A stretch of DNA of 64,000 nt, taken from Kappaphycus alvarezii. Taxonomy: Eukaryota > Rhodophyta > Florideophyceae > Gigartinales > Solieriaceae. The notes under the pieces are model-generated. The model searched no databases. It was given only the letters and a program-made list of their open reading frames with translations, and had not been told where the DNA came from. Positions 1 through 64,000 of the stretch are shown here, piece by piece. Each line of letters starts with the position of its first letter. Within the stretch, counting starts at the first letter, position 1. Made by a program: the position numbers and the translations under genes. The stretch spans positions 62,001 through 126,000 of the forward strand of contig NADL03000069.1 in the NCBI GenBank assembly GCA_002205965.3. The letters run 5' to 3'.

Positions 1-719
1 TCTTCATGATTTTTAGCCTTCTTTATGAAACTCAACAATTGGTTGCTATGTGATGGATACAGTACAGTAGCAGTTTGATTTATTTGTTGTACTGTACGCT
101 CGTCCCCGACACTTGAATTTAATTTGTGATATGGCTTGTCACATTATGGTTTGCCCGGAGAAATTGCGAAATGCACGCAGACAACCGCTTGCTTTTTGGC
201 TGGATCCCGTTGCTCCATTTTTGTCTATTGAACTGAGAGTCTGAGCCCTGCAACGAGAACTTTTCCGATATGAACTCCTGCAACGAACCAGTTCACCCCC
301 GATCCTCGAAAATTATTCCGAGCAGCCCTCGGTTCAAGATCCAAATCAGCTCAAGTTGTTCCCAGATCAACCGTCCGTGATCTCCGGTCCACTGATCTTA
401 GCTCCAAGTTTTCATGTTCTTTAATCTGCAGCTGTTCTGACCAGTTCCACATATTAACTAAAGGTCTACATTGGGTCAAATATCCTTTGTGTTTTTGTTC
501 TTAAGTTGGGATCCCTTGGTCAACCGAATCTCGAACTGTCATATCCCTAGTGCCCGCAATGTGCAAAAATCGTACATAACGCAAAAATGACCCTTGTGGA
601 ATTTTCCCGTTATGTGCGCTTAATTGTACTTTAGAGACGTTATAGACACGATAAAGGAGTCGGAATAGCTTCATTTCAGCGTTATTTGATCCAATTGTGA
701 GCCTTTATTCAGCTTCAAG
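1..719. other. no gene seen; GTAC-rich inverted motif near 60-105
   Basis: No convincing reading frame. Around 60-100 the sequence has TACAGTACAGTA followed by GTACTGTACG, a pairing that recurs at 2866-2894, 4408-4424 and 49009-49028. Nothing else is recognised. Confidence 0.4.
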
Positions 720-807
720 ATGCATTCTAGTGTCACTCAGGTTTTCAAGTTCAAAAATTGGGCTACAATTGACGAAGTCACGTCACCGCTGAGTTTTCCT
801 CTTCGCC

Positions 808-1092
808 ATGGCCTCGGTAGCGGACAGTATTCGAGCAGATATGGAACAAACCACTTCTGTGGTGGTCCAGGAGCCTTTTGTAACCAACAACTCACCCGCT
901 GTGCGTTCGGACAGCGCTCAGACTGCCAATTCTCGGCCCGGATCCACTCAGTTAAGTCGCGGTCGTCCTAGAGGCAGAGAAAGGGGTCGTGGTCGAAATT
1001 GTAGGCGTGGTCGACCAAGAACGACCCGTGTCGAGGACGACGCAAGGAATGGATTGACGATGAGTCTGAAAAAATGCGACAGTGTCATGTGA
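808..1092 (+). CDS. AT-hook-like, Arg/Gly-rich hypothetical protein (possibly decayed)
   Basis: The frame encodes 94 residues. Residues about 51-72 are strongly basic, with two AT-hook cores (RGRPRG and RRGRPRT) separated by an RG-rich stretch; AT-hooks bind the minor groove of AT-rich DNA, so a DNA-binding role is inferred. A different frame continues downstream from about 1030 with an acidic, Glu/Lys-rich sequence (DDESEKMRQCHVMEKEFF), then further open stretches reach about 1680. That suggests a longer protein broken by a one-base shift. Bits of LINE-like or transposase-like proteins also carry such basic tails, so this may be a mobile-element remnant. I do not recognise a family. Confidence 0.35.
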   Translation: MASVADSIRADMEQTTSVVVQEPFVTNNSPAVRSDSAQTANSRPGSTQLSRGRPRGRERGRGRNCRRGRPRTTRVEDDARNGLTMSLKKCDSVM

Positions 1093-2268
1093 TGGAGAAG
1101 GAGTTTTTCGACAACTTCATACAGCAAAGGGGCAAGGCTTTCGTGTAAATCAGCCGTTACCAACATGAAATTGGAGGCCAACGTGAAGAGCTTTTCGCAC
1201 ACGAGATTTGGTTATGTTGTTCTGTTCATGAACGGGGTTTTGCGATACTTACTGGACTGGCACAATGAGCTCGTCAGGCTTCGGAGCGTTTCACAGCCAC
1301 TATTCACGATCTCCGACATGTATCTTTATGTTGCTGTTCTGCTATTTTCCCACACGACTGGGTTCAGTTTCGAGAAGGAAATCTCCGTCTTGCGACAGGC
1401 AGGTAGTGTTCCTCCTTCTATGGATCGTGCCCGTTTCATTGTAGCAGGAATACAGACTCAATAACGGGGCTTGGCTCTGAAAACAGAGGAGTGCAAAACA
1501 TGCAGTCGTTGCAACAAAATGAAGGGCAAGTGGCGGCAAATTTGAGGCAACGCATGACATTACATCGGTCATCAAGAGTCGTAGCAATAGTCGTGCATCG
1601 AACGATCTCATACAAGATAAAGTCTTGCTGCTGTTTGCTGAGTTAAAGTGAGGCCTTTTATGTTCTATTTTACGCACATAAAGCCACTTTTGACCTCCTG
1701 GAACCCTCCACCAGAACCGAACTTTGACGCTTAATTGCGCTCATTGGCTCATGCTAAAAACCTGTAAAAACACGCAGAATGCTTTGTTCTAAGCTGTCAT
1801 GACCTCAGTTTCTACCCCGGTTTCCTTGCACCTTAACTACAGGCGTGCAATGTTAATGTGCGTTTTAGTTCACATTAAAATAAGGCACTAGAGATATCCT
1901 CTCATTTTTTAATTGAAGAGTCCAGGATTACCTTTAACACACTCCAATGTCTCTTCGTCCCCCGCAGAATCCTGCTCTTCGAAACTAGTCAACAGCTCCT
2001 ATTGAACATCAAATTCTCTCCATTCTCGGATCCATTTATGTCCACCACAGCCTCCTCCACCTCCTCCACTTCTCTTCATTTGCTCCCGCCTCGACAAATT
2101 CATGAAAAATACACTTCGAACGCATTTCTAGTTTATTCTCCTCAAGTATTCCTTGTCTTCTATTGGTGTATAGCCGTCAAAGCTATGTCTTTGATACGAT
2201 GCAGTGATTTCCTGATGGTAATGGAGGCCCAAAATTGGGTCATCTTGATGGAGAAGTAAGTAGATGCA
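1093..2268. other. no assigned gene
   Basis: Short open stretches in several frames may continue the AT-hook locus to about 1680. Beyond that I see no supported gene. Confidence 0.35.
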
Positions 2269-2436
2269 AAGGCACGCTGAAGCATCTGTCATGCTCAATG
2301 TGGCATACTATATGGCTGGTCTGAAGGAAATCTTTTAGGAACGTAGTTTCTTCCCATTACTGTGTTCGCATACCCTTTTGAGTCAATTGTAGTTGTCTGG
2401 AAAAAATAGGATAGATCAAATACATCTTCCAAGCTT
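2269..2436 (+). repeat. R1 dispersed repeat, diverged full-length copy
   Basis: This copy begins with AAAGGCACGCTG, also present at 32680, then GGCTGGTCTGAAGG, CTTTTAGG, the ATACCCTTTTGAGTC segment and TTGTCTGG, ending with ATCTTCCAAG. The order of these blocks matches copies at 8039-8181 and 47673-47850, with many substitutions. R1 is about 150-190 bases long and has no coding capacity that I can see. Confidence 0.65.
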
Positions 2437-2722
2437 TGCGAAGCTGAAAGCTTTGCGAACCTTTTGCAGACCGATGGGTCGATGGCCCATTTTTTATCAG
2501 CGTAGTCCAGAAGCAAGATACTCATACTGTAATATTTGCGTGTTATTGTAACAATCGAGTTCAGCCTGGTTTGTTCTAGATGGTTCTGGACAGCTCTGCA
2601 CGCTTGCCATCAGCGCATATTTAGCGTGGCAATATTATTTTTAGTTTATGTTGCGTGTAGATTTTTCCAGATGCATTGCTGTATCGCATCTGGATGTTTC
2701 TAGTGTCTATACGACCATGCTC

Positions 2723-2788
2723 TGTCCTCATATGAGGCACACTTTGTCCTTATATGAGGCACACTTTGTCCTCATATGAGGACAGTTT
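2723..2788. repeat. three tandem 22-bp units with a palindromic core
   Basis: Units at 2723-2744, 2745-2766 and 2767-2788. Each contains CCTCATATGAGG (CTTATATGAGG in the second), a 12-base palindrome; the third unit extends it to a 16-base palindrome at about 2768-2783. A single related half-site (CATATGAGGACA) occurs near 26561. It could be a protein-binding array or simple tandem duplication. Confidence 0.7.
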
Positions 2789-3584
2789 CCGTTACATTTT
2801 GGACAGGTTAATGTTTTGGAAGGCCGAAAGTTTTACTGGAAAAAAGGTTTTTCATGCTAAGTTACAGTACAGTAATTTCTACTGTACGTGCGCCCTCGTT
2901 TTTGAGACCCTCCACGATAATACGAACTATTTTCCTTCCAAAATGTAGTCGTTTTTACAACTTCTTGCGAAGAGCGGAAGCTGGTGAGGGAAAATTGCTC
3001 TAGGCTTAACCGAGGTCAACAATCTTGAAAAGTTTGTTTCGATCGGCCATCTACACTCATGAACTAATGCGGAGGGACAAGAAATGCGCTGAGGTAAAAA
3101 AGAATTGTATTGCAAAAACGGGCTAAAAGGTGTCCTCATAGGAAAACGGTCCAATAGACACTAGATAGTGCTCTAGAGTAGTTTAGAGCACTTTGGAACT
3201 ATGCAGTCAGCATATTTGATATGTGTGATTTCACCCCAATTTAAGGGGGTGAAAATAACTATATAATGGACGGTTATTGTCGAGTAGCGGCCCCAAGACC
3301 CCACCAACACTTATTCATCAATCAAAGCAAAGATCTGAGTTTATTTCACCTCTCTCCCTTTGTCCAAACTGATATTCCGTTTCAGTTATCCCTTGAAATA
3401 AAATGTCATCGGACTCTCCTCGAATCTTAGAGAGTCCAATGAAGGACATAATGTAAATTAAAGGAGACACAAATGATTCAATGACTCAAAAATCACTGTC
3501 TGCGTCAGCTGTCGTGTATTGGTTATTCGGTATTAAACATGTCATTCTTTCATAACTTGAGTCTTGATGCAACATTACCATTCT
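2789..3584. other. no gene seen
   Basis: No supported frame. A TACAGTACAGTA ... CTACTGTACGTG motif lies at 2866-2894, like the one near 60-100. Confidence 0.4.
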
Positions 3585-3642
3585 ACACAAGAGTGAAACA
3601 TCCAAACCTTTCTTCCTCCTCTGTCTAGTCACTACATGCTCC

Positions 3643-4212
3643 GTGGTCGCCTTTTCTCCTAGCTCACTCTCCTCTCGATCTCTGTCCGATAACGCAGGAA
3701 TGCGAATTTCGACAGGACGCCTATCTTTTCCTCCAGTCTGTCGCCGCCAAGACCTCAGTATCGATAACGCTAAGCTCGCTCCGCGGGCGCAACGGTATAA
3801 CATAACTGTCATCAGCCCTCTTTCCAGCTCCCGCAGTCGCTCCGACGTCAAAATCTTACCGCTGATTCTTCCCCCATTGAGACCGTCAGAAAAACCGGTA
3901 CCACTCTCTTTGCGGTGTGCTCATATTGCTTTCTACCCAACTGCTTTTCTTCCAAGAGTAAGAGACCCGAACCTTTCCCCAACTGCTTTCGATGTACTGT
4001 ATACGGTTCTTTTGTTCCAGGGACCTTGGCCAGGAAGCACCGATTTTCCAAATATATTTCTTTCTGGAAAGGTAGTAGGCGAGTTGCCCGACTTCTCTGA
4101 CACCTCGTACAATAGTTTTCAGCTAACTGTCTCAGCAACGATAGCAATAATTGCTATCGGTTTCTGGAAATTGCGTCGCTTTGCTCCGTTACCGTACTTT
4201 TGGCATGTTTAA
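3643..4212 (+). CDS. hypothetical 189-residue open frame, unrecognised
   Basis: This is the longest uninterrupted frame in the first 4 kb. It is Ser/Pro/Arg-rich in the first half and has one hydrophobic stretch near the C-terminus (LTVSATIAIIAIGFW) that could span a membrane. No signal peptide or family motif is seen. Two R1-type ends overlap or adjoin it (about 3587-3615 and 3948-3985: CAAGAGT then A-rich then CCGAACC/CCAAACC), so part of the frame is repeat sequence. A 121-residue frame on the opposite strand (3486-3851) overlaps it; neither is clearly the real one. Both may be chance. Confidence 0.25.
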   Translation: MVAFSPSSLSSRSLSDNAGMRISTGRLSFPPVCRRQDLSIDNAKLAPRAQRYNITVISPLSSSRSRSDVKILPLILPPLRPSEKPVPLSLRCAHIAFYPTAFLPRVRDPNLSPTAFDVLYTVLLFQGPWPGSTDFPNIFLSGKVVGELPDFSDTSYNSFQLTVSATIAIIAIGFWKLRRFAPLPYFWHV

Positions 4213-4990
4213 AATATTACAATAAAGCCTCTTTCTCTCTATTTCGGGCACTGAAATTCCAATCTTTTCTCTGTTTCATTCATTGTCGAGAAGAATACGA
4301 ATGATCATAGAGTTCCGGACTTTGTCGGCGATTTCTGCACTTATTTTTTCACATTAACAGACGATTAATGGATTAATTGCTACGAGGGGCTTTTAACCGT
4401 ATACATGTACCGTACTGTACGGTATACCGTAGTACTGTATGCCATCGTCCCGTTGCAGGCTACTAGTCCTTGTCTATAACTGAACCTGTTATGATCTGCT
4501 TATCAGCATTAAACTATGGTTGCGGTCCAAGCGAATTCTACTCTATGATTTTCGGGCAACGAATTATTTTGACAGTGGTTCGGGAATCATGAGCCCGGGA
4601 AAACACTGGGGCCCACCGTCGGTTTCCTCTTTTGATTATGCCGTAGCTAGTCAGCCGATCCACCCCTGTAATTAAATCTTGCCATCTCTTGTAGAGGAAA
4701 AGACGACCACAAATCAGCGATTTTTACAGAAAATTTCAACTTTCTGTTTGTGCCTAGGGGCCGCACCTAAAGAAACGACTTTATATGGACGCTCACATTC
4801 GGCTTGAATTATCATCACGCCGTTGATTATAGAAAGAAGGCTGCTTTTGACTGGTTCACAACATTCTATAAATGTTTCTATTGCAAGGAACCTTTCCATT
4901 GGAAGGAGAGTTCTCCGTCATAATCGTTTCGATCGATTTACAGTGGCGGGGCTTCTCTGGTTGTATGCCATTTACTTCAACACTATTAAC
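4213..4990. other. intergenic, with a 17-base palindrome
   Basis: At 4408-4424 is TACCGTACTGTACGGTA, an odd-centred palindrome built on GTAC. The rest is upstream of the trypsin-like gene. I see no clear TATA box close to the start. Confidence 0.45.
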
Positions 4991-4995
4991 GCGCC

Positions 4996-6171
4996 ATGCA
5001 TATTAAGCGGTCTGTCATCTTCAAATTATTCTTAATCCTTGCTATTAAGATTGCCTTATTAGCTTCTGCCCAAGTTTCTGATAATGAAGTATGCCCTACT
5101 CTCATTCCCGAAGATCCCCTGTCGATCTTGTCGTCAGAGCTCAACGTGAAAATGATAGCGATTCTCGAATCATCAATCGTTCCTTCGTCTCTGAAGAACT
5201 TCGCCCATACATGGCTTATATTTCAACCCGCCACGAGAATGGTAGATACACAAATTGTACAGCCATATTTGTCTCATCCCGCTGGCTTATAACTGCTGCT
5301 CAGTGTGACACCAACGAGAAAACTACTGTTCGCATCGGCTATCCAAAGTTGGAGGATAACAATCAGGATTCCATAGGTATCGATTTGAAAGAAAACCACC
5401 CTAATTTCGACAGGACTAATTTCTATTATGATATTGCTGCTGTGCGCCTTAAAGACAAAGCCCCGGAAGGTACCAAGAGCATGAAAGTGAATGTTGACTC
5501 ATCAGTTCCGAAGGAAAGTAACCCCGCTCGAATTGTTGGATACGGAACGAGTTCTGCAGGTGGGGGTAATTCTGAGCCTGCTCACGCAAGAGGATTTTTG
5601 CGACAAGTAGACGTTCTTATTTCAACGGCACAGGAATGTATAGGGACATATAATAATATCAATTTCAACCTCCAGTTCTGTGCTGGATACTACGAAACTG
5701 TTGCCTGTGATACTTGGTACGTTTAGTCAAACATTTACGAAATTATGCCGTTTATGGGTTGAAAAGTTCCACTGATATACTGACACTTCTCCGGAAATTC
5801 CCATTATGCTGAACGCTAGCGTCGGAAATGAGGGAAGTCCTCTGATTCAATATGTGAACGGGGAGCCAATACTCGTTGGTATTACATCGATTAGAGAAAG
5901 CTGTGCTCAAGCAAGGGCTCCTACCATATATACGCGAACTTCCATCGCAAAAGACTGGCTAGACGATAACGAGGTTCAGTACAAAGAGAGCCCAGCCGAG
6001 GAAGATGGAAATGAGGATGGCGGTTTATCAACAGGTGCAATCATTGGCATTGCGGCGGGCGTAGGTGGGGCCGCACTGATTGCAGTCATTTCAATCATAG
6101 CTTGGTACATCATTTGCAAACCGGGGCCAACTGATGAGCCTTCTTGGGAATTTGATGAAGTTGTGGGATAA
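4996..6171 (+). CDS. membrane-anchored trypsin-like protein lacking catalytic His and Ser (serine protease homologue)
   Basis: The N-terminus at 4996 reads as a signal peptide (MHIKRSVIFKLFLILAIKIA). An S1-family domain follows in another frame from about 5120 to 5716, then an intron, then 5820-6171. S1 landmarks are clear: TNCTAIFVSSRWLITAAQC (Cys42-Cys58 pair), YYDIAAVRL (Asp102), CIG...FCAGY (Cys168-Cys182), and DTC|VGNEGSPL across the splice, then SCAQARAPTIYTR. The active His of TAAHC is Gln and the Ser of GDSGGPL is Glu (GNEGSPL); Asp102 and the pocket Asp189 remain. So cleavage activity is unlikely; binding or inhibition is inferred, as for other dead trypsin homologues such as oomycete glucanase inhibitors. 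A Gly/Ala/Ile-rich transmembrane helix (GAIIGIAAGVGGAALIAVIS) and a short acidic tail follow, predicting a surface protein. Signal peptide and domain are out of frame by one base near a C run at about 5116-5120; no GT-AG intron there restores phase, so this is a real frameshift or a sequence error. Stop is TAA. Confidence 0.82.
5717..5819 (+). other. intron (103 bp) in the trypsin-like gene
   Basis: Donor GTACGT at 5717 and acceptor CTAG ending at 5819, with a CTGAC branch-like site about 40 bases before the acceptor. Splicing in phase 2 joins TG with C to make Cys191 of the conserved DxCxG block, which is strong support for this exact intron. Confidence 0.85.
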
Positions 6172-6562
6172 CATTGCTGGTCACACTCTCAACATTGTTT
6201 TCATTTCATCTCAACACGTCTAGGGCGGAGAGGCAACGGAAATATCAATGCTTCCTTGCAGGTTTGCCTGGGAGACACAGGCTTGTTCCTATCCCTATTT
6301 CCAAGCTAGGCGGGTGGTACTCGGAGGCGTATTCTGTTGCTATTGAGCATGCGAAAATCGCGACCAGTCGTACAATGGAACGGTTTTCGCATTCCCTTGC
6401 AGCGACACTCGGCGTTGGCAGTAATCTCCAACACGGCTTGTCTCCTGGGTGGCCTCGCATCCAATTTCTAGGATAGATCATCGACCCTGTTAGCATTTTA
6501 CAGCAATGAATTTTACATTGCCTTGTCAGCAACTCGGCATGCTTTAGCCAACATTTCCATTA

Positions 6563-6632
6563 CAAGGGAAAGTATTTTACTCTTGGAAGGTACATAAATA
6601 CATATAATCGATATATCCTATAGCTCTATCTC
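6563..6632 (-). repeat. R1 end module, solo
   Basis: Read on this strand orientation it has GGGAAAG, TTTTACTCTTGGAAG and ATATCCTATAG, the same order as the end of R1. The rest of R1 is absent. Apart from this, 6172-6824 holds no gene. Confidence 0.45.
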
Positions 6633-6824
6633 AATTACAGTTCATGAACTTTCCTCTTTCCTCTTTTGAGTATTAAATTGCGTAATTGTGGAGCACTGGG
6701 GCTTCAATTTCTGTAGCAGATACTGCAAGGCGCCGATACCCAACCAACCTGTATGGGGCAAAGTTTGAGTAAATTAATATTGGGGAAATGTGGGGTGATT
6801 TAAAATTAATTTAATTTCCTTGCA

Positions 6825-6960
6825 GCAACCTTTTAGTCGCCGTTCCATACAACGCCCATTTTCACCGTAGTGTTCTCTCCGCCACGCCCCATTGCAAAGG
6901 TCAATAGCAATTTCACCCTATATGTATTCCACTCGCAGTAAACTAACCCAAACGTTTAAG
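6825..6960 (+). repeat. R3 dispersed repeat, copy 1
   Basis: Shares CCTTTTTAGTCGC-type start, ACGCCCATTTT.ACCG, GTGTT.TCTCC.CC and ATTTCACCCTAT...CCACTCGCAGTAAACTA with 42241-42379. No coding potential is evident. Confidence 0.65.
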
Positions 6961-7488
6961 TTAACCGCACTTATCCAAACGTTATCAGCTGGCACCCCAC
7001 CGCTCGCGACTTCGCCAACCGGGTTTCCACTGGCATTGCCGCAAGGGCAGCCGTTCCGATTGCTGATGCGCAGCAAACATTGCTCGCTCGTCACGCGGCG
7101 AGAGTCGTCCAGAATAACGTCAGTTGTTTGTTGGAAGGGGTTTTGAGTGACATTTAAGGCCCAAACTTGAAATTGTGTATATTCCAGAGAACCTCCGTTC
7201 TCAGGATATGTGCACTAAGTGGTTACCCTACTTATAGTAGTCCGCGTCTGCGATTGTTATTATCAGCAAAATTAAGTATACAAACCCATTCAAGTAAACC
7301 CCATTTACTCAAACGTTATCAGGAAATGTAAGTAAACCACCCTATTGAACTCAAAAGTTTCCAATATTTGGAAAGTGATGTCATTTCCTAAATGAGGCCA
7401 CATGGTTCCATTAAGGATATACACAGACCTGCCCCCACTAGTCTTATGAAAATAGCCGTCCTACATCCCTAATCAATAAAGCACCCCA

Positions 7489-7545
7489 ATTGGGATAGAT
7501 TGGATATATCTTCCAAGAGTAAAACACCCAAACCTTTCCCCCATT
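7489..7545 (+). repeat. R1 end module, solo
   Basis: GGGATAGATTGGATATATC then TTCCAAGAGTAAAACACCC and CCTTTCCCCC match the 3' third of R1. The rest of 6961-7600 shows no gene beyond short Pro/Ser-rich frames. Confidence 0.6.
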
Positions 7546-7599
7546 TCCCCCCTTCTGAGGAATATAATGCACAGAGTTGATGGAATTATTTGAAACTTG

Positions 7600-8310
7600 T
7601 GAGGAATACAGTACTAAGAATCATTGCAATGCAACCTGCGCAACCTGTACGCTTGGTACGCAGATGACGGTAACATTGTTCTTCCTCGGTCCCAAGCCGC
7701 TACTGCCATCCGTTTCATCCAGCTTGAAGGAGGGCCACTAGGGTTCCAGCTCAACCTTGCCAAGACCCAAGTTTACGGCTTCTCCCCTTCCCACTCCCCT
7801 TTGGCACTTCTTTGCCCCTTTTCAACCTCCCCTGGTTTCATCGTGCTGGAATCCCCGATTGGCTCGGACGCCTTTGTTTCCCAATTTTTTTGCAAGCCGC
7901 CAAAACGCATTTGACCGCATCTTCCAATCCCTTCGAGACTTAGATGATGCTCAATTGGCTTTCCACTTACACCGCTTCTGCGCGAACGCCTCCAAGGTCA
8001 TGCACTTGCTACGTGCGTGACAGGGCACTGGAGACGTACGGAAAGGTAGCATTTTAGGGAGCGTAGTTCCTTCCCCATTACGGTGTCGGTATACCCTTTT
8101 TGAGTCGATTTTGGTTGTCTGGAAAACCATGGGATAGATCGGATATATCTTTCAAGAGTAAAACACCCAAAAGTTTTCCCTTGCTACGTACGCTTCCCTC
8201 CACTCAATCTGCGGTTCTCGCCGCTAGCTTCGATCAGAAGCAGAGGGAAGCGTTCCACCAATTGCAGCTGCCCTGTCCAGAACGAGCCTGGCTCCAAGCC
8301 TCTCTCCCCC
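7600..8310 (+). mobile_element. LINE (non-LTR retrotransposon), reverse transcriptase part, 5' fragment
   Basis: The frame from 7624 holds the reverse transcriptase active site YADD at about 7657-7668 (WYADDGNIVLP), followed by LGFQLNLAKTQVYGF, the usual conserved block after YxDD in LINE polymerases (template-primed reverse transcription). The reading then changes frame several times. An R1 copy interrupts it at 8039-8181, after which the frame resumes (ASFDQKQREAFHQLQLP) to 8310, where copia-1 is inserted. The frame continues after copia-1 at 13366. The 5' part of the element (endonuclease, first ORF) is not recognisable. Non-functional as read. Confidence 0.75.
8039..8181 (+). repeat. R1 dispersed repeat inserted in the LINE
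   Basis: Good copy: GGTAGCATTTTAGGGAGCG, GTGTCGGTATACCCTTTTTG, GGTTGTCTGGAAAACCATGG, GATATATC, CAAGAGTAAAACACCCAA. It interrupts the LINE coding region, so R1 moved after the LINE was placed here. It starts with GGAAAG and ends near TTTTCCC, a possible short inverted terminal pair. Confidence 0.75.
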
Positions 8311-8605
8311 TGTGAAAACTGTTGTTGAATATTGATGTCAACTGATGAAGTTTGATGAAATCACTAATGGTCGTCTTTATTGTTTGAAATGCGGAATTTG
8401 TTTAATGGTCGTGTTTGTAATTTTTTGTCGTGTCTGCTCTCGATATTGGTTTCGGTTGTACTTGTTGTAGTACATATATGCTGTGTTGTGTTCTTGATAG
8501 TTGTAAAAAAAGCTACCGACGTTTGTTTGTTCAAAGGGAGCATAAGATCAGAAACAGCTACCACTGCTATTTATTGCTGAGGTGCAGTCGAACACCTTCT
8601 TTCAT
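8311..8605 (+). repeat. 5' LTR of copia-1
   Basis: Begins TGTGAAAACTG and ends CTTCTTTCATT or at the CA before TT. It differs from the 3' LTR by A/C at two sites and one T in a T run, by eye. Confidence 0.92.
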
Positions 8606-8610
8606 TGTTA

Positions 8611-8625
8611 TGGCCTATCAGACCC
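8611..8625 (+). promoter_or_regulatory. primer-binding site candidate of copia-1
   Basis: TGGCCTATCAGACCC follows the 5' LTR and resembles the initiator-tRNA-Met complement TGGTATCAGAGC common in copia elements, with two extra bases. It would prime minus-strand synthesis. Confidence 0.5.
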
Positions 8626-8639
8626 ATCGTCGGCATCGT

Positions 8640-9338
8640 TGCCGACACGGCCGTTTCACTGGGATATACGTAATGTCCCGTGGACGGATGGAAAAGGGAA
8701 TCAGGAAGAATATGCTAAGGCTGTCGAACTTTGGAATGCCTTTCATGATAGTTACCCGATTCTAATTCGAACAAGATTTCCAGAGTTACGTGGAATTATG
8801 CTCCAGTCTCAGCTCTTTGGGGAGCTAGAGACATGAGTCGGTCGATTCCAGATAGCGAAATCCAGACTGCAGGAGGCTGGAAGAAGATTGTAGAAGCTAT
8901 CTACAAGCGTGACGCGCTATCCGTGGTGAGTGAAGTGTACCAGAATTTCACAACACTGTTGTCCATGAAACGTGGATCGAACGAGACGTTCAAGAACTTT
9001 GAGTCTCGGTTTTTGCTCAGGTTTCGAAGTTTCATTCGAACTCTAGCTCTTCGAAATTACCTGAAGCATTGACTGCATTTATATTGTTGGCTAACTCTGC
9101 TGTTGACAACGGACAAAGAATTTCAGTCCTAGCGGCTGCCTCTAATGGCACATCGCTAGATGCGTCAGCTACAACTGATGAGTATTTAGCAACTGTTTCG
9201 TATGAGAAAGTTGCATCGGTATTAAGGCATTGCGACCAAGTCAGGTCGGATGCGTCACTGTCTATTAATGTGAACGCAATTAATATTGAAACTAAAAGCG
9301 TCAGGGAGGACGCAACGGCAATGGTAAACACAAGATGA
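8640..9338 (+). pseudogene. copia-1 gag region
   Basis: Gag-like helices read in three successive frames: NVPWTDGKGNQEEYAKAVEL (to about 8836), then GGWKKIVEAIYKRDALSVV and GSNETFKNFESRFLLRFRSF (8833-9072), then LPEALTAFILLANSAVDNG to about 9338. The pattern of a capsid helix bundle with an ETF.NFE block is typical of copia gag. At least two frameshifts separate the pieces, so no complete gag is encoded. Confidence 0.7.
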
Positions 9339-9620
9339 CGCCAGCACAGTTTGCTGCGTACAAAGGCAAATCCAAGTGCCACTTGTGTCAGAAGTATGGT
9401 CACTTCCGCTCTGACCATGAACCCGATGGACGTCTCAAACCGAGTTCGGTCCAGTGAGACTCCAATTATAGGAGACGACATAACTAAACCTAGAAAGACC
9501 GTGACATTCAACATGGTCCATTTGGGCGAAAACAAACATTTGATGAAGGGTTTGTCGGGCCTCTTCTAGATGACGGTGCTCCGTACAGCGGAATGGGATT
9601 AGCAGAGTTTATGATTTTGC
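9335..9620 (+). pseudogene. copia-1 zinc knuckle and aspartic protease
   Basis: MTPAQFAAYKG...CHLCQKYGHFRSDH (about 9335-9420) is a C-x2-C-x4-H-x4-H knuckle; retroviral-type knuckles usually end in Cys, here His. The protease core is LLDDGAPYSGMGL at about 9562-9600, where the usual DSG or DTG is DDG. The two parts are in different frames. The protease would process the polyprotein. Confidence 0.65.
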
Positions 9621-10620
9621 AGCCAATCATGTTGCCTAACTGGAATGGGCAGCTTCGAGCTCTACCAGAAGAACTGCAGTCTCGACCATTCTGGCAGTAT
9701 GGAAATGGAGAGCACTCTAGTGAGTGCAGAAGAATATTAGGTTCCGTTCAACTATGCGCCAACAGTGATAATGACAACCTAATCAGTATTCGTCATCTGA
9801 TTATCGAAGGTTCATCACAATGGATTGTAGGAAGGAATGTTACAAAGCTGTGTAACATCGAACATATTGACGTCAATAGGCTGTTATTGCCTGACAAAGG
9901 GGACTCTATATCTTTGGTCGATCACGACCTGCACAGTTACATTCCCTATAAGTCCTTTGTATTCGAAGACACCGAGTGCTCGCTACCTGAGGTTAATAAC
10001 AAGGTTTCTGTGCCACAGCCCAGATCAATCACCAAGAAAATCCTCGACCGTGGGCAGAGACAAGGAATAGTGGAAAAAGTACATAAGCATGTCTGCGGAC
10101 ACTCCAATACTCAGATATCAAGACACTGCTGGAGCGCAACAACCTTTGGAGCGCTGAAGTACAGAAGTATTTGATACGCATCCTTGACGAGTGCCCGAGT
10201 TCTGACGACGTCACAGCCGAAACAGACTAGAAAAGTCTCTTCTTAGTGCCATGAGCCGTCAATTCAACACCTTTGTATGTGTTGATCATATGAACCTGGA
10301 CGACAATCGAGTATTTCACATTATGGACTCTACATCCAGATACTCAGTTGGGGATGTAGTTGACACGGTGTCAATGGGCAACGCTATACCTCTCTTTGAT
10401 TCACTGGGTAAGCTCATTCTGGACACCCGAGACTGTTTTGTACGATCCTGCCTTCGATAACACTGCCTTTACGGATTATTTAAACAGTCTTGGAATAGAA
10501 GCACGTCCCATTCCGCCAAGGAGGCACAACAAGAATGTGCTTGAGTCAAAGCAAGGACAATTCGGATGTGTATCTCAGATTGAAGGACGAAGTCCAATCG
10601 GACTCTAACCAAACGGAAAG
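9620..10620 (+). pseudogene. copia-1 integrase
   Basis: A long open piece (9593-10174) ends in HKHVCGHSNTQ, the His-containing start of an HHCC zinc-binding domain. The core follows in other frames: NTFVCVDHMNLDDNRVFHI (first Asp), then FDNTAFTDYLNSLGIEARPI and HNKNVLESKQG (the N-x3-E block carrying the catalytic Glu). The middle Asp is within DPAFDN. Three or more frame changes break it. Confidence 0.75.
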
Positions 10621-11100
10621 AGTTTTGGTCCAAAGAGCTATACGAATTTCGAACGATTTGTATGGTACAGATGTGTGTTCAGCTCATGAACTTGCAAAAG
10701 GATACACAAGGCCTGTGATAGAAGGTTCATTTCCACCAATGTACCAACTGAAATTTTGGAGGCGCATGACAAGCTCATCGCCAGTAGAAAGTTGAACCGT
10801 ATTTTGCGGTCCAAATCCATATCTGAGGAGACCGTGTGCGCCGGTGACACAGTGCAAGTTTACGTTAAGAAGCAATTCGAAAAACGCGGAAAATGGTCTG
10901 CCTAAAGTTGTGCTGTCCTATGATAAAAACTCAGGGACTGTCACCGTTCCAGGCAAGAATGGAACCAAAATGCAGGCTGCCATCGAGGATGTCAGGATGG
11001 CTCTACCAAAAACTCTCTAGCTGGTAACATCCAGGAAGGAATAGATACTATTACTAATAGTATCGAGGAACGCATCGATGAATTATGCAAAGAACCTACA

Positions 11101-11436
11101 TTGTCCCACGGTGATGAAGCTGATGGCCAGTCGATCCATCAGACCGTCGACGACTGCGGTATTAACAATAAAGAGGAAGAAGATCGACTAATACCACTCC
11201 CCTCCATCGGTGATGATATAGAGGTATATTGGCCAGAGGATGATACCTCTTACCCAGGAACTGTCGCCACAATTAACGATGACGATAGCAAATATCATAT
11301 CGATTACGATGATGGGATAAAGAAGTACTGGACATGTCTGATGAAGTCTGGAGGTACTCTTCAGGTAATACTGTCGACTCCAACAACGTTCGACTTGGTG
11401 AGCAAGAACTTTGTAGCTCAGAGCAACAAGTTCTGA
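11101..11436 (+). CDS. Tudor-like domain in copia-1 polyprotein, between integrase and reverse transcriptase
   Basis: The frame reads PSIGDDIEVYWPEDDTSY, PGTVATINDDDSKYHIDYDD then GIKKYW. The pattern G-D-x-V/I-E-V-Y/F-W...Y-P-G-T-V...Y-x-I-x-Y-D-D-G is the barrel signature of Tudor or chromo-barrel-like domains that bind methylated tails. In copia elements of some protists a similar barrel lies at this place. Targeting to chromatin is inferred, not shown. The frame is intact over the domain, although flanking parts are broken. Confidence 0.65.
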   Translation: MSHGDEADGQSIHQTVDDCGINNKEEEDRLIPLPSIGDDIEVYWPEDDTSYPGTVATINDDDSKYHIDYDDGIKKYWTCLMKSGGTLQVILSTPTTFDLVSKNFVAQSNKF

Positions 11437-11559
11437 CTGATTACGCTAATTTGTTTGGTCAAAAGCATTTCATAGTGTACCAGGCTCAAGTTCTGCCTTC
11501 CTTTCCACTCTTAAATGCGTACAAGAAAGAAGAGGAGGTTTTTAAGAAGACAGTGGAAA

Positions 11560-12200
11560 TGGTACCTATATCAAAGGTACCAAAGAATACAAATGTCATC
11601 AATAGTCACGTCTTATACAAGGTCAAGACAAAGGATGACAGCTCCTTGAAGATGAAAGCTAGAATTGCCCCACATGTCAATAAGAACTCGGCAAAGCTTC
11701 ATCTGAAGACTGATTCAGCTGTCTGTCCTCCTACAGGAATCCGGTTTTACTGTCACTGGCGACAATTTTTAAATGGTGTTTGGCTAAGATCGACTTCAAA
11801 AGTGCTTTTCTGCAAACCGGAGATGCCTTGAGGGACGTTACCGTAGTCCCACCTCGTGAAAGACAGGACAAGAATCACTACTGGTTACTGCTGACAGCAG
11901 CCTATGGTCTTGCTAATGCTGGAGCAAAATGAAAACAACAGACTGACGCATTGATGAAGTCGCTCGAATGGATGAGTTTTTGTGTGTTCCTCAGCTCTTT
12001 TATTTTCGTAATTCAGTTGGCAAACTGATTGCTCTCGCTGTCAGAGTTGTTGACAATGTTTTGTTTGCCAGAGAAAAGTCTTTCGTACAGTCACTCGTGA
12101 ATGGCATTAAGAAACAGTGCGAGCTTGGAACCGTTGTCTGTGGACCTGGTACTTTCCTGATTTTTTGGACTGCAGATTTTTCAGCATGCAGACTACAGTA
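11560..12200 (+). pseudogene. copia-1 reverse transcriptase
   Basis: KMKARIAPHVNKNSAKLHLK matches the start of copia RT (KARLV.G). KIDFKSAFLQTGDA carries the first catalytic Asp, then VTVVPPRERQDKNHYWLLL, AAYGLANAG. VVDNVLFA (about 12040-12066) stands where Y/VVDD is expected, with Asn for the second Asp. There is one internal TGA (near 11931) and several frame changes. Confidence 0.75.
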
Positions 12201-12519
12201 TTGAGATCCATGGAGACGAAAAGATTAAAAGAATTGAATGCTATCCGATCTCTAGACAGCGAAGAAAGCAGGGAGGAGAGTTGCTGAACGCAGTTGAAAT
12301 TGGTTCATATCGCTCAGTGAACAGCTCAATTGGATTTTCAGGTATAGCCGCTTCCCCATTCTGTGCTTTTTATGCAAGCCATCTGCAGAAAAGTGTACCG
12401 TCAACAAGGGTACACGATTTGATCTACCAGATCAACGCAACGAGGTTGCTTCAAAAATTGGGATCGACTATTAAGCACGATCGCCCTGCTGACGACAAGG
12501 GGTACACCATATCAGTGTT

Positions 12520-13044
12520 TTGGTCTTTGCCGATGCTAGTCAAAATGTTGACTATGGTCAACTTGGAATGGTTGCTGGTCTACTGATTGGGAATTTTGCT
12601 GTTGGATCTATGTATCACACGCTGTCATGGTCCTCTCACAAGTCGAAGAGACCTGTGAAGTCTATTGGTGCAGCAGAGATCCTCGCAGCCGGAGAAGCAA
12701 TTGAAGAAGGGAAAGTCATGGCAAGTGCATACAAATCTTTACTGGGTATAGAAGTGGAATTGCTCGTTGCTCTGGACTCGAAAGATTTATTCGAGACTTT
12801 GTCTACGTGCCGCAATTCTGTTGACCGTTCTATTCGCGGCGACGTTAGCGTGATTCGCTACGAGTTTGAAACGCACAAGGTTAATCGAGTAATCTGGATA
12901 CCTGGAAAAGTTAAATTGGCTGATACCTTGACCAAACAAAACAGCCCATTGGTCGAGCCTTTGCAACTTTCCATGTTTACGGGAAAGGTAGCTCTCTCCT
13001 TTGATGAATGCGTCAGTCGGTCTTCGGTCCAGTGCACGGGTTAG
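12520..13044 (+). pseudogene. copia-1 RNase H and C-terminus
   Basis: An uninterrupted 174-codon frame ends at TAG. KSIGAAEILAAGEAIEEGK matches the A.E-A/I block of copia RNase H, followed by KVNRVIWIPGKVKLADTLTK, the terminal conserved W.P....ADTLTK motif. The first catalytic Asp of RNase H lies just before, in a shorter frame (VFADASQNVDYGQLG). RNase H degrades the RNA strand after reverse transcription. Confidence 0.75.
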
Positions 13045-13052
13045 ATCGATCT

Positions 13053-13068
13053 AAGGAAGGAGAAGGAG
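13053..13068 (+). promoter_or_regulatory. polypurine tract of copia-1
   Basis: AAGGAAGGAGAAGGAG lies directly before the 3' LTR, the primer position for plus-strand synthesis. Confidence 0.85.
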
Positions 13069-13365
13069 TGTGAAAACTGTTGTTGAATATTGCTGTCAAC
13101 TGATGAAGTTTGATGAACTCACTAATGGTCGTCTTTATTGTTTGAAATGCGGAATTTGTTTAATGGTCGTGTTTGTAATTTTTTTGTCGTGTCTGCTCTC
13201 GATATTGGTTTCGGTTGTACTTGTTGTAGTACATATATGCTGTGTTGTGTTCTTGATAGTTGTAAAAAAAGCTACCGACGTTTGTTTGTTCAAAGGGAGC
13301 ATAAGATCAGAAACAGCTACCACTGCTATTTATTGCTGAGGTGCAGTCGAACACCTTCTTTCATT
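13069..13365 (+). repeat. 3' LTR of copia-1
   Basis: Near-identical to the 5' LTR; same start and end. Flanked on the right by CCCCT then the resumed LINE frame. Confidence 0.92.
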
Positions 13366-14451
13366 CCCCTTCTCCATGGGCGGTCTAGGTCACCTGCAAA
13401 CTCCAGACATTACGAGGCTGCATACGCAGCATCTGTAATTGATTCTTTTGGACTTATATCCGACTTGCTTACTCTTTCCCAGGACCGCCACCTGGAAGAG
13501 ATCCCTCGGTCTGCCATCTCGCTCTTATCCTCCCGCCACCCGCAGCTGTCTTCGTCGCTTACAGATACGGCTTTTTTCGAGCGTTGCTCATCGCCGGTCC
13601 CCGGCGAAAGGCTCCAGTCTGCGATCACAACTGAACTCATGCTATCGAAGTCCGATAGGTTGGTCTCGTCCGCGGCAGCCCACGACGAGCACGGCTCCTC
13701 TCCGTGCGCACATCCTCCGCATTGTCTGTTTTCTCTTCGCTTCCTCACCCCCACCGCGGTACGTACATGTCCTCTTCTGCGTGGAGAGTCGCTCTGGCTC
13801 CACGTCTCGGCATCGCACTATTCCCTGGATCTACTCGCTGTCCTGTCGGCTCCCGCCGCTTGCGACATCGCCGTCTTAGATCTAAGTGGTCAACACGCGT
13901 TGACCTGCAAATACGAAGACGGAATGACTCGTCGTTATCACATCCTCCGCAACATTCTTGCCCGCTACTGCAAGGAAGTTGGGATCGTCGCTCTCGCCGA
14001 ACATCCCCTCCTCTACCAGGTTCCCAACTCCTATGGGCATTCCGGGTCCCCCGTACTACAAATGGACACTTATATACCCGCTGCATACGGGCTTCACACT
14101 ACCGATATCGCTGTCGACGTTACTGTTGCCCTCCCCTCCGCACGCCGCCACATTTCGTCAAGTACGGTTACTGCAGGCGCTGCCACAACACTCACAGAGC
14201 GCGAGAAACATCGTCATTACGGCACTTACTGCAACCAAAACGATATCCTCCTCTCCCCCGTCGGGATTGATATCTATGGCGCCTTGGTCGACGACGGCAA
14301 GGGTTTTTCCGCCGCCTTGCTTCTTTCGTTGCTTCGCGTCGCGGTTCCTCCCCTCAACAGGAGCTCCGCGCGCTTCGTTACCCGTTTTGCATTTAGTCTC
14401 CAAATAATACAGGCCGACGGGTCTCTAGCCGCCGCCCACATCTGTAGTTAA
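13366..14451 (+). mobile_element. LINE 3' coding part (post-RT region), resumed after copia-1
   Basis: About 360 codons are open here and read in frame with the LINE piece ending at 8310 (SLP before, LLHGRSRSPANSRHY after). Near 13888-13911 lies GQHALTC, the H-x3-C patch of the C-terminal region of many LINE polymerases (GDHALSC type), then GMTRRYHILRNILARYCKE. HYGTYCNQNDILLSPVGIDIYG follows and is conserved in the fragments at 45600-45957 and 38262-38740. Ends at TAA. The region is GC-richer than its surroundings. Confidence 0.82.
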
Positions 14452-14507
14452 TTTATGAATACCCTCCGCCCGCCTCGGCGCGACATTGTACAACCCATAA
14501 AGATCTA

Positions 14508-14545
14508 CCACCACCCTAAAAGGCTACCTTCAGGCCAGCCACAAA
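14508..14545 (-). repeat. R1 5'-end fragment
   Basis: ACCCTAAAAGGCTACCTTCA then GGCCAGCC is the reverse complement of the GGCTGGCCTGAAGG...CTTTTAGGG start of R1 (compare 47700-47735). It lies just after the LINE stop. Confidence 0.55.
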
Positions 14546-14642
14546 GCAGGCGTTCAAGACAAAACTTAGTTTTCGAAACGACCTTTGGGTCTAACTATGG
14601 TTCCTTTTCTATTTTATCTGATACAGAGGGTGCTGCAAGGCA

Positions 14643-15028
14643 TTATTGGCTGATCCCCAAGAACATGGGATTGCTTTTGTGGCACCGTTTCCACTGTATA
14701 CCTTTACAGCTAGAGGGCCACTCAACACTTATCTGATTTGTGGTTTGCGCAATCCTGAAACTATCGCTAAACCAAATGGATAGCTGGAGTTGATGAGGTG
14801 AGTCAGTTATGAGGAACGCGTAAAGATTACATCGCAATCAACAATAAGAAAAACCCAGACAGCACCTCCCAGACTATGTCCTGAGCATGAGACCTGGCAT
14901 CCCAGACGCTTTAATGCTGAGTTTGCAGCAACTTGTCTATCGGGTATTTTGTTAAGTTCTTTTGGAACTGATGCTATACAGGCATTGATAAGCAATATCC
15001 CCGTGGAAACTGCCATGCAAGTATGCAA
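14643..15028 (-). CDS. class 3 lipase-like fragment with GHSLGG nucleophile elbow
   Basis: The piece at 14807-15028 reads LNKIPDRQVAANSALKRLGC then QVSCSGHSLGGAV. GHSLGG (14881-14864) is the nucleophile elbow of alpha/beta-hydrolase lipases, and the preceding helix and strand (ALKRLGCQVSCSGHS) match the lipase_3 layout. A GT-AG intron is plausible from 14855: a 101-base version (acceptor 14755) rejoins the frame ending at 14643, a 72-base version (acceptor 14784) soon meets a stop; ACTGACTCAC could be the branch site. The catalytic Asp and His are not found, and an R2 repeat lies immediately upstream (15009-15070), so the N-terminus is unclear. Probably a decayed or partial gene. A chance match to seven residues plus context is unlikely but not excluded. 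Confidence 0.42.
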
Positions 15029-15070
15029 GTTGAATGGGTATCAGCCAGTATATCTCTTACAGGGAATGAA
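15009..15070 (-). repeat. R2 dispersed repeat
   Basis: On this strand: GGGTGTTCATTCCCTGTAAG, AGATATACTGGCTGATACCC, then ATTCAACTTGC. It matches the blocks at 41168, 46097, 36781 and 43845 (TTTACTGTAACAGATAAGCT; GGCTGATACCCAGTCAAATT). Confidence 0.55.
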
Positions 15071-15128
15071 CACCCGTCTTCCACCATATCCAGGTTTGCG
15101 CGACTTACATATACTCTACTTGTGATTT

Positions 15129-15310
15129 TCTAGAACTTCTCTTATTGTCATTTAGGAACACGACATTTAGGCACACAAGTGACATTACCCATTATCCTGA
15201 ACACATCAGCATACACCGGGGGTAGCCGAACCGTACTTTTCAAACATTGAAGAACCAAATCGACTTTCCTCTTACTGCTATGTTTTCATAACAATAAGAG
15301 AAGTTCTAGA
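15129..15310. mobile_element. 182-bp element with 20-bp perfect terminal inverted repeats (MITE-like)
   Basis: TCTAGAACTTCTCTTATTGT at 15129-15148 is exactly inverted at 15291-15310. The 142-base interior has no frame. I see no clear target duplication. Size and structure fit a miniature inverted-repeat element or a foldback; no second copy was noticed in the window. Confidence 0.6.
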
Positions 15311-16372
15311 TTCTACGTGTTCATTGTCACCCTAAACTATTTCCAACAAGGCCGTAGATTACAGAAAAATACGCAGTAACACAATCTCTTGAATGCGACA
15401 GAAGCCGCTGACACATGGTTTTTAGAATACCCTAACCAATACGACATCCTATTGGGTACTAAATTTCACAGCTGTCATAACCCGGTTGTTTTCTACAGCA
15501 GTCCTACTGTTACTGCACTTCCCGCTACAGAAAAAAAACTATCTTTCAACACAAATCTGTGTGAACTGGTGGTTACTAGCCGGATTGGCCGGATTTTGTG
15601 TATCAGCTGGCCGCAGAGCCAGTCAAAGCAATTTTCCATCATCCAATGCAGTTTCATCTAATCGGAACTATTCATGTAACTGTCGTCTCTGCCGCCATCG
15701 CTGAAACCACATTATAGGCATACCCTACATCCACCATGCTGCAGCTCGACGAGTGAGCATGATAAGGACGAAGATTTCGCACTTCCACCGTTTCCCAATC
15801 CCCTCTAACATTGGAGAAAATTTAAAGAAATATTATCGAATTCAATTACGGCACGAGATAGGGAGGAGGAGATTATATTTGCGCGACAGGGGATGACCGA
15901 CAGCAGTTAATTTGCACGGTTGTACCCTAAATATCATCAATATTTATTCAAAAAACTTGTCCGGTGACCTATTTGAGACACCATTAACGAAAGCATCAGA
16001 AAAGTACATACTGAAAAATGTGTCGCAATCCTACGGAGCAGGAGCGAGTATCACTCCATTGTACAGGTTCAAAATGATAGTTCGCTTTCCGTAGAATTCT
16101 TTGGCCCTATTTGGGATAATTGTTTAAGGTTTCTCTACGTTCTTTGTTCAAAATGTAGAGGAGAGAATTTTGTTTCTGGCTGCCCTACTAATTAGAAATA
16201 TTAGTTGAAATCAGGCCTGTAAATGAAGAATGAAAGTATCTGTTTCAAGCGCCAGTCCCTGAACATGTATTTGATACCTCATCGAGATTATCTTTCTCCC
16301 TGACTTGTTATGTTAGGGAGACAGCTCGAGAGTTATGTAAACATAGGTCAGGATAAGAAACGTTTCTTTCTG
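15311..16372. other. no gene seen
   Basis: Only short frames. Nothing recognisable. Confidence 0.4.
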
Positions 16373-16432
16373 TAGGAGGAAAGGCTTTGACGTTTTACTC
16401 GTGGAAGATACGTGCAAGCTATCCTATCCTTC
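16373..16432 (-). repeat. R1 end module, solo
   Basis: GGAGGAAAGGCTTTGACG, TTTTACTCGTGGAAGATACG, then CTATCCTATCC. Diverged copy of the R1 end. Confidence 0.5.
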
Positions 16433-16713
16433 TGTATGCATAGATTGCTTTATTTGCTTCGCGGGAGATCAGCAATCCACTAGAACCACTGAAGCGGCCG
16501 CAATAAATCAACCCCGTTTATCTCCTTAGTACAAGCAAGTACCTCTTAGAGCACATATGGAATATAGGAAGCAGTATGGTGGATTGAAGGAAAAATGAGT
16601 CACGATGTAATCGGCTAGGAGTTTCATACCATGCAATTTCACTCAACAACAGCTGTTCAGAGATTTCAGCACGAGGCTTAATGAAGACAGGATGTATATA
16701 CTCGGTTACTTCT

Positions 16714-16722
16714 TATAAAAGG
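16714..16722 (+). promoter_or_regulatory. TATA box of peptide gene copy 1
   Basis: TATAAAAGG lies 120 bases before the ATG at 16834. The two paralogues have TATAAAGG at 127 and 126 bases, so the promoter layout is shared. Confidence 0.65.
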
Positions 16723-16833
16723 CTGCCCCTAACAGCCACTTCTGCTCCCGAATTTCAATCTCATCAACTCCTATAACTCTTCATTCGTCAAGGATCTCAA
16801 GACTGCTCAAGCCAAATCGTTGCAATCATCAAT

Positions 16834-17110
16834 ATGTCTCGTCTTACTCTGCTTCTCACTACTGTCCTCTTCTTCCTCGCTGCTTTTGCAGTTGCCATCC
16901 AAGTGAAGACATTGAAAAGGAAAATTTCGCAAATGGGATCTAATGGAGGATACAGTGCGCCCTGGGGCGATATACAGGGGTCCTTGCGGAGGTCGGGGCC
17001 GTGCCGCAAGCCAATGTAGAGCCATGATGACCGATGACTCCAACTGCATCATCCAGGGATGCCAGAGGGGAACCAGACGTGGCTTCCGATGCACATGTCG
17101 CCCTGCATAA
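16834..17110 (+). pseudogene. secreted six-cysteine peptide, copy 1 (frameshifted)
   Basis: A clear signal peptide starts at 16834 (MSRLTLLLTTVLFFLAAFAV). The cysteine domain is present at about 16955-17107 but in another frame: GPCGGRGRA, CIIQGC, RGTRRGF and CTCRP are all there, ending at TAA. Compared with the intact copy at 33854-34132, two small indels disturb the acidic linker: one base near the end of the signal peptide and another just before the EDTVRP block. As read, translation from the ATG gives signal peptide plus an unrelated tail that ends early. No GT-AG intron restores phase. The cysteine region itself is well kept, so the break is recent or is a sequencing artefact. TATA box and spacing are intact. 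Confidence 0.75.
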
Positions 17111-20100
17111 GATAGAAATGTGGAACAGGTCTTGAATGTAGTGAACGAGCTAAGGAATAGCAGTGCTATAAGTACACAACACCATTGCACCTGATGTCAT
17201 TGCTAAGTGTTGCAAGAAGCACAACTACACACCAAGTTTGCTCTGCATTCCGGTTCGAAATTAGTTGCCCTTCATCTATTTTCCTGTTACATTCGTCCTT
17301 ACAAAAGCCTATGTTCCCGTGTAATAAACATCTTGCATTACAGCGATAAGACTCCCTGTTTGCGCAAATTTTCTCCATTTAAGATGTTGAGAAAGGGAAT
17401 ACACGAAGAAAGAAGTAAAATTTTCCTGAATACATAGGAATTCTTAGGTCATTTTACGGGCTGTCTGACTGCGTTGGGCTTATACGCCATATTGAATGTA
17501 GAGTTTCTGCAGAGAATCTCGTAATGGATCCCTTGACTTAGTCCCAAAAGATATTAATCTGGCTGAACCTGTCACTAGAAGCTCATTTTACTGCTCTCAC
17601 GCAACGGTAACATGCAAAAAACATTTTCTTCCAACTGAATCCAAAAATATCAAAATAAACCTTTATAGTGGAATGCAGACATGCTTGATGTTTTCTAATT
17701 CAAGGATGGAGATTGCAATAGTCAGTCTAAGGGAATGTGAAATTTTGAGCTGTTCTCTATACTTTTTCCCAGTTTTTTAATGAGTTTTAATGCTATAAAA
17801 CTTGAGAAAATACTTCTATCTGTTTCAAATTTCCTTCCATTGATCCTGAAAGGTGGAAATGTCTTTATTTCACTTCCAAGACTTACACATACTGTGAGTG
17901 ATCGAAGTATGTACGATCCTTATTTATATTGTTCCTACTTTTTTCCATATTCTAACTTCATTTCTTAGTACTGTTACTCGAATGGATTTGATAGCACAAA
18001 GGATATTTTTGTTGCATCTATCCTTCATAAAGATACAAATTGGATGCTATTATTATTTTAAAAATAATTTAATACACATGATTGAGCCTAATTTGTGTTT
18101 ACAATTTTCATTCAACTGCGTAAATGAAAAATGTTACAAAGAATAACCTCTGCTCTGCACTGCAGCAATAAGAGTCTTAAGTTGCTAAACATATTTTCAC
18201 ATAATAACGCAATCAAGAGATTCTCTCCAAACATAAACTGTTAGATTTAGGTTATATGGCTATTAGTTAAAGGCAATTTGTAAAAAGATTAAAAGTTAAT
18301 GGAATTTGCATTGTTAATTTTTAAATCTATCTATTTAATAAGAATCTGATCTCATGAAGAATCCTTTATGATTGGTTTTAACGTCGAAAAGTTCTAAGGA
18401 TAAAATATTGATAGTTCTTTATGACACTACTGGACACCATAGTACTTTGTTTAGTGGACGCTCGAGAAAAATCAAAAAAGTGCCTAGGAAATCCATCGGA
18501 AGTGCATTGTAAGTCGTTACAAATTCATCGTAGAGAATTCTTCCTTGACGTACTTATTTGGTACAATTATAAAGAAAAAAGGCAAAGAAAAGACGTATGA
18601 TATTTATGAAAAAGGTCATAAAAGCCTTGAAAGTCACTCAAATGCTTCGAGATTAAAAATTTATGATTAAAAATTTTAAAACTTGGGCGTTGAATAAGCT
18701 GATGGTTTCTATATGAACTTCAAAAGAAACTGTGTTTTTAGATGTTGAAAGTCTGCCCTTTTGATAGTATTTGGATGTTTTTTCTGCCTTTCTCTTAGAC
18801 GCCAGTATCTCAACGAGGATCTGCTGGGATTAATAAGATTTTTACACTGTTTAAGTACAAAAGTTCAAAGCTTTGTAGGAGCCAATAATCAGAATATCTT
18901 CTTGATTTCAATAAGTATTCGAACAAAGAATATGTGTGAAAGAAATATTTCATGGGTTTAAGTGGAATATTAACTCCAATAACGACTCTTAAGTGCACCA
19001 TTTGTTTATAAATATTTACTAGAAAATCAGCTATTAGTCTATGTATATTTAGATTAAAGAAATTACCAAGCTATTTACAAACTATTTTGAAGAAGATGAG
19101 AACCCCATTTATTTCTTTCTCTTCAATATTCCATTCAAATATATTACATTTGCAATCTTCTTTTGACGATTCATTAAATGTTTTTATAAAGATGTGAAAT
19201 TTTTGGATAATTTTGAAACGGTAATAACCTTCAACAGAGATATTTTGATCTACAGGAAGGTCTGAAGGAATTAAGAACTTCTTACTTGACTCACTATAGA
19301 TTTTGCTCTGAAAGACTACAAATTTTAAAACAGGAAACGTGCATACTAATTGTACAATTCTCATTAGTAATACAAACAGTGAGCTCAGAGAGGCTCGTGG
19401 ACAAATGGAGGAGATGGGAGATCCAATTTTAAAAAAACTGAGACACGTAATACGATCTTAGCAGAATAATTACAGTTCTATTGAACTCTGTGGGTTACAA
19501 TCGATTGATTTTTGGACTTCTCCTTTTATGACAATATTCTTTTTATAGTCCTCAAACATAAGGATTCCTTTTGGTTAAATATTAAGCGGTAGAAAAATTC
19601 CTGATTTCCTTTTCGCCCTCTACTTATATAATTGTTTTTTATGCTCACATTTCTTTCTTCTTGGCTCGTCCGTCGGCCTTGGCTTTTCGTAAGTTTGATA
19701 TAGATACCCTTGCCTTCGCTAACATAATATCTTTATCTTGGAATGCAGACATTTTTCTATTTTTTGTACAAATATATACTCGGTCTTAACCATTCGATGC
19801 TCAAAAATCACTGTAATGTATCTCAAAACAATTGCGCTGGCCAAACAATCACTACAAGTATATTATCGGTGATTACCATACCAAGCTGTAGGATTTGGAG
19901 TGACATTGTCGGTTTTTTAGTTGAAGAACTATTTTGCTCCAAGGTTCAACTTTGACGAATTCAGGTGCCAGTGGTCCGCCTTTTTCGACGAATAGAGAAT
20001 GTGCCGAGAATGAGCTCCAAAATGACTTTCTGTCGGACTTTTTGTCTTCTCTACAACTGCTGTTCCGAAGCAATCATTTTTTGCGGCTCCAACTCTTTAC

Positions 20101-21100
20101 AATCTCTACTTGGCCCCGTTTACAACTGTGAAGTACTTTTGTTTCTGTTTTCGCGAATTCTTTACTGCATGTAAAAGATTCTCTAATTCGTAAACGTCTC
20201 GTTTTAGGCATACATGAAAATACCTGGGTCAAACTTAGGTTGAGACTTGGGTTAAAACTGGCTGGATGTAGTCGATACTCCAAAATATGATTTTATGTAG
20301 AATAGCAGATAGCCGGTTGCTGAGGGAACCGGTAGTCTAGTCGAATCAATTTCCAAATTTACCCATAAACCAACTCTGAATGTGCCCTAATTTGGAAATC
20401 CAAAAGTTGTATACAGCACGAGTTACTCACTCCGAAAACATTTAAAACCTAAATTCTTCCAGGTTTCATCGGAGAGCAAGGCAGATTTTGATTGATAAAG
20501 TAATAATATAATATCGTATTCTTCTAATTTCTTGTAAATATTCCGAGTGTAATGATATACTAAACATTGTATCAAGAACTATAAGGAAAACTGTAACGAC
20601 GACTAAGTGTGTAATATTCTAGGCTATGAGGTTACCATTGATTTCAACCGAAACTGTACGAAACGAAATCTTTTAAACCTATCATGGCTGCGAAACACCA
20701 AATTAAATAGTAGGGTACAACTGCTTACAACAGTACCACTCCTCCCTACAGGGAAGAATCGCGCCGATTATAGATTTTCTACTTCTAACTTATCATATAT
20801 TATTGTGAATTTTAAAGCTATTAATTTAGATGTCGCGAACTTTTGATTTACGTACCACTTTCTGTGACTAGATACTAATTTTTACGCCGTGTTTCTTGTA
20901 AATGAGAACATGATTCATTATTCACATGTCCACGTTGAAATTTGAGAGTTGACTGAGCCATAATTTATGAGATTAAAGCATCTTTGGAGATCGAATTCTA
21001 GACGCTAGCTTGAAATGAATTGTATATATCTTTGTCAATAATTGATTGTGATAGCTTCGCATGGTTCTTAATGCCGTTGACATAATCTGTTATCTGAAAC
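17111..21100. other. AT-rich, gene-poor block
   Basis: Strongly AT-rich with only short frames. A 97-residue minus frame at 19071-19364 is unrecognised. I take the block as decayed repeats together with the gypsy traces further right. Confidence 0.5.
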
Positions 21101-21116
21101 TGATCAAAAAACTTTC

Positions 21117-21155
21117 GGTCAAGCAAACTGAACTTCCGGTTCAGTTTGCTTGACC
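21117..21155. repeat. perfect 17-bp hairpin with 5-base loop
   Basis: GGTCAAGCAAACTGAAC (21117-21133), loop TTCCG, then the exact inverse (21139-21155). It stands out in AT-rich, decayed surroundings. Confidence 0.8.
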
Positions 21156-21269
21156 CACCCGTATGTTCGATCGAGAATCTCTTTGTTAAGAGCCAAAAAA
21201 GTTTCATCTGCCTTGAAATTAAATGTTCGTCTCTGTAATGTTTTAGTATTTCTCTGAAAATTCATTTTC

Positions 21270-22600
21270 TTTTCTGATGTAATTGTATGCATAACTTAGT
21301 GTCTCTTTAATAACGTTTAGAAACCCTTCTGATGCGGGCTTATCTGATGCCAGAATTTCCAACCGTACTTTTCTTGTTGAAGTCCATGAATGGGTAAGAA
21401 ATTTGAGAAATTAGTGTTTAAATTCAAAACTGAGCAATAAGAAAAATCAAAGCCTACCAGGTACTTATCCTACTACAATTATTCCAAGCTAACGATACAG
21501 CAGATCATTTACTCAACTTTTCTTGTCAATATCTCTGACGTTTCATCAGTCTGTGGATGATAAGCGGTATCTTTGTCCCTACACTAGCAAGAGGTCTATT
21601 CAAAATCCGCTAATACAAATGGTATCTTGGTCATGCATGAAATTGAATGGTATTCCATGGGGTGTGTAAATATTATTCCGGAATAGTAGAGCTGTTTCAG
21701 GAGCATTTTCCTTGGTATCTTTGGTATTTTCTAATCATCGTAGAAGGTCTATCTAACAATTTCGACATCCCGGAGGGAACATGCTAGATTAAATCCGATT
21801 TAAAATATTACAATTACAAATCGCTTATATTCTATTCCCCTTTTTGATCAATTCTAAATATCCCATTTAAACATGCAGTGGTACTCATGCAAAAAAATTG
21901 ACCTTTAATATTCCTTTTGTACAAGATCTTTCTTTTTCTAAGTGAACGAATCATGTCACACTCAAATATTGCCCTAGGGCCTTGAAACTTGGTTTTGAGA
22001 TTTTAATACCTACTAAAGTCTTCTTGTTGCCCTACTTACTCCGTTTTCGTAAATTATATGGTAGTAAATGTTTTGTTGTAAGAATGTCGTAAAAAGAACT
22101 TCTTTGAACAGTTAATTGTTCCAAGTATCATATTAAGAGACATCTTATAATTTTCTTAACAATTCATATACCGCTTGGTTTCATTTTTTGAGATGAGTAT
22201 TTTCATTAAGTCCAAAATAGTAGTTATTCCGGGCGGTTCACTTGTTTTGGCGACAAGTTTTTTCGGAGTAGTACATATCTTCAGGTATAATGCTCCTAAT
22301 GAGCCATGAATAAGTTTCCATGACTAAGTTATGTAAAGTTCCGATCTCAAATATTGTGTGATTTTACATTGACCGACAGATCTCTGATCGTCTTAATTGT
22401 TTTGCTCTGCATTATTAAGAATGTTGGACGAAAGTTTAAACAGTCTCCTCGAGCTCGATTCTCCTTTTTACCAACACGGCGCAAATTGGATACTTATATG
22501 CACCCGTAACTAAGTAAATGGGACATATAGCTTCAATGTTTTGATTACTGGTTCAGTACAAAGTGATTCCATCAGTACTTCAAATGATTCATATTTGTCG
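21270..22600 (-). mobile_element. decayed Ty3/gypsy remnant: RNase H then integrase
   Basis: On the minus strand, 22510-22463 reads TGAYKYPICAVLVK, matching the TDAS.YAIGAVL block of gypsy RNase H. Downstream on that strand, 21580-21513 reads DTAYHPQTDETSEI, matching the STAYHPQTDGQSE integrase block. Order and spacing (about 0.9 kb) fit one gypsy pol. Stops and shifts are frequent, the first catalytic Asp of RNase H is Gly, and no LTRs were found. Old and inactive. Confidence 0.55.
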
Positions 22601-25600
22601 CGACTTCAGAACAGAATTGAAGTTCTTCGTTAAATCCCTTCAATTTCTAACTCAAATTGAACAACTTTTAAACGTGTCTCTCTTCGTAATAGACAGAAAT
22701 TATAAATCCTGTACATTTTTCTAGTTTGTGGTACTTTTCATTCGATAAATCAATTTACCTTCTTTGTCATTTCATTAGGTTATTTCAATGAAGGTTGCAT
22801 TTGACCTAAAAGTGGACAATGTGCCTTTTTTCTGGAGAAAAGTGGTATAGCTTGGGTTTCCTTGAAAACTTGAAATTCATTCTAATTTTTGATTAGGATT
22901 AAGAACTGAATTTGGGCCTCGATTCAGTTTTTTGGGGTTTTTGGATATTTATTAGCCATTTGGTTCTCCTAGCTGTAGCTAGAAAGAGGACATCCGCGCA
23001 TACATCCTTAAAGTTCCAGTTCGTAGACCTATTTTGACTTCAATTACAGTTTCCTAGTACCCACTTCACTTCTACGTTCTCGATACTCATTTTACTTAAC
23101 CTGCTTATCCGGAAATAAGAGCTTCCAATTCCATTAATTTCTTCTGAAAAAGTTTGCTGGTTAGCCAGAATATAACTTAGATGGGCCAATTGAACTCGTT
23201 CAAAATCTCTCAACCGGTATGGGGGATTGAATTATTACTTTATTTAATATCTTTCCAGATTTATGGCTTCAAACAGATTTAAGATATATTTCAGATTCAT
23301 CTGTACTGAAAATTATAATTTTGTTGAAATACTTGTTGAGGAAAATAACATCATTGACTTTTATTTCAACAAGCGACTGTCTCTTTGTTTATAGAGTATG
23401 AACCATTTATGTGACGGAATCTATGGTATATTGCGGTTTTCAATACCTATTAGGTGCAAAAAGGATATAAAAAGTGCATCTTAATGTATAGCAATGGAGT
23501 TATGACTTATGTCTGTAGACGTTGATATGCATATACACTATTTCTGAAATACATGGAGTGATTAAAATTTCCTTCGATAGATTTTGGCGTAGCTGTTGCG
23601 CAGAGTGCAGCAGATCGGTTATAAAAGACCGTTGAGATAGAAATATATATCTGCGTATTACTTATGTAAAGTCTGCACCCATTGACTGACTATTAAATAA
23701 AATGAAATTCATATATTTGTGAAAATAGAGTCGTCAAAAAGCTTCATTCTGTTAAAACATTAGCAGAGGGAACTCTATTTAAATGCATTTTTATCATATT
23801 TCAAGTCAATATGAAAAAATATTGGTAAGAAAAGAATGCTTTAAGTCGGTCATGCTCAGTGGGGCTGGCGGTAGAATCGACAATGAAATAGATGTTTTAG
23901 CGTAAAACTTATGGGCCGATAGAGAAGCCTTGACATAGCTCTTTGCTACATTAAATTTCTCCGCAATATGCGAAATGTACCTCTCTAAGAAAAGAATGGA
24001 AGAAGAGGATAAATAATCCAGCAAATCGAACACCAGGGGCTCAAAGATGAGTTGGGTGCCATGAGCGGTCGTCTGAGTAGTTCAGCAGGCGGCAAGACAG
24101 TTTGGGCTCAAAACTATCTGAAATATTGTCTCGGTGAGCGATATTCACGGCGCTGCTGGAGAGATGTGCTGTCGTTCACGTATGATTCTTATAAACGAAG
24201 AGATGAAGATAATTTTTCAAGCTATGGGGATAGTCATTTGCCCACTACGCAGTAGCAGGGGTTGCACAAGAATATCCATAAATCGGGTATTTGTTCCGGG
24301 GACAAGGGACAAAACCTCTCATTGGCAGTCTAGATCCGCTGCATAACCAAAGTTGTAGGCGGATACATTGCGAAGCAAGTTCTGGAAATCCTTGTGAACC
24401 AAACTGACTTGGAAAAGAATACAAAAGTGACTTCTGAGTGTGTGCATATTTTCTTGTCGTCATGCGATGACTGGGAATGATTCATCGTAGATTGAGGGTC
24501 CGATAGGTCAGGGAATCATTTTATACTAGGGAACCGTTTGCACGGCCATGGTGGTGGACGTGTGAGCGAAGAGGTATATGGTGGTGGGACTATTCCGGGA
24601 CGCGGGCCGCGCACCATAAGTTGTTGCGGTCAGCTGGGGTTAGTTGCGCCAAAAATGAGTCGTCACGCCGATAGTTACTTTTTTATGACTCCTTCTACAC
24701 ACAAATTATTTATCTTCGGAGGCTTGATAGTTTGGCAGCAAGTAGGGTTGCAATGGCTTTCGAAAATCTTCATGCTTTATGTTCTGCTTAGCATACCTTT
24801 CACCTTCAAATTTCACCCTTCGTGGCCAATTTGTTAAATAAAAGTAGTTCTTGACGAAATGGTCACAGTTTCAATTCCCGCCAAGAGCAAATGCAAAAAA
24901 AGTGACTCAAGTTTTGATTAAAGCCGCGTTTGATGTTGCCCTCGACAGGGAGGGTTAGTGGGTCTGAAAATGAAGTTGGGTATTAATACCAGGGTTTACA
25001 CAGCAATCTTACTGTTTTGACGTTAGGTTCACTCTTAAAAAACTCGCTACTTCATTCTGTAAATTTACAGAATCCCAGAAACTTAAAAAATGGACAATTT
25101 GAAACAGTAATTCAGTTCTTTTTCGAACTCTTTGAAAGCTTTCAAATTTGCGTAGAGCACATTTGTCCACTAGATACATCAATCCAGTGCACCTTTTCCC
25201 CAAAAAAATCGAAAAGGAATTCTTATGTGACAAAATATGGGCACAACTTCTCATGCAAGTCATAGAAGACGATAGAGTTCAAGTAAGCCACCCCAAAGAT
25301 GTACTCAGAGACGTAGATGTAACTAGAATTCCAATAACTATTATGGAATCAAGGGTCGCTTCCTTAGTTCAGCCGATGGATGCAGCTCTACAAGCCATAA
25401 TAATTCTGAAACCCTCAGGCACCTTACAGAATCAAGTTTCTTTTTCGGGATGAATTCTAGAATGGAACCAACATATTTATCCGTCTATAGTGCGTAGCAG
25501 TGAAATGCAGCAATAAATGCAGCCAGCCATCTACTGTACCCGAATGAATGGAGGTTTTAATCCTTACGAATATTTGCATCATTACCTCTTACTGCATGAA

Positions 25601-25928
25601 CGCAAGTACTTTAAGACATATGATACAGAGTAAACTTCCTTACCTGACAATAGTACAGCATGTGGTTACCATTGCAGTAGAGTTTTCTACGCTTTGCTGT
25701 CCTACGTGTACATTACACGTAATAATTCTACCCTCAACAAGTCTACATATTCTATTCTAATACTTGAACTCCTTCTTGCCTTTATGTCTGATGTGAGGAA
25801 CAGAACTACTTTGCTTGATGTACTAAACTTGAGGGCCTCAAATGATTTAGAAATAACGAATATTGTACAACGAGACCTTCGGAAACCTATCCATCAAGTC
25901 GGCCTTTTCAAGAACCAGGCCTTTTGCA
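22601..25928. other. no assigned gene; short unrecognised frames at 23806-24033 (-) and 24052-24840 (+)
   Basis: The AT-rich block continues to about 24 kb. From 24052 the composition is less AT-rich and has frames of 60-100 residues (for example SSSAGGKTVWAQNYLKYCLG near 24073), none with a family I recognise. Perhaps further mobile-element debris. Confidence 0.35.
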
Positions 25929-26039
25929 TTCGATGGGTTACAATCTTTTAGATCTAAATATAGTCTGATAACGAAAGTACTTGAAGCATTACTGGATGAG
26001 CCCTTGGGCTCGTCAGTATACTTCACGAAACTGGGATAG
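25929..26039 (+). mobile_element. Ty3/gypsy reverse transcriptase fragment
   Basis: One short frame reads KYSLITKVLEALLDEPLGSS then VYFTKLG, ending in TAG. It matches the KYPLP.I..LLD.L..S..FTKLDL block that holds the first catalytic Asp of gypsy reverse transcriptase; here that Asp is lost. Flanking frames are too decayed to extend the call. Confidence 0.45.
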
Positions 26040-29000
26040 TCGAACCTTATTTATTTCTTCAAAATGGGCGTAAATACCCTAACCAGGCCGATGGCGGTAG
26101 TTCAAACTATTAGAGACGACTACGAAGCTTTTCAACCATAAAAAGGGGAGGTGCTCTGGACTTTGAAATTGCATCGGGTAATAATAGAACTTTTTCTGGG
26201 AGACGGATTGATTTGGGTGTTTCAGGTCTCTTTGGGATCCGCAGGGAGAAGTCTGCGAGAGGGATCCTTCAAATCGACGGGCCGGGTGGTGTCTTGGGAT
26301 AGTCTCCCCTTTAAAACGGTATTAGACGATGAAATGGACAGGAGGAATAGTTAGCGAGGTAATCTGAGTCGTAATCTGAAGTTTCCAGGAAGCGAAGGGC
26401 GGCCTCATGGATTCTCAATTTACACCACATCGGGATACTGCGGAAGGATCAGAGTTGAAAAAGATGAGGTCATCCTGTGTCTAAATCGAAATAATGGGCC
26501 ATATCTACGAGTTTCTATCTACCATATCACTGTTTTCTTGTAAGGCAAACTTCTTCCACATATGAGGACAAATATATTTTTTCAACCAAATATTTAAGAT
26601 ACGGGAAACATTTTTCGGTTCCATAATTACTTACTAGAAAAGAAACTCCAAAACTAAAGAATTACATTTACATTTTGTTCACTACACAAAAACTTAACAG
26701 TGCTTTGGCTAACTCATCCTCCCACAGGTATTGAAAAGGTAAATTTTTGCAAATGAGCACTAAAATCGAAGTTTCTGGAGTAGGAAAAGGTGGTGTGTAC
26801 TCCAACCACCTGTAAAACTATCGATAATCTTGTTTTGATCGACCATCCCTGCTGTCAGAACTATAGCACAGAAAAAAAATATAATAAATTAAAAAATAGA
26901 CCTAAACGCTGTCCTTATATCAAGGCGATTGTCTGAAAGATACTAGATATTTTAGCCGAGCTGGCCTATTCCAAAGATGTGCAATGAAGCACAACTTACT
27001 TGAGATGGTACGAAGGTGTGGGTTGGCAGACGTACCAGACAACATTTCGGTTAAAATGTGGTATATATTATCTTTCAGGTCAGATGGATTGAGACGGCCT
27101 CTCCATAAAACATTTTACTCTCAACTTTAGATAACCAGTTGTGGAAGGAAAAAGTAGTCTAACAGTATTAAATGCAAGGAATTTCCAGTAAAACAGCACT
27201 AATGGAATTGTAACCTTTCTTTTGGGACCTTGCAGACAGCACAAGAGAGACAATCTCGCAGCATGTAAGACAGGTATTGGTCAACATCGCATCGAGTAGC
27301 AAGGAACATTTTGATAGATAAATTATTAATTTAATATACCAGTGTGAACTCTGCCCGAAACTTTTTCAAGGTAAAGATGGGATTGAATATTGTGTCACGA
27401 GTTGTAAGAAAAAAGTCTAACGACAAATAAATGCGTAGTATCTATGCCTATGGGGCCACTCCCTGTTTGAATCTAAAGCATATACAATAAAATAGTAAAA
27501 AGATGTAAGTACTGCGAAATCCTAATGTAATATGGTCCTCCGAAATCAACATCTTGACTGCCTGGAGCTGAAATTAATTACCATTAATCAGTTTACTTTA
27601 CCTGTGACGAGCTGCAGAGCATAGAACTGATGCTAACCGAACACATTTATCCCATGAAGTATAACTTTGTAGGGGAGAGATCAGAGAAAGTAATCTTGGA
27701 AGAAAATTTTCGTGATCCGTAAATTTCTCATTCTTTATGTTTGTTTCATCTGAAGTTTAACGGGAATATAACTTTACTTATTAACAAAACGAGGGAACAT
27801 AAGCATCCGAGTGGTTTCTTTTGCTCTGATTACTCAATATAATTAATCTATATCTTGAGTAACACATGATCCTAAAATCTGAGCAATTTCATATTCCCTT
27901 AGTTCTTTTCTAGGCATTAATAATAATCAATCTCTGTCATCAACTGTAACCCCAAAAGTTTTATATCTTTAAGGTAATAAATTTATCATCCTCTATAAAT
28001 AAAAAACATACTCGATTTTATTGCAGTACTTCCAATATTTAACCAAACCATGTTGCGGTTACATAATTTTAAAATATATCAAAGTGTTCAATAGTTTTGG
28101 TTAATGTTTCCTTTCATCTTTTTGTAAAATGGAGTCCTCTACTCTCGGGTTTAGATACAATGAATGGCCATTTTAGAGACCTTGAAGTCGAAATATCATA
28201 TAATACGGAATTTATTTCGGATCCATTGACTTGAACTAGCAACTTTTGCTGCAAACCGATTCTTAAAAGATTAAAGTATTATTATTTTACAATAATATCT
28301 TATATCACGGATAATTCCATTTCTTTTGTAATACTCAGAACAGAATAGTGCATAAGCTTCTTCCCGAACTGTTCCCCACAGCTTAATATGTCGAATTACT
28401 TCCATGGTTCAAAATTAATAATATCATATGGTATTAAATAGAATTAAGAATGGCACACAATCTTGGCAATAGTTCCAAATACAGGAGAGTATTTACTGGA
28501 AAAATACGCGAAGCTTTCATCGAATATGTATTTACCAACTTGATTTGGAAACATGATATAACCACAACGAACCCTTTCAGGTGCTTTTACTCTGCACGTG
28601 TTTCTATGGAGAGGTAAAAATATTTTTTTCAGCATTTTGAAGAACCGAATTAAATTTTTGAGAATTAAATATCGGGAATGATGAATAAAACTAGTTCCGC
28701 TTTTTAAATTCACATTTGTAAGTACCTTACGACCTTAAGATTAAAAAATACCAAGCAAAAGCTGCACTGTGCGAGAAGTTTTGGAATTACCGGGAGAGAA
28801 ATCATCAAATTTTCTCGTTGATGTCATCTATATGAATAGTCTGAAAAAGAAAGAATCAAATAACTGGACAACCAGTTTTGGGGAATTTTTAAATTTTATA
28901 TCTCAATTTTTTAATCTCTCCAGATGCCATAGATCTTCCATCAAATCTGCAAACCTACAGATTTCATTCGTTTTATCAAACTGTAACAAACTGGGGAAAT

Positions 29001-29825
29001 CCAGATAATGACTTGATCTACAGCTGCCTAGGTACATTAATTGAGTTAAATCTATCTTCTGACTACTACCGGGATATATTCTGAGCACGAAACGTACGAG
29101 AAAACTCTTAATGTATAGGTAAATATAGTTTGCTGCAATATATTTTCTGGATTTACATGACCATTTCAGTCGTTAAAGTATTCTCTAGAAAGATAAATTC
29201 CCATCTAATGCGGCAATGCAGTATACCTGTTTTCATTTTCGTTACTGTATCAAATGTGGAGACAGAAAACATTTAATTCATCACTGACTGAAGCAATAAA
29301 CTGCTGTAATTAATGTTTTCCAATCCTTTAAAAGGCATAATATTCCATCAAAAACGTCATCTTCAAATATTATAAAGAATTTCAGGAATATTTTTCAAGG
29401 ATAATGGAGATGCTCTGATACATTCAACGACACTGAGGAGAATATCATATCCTCTCAATAAGACGAATACGTTTATGATACATATTCGCAAATAGCGGAT
29501 ACATCGCTCTGCGTTTTAAATATGTCAAATTAGCTACCGTTACCGAACTTTTTCAGGGTATCTATTTGATCATGTGGGCATTCTGTGAATGAGAGTAAAA
29601 TTTTATCCTGCAAAATCATAGTTTTCTTGTATTACTAGCTACAATAATATTCAAGTCAAAAACGAAAAAACAGTCAAAATGTAGTTGAGTAATCCGATAG
29701 TATCGTAAAGAGGCAAATATTTACACTTTATTAATGCACAACATGCTAAAATCGCCTTAAATCTGCCATAATATCAAAATAGGAGATAACTGCGCAAGAA
29801 CTACATAGATCTACATGATTTAAGA
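26040..29825. other. AT-rich, no gene seen
   Basis: Only short frames and A/T runs. I see nothing to support a gene or a recognised element. Confidence 0.5.
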
Positions 29826-30270
29826 TGGGGTTAGATCGTCGAGAGAAGAGATACTCAAAACCAAATAGTTCAATAAGGAGTGTTGCAAGGGACAAGAGTG
29901 CTTCCGTGGTATAGTTGAGCAAAAATGTAGTCCGCAATGAAGAACGTTTAGAGGGCCACAAGAACGTATAAAAGGGCAGGATATAGCAATGATGCTCTGT
30001 GACCTCCGTAAGAAAAATGATTCTTGGGTCTGAAGTCGACTCTCAACTTTCTTACTATTCTGGACTTGGCTTGAAGTTGTCTGCAAACTTGCTTGAACTC
30101 CACAAGAGGAGGCCGTCTACTCAGCTTATATAGACTTTTTGGCTAACCGAAACGTCTCAACCAAACAAACTCAGTATCACAAAATGAATCAAATAGAATC
30201 GTGTGAACGAGAAAACCTACAGCTGATACTATCTGGATAAATATATATAGATTTTCCTTACAATCTTAGT
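29826..30270 (-). repeat. segment D, copy 1 (3' flank of the acidic locus)
   Basis: Aligns in the same orientation with 48343-48790: shared blocks include GATCGTCG/AATCGTCG, AGTATAAAAGG-type, GATGCTCTG, TTCTTGGGTC, ACTCTCAACTT, GGATAAATAT and CAATCTTAGTC. By eye roughly three quarters identical. Together with the coding piece to its right it may be one end of an unidentified element. Confidence 0.65.
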
Positions 30271-31119
30271 CATCGAGATCAGAGCCAAACAAGTCCTCCA
30301 AGATATCCATCTCGCCCAAGAAGTGCCCATAAATATCCGCGAACGTCTTACAATTCTCTATTTCCTCCTTGGAGATATCTAAACCACTAAAAGTGTCCCT
30401 ATCTGGTTCCAGCGTAGAAACCACCTAGTCCATACTGTCCGTTCCTATCCCCTACATTCCAATACTTTCCATGTCTCCCTCCCCTTCAACCTCTTTGTTC
30501 TTCTCTTTATCCTTGCGATAAGAGTCAGAAAAAACGGTTAATCCCTCAATCTCCCCTTCGTTCTACACAGAAGATCTCCCACCGTTGTACACTAGTGGCT
30601 CCAACGGGTCTCCATCAAGTCCTCTTTTGCGTCCTCCTCTTCCGCCTACTCTTCTGCCTCCTCCTCCAATACCTCCTTCTCTGTCACTTCCCCGACCCTT
30701 TGAAGCAGAGATGTATTGGATATCAAATATAGAGTGTTGAGGGGCGACGGCCTCGGGATGACTTGATGATGGTGAAGGACTGGCGGAGGTTGGTCATGTT
30801 GAGAGCAGAAAGGTGTGAGGCAATAGGGTAGTTGATGGCGGGGTTTTGCCTCAACGACGTTGATTTCGAACTTTATATAGGACCCTATAACTCCTTCAAA
30901 ATGTTTCACGTCCTTGGCCGAGAGAAAAAATGTGAGGTAATGACGCAGATTTGAATTTTCATGCAATCTGAGCAGTAAACTAAAAATCTGCTTGATAAAA
31001 TATCGGAACTGACTTTGGAGGACGAAGCGGACCACGAGTCGAAAGATTTCTTTTTTAAAAAAAACCGAAATCCTCAGAGATAAAATGGAAATGGATTCGG
31101 ACAGTGAGTTTCGATTCAT
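30266..31119 (-). pseudogene. acidic protein locus, decayed, unrecognised
   Basis: The N-terminal frame (31119-30646) gives 157 residues, hydrophobic/basic at first, then Pro/His-rich, then VTEKEVLEEEAEE before a TAG. After that stop the frame continues AEEEDAKEDLMETR, then a one-base shift, then an acidic tail (EPLVYNGGRSS; TFSGLDISKEEIENCKTFAD; MDILEDLFGSDLDD) ending in TAA at 30266-30268. Three more in-frame TAG codons lie at 30563-30565, 30452-30454 and 30425-30427. A more decayed copy of the last 40 residues sits beside segment D copy 2 at about 48790-48900. No family is recognised; being present twice with its flank, it may belong to a mobile element. Confidence 0.5.
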
Positions 31120-32056
31120 AGGGGAAATTTCGTCTCATGGTTTTGTGTGTAAAAGAAAATTGGTAGGAAGAGTTGTTTTTAAAAACTTACAAGGCAGAAG
31201 AATAGTTTGTGGGTATGACCGCCTTTCCTACGGAGAGGACCGTTTTTATAACAAAAAAATAACTCTTTTGCAGAAAAACAGGTATCATTCCTAATTGGGT
31301 CGCAATTATTTCCCACTATTATTGTGGAAGTTTAAAATGAAAGAATCAAGAATCTTTTCCAGTTTCGACAAAACATTTAGCATACTATAGGTTCGACCAA
31401 TTTCGAAACCTTCATACATTTTTACATTTTTAACGTCAAAGACTAATGAATTAGTGAACCTTATTGAGAACATTGATTCAAATGTTATGATGGTCGGGAA
31501 CATATACCGAGATTGCGTAAAAAGTCAAGGACCTGAACTAATTTCACGATATTTATGAGATCTTAGCAAGATTAATAAAAATACTTACTTAGGGAAGAAA
31601 TTACAATATCTTTTTATGTTCCTTGATAAATTTCTGGTTCTTCATATACTTAATATTGCGAATCATCCCTTTACGATCACCTCTTAGATACGAACTAATT
31701 TGCAAAATCAACTTATTGAAGAAATATGCTAATCTGAGTATTTATCTCAGTTTCGTGAGACGTGTATTGGTGTTCACTCCTCTCCAGTATAAAGATATCC
31801 TACCCTATTTTGATGTCTAACCTAAAACCTCTGGTGTCAGAGATCATAATCCTCTTGAAGTAGGCGGGAAACTTCATGCTTCATTGTGGAGAAGTTTGTC
31901 AAATGTTACATGAAACGTGGCTCATCTTCAAAAGAAAGCTTTCAATTGAGACTAATAGAGCAATGAACGATACAGTCTGAAAATATGTTAGTTTCTTGGC
32001 CTTTTTTTGGAACACAACTTCGCTTCTCGATTATGAACTTTGTAATATCCACGTAG
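31120..32056. other. no gene seen
   Basis: AT-rich; only short frames in either direction. Confidence 0.4.
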
Positions 32057-32383
32057 AGAAAGTATAAATATCGTTTCCTACCAGATGATTTTGTCGCTCA
32101 GGGCCTTATTAATATCGCGCTACACACTGATACTGAATATCCTCAGGAAAGACCCTACATTACTTTTGAAGGGGTTCTCTTCACCAGAGATAAAGAAAAT
32201 AATTGGTGTGAATTTACACCTTTATCTATTCCCGTGACAAAATTGTTTACAGTAGAAGCGCAGATTCTACCGTCCAGCATTTTATTACCAAACAAGCGAA
32301 GTCTCTACTTCTATGAACCGAATGAGTATCTCGACAGCCGGTTTGAGTTTGGTTCTCCCTTTGAGTTGTATAAAAATATCTAG
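32057..32383 (+). CDS. uninterrupted 108-codon frame without ATG, unrecognised
   Basis: From the stop at 32054 to TAG near 32381 the frame is open and has a protein-like composition (PDDFVAQGLINIALHTDTEY; PYITFEGVLFTRDKENNW; SPFELYKNI). It overlaps a second frame (32313-32591) containing KADFNRAKQKEIIGFIKVST, which loosely resembles the segment just before copia reverse transcriptases. Either a piece of an old copia pol with a frameshift or an exon of an unknown gene. Confidence 0.3.
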   Translation, partial: RKYKYRFLPDDFVAQGLINIALHTDTEYPQERPYITFEGVLFTRDKENNWCEFTPLSIPVTKLFTVEAQILPSSILLPNKRSLYFYEPNEYLDSRFEFGSPFELYKNI

Positions 32384-32677
32384 AAACTTTTTCGTTCCAC
32401 AAATGGTACCTATAGGCCCATCTTCAGCGACTAATACTACAGAAATAATCCATCCCAATAATCTACCAAAAGCAGATTTCAATCGAGCTAAACAAAAGGA
32501 AATTATAGGATTTATTAAAGTCAGCACATGGGTAAATTTCAAACAGCATAACACCATTGACTTCCCCTTGCCTTTATTCCATTCAGAATAAACAAACTGA
32601 AATTTCTCGAAGTCGATATATCAAACTTATAGCTCCTCAATTATGGAGAACTGTGGCAAGAACCGAGCGGGGCTTAC

Positions 32678-32753
32678 CCAAAGGCACGCTGCCATGGCCG
32701 TGATATACAACGCAGCTTGCCTGCTGGCCGGTCGAGAGCCGGCCTTTTAGGGC
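32678..32753 (+). repeat. R1 5' half
   Basis: AAAGGCACGCTGCC, GGCCGTGATATACAACGC, CAGCTTGCCTGCTGGCCG, CCTTTTAGGG: the first part of R1. It includes GGCCGG...CCGGCC, a short stem. Confidence 0.5.
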
Positions 32754-33083
32754 AATTAAGAGGTGCAACTGGTTATTCCCCCTCAATTAGTATCTTGAGT
32801 AAACTCCCATGAGAATAAAAGTATAATTTTAGAACACCTAAACACCGAAAACGGGAATAGAAGAATGTAACCTTCAGATGATTCTACTTTGGCGGATGCA
32901 GTAATGCACTGGTACTTCCTACTCAAGACACCCTGTCATAGTTGTTGGAAGTTGAGGGCAACTCTCCTTGAGCAACGCGCCGTGTTTATGGTCAATTCCA
33001 GCTCAGATTGCTTGTTGACTTAGGTACCAGCCACTTTTTTAGTTAAAATAAGCCGCTACCCGTACAGTCGATGCTGCAAAACT

Positions 33084-33235
33084 TTGAATAGGAAAAGGTT
33101 TGGGTGTTTTACTCTTGGAAGATATATCTGATCCATCCTATGGTTTTCCAGACAACCGCAATCGATTCAAAAAGGGTATACCGACACAGTAATGGGAAAG
33201 GAACTACGATCTCTAAAAAGCTACTTTCAGGGCAA
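33084..33235 (-). repeat. R1 dispersed repeat, good copy
   Basis: Reverse-complement orientation of 8039-8181: AGGTTTGGGTGTTTTACTC, TTGGAAGATATATC, GGTTTTCCAGACAACCGC, AAAAAGGGTATACCGACAC, then TTAGAGATCG-equivalent and CTTTCAGGGCA. Confidence 0.75.
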
Positions 33236-33853
33236 ACATTGAATGCAAATTCATGGGCCTCTTAAGTATCACACCTCTCGGAGTAAAGTTGCTTCATTTA
33301 ATATATTGAGATAATCATTTGGATCATCTCTACTTGAACTTGCTTCCTTAGTGAAAAATGACGTGTCTCGAAATGTTCTGTTGTCGGAAGTCAAACTTTC
33401 AGATCAATTTATATATATACAAATAAAAAATAGATAAAAAATTGTTTTCATTGTCAGTCTTCAGCTCATAACCAAGGGAATGTCAATACTTTCAAAACGA
33501 CAGGATGGGAAGGAATAAACCGACAGCCAAATGTATCAACTTCCCAAAAAAATTCAACGCAATAGCTGCCTGTGTCGGTCTGCTATTAACCTCTAAATGC
33601 TTTTGCTAGTGTGACTAGTTTCACATTGGGATATGTTTGTAAAAAGCAAGGGAGGGTAATTTACGGCAAAGATTGTAACGAGACGGGATGAAAGGGAACG
33701 TATCTCTAAACGGTTGACGACCAGCTGTTCTTGTCCAAATGTACTATTAAAAGCCATGATCTTAACCTATTTCAGCTGGAGTGATAGAGCGTACTTCTGA
33801 CACTGTCCTTTTCTCCCCCTCTACACCGTTCCGAGCTCCATCATATTCTTGTC

Positions 33854-34132
33854 TTAAGCGGGACGGCAAGTGCAACGGAAACTACGGCGCCTATTTCCAC
33901 GCTTACAACCCTGAATGATGCAGTTGACCCCGTCAGCCATCATGGCTCGGCATTGAGTGGCGGCACGGCCACGACCCCCACAAGGTCCCCTGTAAATCGC
34001 CCCAGGGCGCACGCTATCCTCTATCATATAATCACTGGCGAAATCTTCTTTGGACTCCTCATTTGGGACGGCAACTGCAAAGGCAGCAAGAAAGAAGAGG
34101 ACGATGGTGAGAACCAGAGTGAGATGGGCCAT
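33854..34132 (-). CDS. secreted six-cysteine basic peptide, copy 2 (intact)
   Basis: 92 residues, start at 34132, stop TAA. Residues 1-21 are a signal peptide (MAHLTLVLTIVLFFLAAFAV). Residues 22-41 are an acidic linker (ESKEDF...MIEDSVRP) that may act as a propeptide. The mature part is basic: GPCGGRGRAATQC, CIIQGCKRG, RRRSFRCTCRP. Cysteine spacing is C-x9-C-x9-C-x4-C-x10-C-x-C, predicting three disulphides. I know no named family with this spacing; the C-x-C end and Arg-rich core recall defensin-like antimicrobial peptides, which is inference. No intron. It lies alone between repeats. Confidence 0.85.
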   Translation of the reverse strand: MAHLTLVLTIVLFFLAAFAVAVPNEESKEDFASDYMIEDSVRPGAIYRGPCGGRGRAATQCRAMMADGVNCIIQGCKRGNRRRSFRCTCRPA

Positions 34133-34252
34133 GACTGCAAATGCGACTTATCGGCGATTGAGTTCCTGTAGTCTGAAGGTTGGTGTGGTAGCTGTTGAGA
34201 AATGTTGCGAGTGTGATGTCTCGAAAAGATCGAGGATCTGGGCCAGGTAGGC

Positions 34253-34260
34253 CTTTATAA
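34253..34260 (-). promoter_or_regulatory. TATA box of peptide gene copy 2
   Basis: TATAAAGG on the minus strand, first T 127 bases before the ATG; same place as in the other two copies. Confidence 0.65.
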
Positions 34261-34269
34261 GGACTAAAC

Positions 34270-37049
34270 TGGAGAGTTAAGGTCGTTTTCTTTCAGCTCC
34301 GTGTGTTAGTAGTAACTCTGGATAAAGTCGCAGGGCTATGTGGGTTACGAAAAAATTGCGATACATCATTCAAAACTTTGAACACAGCCTTTCAGCAGCA
34401 ATCTTCAGCTGATTCCATCATATTCTTATTGAATGTGATCGTTTGCAGAAAAGCATATCTCGCATTCATGCAGAAATAGCTCCTGGTTTCCTGCGAAGAC
34501 AGCAAAGGATGAATTTCTACACAAGCTACAGAGTCAAACTTGTAGCTGCTAGATTGTGTTCGCTAGCTGAAGGAGCGCTTCAAGATATTTTCAACTGCTT
34601 TCATAAAACAAGACTGAAACAGGAGTAATTTTTTAAAACGGAAATGAATCTTGAATCACATTTCATTTCCACTTCAATCGCTCTAATGAGGAACTTAATA
34701 CAAGGGAAATTGAGTCTGCTGCTAGATGATTTTTATGTTATGCACAATTCTGTTTATTCTGTCTATCGATTCTGAAACCCTACATGAAATAATCATGCAT
34801 GTGGAAATAAAAGATTTATACGAGGGTTTCATATATTTGGGCAACTGTGAAGAAAACTAGCGCTATATTTCTGCGGGATGGGATCATAGTGTATATGTTT
34901 TGCGACTGTAAGTATTTTCCAGTTCATCATAATGTCATGTAACCGTTAGCCTAGATCAAACAGTTGGATAGACAAATTGAGGAGATAATCTAGGGGTTCA
35001 ATCAAAAATTGGTCAGGATGGGCATGAAATCAGCCACAATATCCTGCTCAATTCTGCGCCCCCTTGTTTGAAAGCGTTGCTCATAAGCAAAAAATTCTTC
35101 AAAGGGATAAATATCTCTGATAGTAATAAATCTCTGTTGGGCTCACATGTAATGTCACATATTGTAGTATACTTAACAGGCAAACTATGAGGTCCAAATG
35201 TCTCATTCTGATTTGGGCTCAAACCAAAGGAGACTTGTGTTGCTTTATTGTTTGAGAAGAGATTCCAGCTAAACTTAGGCAGTTAATTCCAGAGGGATTG
35301 TTGTAATGGGTACAGGATATACAAAAGGATTTCACTGTCGCGTATTCAGCGAATGAAATGTAACGAAATAGAACTCTTCACAAACTTTAGTAGTTTTACA
35401 CTAGAACTGAGGTGGAAGAAGTTTGCAGCGCAGTATTCTTGTGTACAGAAGCTACGTGTATGCGTGTGAATTGAAGCGTTATTCTGACGGTTTGCGTGTT
35501 AGTTTGGAGTTGCTTTGTGCCTGTTTATGCGAGTGGTAACGTTTTGTCTCATGATGAAACAGGGCTGTGCATACTGCGATACTTCGGATGACCGAAAAGT
35601 AGGAAGATTTTTGAGAGGCCTGAAGTAACAGAAATTGGAAGACGTCTTAATTCTATCCAGAAAGCTATGGGGAGACCAGACGGCAATTCGGTGGCATTTT
35701 GAGTCAATGGCAGCGCAAATACTGTTATCATTTTACTTATGCTGATTCGACAGACTCATGCTAGCAAGAAAATTCAGAGTGGCATTGTCATCAGGGAAAG
35801 AGCACCATGTACAAAGTGTGTGTAACGACTATATGAATAACGAGTGTTATATATGATATCCCTTTGGTGCCTTTCTTTTTGCTGCAAGGTCTTTGTTATC
35901 AAACAGAACAAAAAATGGTAGCTTGGATACATGATTGAAGTTGTATTGAGGGGCCAGATGTGTGGAGCAGAATTACAACACAGTACATAGTCACTCTATA
36001 CGCAAAAGGGCAAGTGTGTTACGAGGGTAATGAATTTAAAAGTTGAGTAAACATGAATATCTGAGGTGTACTGTATGCACTAGGGAAATTGAAAGACACA
36101 ATTGGAAGACTGGGATTGAAATTTGATAGATTGTTTGGAAATAGGGTGACAGTTTGGGTGCTTACTACAAAGCGACACTGACGGTTTTGTCGCGTGAGAA
36201 GGAGGTACACCTAAATGTATTCCCTGTCTTCATCGGGTGCACATTTCGTAGGCAGGATGAATAACGATTCTCTACTGTACCGCACTGCCTTGCTGGATGG
36301 AAGGAATATAACATGAAGAGTGACAAGGCAATAACTTGCTTTGTTAACTGGGCTACCAGGTACTTGGTGGAAATGCTCCGTTAATTCCACTGTGGATTCT
36401 GAAACATGGCTCGGACTCTTAAAACTTCACACCATTCGCAGTAAACAACCATTTGCTTCGTAATAGCAGTCCACGGAAGGATTACAGCGACATCGATATT
36501 TTGAAAAAGGAATCCAAGAAATGATCTGTGCAGTTCTAAATAGCACCTTTGCGTCGTGTGGATTCGTGGTTGAGATTCACGATGGGGCGTAAGAGGTTTG
36601 CCTTGGGAATATGCATGACGATATTGAGTGGCAGGGTACAGGGTACATTCTTTCCAAAGAAAGGGACAAGTTAGGTTTGCTTACTGAGAGAGTGTGGGCA
36701 GAGTTCCCGAGTTGGCTGCTATTAGAAATAGGAGCTGTCATCCACGACTATGTTTGGGGGAACACGGAGGTCATGCACTGAGACAGATATGCTGGCTTAT
36801 ACCTAGTCAAACTGCAATAGTACAGTACTATACACCACTATTGCCAGCCAATCCCTACCTCTCTAGCACGGTAAGTTGGCCCTGCAGAGACAAACCGGTG
36901 GCTATCTCATACTCTCATAACCTCAGCTACGCGCCCAGTTGGCGCATAGAGTCTTTTGGAGTTGACTATGATATCATGTGCCCAGTCTTCAGCAAAATTT
37001 GTTGTTCTATGCTCCTTCGAGATGCTTACTGGAAAAGTGTGTTGGTTTA
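34270..37049. other. no assigned gene; R2 fragment at 36781-36815
   Basis: Short frames only. ACAGATATGCTGGCTTATAC then CTAGTCAAACTGC at 36781-36815 is an R2 piece (+). The frame 36694-37050 overlaps it and is probably not a gene. Confidence 0.4.
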
Positions 37050-37101
37050 ATGGGGAAACGTTTGGATGTTTTTACCCTTGGAAGATATATTTGATCTATC
37101 C
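37050..37101 (-). repeat. R1 end module, solo
   Basis: GGGGAAACGTTTGGATG, TTTTTACCCTTGGAAG, ATATATTTGATCTATCC. A second partial one is at 37815-37850 (GGGGAAAGGTTTGGTG, TTTTGTTCTTGGAAG). Confidence 0.6.
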
Positions 37102-38261
37102 TAAATTTAAAATGTAGCCAAAGTCTTTCTAGCCACCATATCTCGCCTGGCCTCATACCCGTGTCGGCCACGGCTGCGTGTGTCAACTATGTTTACTAAA
37201 GTATAACCAAAGAGTTGATCCATTGAAATGGAACTATACTGCTTTGGCACTATACTGCAGCCGCAAGTGCTACATAGGGGCGGCTTACGTAGAAAAAGAG
37301 TTGGCTCATCACCGAATGTGGACGTGCGAGAGGTTTCGGTGGACAAGGAGTTGATCGCATTCCTGTTGGTCTTGGGCTATGAGAATGGGGAAGACAGCTA
37401 CACGAAAAGATAGGAGACCCAGAAACTTCCACTGAAAGTATCAAACAGAGCAAGGCATCTACGGCTTTTTAACATGTTCCTTCGCCTTCAAGTGCGGATC
37501 TTAGAAAGATGCTACAAACTGTACCCCGGGCTGACAACTTGGAAGAAAAAAATACGGAGCCGCTTTACAGCTCGGGTGAAAGGGGGTTAATGTTTGGTTT
37601 ACTGCGAATGGTGGAAAGTTATGAGTCGTATGAATTTCCATTCGAGAAGCCACGCCATCCCTCTACACCACCAGGGGCTATGAATGACGGTACTTAGACA
37701 ACGGTCTCGATGAGAGAGAGGTGCAGCCAGAGCACAGCGGTCACAGCATTTCGATCTGCAGTGAAAATGGGCTAGACGGGCAGGATTGGGCGTGCCGCAC
37801 TTGACGACACGTCGCATGGGGAAAGGTTTGGTGTTTTGTTCTTGGAAGTCATGTTCGACTAGATTCCTAGAGTACGCGACTTTTCAAAGGGGAAAGGTTT
37901 CGGCGCACTACTGAAACTTGGTTTGAACGCGAGTTCATTGGGCTCCCAACCTCGCACCACGAGTAGAAATCAACGCCACTGACTTTCCCTTACTTCTTAG
38001 ACACACTGATGGTTGTGTCCAGAGTGGGAGGCAAGCACTTGTCAGGGGAGAGGGGAGATTATGAGGCCTGAATTGCTTCGGAATGTGTTCATGTTGGCAC
38101 ATTTCAAGGGCATATACACAGTTCCAACGCTGTTTTGAGCTGTTCAGTGAGAAAAGAAATGTACATTATACCCAAATCGGTTTGTATCCATCAGAGACAA
38201 AAGCAAAATGGGGGAGGGTTGGGTGTTTCATTCTTTTTTAGTTACTTCTACAGTAAAATGT
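37102..38261. other. no gene seen
   Basis: Short overlapping frames on both strands; R1 ends at its left edge and at 37815-37850, with a further GGGGAAAGGTTT scrap near 37890. Confidence 0.35.
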
Positions 38262-38740
38262 CCTCTACAATGCTTTGCATCGCTTCTGCAAGTTGGCATT
38301 ATTGCTCTACTGGAACACCCCTTCCACCTAGTTCCACCTCTTCTTTTTCGCCTTTGGCGCTTCTTGCTAACCTTTACATTCCAGAGGGTCACGATCTCGA
38401 TCAGCGCGACTAGCCTTTAATATTACTGTCGCCCATCCCCTCGTCCAATCCCGAGTCCACCAGGCGCTCTGTCCGAACCCGCGGAGCAGCCCACGCCGAA
38501 CGTTCCATACATTCGCACTACGAGGAAGTTTTCCTCTCCTACGATGTTCTGCTTACTCCCATAGACATCGACATGTAGGCTGCCCTCGGGCTTGAAGGCT
38601 TTCAGTTCTTCCGCTGCCGTGCTGCCCACGTCGCCACGCGCCACAATACCCTTGCACATCAAGAGTTTCACGATTCTCCGCTTCACCTTTTGCCTGCACG
38701 GCATGCAAGCCCGTCAGGGACCTTTCCCCCGTTTTTCCGA
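38262..38740 (+). mobile_element. LINE 3' fragment, decayed copy
   Basis: Reads QVGIIALLEHPFH, then FNITVAHPLVQSRVHQAL, then HYEEVFLSYDVLLTPIDID, in different frames. These correspond to EVGIVALAEHPLL, VDVTVALP and QNDILLSPVGIDIYG of the LINE at 13366-14451, in the same order. A TAG interrupts after PIDIDM. Locally GC-rich. Confidence 0.65.
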
Positions 38741-38904
38741 TTACTTTCTACCCCACTCCATCCCGGCGCCTCTGAGTGTTTTTCCCACCGCCGTAGAGAC
38801 CCCCGCATTTCTATTTTGCCACTGATGTATGCTTGTTTTGGAGCATACTGTATATTTGACAAGCCATAGGGACAACGCAGTCTACAGAGATGCTGTAGAG
38901 AGTT

Positions 38905-39393
38905 TTAATTTCCTCGTGGAGTCGGGTGAGGAGAAAGGTTCGGGTGTTTTACTCTTGGAAGATATATCCGATCTGTGAGTCGGGTAAGTGTGGCGCGTTT
39001 GCCGGTAAAGAAATCGGGGGAAACATAAAGACACATTGCCTTGACAGCACTGCTGCGCGTTTTGGCCAACATCTTCATTACAGTAAATGAACTCCCCCTT
39101 TCCCAGTTGTCGCTTGCTGCATAGGGGTACCTTAAAGGGGGGTTGGTTACTTTAAAGTATGGAAGATGTAGTCGCTGGGAGGGGTGACCGAGAAAGAATC
39201 TGGCTAGGAAGGTGGGTATATTCGCTGACCTTATAGAGGAATGATAAGGACGTAATTGGTTGAATGAATCGGCATCACGCTTCAAAACAAAGATTATTGC
39301 TGCATCCATGCCTATGCACAATAGAAAAAATGGTACGAATGGCCAAGTCACCTCTCGATACATATCAATAACATGACTGCGAATGAGCAGCAC
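38905..39393 (-). CDS. hypothetical 162-residue frame, doubtful
   Basis: An uninterrupted frame with one hydrophobic segment near the start (WPFVPFFLLCIGMDAAIIFV). Its last 20 residues (RIYLPRVKHPNLSP) are the translation of an R1 end at 38930-38972, so at least that part is not an original gene. No family recognised. Confidence 0.22.
   Translation of the reverse strand: MLLIRSHVIDMYREVTWPFVPFFLLCIGMDAAIIFVLKRDADSFNQLRPYHSSIRSANIPTFLARFFLGHPSQRLHLPYFKVTNPPLRYPYAASDNWERGSSFTVMKMLAKTRSSAVKAMCLYVSPDFFTGKRATLTRLTDRIYLPRVKHPNLSPHPTPRGN
38930..38972 (-). repeat. R1 end module, solo
   Basis: GAGAAAGGTTCGGGTG, TTTTACTCTTGGAAGATATA, TCCGATC. Clear copy. Confidence 0.65.
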
Positions 39394-41167
39394 TTTACTT
39401 TGAGCGCCAGAGGTCTTCAGATAAGGGGTTGATGGGGTAAATAGGGTGTTATTCTCAATTTTATGGTGTAGGGTTACTGCGAATGGTGCAAAGGATACGG
39501 TATGAGTCTACAAACGTGCATTCAAGCAATGTGGTAAGATCTACAATAAAGTCATGGAGCGTGTCCACCAACTAGAAAGTAGCTGATAGCTTCGCATAAG
39601 AGCTGTGAAGATCAGTTCGAAATCATGGAGCGTTACACCCTCTACTAGTTAGGTCTTTAGGGACTTTTGTTTCAATCTGGATCAAATGTTACATGAATTT
39701 CGTGGCTTCACTGCTGTGGACGCAGTGATTGGACCATCAGATTATCAAGAGATGTAATCTCCCTTGTACACCTCTACACATCTTACATTGTGAAAGAATT
39801 GTGGACTCGTCTTGAATTCAATTTGTTGTTGCTGACGCATACACCACTTGTTTCACTAGATTTTTGCATTCATTCGCCTTGATTGTAACTGCAATCAATA
39901 CAACTAAGCGACGTATTGTCACACGTCGACATAAAATCTCCTTTAACTACCTTTTTTTTGTTGCCCCCAAAAAATTGCAGCTGCGCTTGAAGTGACACCA
40001 CAGAATTTCACAAAAGTCAAGTTTTTATTTCAGTATTTCTCAAATTCAGAGCCGTTCAGCCTAGTTCAACCTCTGCTGATCACTCAAAAAACTACCTCAA
40101 TCACAAGTTCTTTTTCACTAGAATCAGCATCAGAGCTTCAGTCCGCTGTCCGCCCCACTTCCATTCCGCTTTTTAACTTGTACATTTTGCGATACTTGAC
40201 TTAATCTTAGCGCTAACACTATATTTAAACTATTCAAATAACTCAATATTAGTCGTCACTAATCTTATTGCTGTCACAATTGAAATCTCCCTTGAAATCG
40301 GCGGCTGCCAAACCCCTTTCTGTCTCAAAATCGAAATAGAGCATCCAGCTGTAAACTATTGTCCTCACAGAATAATTTCTACGCCCAAATTACCCAACTA
40401 CGATGTACAGCAGCAACACACAAGAGTTGATATCATACTATTTGTTCAACATCACATAAACTGGTCAACTGGTCAAAACTATAAGGGTATATCATAACCT
40501 AGGGTTTTTGTCCCACCCTTTCGCAAATCCACCCTTTCGACCACCTTCCCTAGGTTCCTCCATGTCGTGCCACACCTCTTTTCTTTGTCCAGGCAGAAAT
40601 ACGAACATATCAGCGCCACTCCGTGTGGTGCCTTTTACAAACGACCACTTCTTCAATACATTGAAGTAGCCCAAAAAACCTTCCTTTTTGCCATTCAACT
40701 TGGAGCCTCATTTTTGAAACTTTGTTTCATTCATACATTCCCACTCGGGCATAGTTAAACCCCACCTTTCAAATACTAAAGAGCGAAATCGTCCCCTTCT
40801 CGTTTCTTTATTTCGAAAACCATTACAATTCCCTATCCACGTACGAAATATTACCATTTCAGGTTTCCGGTCCCTTATCTTAAGAAACAGGGAACCGAAT
40901 AGGAGAGGAATCCAGAAGATCTAGTAATGCTGAGATATTTGAATACAAATGCTTTTCTTTCGTAGCGAATAAAACCCCATGGCTGCAACAACTTTTTATG
41001 AGAATCTCAGCCCGGCCTTCACGTTCTCAAATAAATCGCTGTGGCTCCTATCCTTCCAGCCATAATCTCGTTTTTATTCGTGGTCATTCGAAAAATATAT
41101 AAAGATATTTAAAAAGCCACACATAAAAATCTTAGTCCGAAATGTTACACTGTAAACGTGGGAAATG
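39394..41167. other. no gene seen
   Basis: Only short frames. Nothing recognised. Confidence 0.4.
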
Positions 41168-41235
41168 GGCGGTTCATTTACTGTAACAGATAAGTTGGTT
41201 CAGGCCTAGTTAACTTGTGTGGTAGTAATGAGCAT
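41168..41235 (+). repeat. R2 dispersed repeat
   Basis: GCGGTTCATTTACTGTAACA, GATAAGTTGGTTCAGGCCTA, GTTAACTTGTGTGGTAGTAA, TGAGCATGTATG. Downstream GCAAGTAGAGGGAGG is also shared with 46270-46285. Confidence 0.55.
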
Positions 41236-41620
41236 GTATGCGAAAGGTTACGATAGGCACTGATGGTGCTTTACCCTATCAGCAAGTAGAGGGAGGTCAC
41301 TGTAACACTGCCAACCTGTTATCGCCTGTATTCTTGTACCTGCCATGCTCTAAACTCCGAGATACTTGAAAGACCAATCTTTGTTCTTAACGGAATTTGA
41401 AATAAACAAAATCTTGCTGACAGTATCACCCTTTTTCAAATAACAGAGTCCACAATGTAAATAGGAGGTGCATGTGCTAGGGAACTTTGCAGGGCTGAAA
41501 ACCAGGGAAGTTTTAAAGTGGGCTCTGCGTGACGGAGAGGATGACTGATTTATTCATGCCCTCTGGGAAGAAGTATGTAGGCCCAAAAAAAATTTCACTC
41601 TTGCTTGCTGGCTGGCCTGC

Positions 41621-41774
41621 CTTCCACCTTCTGGTAGATTGGAGTGCCATCTACAGTTTTCGACGCATTGAACGGTTTCAAAATTGGCTTGGCCATGATA
41701 CGTATCTACGCTCCGGTACAAATTTACTGGTACCAACCCACATATCTACCACAGTAAATTAACACCCCATTTCC
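41621..41774 (-). repeat. left arm of a 155-bp inverted repeat pair
   Basis: Inverted relative to 43840-43996: CCACCTTCTGGTAGATTGGA, GTGCCATC.ACAG.TTTCGA, CGCTCCGGTACAAATTTACT, CCAACCCACATATCTACCAC, AGTAAATTAAC. The outer third is related to R2. The arms enclose about 2.07 kb with peptide gene copy 3. Confidence 0.75.
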
Positions 41775-42234
41775 CCATATTTACGCAAAGGGACAAGGTG
41801 TAGGGTGCTTCAATTTTGAAAAATATCGTGGTTGTAATCCGGCGTTGTAGTGTGTAAAGTGGGGCTAACTGATGGAAGGCCACAAGGGTTGCCACAGTGT
41901 CCCTTAGAAGACCAGAGTAAGACCAGTCATAAGGCTCGCAGCGTTTGGTGTCCCAACCGCCGCATATCTACATGGCACGCACATTACTTATAGATGGATG
42001 TTTTGCAAATAAACATAAAGTGCTGTAGCTGCTTTCTTGTTTGTCAGTCGCTGTAGTTGTACTTTTACATAGGAATAGAATGGCAAATTGGTCATAGCAA
42101 ATCAATCCCTAGTCACGGAGGTGGCCTTCTCAGTCGCTAATCTTGCCAAGACAAATTCCCCAGGGTCAGGGACACCCTTCTACAACGGCATTCTGCGTTA
42201 ATTGTAGCGCCGAAAAATGCATGTCTGTTGATAG

Positions 42235-42385
42235 GGCTCGCAGCACCTTTTTAGTCGCTGTTCCGTAGCATAGCACGCCCATTTTTACCGGAGTGTTTTC
42301 TCCACCGCTGCCACACTGGACAGGTTAACAGGAATTTCACCCTATGTTCCACTCGCAGTAAACTACCCAAAACTTCCCCCTAGTC
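42235..42385 (+). repeat. R3 dispersed repeat, copy 2
   Basis: CCTTTTTAGTCGCTGTTCCG, CACGCCCATTTTTACCGGAG, GAATTTCACCCTATGTTCCA, CTCGCAGTAAACTACCC; counterpart of 6825-6960. Confidence 0.65.
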
Positions 42386-43289
42386 AAAGGAAACAAATGT
42401 GCCTTACACTTTCCTCTTCAGTTTCTAGAAATAATATCATTTATAATTACAAAATTGCATGTAAGCCGCACCTTTGCTTTTTCTTGCGCCTTACTTCCTT
42501 TTTCATAGCCATGAACCTCCTAGAACACCTCACGTACCACCCCTATCTTTTCGAATATTTTGCTTTCCTAAATTGTTATTGAATCGGATTGAGTATATTT
42601 GAAAACAGGCGGTTGCTAATACTAACGGGAACGTATCTAAATTCTACCCCTTTAGCAGATTTTCTCTTTTAGGAAGAAAATATGTCAATTGAAGATGAGA
42701 TATATTTCTTTTTGTCAAGCAGAAGTGATATTCTTAGACATGATATCTAATTGAACAGGAATTTGATAGGGGATTATGTAGATCTTGTTGGTGACACTAA
42801 GATATAAAGGCTTCAGTACTTGTTTGAACGATTTTTGTAACTGTCACAGCAAGCGTCTCAAAAAATAACCCGGAATACTTTTTCACGGGTTTTAAGCTGA
42901 AATAGACTTGCAAAAGTTGTAAATCTTTGCAATGAATCAGCGTTATTGTAAGAATAAATCCGTTCCCGCACCTTCTTCGGAGAAAGGCAAACTTTTGATC
43001 GAGGTAAACGTCATTAAATTACCTAAAGAGAATGGTATATTCACGGACCCTGAATATTCTTGAGAGGACAAGAAACGAGAACAAATCTGTTTACTGGTGG
43101 TATTCACGAATTCTACCCAGAAACGACTTCTCGACAGTAAGGACATTTCAGGCACTCTCCCGGACACACTCGATTTCAATACTAACTAGTTTTCCTGACC
43201 AGCCGAACAACCAATTTCTGGAAGCGTCGCTACATTTCGTAGAAACTGGAATTATCTACTTGTTGCTAATGACTGCAACTTCTTCCCAA

Positions 43290-43553
43290 TTACGGGCGAC
43301 AAGTGCAACCGAAACCTCTGCGAGTTCCACGTTTGCAGCCGACGACCCTGCAGTCGAGAGTATCGTCTTCCATCAACATCATCCTGCACTGGCGAGAAGC
43401 ACGCCCACGACCTCCACATGGTCCCCTGAATATAGCTCCCGGACGAACTGTGTCTTCCATAGTATCATCCATAGCGAGATTCATGTCGGAAGCAACAGAA
43501 ATAGTGGCCAGGAGAAGGGCCAAAAAGGAGAACAGAAATGCTGCGCGGATCAT
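43290..43553 (-). CDS. secreted six-cysteine basic peptide, copy 3 (intact)
   Basis: I choose the ATG at 43553 because it begins a signal peptide (MIRAAFLFSFLALLLATISV) and gives 87 residues; the frame stays open upstream to 43706, but that part crosses the TATA box and has no signal. Layout equals copy 2: signal peptide, acidic linker (MDDTMEDTVRP), then GAIFRGPCGGRGRASRQC, CRVVGCKRGTRRGFGCTCRP. Spacing C-x9-C-x11-C-x4-C-x9-C-x-C. Stop TAA. Signal peptides of copies 2 and 3 differ greatly while the cysteine core is conserved. The gene lies within the inverted repeat pair 41621-41774 / 43840-43996. Confidence 0.85.
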   Translation of the reverse strand: MIRAAFLFSFLALLLATISVASDMNLAMDDTMEDTVRPGAIFRGPCGGRGRASRQCRMMLMEDDTLDCRVVGCKRGTRRGFGCTCRP

Positions 43554-43671
43554 TTCGAGGATCTGTCTGGTCGGTTGGTAGAGGAGATTCAGTTTTCGAG
43601 CCGTTGATTGCGTTTCGAAGAGTTGTCGTGGTAGCAGATCTGTGTGCACCTCATGTTTTGCAACATGGCTA

Positions 43672-43679
43672 CCTTTATA
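43672..43679 (-). promoter_or_regulatory. TATA box of peptide gene copy 3
   Basis: TATAAAGG on the minus strand, first T 126 bases before the ATG at 43553. Confidence 0.65.
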
Positions 43680-43839
43680 CCCACAGAGAGTCCTAGAGAG
43701 TGCCACTCATTGTATGGTTTTCATTGTTTGGTATTATGCAGTCGCTATTGAGGAATGTATCTCGGCTTGTCGGCATGTTAGGGAGGAGAGGTCATCCTGG
43801 AATCCTTGATCCTTACAGGATGTGAGGAAGTTAGTGTGT

Positions 43840-43996
43840 AAATGGGGGGTTAATTTACTGTGGTAGATATGTGGGTTGGTATCCAGTAAATTTGTACCGG
43901 AGCGTAGATATCGTATCATTGTCAAGCCAGTTGTGAAACCGTACAAAGCGTCGAAAGCTGTGGATGGCACTCCAATCTACCAGAAGGTGGAACGGA
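43840..43996 (+). repeat. right arm of the inverted repeat pair
   Basis: Inverse of 41621-41774, by eye above 80 percent identical. Begins AATGGGGGGTTAATTTACTG (R2-like). Confidence 0.75.
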
Positions 43997-44049
43997 GGCC
44001 AAAGGTAGTTGCTGACATATTTATTTGTTACAAGACCACATCTCAATCA

Positions 44050-45599
44050 GAATTGATTTTCTAAAAGTAGAAAAATTCTACCCGACATTATTATGCCTCA
44101 TTTCGATAATGATTATGGCCATGTTATTCAGCTGTGCAAGTCATGCATTGACGTTCATGAAAGATTGAGCCGGCCCTGTAAGGAATGTTCTTTAGTGTTA
44201 CCCATCAGTGACGACTTATCCTGTACAACGCACTAGCGGCGTGGATACAACCGACCATATCTTCCATCCGTTAAAATAACCCAAAAATTCACCCTCAAAA
44301 AATGAATCCCTTCTCTATTTTACTGGCCGCTGTCCAGAAATCAAAGCTTGTGGAACAAATTCCACATGTTCTACACTTTTCTTTAAAGAAAGGCAATAAT
44401 AATTCGGTGCTAATTTGAAATGCATAGGCCTTCAAGTTACATTTCGCCGGGAAACTTTTTTTTACTCCCACAGTCTTACTCATTTATCAGGAAAGAGATA
44501 CCAAGAGGTAATACTTACCTCCATCATCAAAGGTTTCTTATGAACAGGTACATTGAACCAGTCCCTTCCTGATGGACGGTATTGGAGCGGCTTTTTTCTC
44601 TGGTCTGAGTCATGGTAAATACTAGTGCAGTCAGTTTGCACCTATTAATTCCTTTATGACAATGTCTTTCTGCGACGACTATGGTCTTACTGTCATTTTT
44701 GACTTCGAGTAACATCTAAGGTTGAGGTAGTCCTTCCATTGGACTATCAAATATCGACTATTGCATGCGTATCGTTTTCAAGGCACTATGCAACATCTCG
44801 CTCCACACTTTATCCAAATGGAAGTCTTCTGGAATTGATGGAAAGATATGATATAAGGAATACAAGGATAGATCTAATATACCTTCAAAGAGTAAAAAAT
44901 CCCAAACTTTTGGCCTAATGGAGGGCACATTCGTAAAATTTTTATGTCAGTACGATTTAGAAGGAGGAGATTGACAGAGTTTTCTTGGATCTGAAAACAA
45001 GCAAATCACATTCTGCTTGTAGTTAATCCCAAAAACTTTAGAGAAATCTATATAGTATTTACAAAAGGAACGAAGAACGTAATCAACTGTGAACCTTTTC
45101 GTTAAATTCCATCTTTTCATTACCTGAGAGGAGTGAAAGTAGTAGGTGGATATTTGTTTGGAACCCATGGTCGGCTAGCAATTCTTGAATATTCAACCCT
45201 TGAAGAGAGGTCTCTGTGTTCTGCTATGGTCCCGTCGTTCGTTTTTGGTCATATCACGAAATGTGCTGAATTGACAAGATTCTTTAAGGTCAAGCCAATA
45301 CTAACTTATCTTTCAAATATATCGTTTAACAGTGCAAACCTGGCGACATAGATGGTCAGAGTAATAATTGTAAAATGCTAGGCGAAGGAAAATATATTTC
45401 CCTGAACTCATTCATCAGGAAAGTTAAGAATTGTACAGAGTGAGTAGAAATTACGCAGGACATAGATAGAAGCAATGAAAGCCAGTGAAATCAAACGCAC
45501 TGTTCTATTTAGAGGGTTGAACATTCATTTCTGAATTCATTAAAGACCCCCCATGCTTTGTTAAGTGGGGGGGAATTGGGGGTTCGTTTTCTTTTCCGC
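44050..45599. other. no gene seen; R1 end at 44868-44915
   Basis: GATAGATCTAATATACC, TTCAAAGAGTAAAAAATCCC and AAACTTTTGG at 44868-44915 are an R1 end (+). Otherwise short frames only. Confidence 0.4.
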
Positions 45600-45957
45600 C
45601 CGCGGCACAGATATTTAAATCCCTAGCACATACGGCCTAAACCCGGAGGACATCGCCTTGGATGTAACCGTCACCCACCCACAAGTCAGCTCTCGCGTTT
45701 GCCAGAGTGCCATATCCGGCGGCGGAGCTGCCGCTAGGGTTGAACCGGTAAAACACACTCATTACTATCCATTCTACCGGACAAATGATATTCGGCTGCT
45801 TCCTGTTGGTATTGATGTTTTCGGCGCCCCGGGAGCCGAGGGTGCCACTTTCTTCTGCCTACTCTCTACGGTCGCTGCTGCCCGTCGCGGCACCACTCTG
45901 CAGTGTGAGCTAAAATACCTCATTTCGCGCTTTGTTTTCTGCTTGCGCGGGTTGTAA
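45600..45957 (+). mobile_element. LINE 3' fragment
   Basis: Frame reads DIALDVTVTHPQVSSRV, then KHTHYYPFYRTNDIRLLPVG, IDVFGAPGAEGA, RFVFCLRGL and TAA. It aligns with the last part of the LINE at 13366-14451 and keeps its frame, so it is younger or better kept than the 38.3 kb copy. GC-rich compared with flanks. Confidence 0.75.
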
Positions 45958-46096
45958 GCGAGAGAAGTTTAGGGATTTTTTACTGTTAGAAGACGTATTC
46001 GGGTTGCAAGAGCGTCAGGTTCTTACGAGAAGTTTTTCTGATTACATGTTCCCCTGCTGGCTTTCTCCAAATCCCGTAAAGACTACACAAACACAC

Positions 46097-46270
46097 AGAT
46101 AAGCTGGCTGATACCCAGTCAAATTGTTTTGTGGTAATAAACATGTACGTGAAAGTTTGCAGTAGGCGCTGGAGGCGCTTTACTCTACCGCAAGTCGATT
46201 GTGGTTGTCTGGAAAACCATGGGATAGATCTGATATATCTTCCAAGAGTAAAACACCCAAACGTTCCCCT
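46097..46270 (+). repeat. R2 copy followed by R1 end
   Basis: R2 at 46097-46140 (ACAGATAAGCTGGCTGATAC, CCAGTCAAATTG) then an abrupt switch at about 46192 to R1 (AGTCGATTGTGGTTGTCTGG ... AAGAGTAAAACACCCAAACG). After it the R2-related CTACCGCAAGTAGAG repeats the bases just before the R1 piece (CTCTACCGCAAGT at 46181-46193), a likely target duplication of an R1 insertion into R2. Confidence 0.6.
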
Positions 46271-47664
46271 CTACCGCAAGTAGAGAGGAGGCCAGCAAGC
46301 AAACAAGCCGCGTGGAGGTTACTGCTAATTCGGAGTGTCGCAGTAAAATAATTCCTTGCACCTTCGAAACATGCTAAAGCACGTGTATACAGGTGCATAT
46401 ACGTATAAATATGCATACAGATGGGCAATTAGTCCTTCTATAGTTTTTCAAGGACATTGCACATGGACGCTGGACAACACGATAAGCTTAGTTGTCTCCG
46501 TTCTAACATTAGATTGTTAATTATAGGTCTACACTGTATAAGACATTGTAGGAACTGTTTAGCAAGTGAGTCAAGGACGAAAAAACCAAATTTCTTTCTC
46601 GAGCCAAATCTCGACTGATACCATCGAACTAACGCCGGTACTGAAAAATTCGACACTTGCAGTATCTTGAGATCCTTGTTACGACTAACATCGTAAAGTT
46701 CATCGTGGTGCATATCCCAACTAAAACCGGTCCAACATATTTACAAAGAGTAAAATACCTAAACCGTTCCCCGTTCGAGACACGTTCCATCGCGCGGCTA
46801 GCGATAGTTCTCACAAGTTCCGTGAAGACGATGAACATCCCCGGATGCAACCATTCGGGCGCGCAAGGTAGCTGCCCACTGGCACAGAGCCAGGTTTGAC
46901 TGTAAGCTCCCTTCTTCTGTAGTAAAAGGCAATACAGATCAACGTACATGATGTTAGACCTGAAGTTGTACAACGTGGCTTATTGAAAATTTGAAAGGAT
47001 AAGTGTCCTTGCCGGAAGAGCTGGAGAAGGTACCACTGCACTTGTTGCTGTCAAAATGCAATTTCTGGTGGCCTACAGCCCCCTCCAGGGTCAGTACAGA
47101 GTCTCTACTCAGAGGAGATTAAGCAAAAGTACTGCGAGTGTAGTTCTGACCTGAACAATACACCAAGCGGTCGTTTATGAACCAAGTGATGTTAACAGAC
47201 CGTTCCTAGAGATAATTACTGACCTTGAGAATAGGCAAGTGGCGTTCCAGCTATTTCGTAACTATTTCGGCGCCCGTAAAGTAGGCCATTCTTGCGCGTA
47301 GTGCCCCTGTCCTGCACCAGTGAAGGCGCGGAAGAGTTCAACCATTGATGGAATACTGTGTTCTAACATTGGCATGGGGAGTACTGGACTCTGAAATATT
47401 CCGAAAACTTCAGTTACCAGTCCAACCCAAGGACGCGAAAAAACATTTCTTGGCATCAGGCTCGCCTCCACGAACACCATCGCGGCTGCGGGATTCTTGG
47501 CTTCTAGCTTACCCTCTATCCATCCTCGCAAGATCTTGCTCCCCGCTCCTATTAAAGAGCTGGAAATATACAGAACAGCTGCAGACGCCTATCGGCGGTG
47601 GGCGACCTCTTGGCTGAAGTGTGTGATCATCTTGTTTAGTGTAATTTGCTAAGCAAAATACTAC
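46271..47664. other. no assigned gene
   Basis: Short frames on both strands; a diverged R1 end may be at 46725-46770 (CAAAGAGTAAAATACC, AAACCGTTCCCC). Confidence 0.35.
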
Positions 47665-47672
47665 GCCGTAGT

Positions 47673-47850
47673 AGCCGTTATGTACAATGCGCCCAGCTTG
47701 ATGGCTGGCCTGAAGGTAGCCTTTTAGGGAGCGTAGTTACTTCCCCATTACTGTGTCGGTATACCCTTTTTGAGTCGATTGTGGTTGTCTGGAAAACCAT
47801 GGGATAGATAGGATGTATCATCCAAGACTAAACCACCCAACCCTCTCCCC
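47673..47850 (+). repeat. R1 dispersed repeat, longest good copy
   Basis: GCCGTTATGTACAATGC, GATGGCTGGCCTGAAGGTAG, CCTTTTAGGGAGCG, GTGTCGGTATACCCTTTTTG, GGTTGTCTGGAAAACCATGG, then ATCCAAGACTAAACCACCC. Used as the reference copy. Confidence 0.75.
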
Positions 47851-48342
47851 TGTACCCAAAGACATTGACGGACGCAATCCATGAGACAGTACAGAACAGG
47901 TTACAAGAGGCAAGCGTTATGCGCTTCTGTGGCCCTCCCTGGTGCTAAAGAATTGGTGTACTGCCCCCATGCTCCGGAACATAAACAAGCATTGAACCTC
48001 TACATTTCTCGGTGTAGATACTATACTATTACAGTGTCCCACTTTTCAACCTGGCACGCCACGCCCCAGAAGTATTTGCCCAGGAACCCTCTATGCACAT
48101 GGCGATCAAATCATGAACTGCTTGCATGGAGCCGACAGGATCAACCAACATGATAGCCTAGTCATCCTCCCCAAAGACCTCGCTAGAGCTGCTCCTCACC
48201 CTGTCGTAAGGCCACACCATAGTTTCTGCCAAGCGATAAAATGAAGGATATTGTTTACGGGAGGAAAATCTTTACCAATTTAATTCTCTTAACGTGTAGA
48301 ATTTTTTCCCTTTTTCATTTTCTTTATACTTTCTGATAGGGT

Positions 48343-48900
48343 AAATCGTCGCGAGAAAAGATATTCAGAACCAAGTAACTCAAGAAGGAGGTGCTGCAAG
48401 CGACAAAAGTGCTACCTTGGTATTGTTGCGCAAACAGAAAGAGATGGGAAAGAAAAAAGTTGGAAGGGCTTCAAGAGAGTATAAAAGGGGCGGGGTCTAC
48501 CACTGATGCTCTGCGACCAGTGTTGGAAAAATTGTTCTTGGGTCGAAAGTGTACTCTCAACTTCCTAACTACTCGGGACTGGACTTAAAGTTGTCCGGCA
48601 ACTTCCTTGACCCCAACAAGTGGAAGCAGTTTACTCAACTTATAAATACTTTTTTCGATATCCCTAAAGTCTGAAATAAACATGCCAAGTAACACGAAAT
48701 ACATCAAATGGAATCATATAAATGGGAAAGACTAACAACCGATATTATTTGGATAAATATCTAGGTTTATTCCCCACAATCTTAGTCCTCTAGATCACAT
48801 TATTACCTCCAATGCAGTCCACAAATATTGCTTTGAGTGATTCAGATCTTCTCCTGGTCTCCAGCTACAGTATCTAGATCACAGAAATTATCTTTATTCA
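48343..48900 (-). repeat. segment D, copy 2, with remnant of the acidic frame
   Basis: Counterpart of 29826-30330. On the minus strand, about 48900-48790 reads DNFCDLDTVAGDQEKI and further pieces matching the tail of the acidic locus (TFSGLDISKEEIEN), with extra stops. The flank contains AGTATAAAAGGGGCGGGG, TATA-like on the plus strand. Confidence 0.6.
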
Positions 48901-49008
48901 GATCCATGGCCTGTGCCGCCGCGCATCCCCTCTTACCTCGTTATACACCGTTTCAAACTCACAAAATGTGTGGCACCTGAGCAGTACCTATGCCAGCGCT
49001 GCAATGCT

Positions 49009-49028
49009 ACTGTACTGTACAGTACAGT
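49009..49028. repeat. perfect 20-bp palindrome of GTAC units
   Basis: ACTGTACTGTACAGTACAGT. Same theme as the motifs near 60-100, 2866-2894 and 4408-4424. Confidence 0.75.
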
Positions 49029-49578
49029 GCACAGAATCCCACTAAGATGCTTGGAAATAAATTTGCCAATACAGTTCCAGCACAACATGCAAGCTCAGCT
49101 AGCGCTGTAACAATTTTCTTTTCGTTCGCCAGGTTTGATGATATTAATTTCCTTTCTTTTACTGGACGAAAGTCTTGTCTGTTTACACTACTTTTTTTTG
49201 TAGGAATATCTCTTTCGTTGACAAGAATTATTTAAATCCTCTCGGATTTTCTGATCTAGTAAGACCCTGTCCGAAGCGAATTCGGCTTGGAAAGGATTTG
49301 TGTGATAGGTAGCTGACTCTTATTAATTGGTTGGCTTTTGGACTAATTAGAGCAGTTGTCGGTATTTTCACTGTCGTGATCCTCTGATACATTGATATTC
49401 TATTCAACAACGACGATACTTTCTAATTTACTGCTGATACTGATAAGCAATTGCGTGTAGTGAGGTCAGGTATTAGTCAGCTCATGTTTAATGTGAGCCA
49501 TGTTGAGGCAGTGACATGATCCCATGTCCACAGCTGTAAGAAATTCATGCATGAGTGAAGTATTAGCACTCAGATACA

Positions 49579-50500
49579 ATGACAAATCTCAAGACGTGTG
49601 AGCCTATATCGACAGATTGGGCGGTACAATTAAAAAAGCTGAAGAATATGGAGACTACAATTGATGAAGCTAAGGCGGCTGGAACTCTTATTGCGATACT
49701 TTTGGCAGATAATCCTCAGCCAATAATGCATCAGTCTGCTCTGGCAGAAGAAAGAATCAATATAGAGGTGCTCAGTGTACTAATCCTTGAAGAAAACAGT
49801 TCTATGATCTCTAAGAAATCGACTAGACATCGTTTGAGTGCCATTGTGAGCAGTTAAAAACAGTTTTAGATATGCGGAAAGACAACTCACACAGCTCCAC
49901 GCTGTTTTCCAAATCCTATCAGTCATATTATGAAGCTCATTCTGTCCAGCAAGTCAGTCAAACAGTTCATGGGAATCCAAAAATCAAGAGAAACGCTCGG
50001 TGATGGAGTAATGTCCAATATAAGGGAAGAGAATGAGAATGAAAAAAAAGGATGGAAAATCCTTTAAAAAATTAGTTACTTTGAAAATCAGTACAGCGAT
50101 CGCACGTACGACGTTAGGCACTTAAAAAACTCACTATGATCAGGACACTGTTGAGATGTGGGACAACGATACCGATGATTCAAGAAGTAGCTTCTCACTT
50201 TGGACTCAGGAACAACATCTCACATATCACCTGATGCTGTATTGATTTATGGAGCTCAGAAATGCATACAAGCTATCCTCTTGGGTGACTACAGCGAAGT
50301 TTCTGCAAACTATAGAGGTGTTCGGAAGGTTTAGCATTCAAGTGAGGAGGGTGTAATAAACGTGCCACTTAGAGACATTCTTGTCGTTCCTAGACTGGTA
50401 ATGAGTCTTCTTAAATTCCTTAATTTGGCCTCAAGAGTTATTTTCAACCTGCTTACCTCGCAGCCTGCATTACTAATTGAAATCTGTTGTAATTTCGTAC
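49579..50500 (+). mobile_element. copia-3 remnant, left part: gag and protease
   Basis: The frame 49579-49857 reads ISTDWAVQLKKLKNMETTID, AGTLIAILLADNP and NIEVLSVLILEENS, the helix pattern of copia gag (L..LG..+..E....LL..LP...). At 50203 onward LDSGTTSHISPD is the protease active-site block, and GVINVPLRDILVVPRLVMSL (about 50350-50410) is the usual strand after it (V.LVP.L..NLLS). Several shifts and stops. The gypsy LTR begins at 50538. Confidence 0.7.
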
Positions 50501-50537
50501 AATAAGACATGCACCTAGAAATTTTAATGGATTTTAC

Positions 50538-50840
50538 TGTATTGGTGTGCACGCCAACGGGCGCTTGTGGAAAATTGTTTTCCAATTTTGGTCAGATCGA
50601 GATTATTTCTTTTTCTTTTAATGCGAACCTGCCCACCAGGACTGGGTATACACTATCTTTTTCTGATTTTTCCTATACCTTCATTTCTATTAAATGCATC
50701 TTCACAAGGAGACTCTCGGACTCTATCTACACTAATTACCAGAACTAAATTCAGACAGTTGAGTACAATCAAAGGTACAGTGCTGCAACTTGCACGTTAA
50801 ATGCTAATTATCGCAATTAACTGGACACATTACCTGGTCA
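50538..50840 (-). repeat. 3' LTR of the gypsy element
   Basis: Plus-strand reading TGTATTGGTG ... ACCTGGTCA. Shared blocks with 60657-60955: CAGATCGAGATT / AAGATCGAGATT, GAGACTCTCGGACTCT, AGACAGTTGAGTA, TTGCACGTT, AATACCTGG-type end. About 70 percent identical by eye. Confidence 0.75.
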
Positions 50841-50860
50841 CACCCCGCTTCTTCAGGGAG
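50841..50860 (-). promoter_or_regulatory. polypurine-like tract of the gypsy element
   Basis: On the minus strand GAAGAAGCGGGGTG lies directly before the 3' LTR, the expected position for plus-strand priming. Confidence 0.5.
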
Positions 50861-51084
50861 CATGAATCTCTCGTGTTTTACTAGCCAAGTCACAAGGTGT
50901 ATTTTCGCGTAACAGTAGGCGCGTTCAAATCTGTGGTACATTCTCAAAAATTCGTTTAGTTGGTTCAAAACTGTCTTTGGTATTGACCGGTCCCTTTCAG
51001 CTGGCCAGTACCTTCAAAATATTCTTTGTTTCTGATAGAAGCAAAAGCCGTGAGACTAGCATTGCATTTTCTTGTTCTCTAATG

Positions 51085-52230
51085 ATATAATATGTGACAT
51101 GACCACATTAAGATCCAGGGACGAATCAGAATAAAACTTTAGTCTACTTCAGAGAACGACCTCTACTTCTCCATTACGAAGGTCTTCAACCTGAAAGATG
51201 TAAATCTCTCAGGGCTTCATCTAAACGGTATGGCCTAGAAAATCTAAAAAAACTTCCCTCCTCTCTAAAAACCAGATCTTGCAACCAAAACGAAATCAAT
51301 TTTCAACAAACTTAGCAATAGTACCCATTGGTACATTTGCCCGCGAACTTTCGCGATTGAGCTGATATTAATTTGCACCAATGGATAAAACGCAGCGCTC
51401 GCCCTCTAGAGTTCTTTTTCGGTTAGCTGTCTTTCTTCTTGCTCTTTCTCAAGAGACATAGATCTAGCTTTTGAATAACACATAAGAGTTGATGTTGGTG
51501 GCGTTTTGTACCAATGTCTCTCTTACACCGCTGTGTAGTATAGAATTGTTCGATTCTGTTATTTCAGTTCTCTATTACACAGTGATGTAACATTGAAACT
51601 GAATCGTCTTGAATGAATTCAGAAGTTTGACTTTCCTTCAATATTTTTATTTGATGTGAAGCTTAACGCCATCGTTGTATTTACTTGTATTCATTCTATA
51701 TAGTATAATTCTATAGTTACACCTCTACTTTCCCTTAAGTTATACTAAGGTCAGAAAACTAGACCGTAAAAACGATGGGGAGCGTCAGAAGACTTGATGG
51801 AGAACCGATGCTTTTCGTGCCATAAAATGACATGTAAACCTTGAAAAAACAAAAAAAGGAATCGGGAATAAAGGTAGCAGGGGTGGTACTTGTATAGTGG
51901 CAAACAATACGCAGGCAGAACACAGTAATAATTTAAATGGCTTCGATTCGGAAAAATAGTAGTTCATACACATAGTAGCTCCTTTCGGAGTACTTAAAAT
52001 GAACTATTAATCCATGGGCATTAGGGTAGCGTGATATGTTGTGGTACATTAAGTCCCTTCGAGAGCAAGCAAACATTTTCATTTTTGAAATGGGTAGGTT
52101 CATCTGATACTAGTTCTTTTTGGAAACCAAGCGGCAGCGTACCGGTCAATAAGCGCATGAGGAGCGTTCTCGGATGCAGTATCCTGAAACTCAAGAAAAA
52201 ATTGTAGTCAGAGTGATCTCCTTTGCGCAT
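51085..52230 (-). pseudogene. gypsy integrase
   Basis: ELVSDEPTHFKNENV...SKGLNVPQHITLP (52130-52023) matches the gypsy integrase block D-x2-x-HF.N....L....G..H..T.PY. Further along, VEDLRNGEVEVV and SRLKFYSDSSLDL (about 51210-51110) match the small barrel after the core that precedes a chromodomain in many gypsy elements. A TGA separates the two halves of that block. No convincing chromodomain follows. Confidence 0.7.
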
Positions 52231-52339
52231 CAGTACTTATTTAGGTCCAGCAGTTGAATCTCCAAGATAAATGTAATCAAATTGTAATAAGTAGCTTGGC
52301 TTAGTGCTATGAAGAGCCGTATATAAGGGCAAGGGAATT

Positions 52340-53049
52340 CTCTCCCCCTAAGAGTTGAAATTCAGTGCGTACATAATCGCTGTTTGGATCGCGATGTTTA
52401 AGACTATTCTGATGAACAAACGGCGTTTTTGCAAGCCGAGAAATACCGTGACTATATATCGCGCATTCCTAGGGCGGAAACCTGAATAATTTAAACTGCG
52501 TATTAGTCTATTTATTAGTGATTGAATGCCCTCGTTCCATAAAATCATGAAGTGACGAAATCAATTTGGTAAAAACTAGTATCCCCTGTTTGACCCTTTG
52601 CAATGCACATAAAAACTTTTGTAGATGTGAACCTGTAGATGGCGGCTGCATTGAAAGCAGTCCACCTAGAAGTTTAGAATCGAATTTAATTCTTTTGACA
52701 CACAATAGTCGACTACAGCAACTAATTTATGTAGAGAGTAGAATGCATTTCAGGTGGTGCACTTTGATATTTTTTGCAATGTAAAACCTTGCGCATGCAT
52801 TGAATCAAACCGTCGAGAGTACAATGATGTATGAGTATGTCATCAAGCTACGCTAGAAGATTAGGGTGAAGCTCGCTAAGGCATTCGGCATATGCAGAAT
52901 GCATTTGTACAGCATAATTTGTTGTACTATGTCTTACTCTCATCGGCGTTGAACTTGCCGTCAGGGGCTGAGAGGGACTGACACTCTTTGGAGTGTGGGT
53001 GGAGAAAATAGTTGCCAATATACCTGGGATAGATGAATTGCGGCAAAAG
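52340..53049 (-). pseudogene. gypsy reverse transcriptase second half and connection
   Basis: Directly left of copia-2: AAIHLSQVYWQL and SVPLSPDGKFNADES, then CLSELHPNLLA*LDD (LDD at 52839-52847, where gypsy elements have the YxDD-type active site; Trp before it replaced by TAG). Then PPSTGSHLQKFLCALQRVKQ and FTKLISSLHDFMERG (52650-52520), the thumb and connection. Confidence 0.75.
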
Positions 53050-53294
53050 TGATGGAATATTGGATCATCGAGACGAATTTTGACTCACTAAGAATTGTAT
53101 TGACGTTTATTGATGTTTTTTTGAGTCAACTGTATTGTTCATTTTTAATTTACTGTCGTAAGAAACGGTATATAAGCCAAAGTTTTTGTATTTAAATTAG
53201 CCATCGACCTCAAAAATAGAAGGCAAGCATCTGATCCCAATCTACTCATAGAAACGAGATAGACTCGCAAATCAATCCAAATCTGTTTCTATCA
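53050..53294 (+). repeat. 5' LTR of copia-2
   Basis: TGATGGAATATTGGATCATC ... CTATCA. Contains GGTATATAAGCC, a TATA-like box at about 53167-53176, matched by GGTATATATAC in the other LTR. Confidence 0.85.
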
Positions 53295-53312
53295 GCTGTA
53301 TCGCAGCTCTTT
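53295..53312 (+). promoter_or_regulatory. primer-binding site candidate of copia-2
   Basis: CTGTATCGCAGCTC resembles TGGTATCAGAGCT, the initiator-tRNA-Met complement. Confidence 0.5.
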
Positions 53313-53316
53313 TTCC

Positions 53317-54123
53317 TTGACTTTGATTGCCATTTTAGCTCCAGCAAAATGCATACCAAAAAAATTATCTGTGCCTAAGTTTAAAGACAAGGATAAAGAG
53401 AGTTTTCATCTTTGGAAACTTCGCTTAGAAGAAATTCTAACGACTAGGAACTGTATCGGAATTGTAGATAGGACTGAACAAGAATCAGCTGAAGATGCAG
53501 AGAACTATGACGAACTGCTTAATTGCTACAATAGACGTAAAAGAAAAGTCTCTTGCCATTATAATCATAGCACTTGGAGAAAAGCCTCTAAAGGTCGGTC
53601 AAAAGCACTCGAAAGATCCACAGGAAATGTGGAAAAGCCTTTCAACTCGATACGCGGGAAAGACAATAAGCAACAAATTAAGCTTCTTCAATGAAGCATT
53701 GAGCAAAATTCTCAGCTCTGACGAAAATATGGGAGATCAAATTGGTGATTTTGAAACGTGCTTTACGAAAATAAGCAATGTTGAAATGCAGCTAAAAGAC
53801 CTTATGAAGTGTTTTATTTTACTGGCATCGATAAAAACTGTCCGGAATATGAGTCAACAGTCGCTACCATCAAAACCATGGACGAGGACAAAACAACGTG
53901 GGATGTAGTAAGCACGAAACTCAAAAACGAATACAAAGAGAAGCATCAATATGGAAATTTCGACAAAATGGATGGAATTGCATCTGCAGAATTCTCTAAA
54001 GGAAGGAAAATTACTTCTCACTTCTGCGGGAAAAAAGGCCATAAATTCAGCGAATGTTACTCTAACCCAAATTTAAGAAATTATAAAGGAAAACCAAAGT
54101 ATAAAAAGGAAACAAAGCGATAA
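53317..54123 (+). pseudogene. copia-2 gag and zinc knuckle
   Basis: SVPKFKDKDKESFHLWKLRL starts gag (F.G.NF..W...L type). The frame changes twice and continues through EMWKSLSTRYAG and GDQIGDFETCFTKISNVEMQ. HFCGKKGHKFSEC near 54030 is a knuckle in which the first Cys is Ser. Capsid and RNA-binding roles are expected for an intact element. Confidence 0.75.
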
Positions 54124-54204
54124 GCAACAAACGAAAGCCTTTTCTAGTACACGCAAGGTTACTAACTGCACAACCGATTGTGCCATAAACCAGAACAGAA
54201 GAAA

Positions 54205-55763
54205 CAACCGTTCAATGCAAATTTATCGTAGATAGCGGGGCAACACATCACATGTGCTTTGACAGAAGAATGTTTTCCAATACTTGGGAAACAAAAAATC
54301 AAGACATTATTCTCGGTGATTCTAGAACAGTCAAAAGCAATGAGACGGGCACAATTGACTTGAAGCCTAGGAATGACCACGACTGAGGAAACGTGGGTAC
54401 GTTATCCTTTACGTTCCTCAATTAGGCCTCAATCTGCTGTCAGTGCTAAGTCTTGATAATACAAAAAATACAAGTACACGTGGGAAATGGAAAATGTTCC
54501 ATTTAAAAGGACGAATCTAATTATGCTATCGGAATTGCACAAAAGAAACATGACGGGATTTATTGGATTGAAGCAAAGCTCTTCAACAAAAATACTTTGG
54601 TAAGGGCAAATGCTTTACAGTTAAACGATAATATGTCAAATAAAGGGATCTAGAAAGGTAAAAGAAACTTTCATAAACGTGAATCACCTGAAATCATCCT
54701 GACATGGCATAAAAGAATGGGACTTGTGGACAAAAAACACAATTATGCAGATTAAAAATCGGAAATAAGATTGCGGTATCAGTAAAGACACTACGCTCGA
54801 AAGAGCAGACCGCGATGCTAGTATTGTATAAAAACAGACTAAGGGACCGTACAAACAAAGCTTAACCAATAATATCTATTCAGTGGGAGACGTTGTCTTT
54901 TCTGACATCTGTTGACCTATTCAAGAGAAAGCTGGGGCAAGGCTAAATATTTCTTGTTGTTCTTGAACGGATCAAGCCTTCATACATGGAAATACTTAAT
55001 TCGTCGCAAGAATGAAACAGATGACATGCTCAGCAGATTTATTCGAATGTTCAAGAAAGAACATAAAGAAATACTTAAGATGCATACGGACAATGGAAAA
55101 GATTTCCTAAACGGTACGGTAACAATTTTTCTGTAGCAAGAAGGCATGGTGCACTTGATGTCTGCATCACATAACCCAGAATCCAACGGCATAGTTGAAT
55201 GCATGAACAGGAAGGTAATAGAAAGATTCAGATCAATGCTGAATCAAGCCATCCTAAGAAAGCAGTTATGGGGAGAAGCACTACTCCGTAGCGCGTTCAT
55301 CCAGAACGCGTGTTCACACAAAGGACTCAATGAGCTTTCACCTCCCGAACTCCTGCGCAGCAGTCCGCCAAATCTAGGTGGAATAAAAATGTTCGGCTGT
55401 CGTGCGTTCGTTTATACTCCAGGAACAAAGCGCAGAATGCTGGACCACAAAGCCATACCGATGATAATAATGGGATATGAAAAAGGAGCTGTTCTGTGCG
55501 TGTTCAATCCTAAAGAAAAGAAAATAATTAGCACAAGCCAGCCAAATGGAACGAAAGCGTTTTTCCTTGAATATCCAGAAACACACCGACCTGTCAATAC
55601 TAATGCACTTGACAAAAAGCTGAAAAAGAAATTCGAAATGAGCCTCATGATTAACATATTGAAGATAGCGACTCAGAAACTATCACAGATAGCGGCTCTG
55701 AGGATGACAAAATTCCGGAGCAAGACAGTCAACCCACATCTGAGCAAATACTGGGTATGTTAA
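54205..55763 (+). pseudogene. copia-2 protease and integrase
   Basis: Protease FIVDSGATHHMCFD at about 54219-54260. Pre-integrase WHKRMG near 54712. Integrase core: EILKMHTDNGKDFLNG (middle Asp), SASHNPESNGIVECMNRKV (catalytic Glu), LWGEALLRSAFIQNA, GGIKMFGCRAFVY. An in-frame TAG splits the core at about 55134-55136. Confidence 0.8.
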
Positions 55764-56079
55764 CATACAAGCCATCCACGCTACGAAGAAGTGCGAGAAT
55801 GCGAAGGCGGGCTTCTGTAAACATCACAAGATCAGCTAACCCTGATGAGCCGACCTTAAAAGAAGCTCTGGCATCACCTAAAAGGGCATAATGGAGCATA
55901 ACCAATCAAAAAGAACTGAGTGAGCTTTGAAATCGTGGAACTTGGGAACTGGTTCTGAGGCCCGTGAAATAAAATATTCTACCTTACAAACCAGCACTAA
56001 AAATCAAAAGACACGCGTACAACACCATCGGTAAGTGCAAAGTTAGTTTGGTGGCTCTTGTATCTAGACAAAAAAAGTC

Positions 56080-57375
56080 CAACTACGTCAAAAGTTTTCT
56101 CTCCAGTCGTATAATTTACGATTATACGCTTTATCGTAGGCGTATCGGCTCTTGAAAAGGCCATGATACATCATTTTGATGTGAAAAGTGCTTTTCTCTC
56201 TGTAACTCTCAAGGAACGAATTTATATGGAGTAACCAAGAGGTGTCGAAACTAAGAAAGCACCGCGACATGTTTGCAGACTCATTAAGAGTATTTACGGT
56301 ATGAAACAAGTTGGCAAGGTATTGTATCAACTATTTAGAGGTACACTGACTGAAATCCGCTCCACACCTCTCAAACACGCAGAGAGTGGTTAAATCAAGG
56401 AAAATAACGGCACCAGAACAATAGTTTTGACCTACGTTGAAGACATATTTTTCGTCACAAAGACTGAGACCACACTGGGAGCAGTCGAAAAAGGATTAGA
56501 GAATTCATTCAAACTAAAGGTTCTTGGCCCCGTTAACAGTTTGCTTGGAGTGAAAGTCCAGCGCGTAGACAACAATTTCTTCTTGTCACAAGAGGGATAT
56601 ATACAAAAGGTACTAAACGTTTTCGCCATTGCTGACTGTCGCCCTGTCCGTACACCAATGGACCCAGGCAGTTACAACGCACTCAATTTAAAGAAATAAA
56701 GGACCGACTCTGAAGCTGTAGAAACAGAAAATATTCCATATCGGGAAGCAACCTGCAATCTGCTTTACTTAAGACCCAGATCGAGACCAGACATTGCTAT
56801 AACAGTCAATGGCTTAAGCAGACATGTAAACCAACCTGTACTCATACATTGGAGTGAGGTCAAACGCATTTTTAGATATTTATGTGACACTAGGTCACAC
56901 GGTCGTCTCATTAATGCCCAAACTGATGCCTTGAACGCACATGCTGATTCAAACTGGGCTGAAGAGACTGATTGCATGTCGAAAACTGTCAATTTCATGC
57001 TGTTTGGAGGTACTTCTATCCTTTGGCGCAGTTCCCAACAATCAAGCGTCACGCTCTCTTCTACAGAAGCTGAGTATAGAGCTTACCGACAGTGGACATG
57101 GTTATTCAGTGGATTCATTATCTATTGTACGAAGTGGGGTATACGCAAAAGAACCAACACCAGTTTTTCAAGAAAAAAGTGGATCTCTTGCCTGGGCGAC
57201 TGACATATCCAACTTTAAGCGAAACAAGCATATCGATGTCCGTTTGCAGCATGTACTAGAACTTATAGACAAAATAACAATCAAGATCCATAAAATTACA
57301 ACCGAAAAGATGCTGCCAAGGGCCTCACTAAGCCACTACTCGGTAAAAAATCCAGAATGTCTCGCAACCCATTAA
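56080..57375 (+). pseudogene. copia-2 reverse transcriptase and RNase H
   Basis: MIHHFDVKSAFLSVTLKERI (first Asp), then YVEDIFFVTK where YVDD is usual (Asp to Glu-Asp at 56433-56444), LGPVNSLLGVKVQR, CRPVRTPMDPG, DIAITVNGLSRHVNQP, HADSNWAEE (RNase H Asp) and SSQQSSVTLSSTEAEYRAY. TDISNFKRNKHIDVRLQHV is the end block. Several frame changes. Confidence 0.8.
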
Positions 57376-57609
57376 AAGTTTACAAACCTAATATCGCACC
57401 GAGTGGAAGCGTAACAAAGGCAATGACTGTATCATTAAGAATAACAAAGTAGCGAGATCTAATAATCGCGGGAAAGTCTGACGAATACATCACACCTAGC
57501 GACAATAAAGCAAACGCAACCAGCAACATTTCGAATGTGACAGAATCAAATAATGAGCACGTACCCATTGCAAATCTGACTGAATAATCAAGTCAAGATT
57601 CAGGAGGGG

Positions 57610-57855
57610 TGTTGGACACTGGATCATCTAGTCAAATATTGACTCACTTAGAATTTAATTGAATTTCATTGATGTTTTTTTTGAATCAATTGTTTTGTAC
57701 TTTTGTAATTAACGGTCGTAGGAATCGGTATATATACTAAAGACCTCGTAATTGAGTTAGCCATAGGCCTCAAAAATAAAAGGCAGGCATCGGATCCCAA
57801 TCTACTAATAAACAAGAGATAGACTCGCAAAACAATCCAAATCTATTTTCTATCA
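57610..57855 (+). repeat. 3' LTR of copia-2
   Basis: TGTTGGACACTGGATCATCT ... TCTATCA, preceded by the purine tract CAGGAGGGG (57601-57609). Confidence 0.85.
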
Positions 57856-58844
57856 AAAAATAACTTAAACAGCTTGCTTACCTCCTGCTTGATATTCAGC
57901 ATAGGATAATCGTGCGAAATATTAAACGTATTAACTGGAAGGAAGTCCACAGTGATTCGGAAAGGAGGACCTGGCCTCGGACCAAGGAGAGGGCAGAGGC
58001 CTGTAGCGATTCTGCATTTGCACGCTAAATGGTTGTTAGCAAGATCACAAACAAAGTCAAACAAAAATTTCCGTTTTTCCTGGAAAAAATTTCGGAGTCG
58101 TACTTTGGTGGGGCCGGCGTTATGAGTCTACGTGATTTTCAGGGGTGCTATGTTCGCCGGGGCACCCGAGAAGAACGTAGTTCTAAAAACGCCAATATGA
58201 TCCATTAGCATATCTCTCAGTATCGGATTGTAATTTTTTGGAAGTCCATTCCTCGCAGAGTCCTCCATGCTATGCTGTATAGCACCTTTAATGTTTTCAT
58301 GTTGTTCGACGTCCCAATGGTCTAATAGTGGGGATCTAGGAAAAGGATCTGACTCTGATTCTCATAGTAATTAAAGTGTGGTCGATGCGTTCTGTCATGT
58401 AGTGTTGTCCTAGACCGCCAGGATACAGTATTCGCTAGTTGTTTAGTCTAGCAGCCATCAAAAGTCCGACGAATCCTATTATGTTGCATGTTGGCTTCGG
58501 CGGTAAGCTGGATAAACTACAATCAGTGCCATCAAGCCCGGCTCTATTTGCTTCCAGAAGCGTCTTTGTATCAACACAAAAATGTCGAAGTACTGGAAAG
58601 CAGATGATAAGCTGTTCATCTGCTAGATCATCGTCAGGCACTAAAAACGTAATATAATTCAAAGCCAAAGGCGGGAAGAACGGGATAGTGCTGTAAGAGG
58701 GACTTTCCATGACATTGGGAACTTAAATATCTGAACTTCTTGATTGTTTGCTTTCAATGCTACCCGTACTAGTACTGGGCTTACGGATCTCATCTTCCCG
58801 ATTCCATGTATTACAGAAACTTCAGCCAAAGTTGAAGAGGCCAT
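57856..58844 (-). pseudogene. gypsy protease region and reverse transcriptase first half
   Basis: From right to left: NNQEVQIFKFPMSW, NYITFLVPDDDLADEQLIIC, FPVLRHFCVDTKTLLEANRA, GLDGTDCSL (58680-58490), a pattern of gypsy aspartic protease tails (D..IG.P.L..LG.D...LL). Then PGPPFRITVDFLPVNTFN and HDYPMLNIKQEVSKLFKLF (58000-57862), the VDLRPVN..T....YPMP block of reverse transcriptase, stopping at the copia-2 edge. Confidence 0.75.
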
Positions 58845-59499
58845 CTTTCATGACTCCCGTCTTCTTAGCGCCCTACGACCTTTTTTGATGCACTGCCCTC
58901 AATAACATTTGTGGGAAATGAGGCAGGCTCCTTAAAAATTTCAGTAAGCCTGCTGGTAGGTTTTTATATCACTGCTATTACAGTCTAAAGAGTATTAGGA
59001 TAGGTAGATCCAAATGTTAATAAATAGTTCCAACTTGAATAAATAAATAAATGCCGCAATTGGACTTCGAATGAATAATGAATAGAAAACCAAATTTAAT
59101 GATAGCTGATTGAGGAGAATATTTGATAGCCCAAGGATGTAAAAATATTTCTAACCACTTAGACTATTTATACTCTACACCAGGTTGAACCTGCTACAAA
59201 ATCAGGTGAGCCGTTCAATAATTTTGGTAGACATAATTCAGGCTCAGAAATAATTATTGCAGTATTTTCCAGGTAAGCAATCATCCAGATAATAATTTGT
59301 TGGTACCATAAATACAATAATTAGCGTGTATAATATAAAAACTCAGCTGTAGGACATAAAAATTATTTGACACTGAATTCAGCATAAAATAGCGCCAGTG
59401 TATATTGATAAAATTATTCCTTGATGAGTCACAATAAATATAAATTGTGGTCTCAATATAAAATATTGTTCCACAATTCAGCATCACTGTAGGACACCG

Positions 59500-60262
59500 G
59501 AATAGAGATTAAAATATTTGGTCAATTTTTACACAGTCTCTTTTTCTCGTTTTCTTGTTCCGAGTCGATTTAAATGGCCCTTCACGAGACTGCTCGGCAG
59601 CTAGCTTGCTTTTGAGTTCGGCATTTCGGGTTATATCCGGACAATCATCTATCCAATGTTTGATTATTTTTGATTTGCAGTAACCAAATAAACACAAAGG
59701 GGGATTACTTTGGATCGATACGTATTGCGCTTTCTTCTTTTTGTACCCTTTCCATTACAAGTGGTGTCCTGCGTTGATCCTTTGCTTCTCCCGAAACTTT
59801 TATCATGTCCTCTACCCATATTTGTAGTGCTTCCATGCGACTTCATACTAGTACTTGGACCGGCATCAATCTTTTCAACGCATCAGAAAGTTCAAATGTA
59901 CGCTTCATAAAACCTTATAAATCCCTATCTATGTTACTCAGAGCATATCATACATCATTCTCAAGAAGCGTGCGTAGTTGAAGCGGGTTCATTGCTGATA
60001 AGGCGTGATGCACGCAAAGCGTAAGGTTATTTGTCAGAGTCCACTTCAACCTAGATTGTCGAAGATGAGATGTATAGGACATAAAAAACATTTCCCTTCG
60101 ACTTCCAGCAGACTTGATAGTCATGTCCGCTTTTTAAATCCTTTTCTCCTATGTTCCAAGTTTGCTGTAGTCAGAGTTCTCTCTGAATCTTCAGCCTTCT
60201 TCTCAGGATATGACCGCAGGACGTCCTCCAAAAGCTCTGTAGATCAGAAACACCTCCAATAA
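59500..60262 (-). pseudogene. gypsy gag, decayed
   Basis: IIKHWIDDCPDITRNAELKS then KLAAEQSREGPF (59660-59590) is the zinc-knuckle tail of gypsy gag, read across one shift, with a basic Lys/Arg-rich stretch before it (GKGTKRRKRN). Further right, pieces such as ILRRRLKIQREL suggest the capsid part. Weak but in the expected place between protease and 5' LTR. I see nothing clear in 58900-59500. Confidence 0.5.
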
Positions 60263-60656
60263 ACCCTATATCAATAAATTGTTCCAACTGGCCGCTATCA
60301 ATGCAGAGCTTCATCGTGAGAGAATTGATTGGCTCGGTAGTAACAGCTCCATTTACTGTGAGCTAGGAGGTGCAAGCTGCAAGCTCGCGACAATAAATAC
60401 CCTACTGTCGCAAAAATGACGGATAGACTCGGCATCAAGAAGTGAGAGTCGTGGATAGTCCATAGACCTGGGCAAAACGTTTGTGCTTGCTTGTTGCCCT
60501 TGGTGTCAACGTGATCCCGCGGTTCCCCCTGCTGGGGGGGAGATGTTAAACTCTCGCCAAACATTGGTTGTCATGCCCTTGTTCAGCTGCAAAAATTTGC
60601 GGCTCAGATATTCATAATGTTTTCTAGTCACAACACAGCGAGGCATTGGTGTTTAG

Positions 60657-60955
60657 TGATCACTCTGCACGCCAGCAGACGGCCGTGAATAAATTGTTTT
60701 CCTTTTTGATAAGATCGAGATTAACTTTTTTTAGAATTCGATTCTGCCCATACAGACAGGTAATATACTATTTTTCTGATTTGGACCGAGACTGACGGTT
60801 CAAGTAAATGAAACTTGAAGAAGAGACTCTCGGACTCTCCCTACAGCAATTATCAGAATTAAAAGCAGACAGTTGAGTAAAATTGATGGAGCGGTGTTGC
60901 AATTTGCACGTTGAATGCTATTTATCGTCAATTACCTAGCTATAATACCTGGCCA
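60657..60955 (-). repeat. 5' LTR of the gypsy element
   Basis: Plus-strand reading TGATCACTCTGCACGCC ... AATACCTGGCCA. Partner of 50538-50840. Confidence 0.75.
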
Positions 60956-62400
60956 AAATTGGAGAGAAGGAGATACATAATTAAAATACAACATTTACCA
61001 ATAATGACAGCCCAAATTAACATGAAATGATCGTTGTTCTAATTTCTGCTCTCTTGGACTCAAATTCTTTGCAAGTTGAGAATATTTTGTTTGCTAAGGT
61101 TAGGACTTACCAAACTGTGCCCTTGAGTTTACTTTGACCATCATTAAGTACCCATCAAGAGCTTAGAGCAAAGTTGTAGTACAAGTAAATCTACCTAACC
61201 CCACTATCGTATTTAGGCTTAAACTGCCACGAATACGGTAGGAGACAGCCACAAACTTAAAGGTCTCCCAGAAGAGAACTCCTCAGTGAATTTCATCCAC
61301 ATACTCGAGTAACATGCTACATCCAGAGGATGCAGCAAGAATGCAGTAATACTAAACCTCTGATTTCACCCCAAAATCAGCCATGTATCAGAAAGACTAT
61401 GACTGATCTAACAATGATATGCCGTAAAATAAAAATCACAATCATAACATGAAATAACTATCAAACGTAGAGTAGAAATGAGGAGATGGCAATGTTGAGC
61501 ATTTGTCGACTACCCTGATTTTATGGACGACAATTTTCAAAAACTTTGTTGACTCTGCTTACCAGCCTGAGGATATGGATGCGATAGATATGGATTTCCT
61601 CAGGAGTGGCAATTTGGATCAGAAAACTGTATCGTAATATGAGTGGGAAAATAATGTGGAAGACCCCGAAGAGTTTGACAGTAACCTTTCCAAATCATTG
61701 TGTAATCACTATAGAAGGTTTCACAGAGACTCTTGCCAATGTTCAGAGCTGATAAACTTTGATGGAAATTAAGAGACTATTCGAAAACTAATTTCAGACC
61801 GTTAATTGCGGAAAAAATATCTGCACAAGAGATTCATGTGAACATCGCTTTATTTAAAAGAATAGAAAAAAAGCAACTGAGTTTCTTTAACAATACCCTT
61901 AAATCCAACATATCTGCAAAAAGGGTCAGATAAATCATCATTCGCATTCAGATCAACATTGCTTTGCGGTGATTACAGATCCGCGCTCATGTCCCATAAT
62001 TGCTTCGTCTCTAATGATGAAATGGGATACAAGCTCATTTGCCCTCAGAGTAGTACCCAAAGTTGAACGTCAGTCCGGACATATTATACTGCACTGTTAT
62101 TTCTACAGAGGTAAATTCCCCAAGTCTATTGCTAAGCTTCAAGCAGACTGCGAAAAAGTGTCAACAATAGCTTCGTAGAGAACCTCATCAAATTGGTTAG
62201 CTGAGCGGAAAATGTAATAATATCATCACTTGGTCGCACTACGCTCGGCCAAAAATGGATTCCATTTACATAGTGAATAGAAGCCGTTGAGCATGCCATT
62301 TAAGCCAAGAATATGGTACCACATTTAGCCGCAAAGGAATTTCCGCACCATGTATTGTAAACAAAAATTCTCAAATATATCTGTGGATTCCAGAAAGCCC
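60956..62400 (+). other. decayed stretch, possibly copia-3 middle
   Basis: Only short frames. PEDMDAIDMDFLRSGNLDQK and WENNVEDPEEFDSNLSKSL (61570-61700) and ITDPRSCPIIASSLMMKWDT (61971-62030) are compatible with a copia pol but not diagnostic. Confidence 0.3.
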
Positions 62401-63190
62401 CGAAGCATTGGCACAAATTGATCAACGGATCGAAAAGTTGATTGTATTTGATGCACTGAGCTCCACGGTTGCGTATGTTCAAGATGTTTGGAATAAGGTA
62501 CGATTTATTTGCTTAAAATGTCGAGGACCCTTTATTGTTCGTACTGAGACATCTTATTGAGGAATTCATGAGTACTTTATAAGGAAGATTTGTCAAACTA
62601 CTGACCTTAGAATTCCGAAAGTTTTCCTAGGTGTGAAACTGTAGCATTGCTCAAAAAGTAATTTTCCTCTCGAAATCTGCCTTTGCAGATAAAATGGTCT
62701 GAAAAACAAAAAAAACTAAAAAACGTCAACCGGGATTAATACATCTGCCGTGTAACAGAAAAAAACTCGTGACTCTTGAAAAAGTGAGAACGATGAAGTA
62801 ATTACCTTATTCTAAACGCTTTGGCTCTGTAATAAATCTTCTCAATAGGAGTAGGCCTTAATTAAGCACTGCAGACTCGATACAAGGAAAAGCCATGGCT
62901 GATCCATCCACTTGGCATTACAATGCGGTAAAAAATGTTGTAAAGTACATACTCGAACCAAATAATTGGTCATTTTACTGAGAACGACAGGCGGCTCTCA
63001 CGTAAAGACTAAGGTGGAAGTCTGGTGCGATGCGGACTGGGAACAGGACAAAGAAAGGTGACGTTCGAGATTTGGCCTTATTTTTATGATCGATGATAGC
63101 CATATAATGTGGAGCTAAAAACTTCAAACATGCGTGATATTATCTTCTGCTGAATCAGAGTTTATTTCAGAGTTTATTTCTTTGTTGACA
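62401..63190 (+). mobile_element. copia-3 remnant, right part: reverse transcriptase end and RNase H
   Basis: ICQTTDLRIPKVFLGVK (about 62588-62638) matches the copia block F.MTDLG.P..FLG. Then DPSTWHYNAVKNVVKYIL (62902-62955), KVEVWCDADWEQDKE (63011-63055, RNase H Asp), RSRFGLIFMIDDSHIMW and VILSSAESEF (63135-63160). The order is right for one copia pol. With the gag-protease piece at 49579-50500 on the other side of the gypsy, both may be halves of one interrupted element. Confidence 0.65.
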
Positions 63191-63200
63191 TGTATCAAAT

Positions 63201-64000
63201 ATTAAACAAATATGTTAAATGTTCTGGAAGAGTTAGGACTTATAAAACCTGCCTCCCGTTTATTCTAAAGACAGGCGTCGTTCTAATAGCCGGTCAGATG
63301 CGGATTTCAACCTGAAACGTGTCCGATATATGAAACGGGTAATTTACACGTTGTATGCATTCAGATCGTTTCCAAAACTATCAAATGAACTTCATATGAG
63401 CAGAGTAGAGCTAAACTGTTCAATAATATCCTAGCAAGATGCTTATTTAGAACAGACTTTAGACTGGACGAAAAAGCTGAACCAATGTCTCATAATTTTA
63501 AGGTCTGGGATTCAGTCTAGAGGGTGTCCGAAAAGAATGTGGTTTTGAAACGATTTATATGAAAGATAGCTGTAACATTTAGCTAACTATCACTCGAGAG
63601 CAAGGTCCTGGGCAAATTAGAGAGGTTGTAGATTTCTTCACAGTCGCGGTCCTTCGATATGACGACAGTCTAATAAACTTTAATTTTCTACACTGAACGA
63701 GTAAAGTGGTTGTCGCAAAAATGGAAACGATAATTTTTGGAATCCTCAAAGAACATTAAAAGCTTATTATCTCAAGAAAAAATGATATTTTTACTTAAAA
63801 CTAAAATTCCTACGCATGATTTTCGCCACGTATTGTATCATTTAAGGTTACTTCCACAAATAATCACCATATATAGACTTTTAGATTCGTTAAATCCGTT
63901 AATCGGATTTTTATGACCTTATTGAAACACAAAATTCGTTGTAAAAACTCATTCGTGGTCCCTCAAGAACAAGGCAGGAATTTTTACATCTCTTTACAGC
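63201..64000. other. no gene seen
   Basis: AT-rich; only short frames. Confidence 0.4.

Follow-up and report, generated by a model that had tools for sequence, protein, structure and literature searches.

Short frames encoding basic, cysteine-rich peptides recur in repeat-rich DNA of a Kappaphycus alvarezii assembly, and they raise the question of whether they are genes of one family and, if so, what their products might do. The stretch analysed, referred to here as the window, comprises 64,000 nucleotides (C69:62001-126000). A sequence-only reading of it had described a dispersed family of secreted six-cysteine peptides with a shared promoter layout, possibly defence peptides or effectors.

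Peptide genes in the window

The three copies lie 9-17 kb apart and on both strands, as first described, and two are open frames. Copy 2 (33854..34132, minus strand) encodes 92 amino acids that divide into three parts: a putative signal peptide (residues 1-21; 34070..34132), assigned by hydropathy and the -3,-1 rule; an acidic spacer that is a putative pro-piece (residues 22-47; 33992..34069); and a basic six-cysteine core that begins at a conserved arginine (residues 48-92; 33857..33991). Copy 3 (43290..43553, minus strand) encodes 87 amino acids, with its basic six-cysteine core at residues 43-87 (43293..43427). The residues between successive cysteines number 9, 9, 4, 10 and 1 in copy 2 and 9, 11, 4, 9 and 1 in copy 3.

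Copy 1 (16834..17110, plus strand), which had been counted with the other two, is not one open frame. As assembled, its translation meets two stops, and its signal start and core lie in different frames. Its core (16976..17107) is open by itself, has all six cysteine codons and encodes a 41-residue peptide identical to that of open copies. Comparison with one of its open relatives (L010) shows that two single bases are deleted between signal and core, which may be real losses or errors of assembly.

The TATA-type boxes of the three copies are where they had been reported. The box of copy 1 (TATAAAAGG, 16714..16722, plus strand) lies 120 bases before the ATG, and those of copy 2 (TATAAAGG, 34252..34259, minus strand) and copy 3 (TATAAAGG, 43672..43679, minus strand) lie 127 and 126 bases before theirs.

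A family clustered on six contigs

The peptide family is real and larger than first noted. We searched the genome (336,021,096 bases in 884 contigs) with copy 2 and with a member of another subgroup, and the resulting 57 and 49 rows, merged by hand, gave the identical 45 places, which is a lower bound. Two weak rows of the copy 2 search were excluded, one on C29 (E 0.037, matching the signal part only) and one on C710 (E 0.30). A third genome query, the database protein P0122 considered below, returned 46 rows that cover 44 of the 45 places (the one on C687 near 1.594 Mb is absent) and added none beyond them. Because all 45 places are confined to six of the 884 contigs, the family is better called clustered than dispersed: 16 places are on C603, over about 630 kb, with 15 on C687, 7 on C170, 4 on C69, 2 on C223 and 1 on C791. 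Neighbouring places on one contig are spaced 1.4-68 kb apart, except for gaps of about 270 kb on C603 and 1.2 Mb on C687, and the largest family-bearing contigs reach 2.2 Mb.

More than the coding sequence is shared between copies. Within fetched stretches of about 5 kb, the best copy-to-copy match of most copies runs over 1-5 kb at 87-99% identity; for L013, L019 and L046 the match is shorter than 1 kb. Two copies on C603, L010 near 190 kb (plus) and L011 near 216 kb (minus), lie 26 kb apart in opposite orientations and encode the same protein; their flanks are 97% alike over 3.4 kb, and the pair is by sequence a recent inverted duplication. Elsewhere on the same contig, L014 and L018 pair with the window at 31408-36231 (copy 2) and 42009-46198 (copy 3) at 83-90% identity, with the order of copies and flanks preserved. 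These counterparts are either diverged haplotypes or an old duplication.

An open single-exon frame with the six-cysteine pattern is present at 32 of the 45 places, and the other 13 are broken. Many of the insertions and deletions examined in the broken copies fall within short single-base runs, which fit slippage and long-read consensus error alike, so true decay is not proven. Since the 32 open copies were chosen by their six-cysteine pattern, cysteine conservation among them is partly circular. The broken copies were found by homology, and 11 of the 13 also keep all six codons; the remaining two have a gap at one cysteine and a stop at one cysteine, respectively.

A conserved core and promoter box

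The open frames share one layout, in which a hydrophobic signal of about 21 residues is followed by a mostly acidic spacer, an I-x-R motif and a basic six-cysteine core of about 45 residues. The 32 open copies encode 28 distinct proteins. Of these, 27 have a strong hydrophobic stretch (that of L012 is weak), 26 satisfy the simple -3,-1 rule at residue 21, and 27 carry I-x-R before the core (the exception is L015). The spacer has a pI of 4.1-4.4 in 26 of the 28 (5.4 in L045 and 6.9 in L046), and the core pI is 9.7-11.5 in every one. The 1277 pooled core residues include 277 Arg, 8 Lys, no His and 71 Asp and Glu, and the core net charge in open copies is +6 to +11. L015 alone among the 32 has a seventh cysteine, and L012, L015, L045 and L046 carry compensating insertions and deletions relative to reference copies. 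With L012, L045 and L046 as exceptions, the layout is by sequence that of a prepropeptide (signal, acidic pro-piece, basic cysteine-rich mature part), and the varying acidic linker looks like the pro-piece. We infer from this anatomy that the product is probably secreted and cut after the arginine; the hydrophobic signals, the core pI and the 45 places bear out the first description of a basic, six-cysteine family of this kind.

The core is the conserved unit and is under purifying selection. From pooled pairwise counts in four groups (A, 4 sequences; B, 2; C, 10; D, 12), which take in 28 of the 32 sequences and omit L011 (its protein is the same as that of L010), L013, L015 and L046, core dN/dS is 0.06 in A, 0 in B, 0.40 in C and 0.13 in D. 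The corresponding values are 0.63, 0.12, 0.38 and 0.31 for the signal and 0.76, 0.16, 1.77 and 0.16 for the spacer, the 1.77 having few silent changes behind it. The core is thus the lowest region in groups A, B and D, whereas in C it is not below the signal. Pooled over sites, dN/dS above 1 was not seen in the core of any of the four groups. Between groups (C-D and A-D), pS is 0.66-0.80 and core pN is 0.22 and 0.24. As an illustration rather than a test, given that only cores of that exact peptide were compared, one core peptide is encoded by six distinct DNAs that differ at up to 16 of 123 bases.

Upstream of the frames, 28 of the 32 open copies have a TATAWA that begins within -140..-118, against a background expectation of about 0.019 per copy for this 23-base stretch; it is absent from that interval in L033, L037 (minus), L043 and L044. 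Grouped at 70% identity, the upstream sequences fall into 10 clusters, and the box is present in 9 of the 10, with one member judged per cluster. The conserved position is partly due to common descent. A shared core-promoter layout, as the sequence-only reading had it, is borne out, and the box position, the 45 places and the selection on the core together set the family beyond chance.

Relatives and possible roles

In keeping with the earlier reading, the searches matched the family to no named relative. Among 5.8 billion proteins, a search that depends on shared short exact words, and that is limited by short genes often being unannotated, returned only two unnamed predicted proteins that belong to the family, P0001 (E 3.9e-21, 57% identity to copy 2) and P0122 (E 9.6e-24, 47% identity). 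P0001 has 68 amino acids and no evident signal. In a family tree of 34 rows it falls on the A/B side (support 86/83), a hint that the subgroups may be older than the split from its source, and P0122 is weakly placed. Pfam and NCBIfam profiles gave no convincing family. With copy 2 as sole query, no solved structure matched by sequence at E<=10, and a fold search of the models against the PDB gave nothing at E<=0.001 and no convincing match. The core model (5-row alignment, mean pLDDT 74) has a helix at 7-16 and strands at 22-31 and 36-44 forming a hairpin; the full-length model (4-row alignment, pLDDT 60) has strands at 46-50, 70-77 and 84-90 and a helix at 56-66.

Several known families invite comparison. 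CSalpha-beta defensins, and the Pfam families AtDEF-like (PF25052) and SCRL (PF06876), resemble this one in probable secretion, in a C-x-C near the end and perhaps in the modelled helix and hairpin. AtDEF-like reached 15.9 bits against a curated cut-off of 25, and SCRL 15 bits against 23, each in 1 of 21 members (P0001 in the case of SCRL). In CSalpha-beta defensins, which have a beta-alpha-beta-beta fold, a C-x3-C on the helix pairs with the C-x-C on the last strand, and the gamma-core reads G-x-C-x3-9-C; the present family lacks C-x3-C, its second and third cysteines being separated by 9 or 11 residues in each of the 32 open copies, and has G-C-x9/10-C, in which G and C are adjacent. The fibronectin type I module, likened to the family by a short C-x-G-x-GR run, has four cysteines and a different fold, and its best profile match (PDB sequences, E 0.16) is not significant. 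Close in layout are mammalian alpha-defensin precursors, with a signal, an acidic pro-piece, an Arg-rich six-cysteine part and a gene cluster. They differ in cysteine spacing and lineage, and the core of the present family is conserved.

We favour, tentatively, the reading that these genes encode host-defence peptides that would be freed from an acidic pro-piece. The original suggestion of a defence peptide remains plausible given the signal, acidic pro-piece and basic cysteine core seen by sequence. Our model, inferred from the genes, is that prepropeptide genes of an apparent red alga form a family evolving by birth and death. A TATA-box promoter would yield a short single-exon message, and a signal of about 21 residues would take the product into the secretory pathway. 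The basic core would be shielded by the acidic spacer until a cut after the conserved I-x-R removed it. Once released, the peptide (about 45 residues, net charge about +6 to +11, positive charge almost only arginine) would be locked by three disulphides and could bind a constant polyanionic target. Its likeliest role would be gene-encoded host defence against surface microbes, in a mode like that of an alpha-defensin precursor though presumably without kinship to one. Some findings count against defence. No antimicrobial family exceeded its cut-off in the profile searches; host-defence families often diversify in their mature part, and here dN/dS in A, B and D is lowest in the core; the presumed cleavage site is a single arginine, not a dibasic one; and the less acidic spacers of L045 and L046 and the weak hydrophobic stretch of L012 depart from the layout.

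A constant core with nearly all its bases arginine suits a fixed polyanionic target, either microbial surfaces or sulphated galactans, and the cell wall could supply such a target no less than microbes could. The main rival to defence, somewhat unlikely in our judgement, is a structural or regulatory wall peptide, whose secreted Arg-rich core would bind, cross-link or organise sulphated galactans. Such galactans frequently make up a main part of the matrix of red algae (PMC10311240). The Arg:Lys ratio of 277:8 and the core pI would suit sulphate binding, and a constant core a constant ligand, but this role does not demand an acidic pro-piece or a large decaying gene cluster. If binding to the sulphated wall is its role, the family would contribute a protein component to a matrix of commercial importance.

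It is conceivable, if improbable, that the product is secreted as a signal or as a ligand for recognition, for instance in mating or development, and sensed by a cell-surface receptor; the SCR ligands of self-incompatibility in plants are likewise small, secreted and cysteine-rich. P0001 has its sub-threshold match to SCRL (E 0.029), and Foldseek lists chains of 5gyy, which we take to be the plant receptor complex SRK-SCR, at ranks 3 and 28 (E 1.3 and 3.1). Both matches are within chance, and numerous copies with near-identical cores speak against ligand-receptor specificity.

More improbable still is that the peptide belongs to a parasite, epiphyte or endophyte in the assembly, perhaps as its effector or toxin. 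The beta-tubulin of the assembly (L050, contig C458) is, by sequence, that of a florideophyte red alga. Among the best 120 of 7980 rows, L050 is 78% identical to Gracilaria, 77% to Hildenbrandia, 72% to the fungus Basidiobolus and up to 97% to archive proteins. In a tree of L050 with 18 rows hand-picked from those 120, it falls in the red-algal clade (100/99), within a clade that includes Hildenbrandia (100/99), and groups with Gracilaria and archive rows apart from Hildenbrandia (100/98). The tubulin genes are not on family contigs, we found no DNA common to tubulin and family loci, and the tubulin loci have a higher G+C (0.48-0.49 vs 0.41 in the window), a weak contrast because coding loci are set against mostly non-coding DNA. 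Nevertheless, the contigs that carry the family are part of the same assembly and reach 2.2 Mb, and by this co-occurrence they appear to belong to the alga. The effector reading is weakened because the core is conserved, not diversifying, and the tubulin is florideophyte. A functionless set of dead repeats or chance frames, for which one might cite the 13 broken places and the repeat-rich region, is hardly credible when core dN/dS is 0-0.40 with silent change saturated between groups, the TATA box keeps its position across upstream clusters, and P0001 and P0122 exist elsewhere.

Returning to host defence, it is possible, although we regard it as doubtful, that red algae own gene-encoded defence peptides that are arginine-only and six-cysteine, with a private framework and a large cluster, independent of animal, plant and fungal defensins. 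We found no defensin-type family from red algae among the titles and abstract openings searched, which does not prove absence, and the words 'defensin' and 'antimicrobial' are absent from the main text of a review on the matrix and immunity of algae (PMC8307928). If the peptides are antimicrobial, the immunity of a major multicellular phototroph lineage would gain a peptide arm built on a cysteine framework of its own.

The window holds other features. A trypsin-fold gene (PF00089) at 5091-6171 (plus strand) is spread over two frames, and an intron is presumed near 5717-5825. It reads TAAQC for TAAHC, its GDSGG run is altered (judged by eye across the intron), taking TAAHC and GDSGG as the usual templates, and it has a hydrophobic stretch near the C-terminus; the product may be a protease homologue that is anchored in the membrane and inactive. 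Another frame holds a signal-like start, at 4996. Pieces of a copia-type retrotransposon (Retrotran_gag_2, SH3_retrovirus) occupy separate frames at 53495-55763 (plus strand), and the frames at 8478-8765 and 13147-14451 (plus strand) both contain MLCCVLDSCKKSYRRLFVQREHKIRNSYHCYLLLRCSRTPSF, probably a dispersed repeat.
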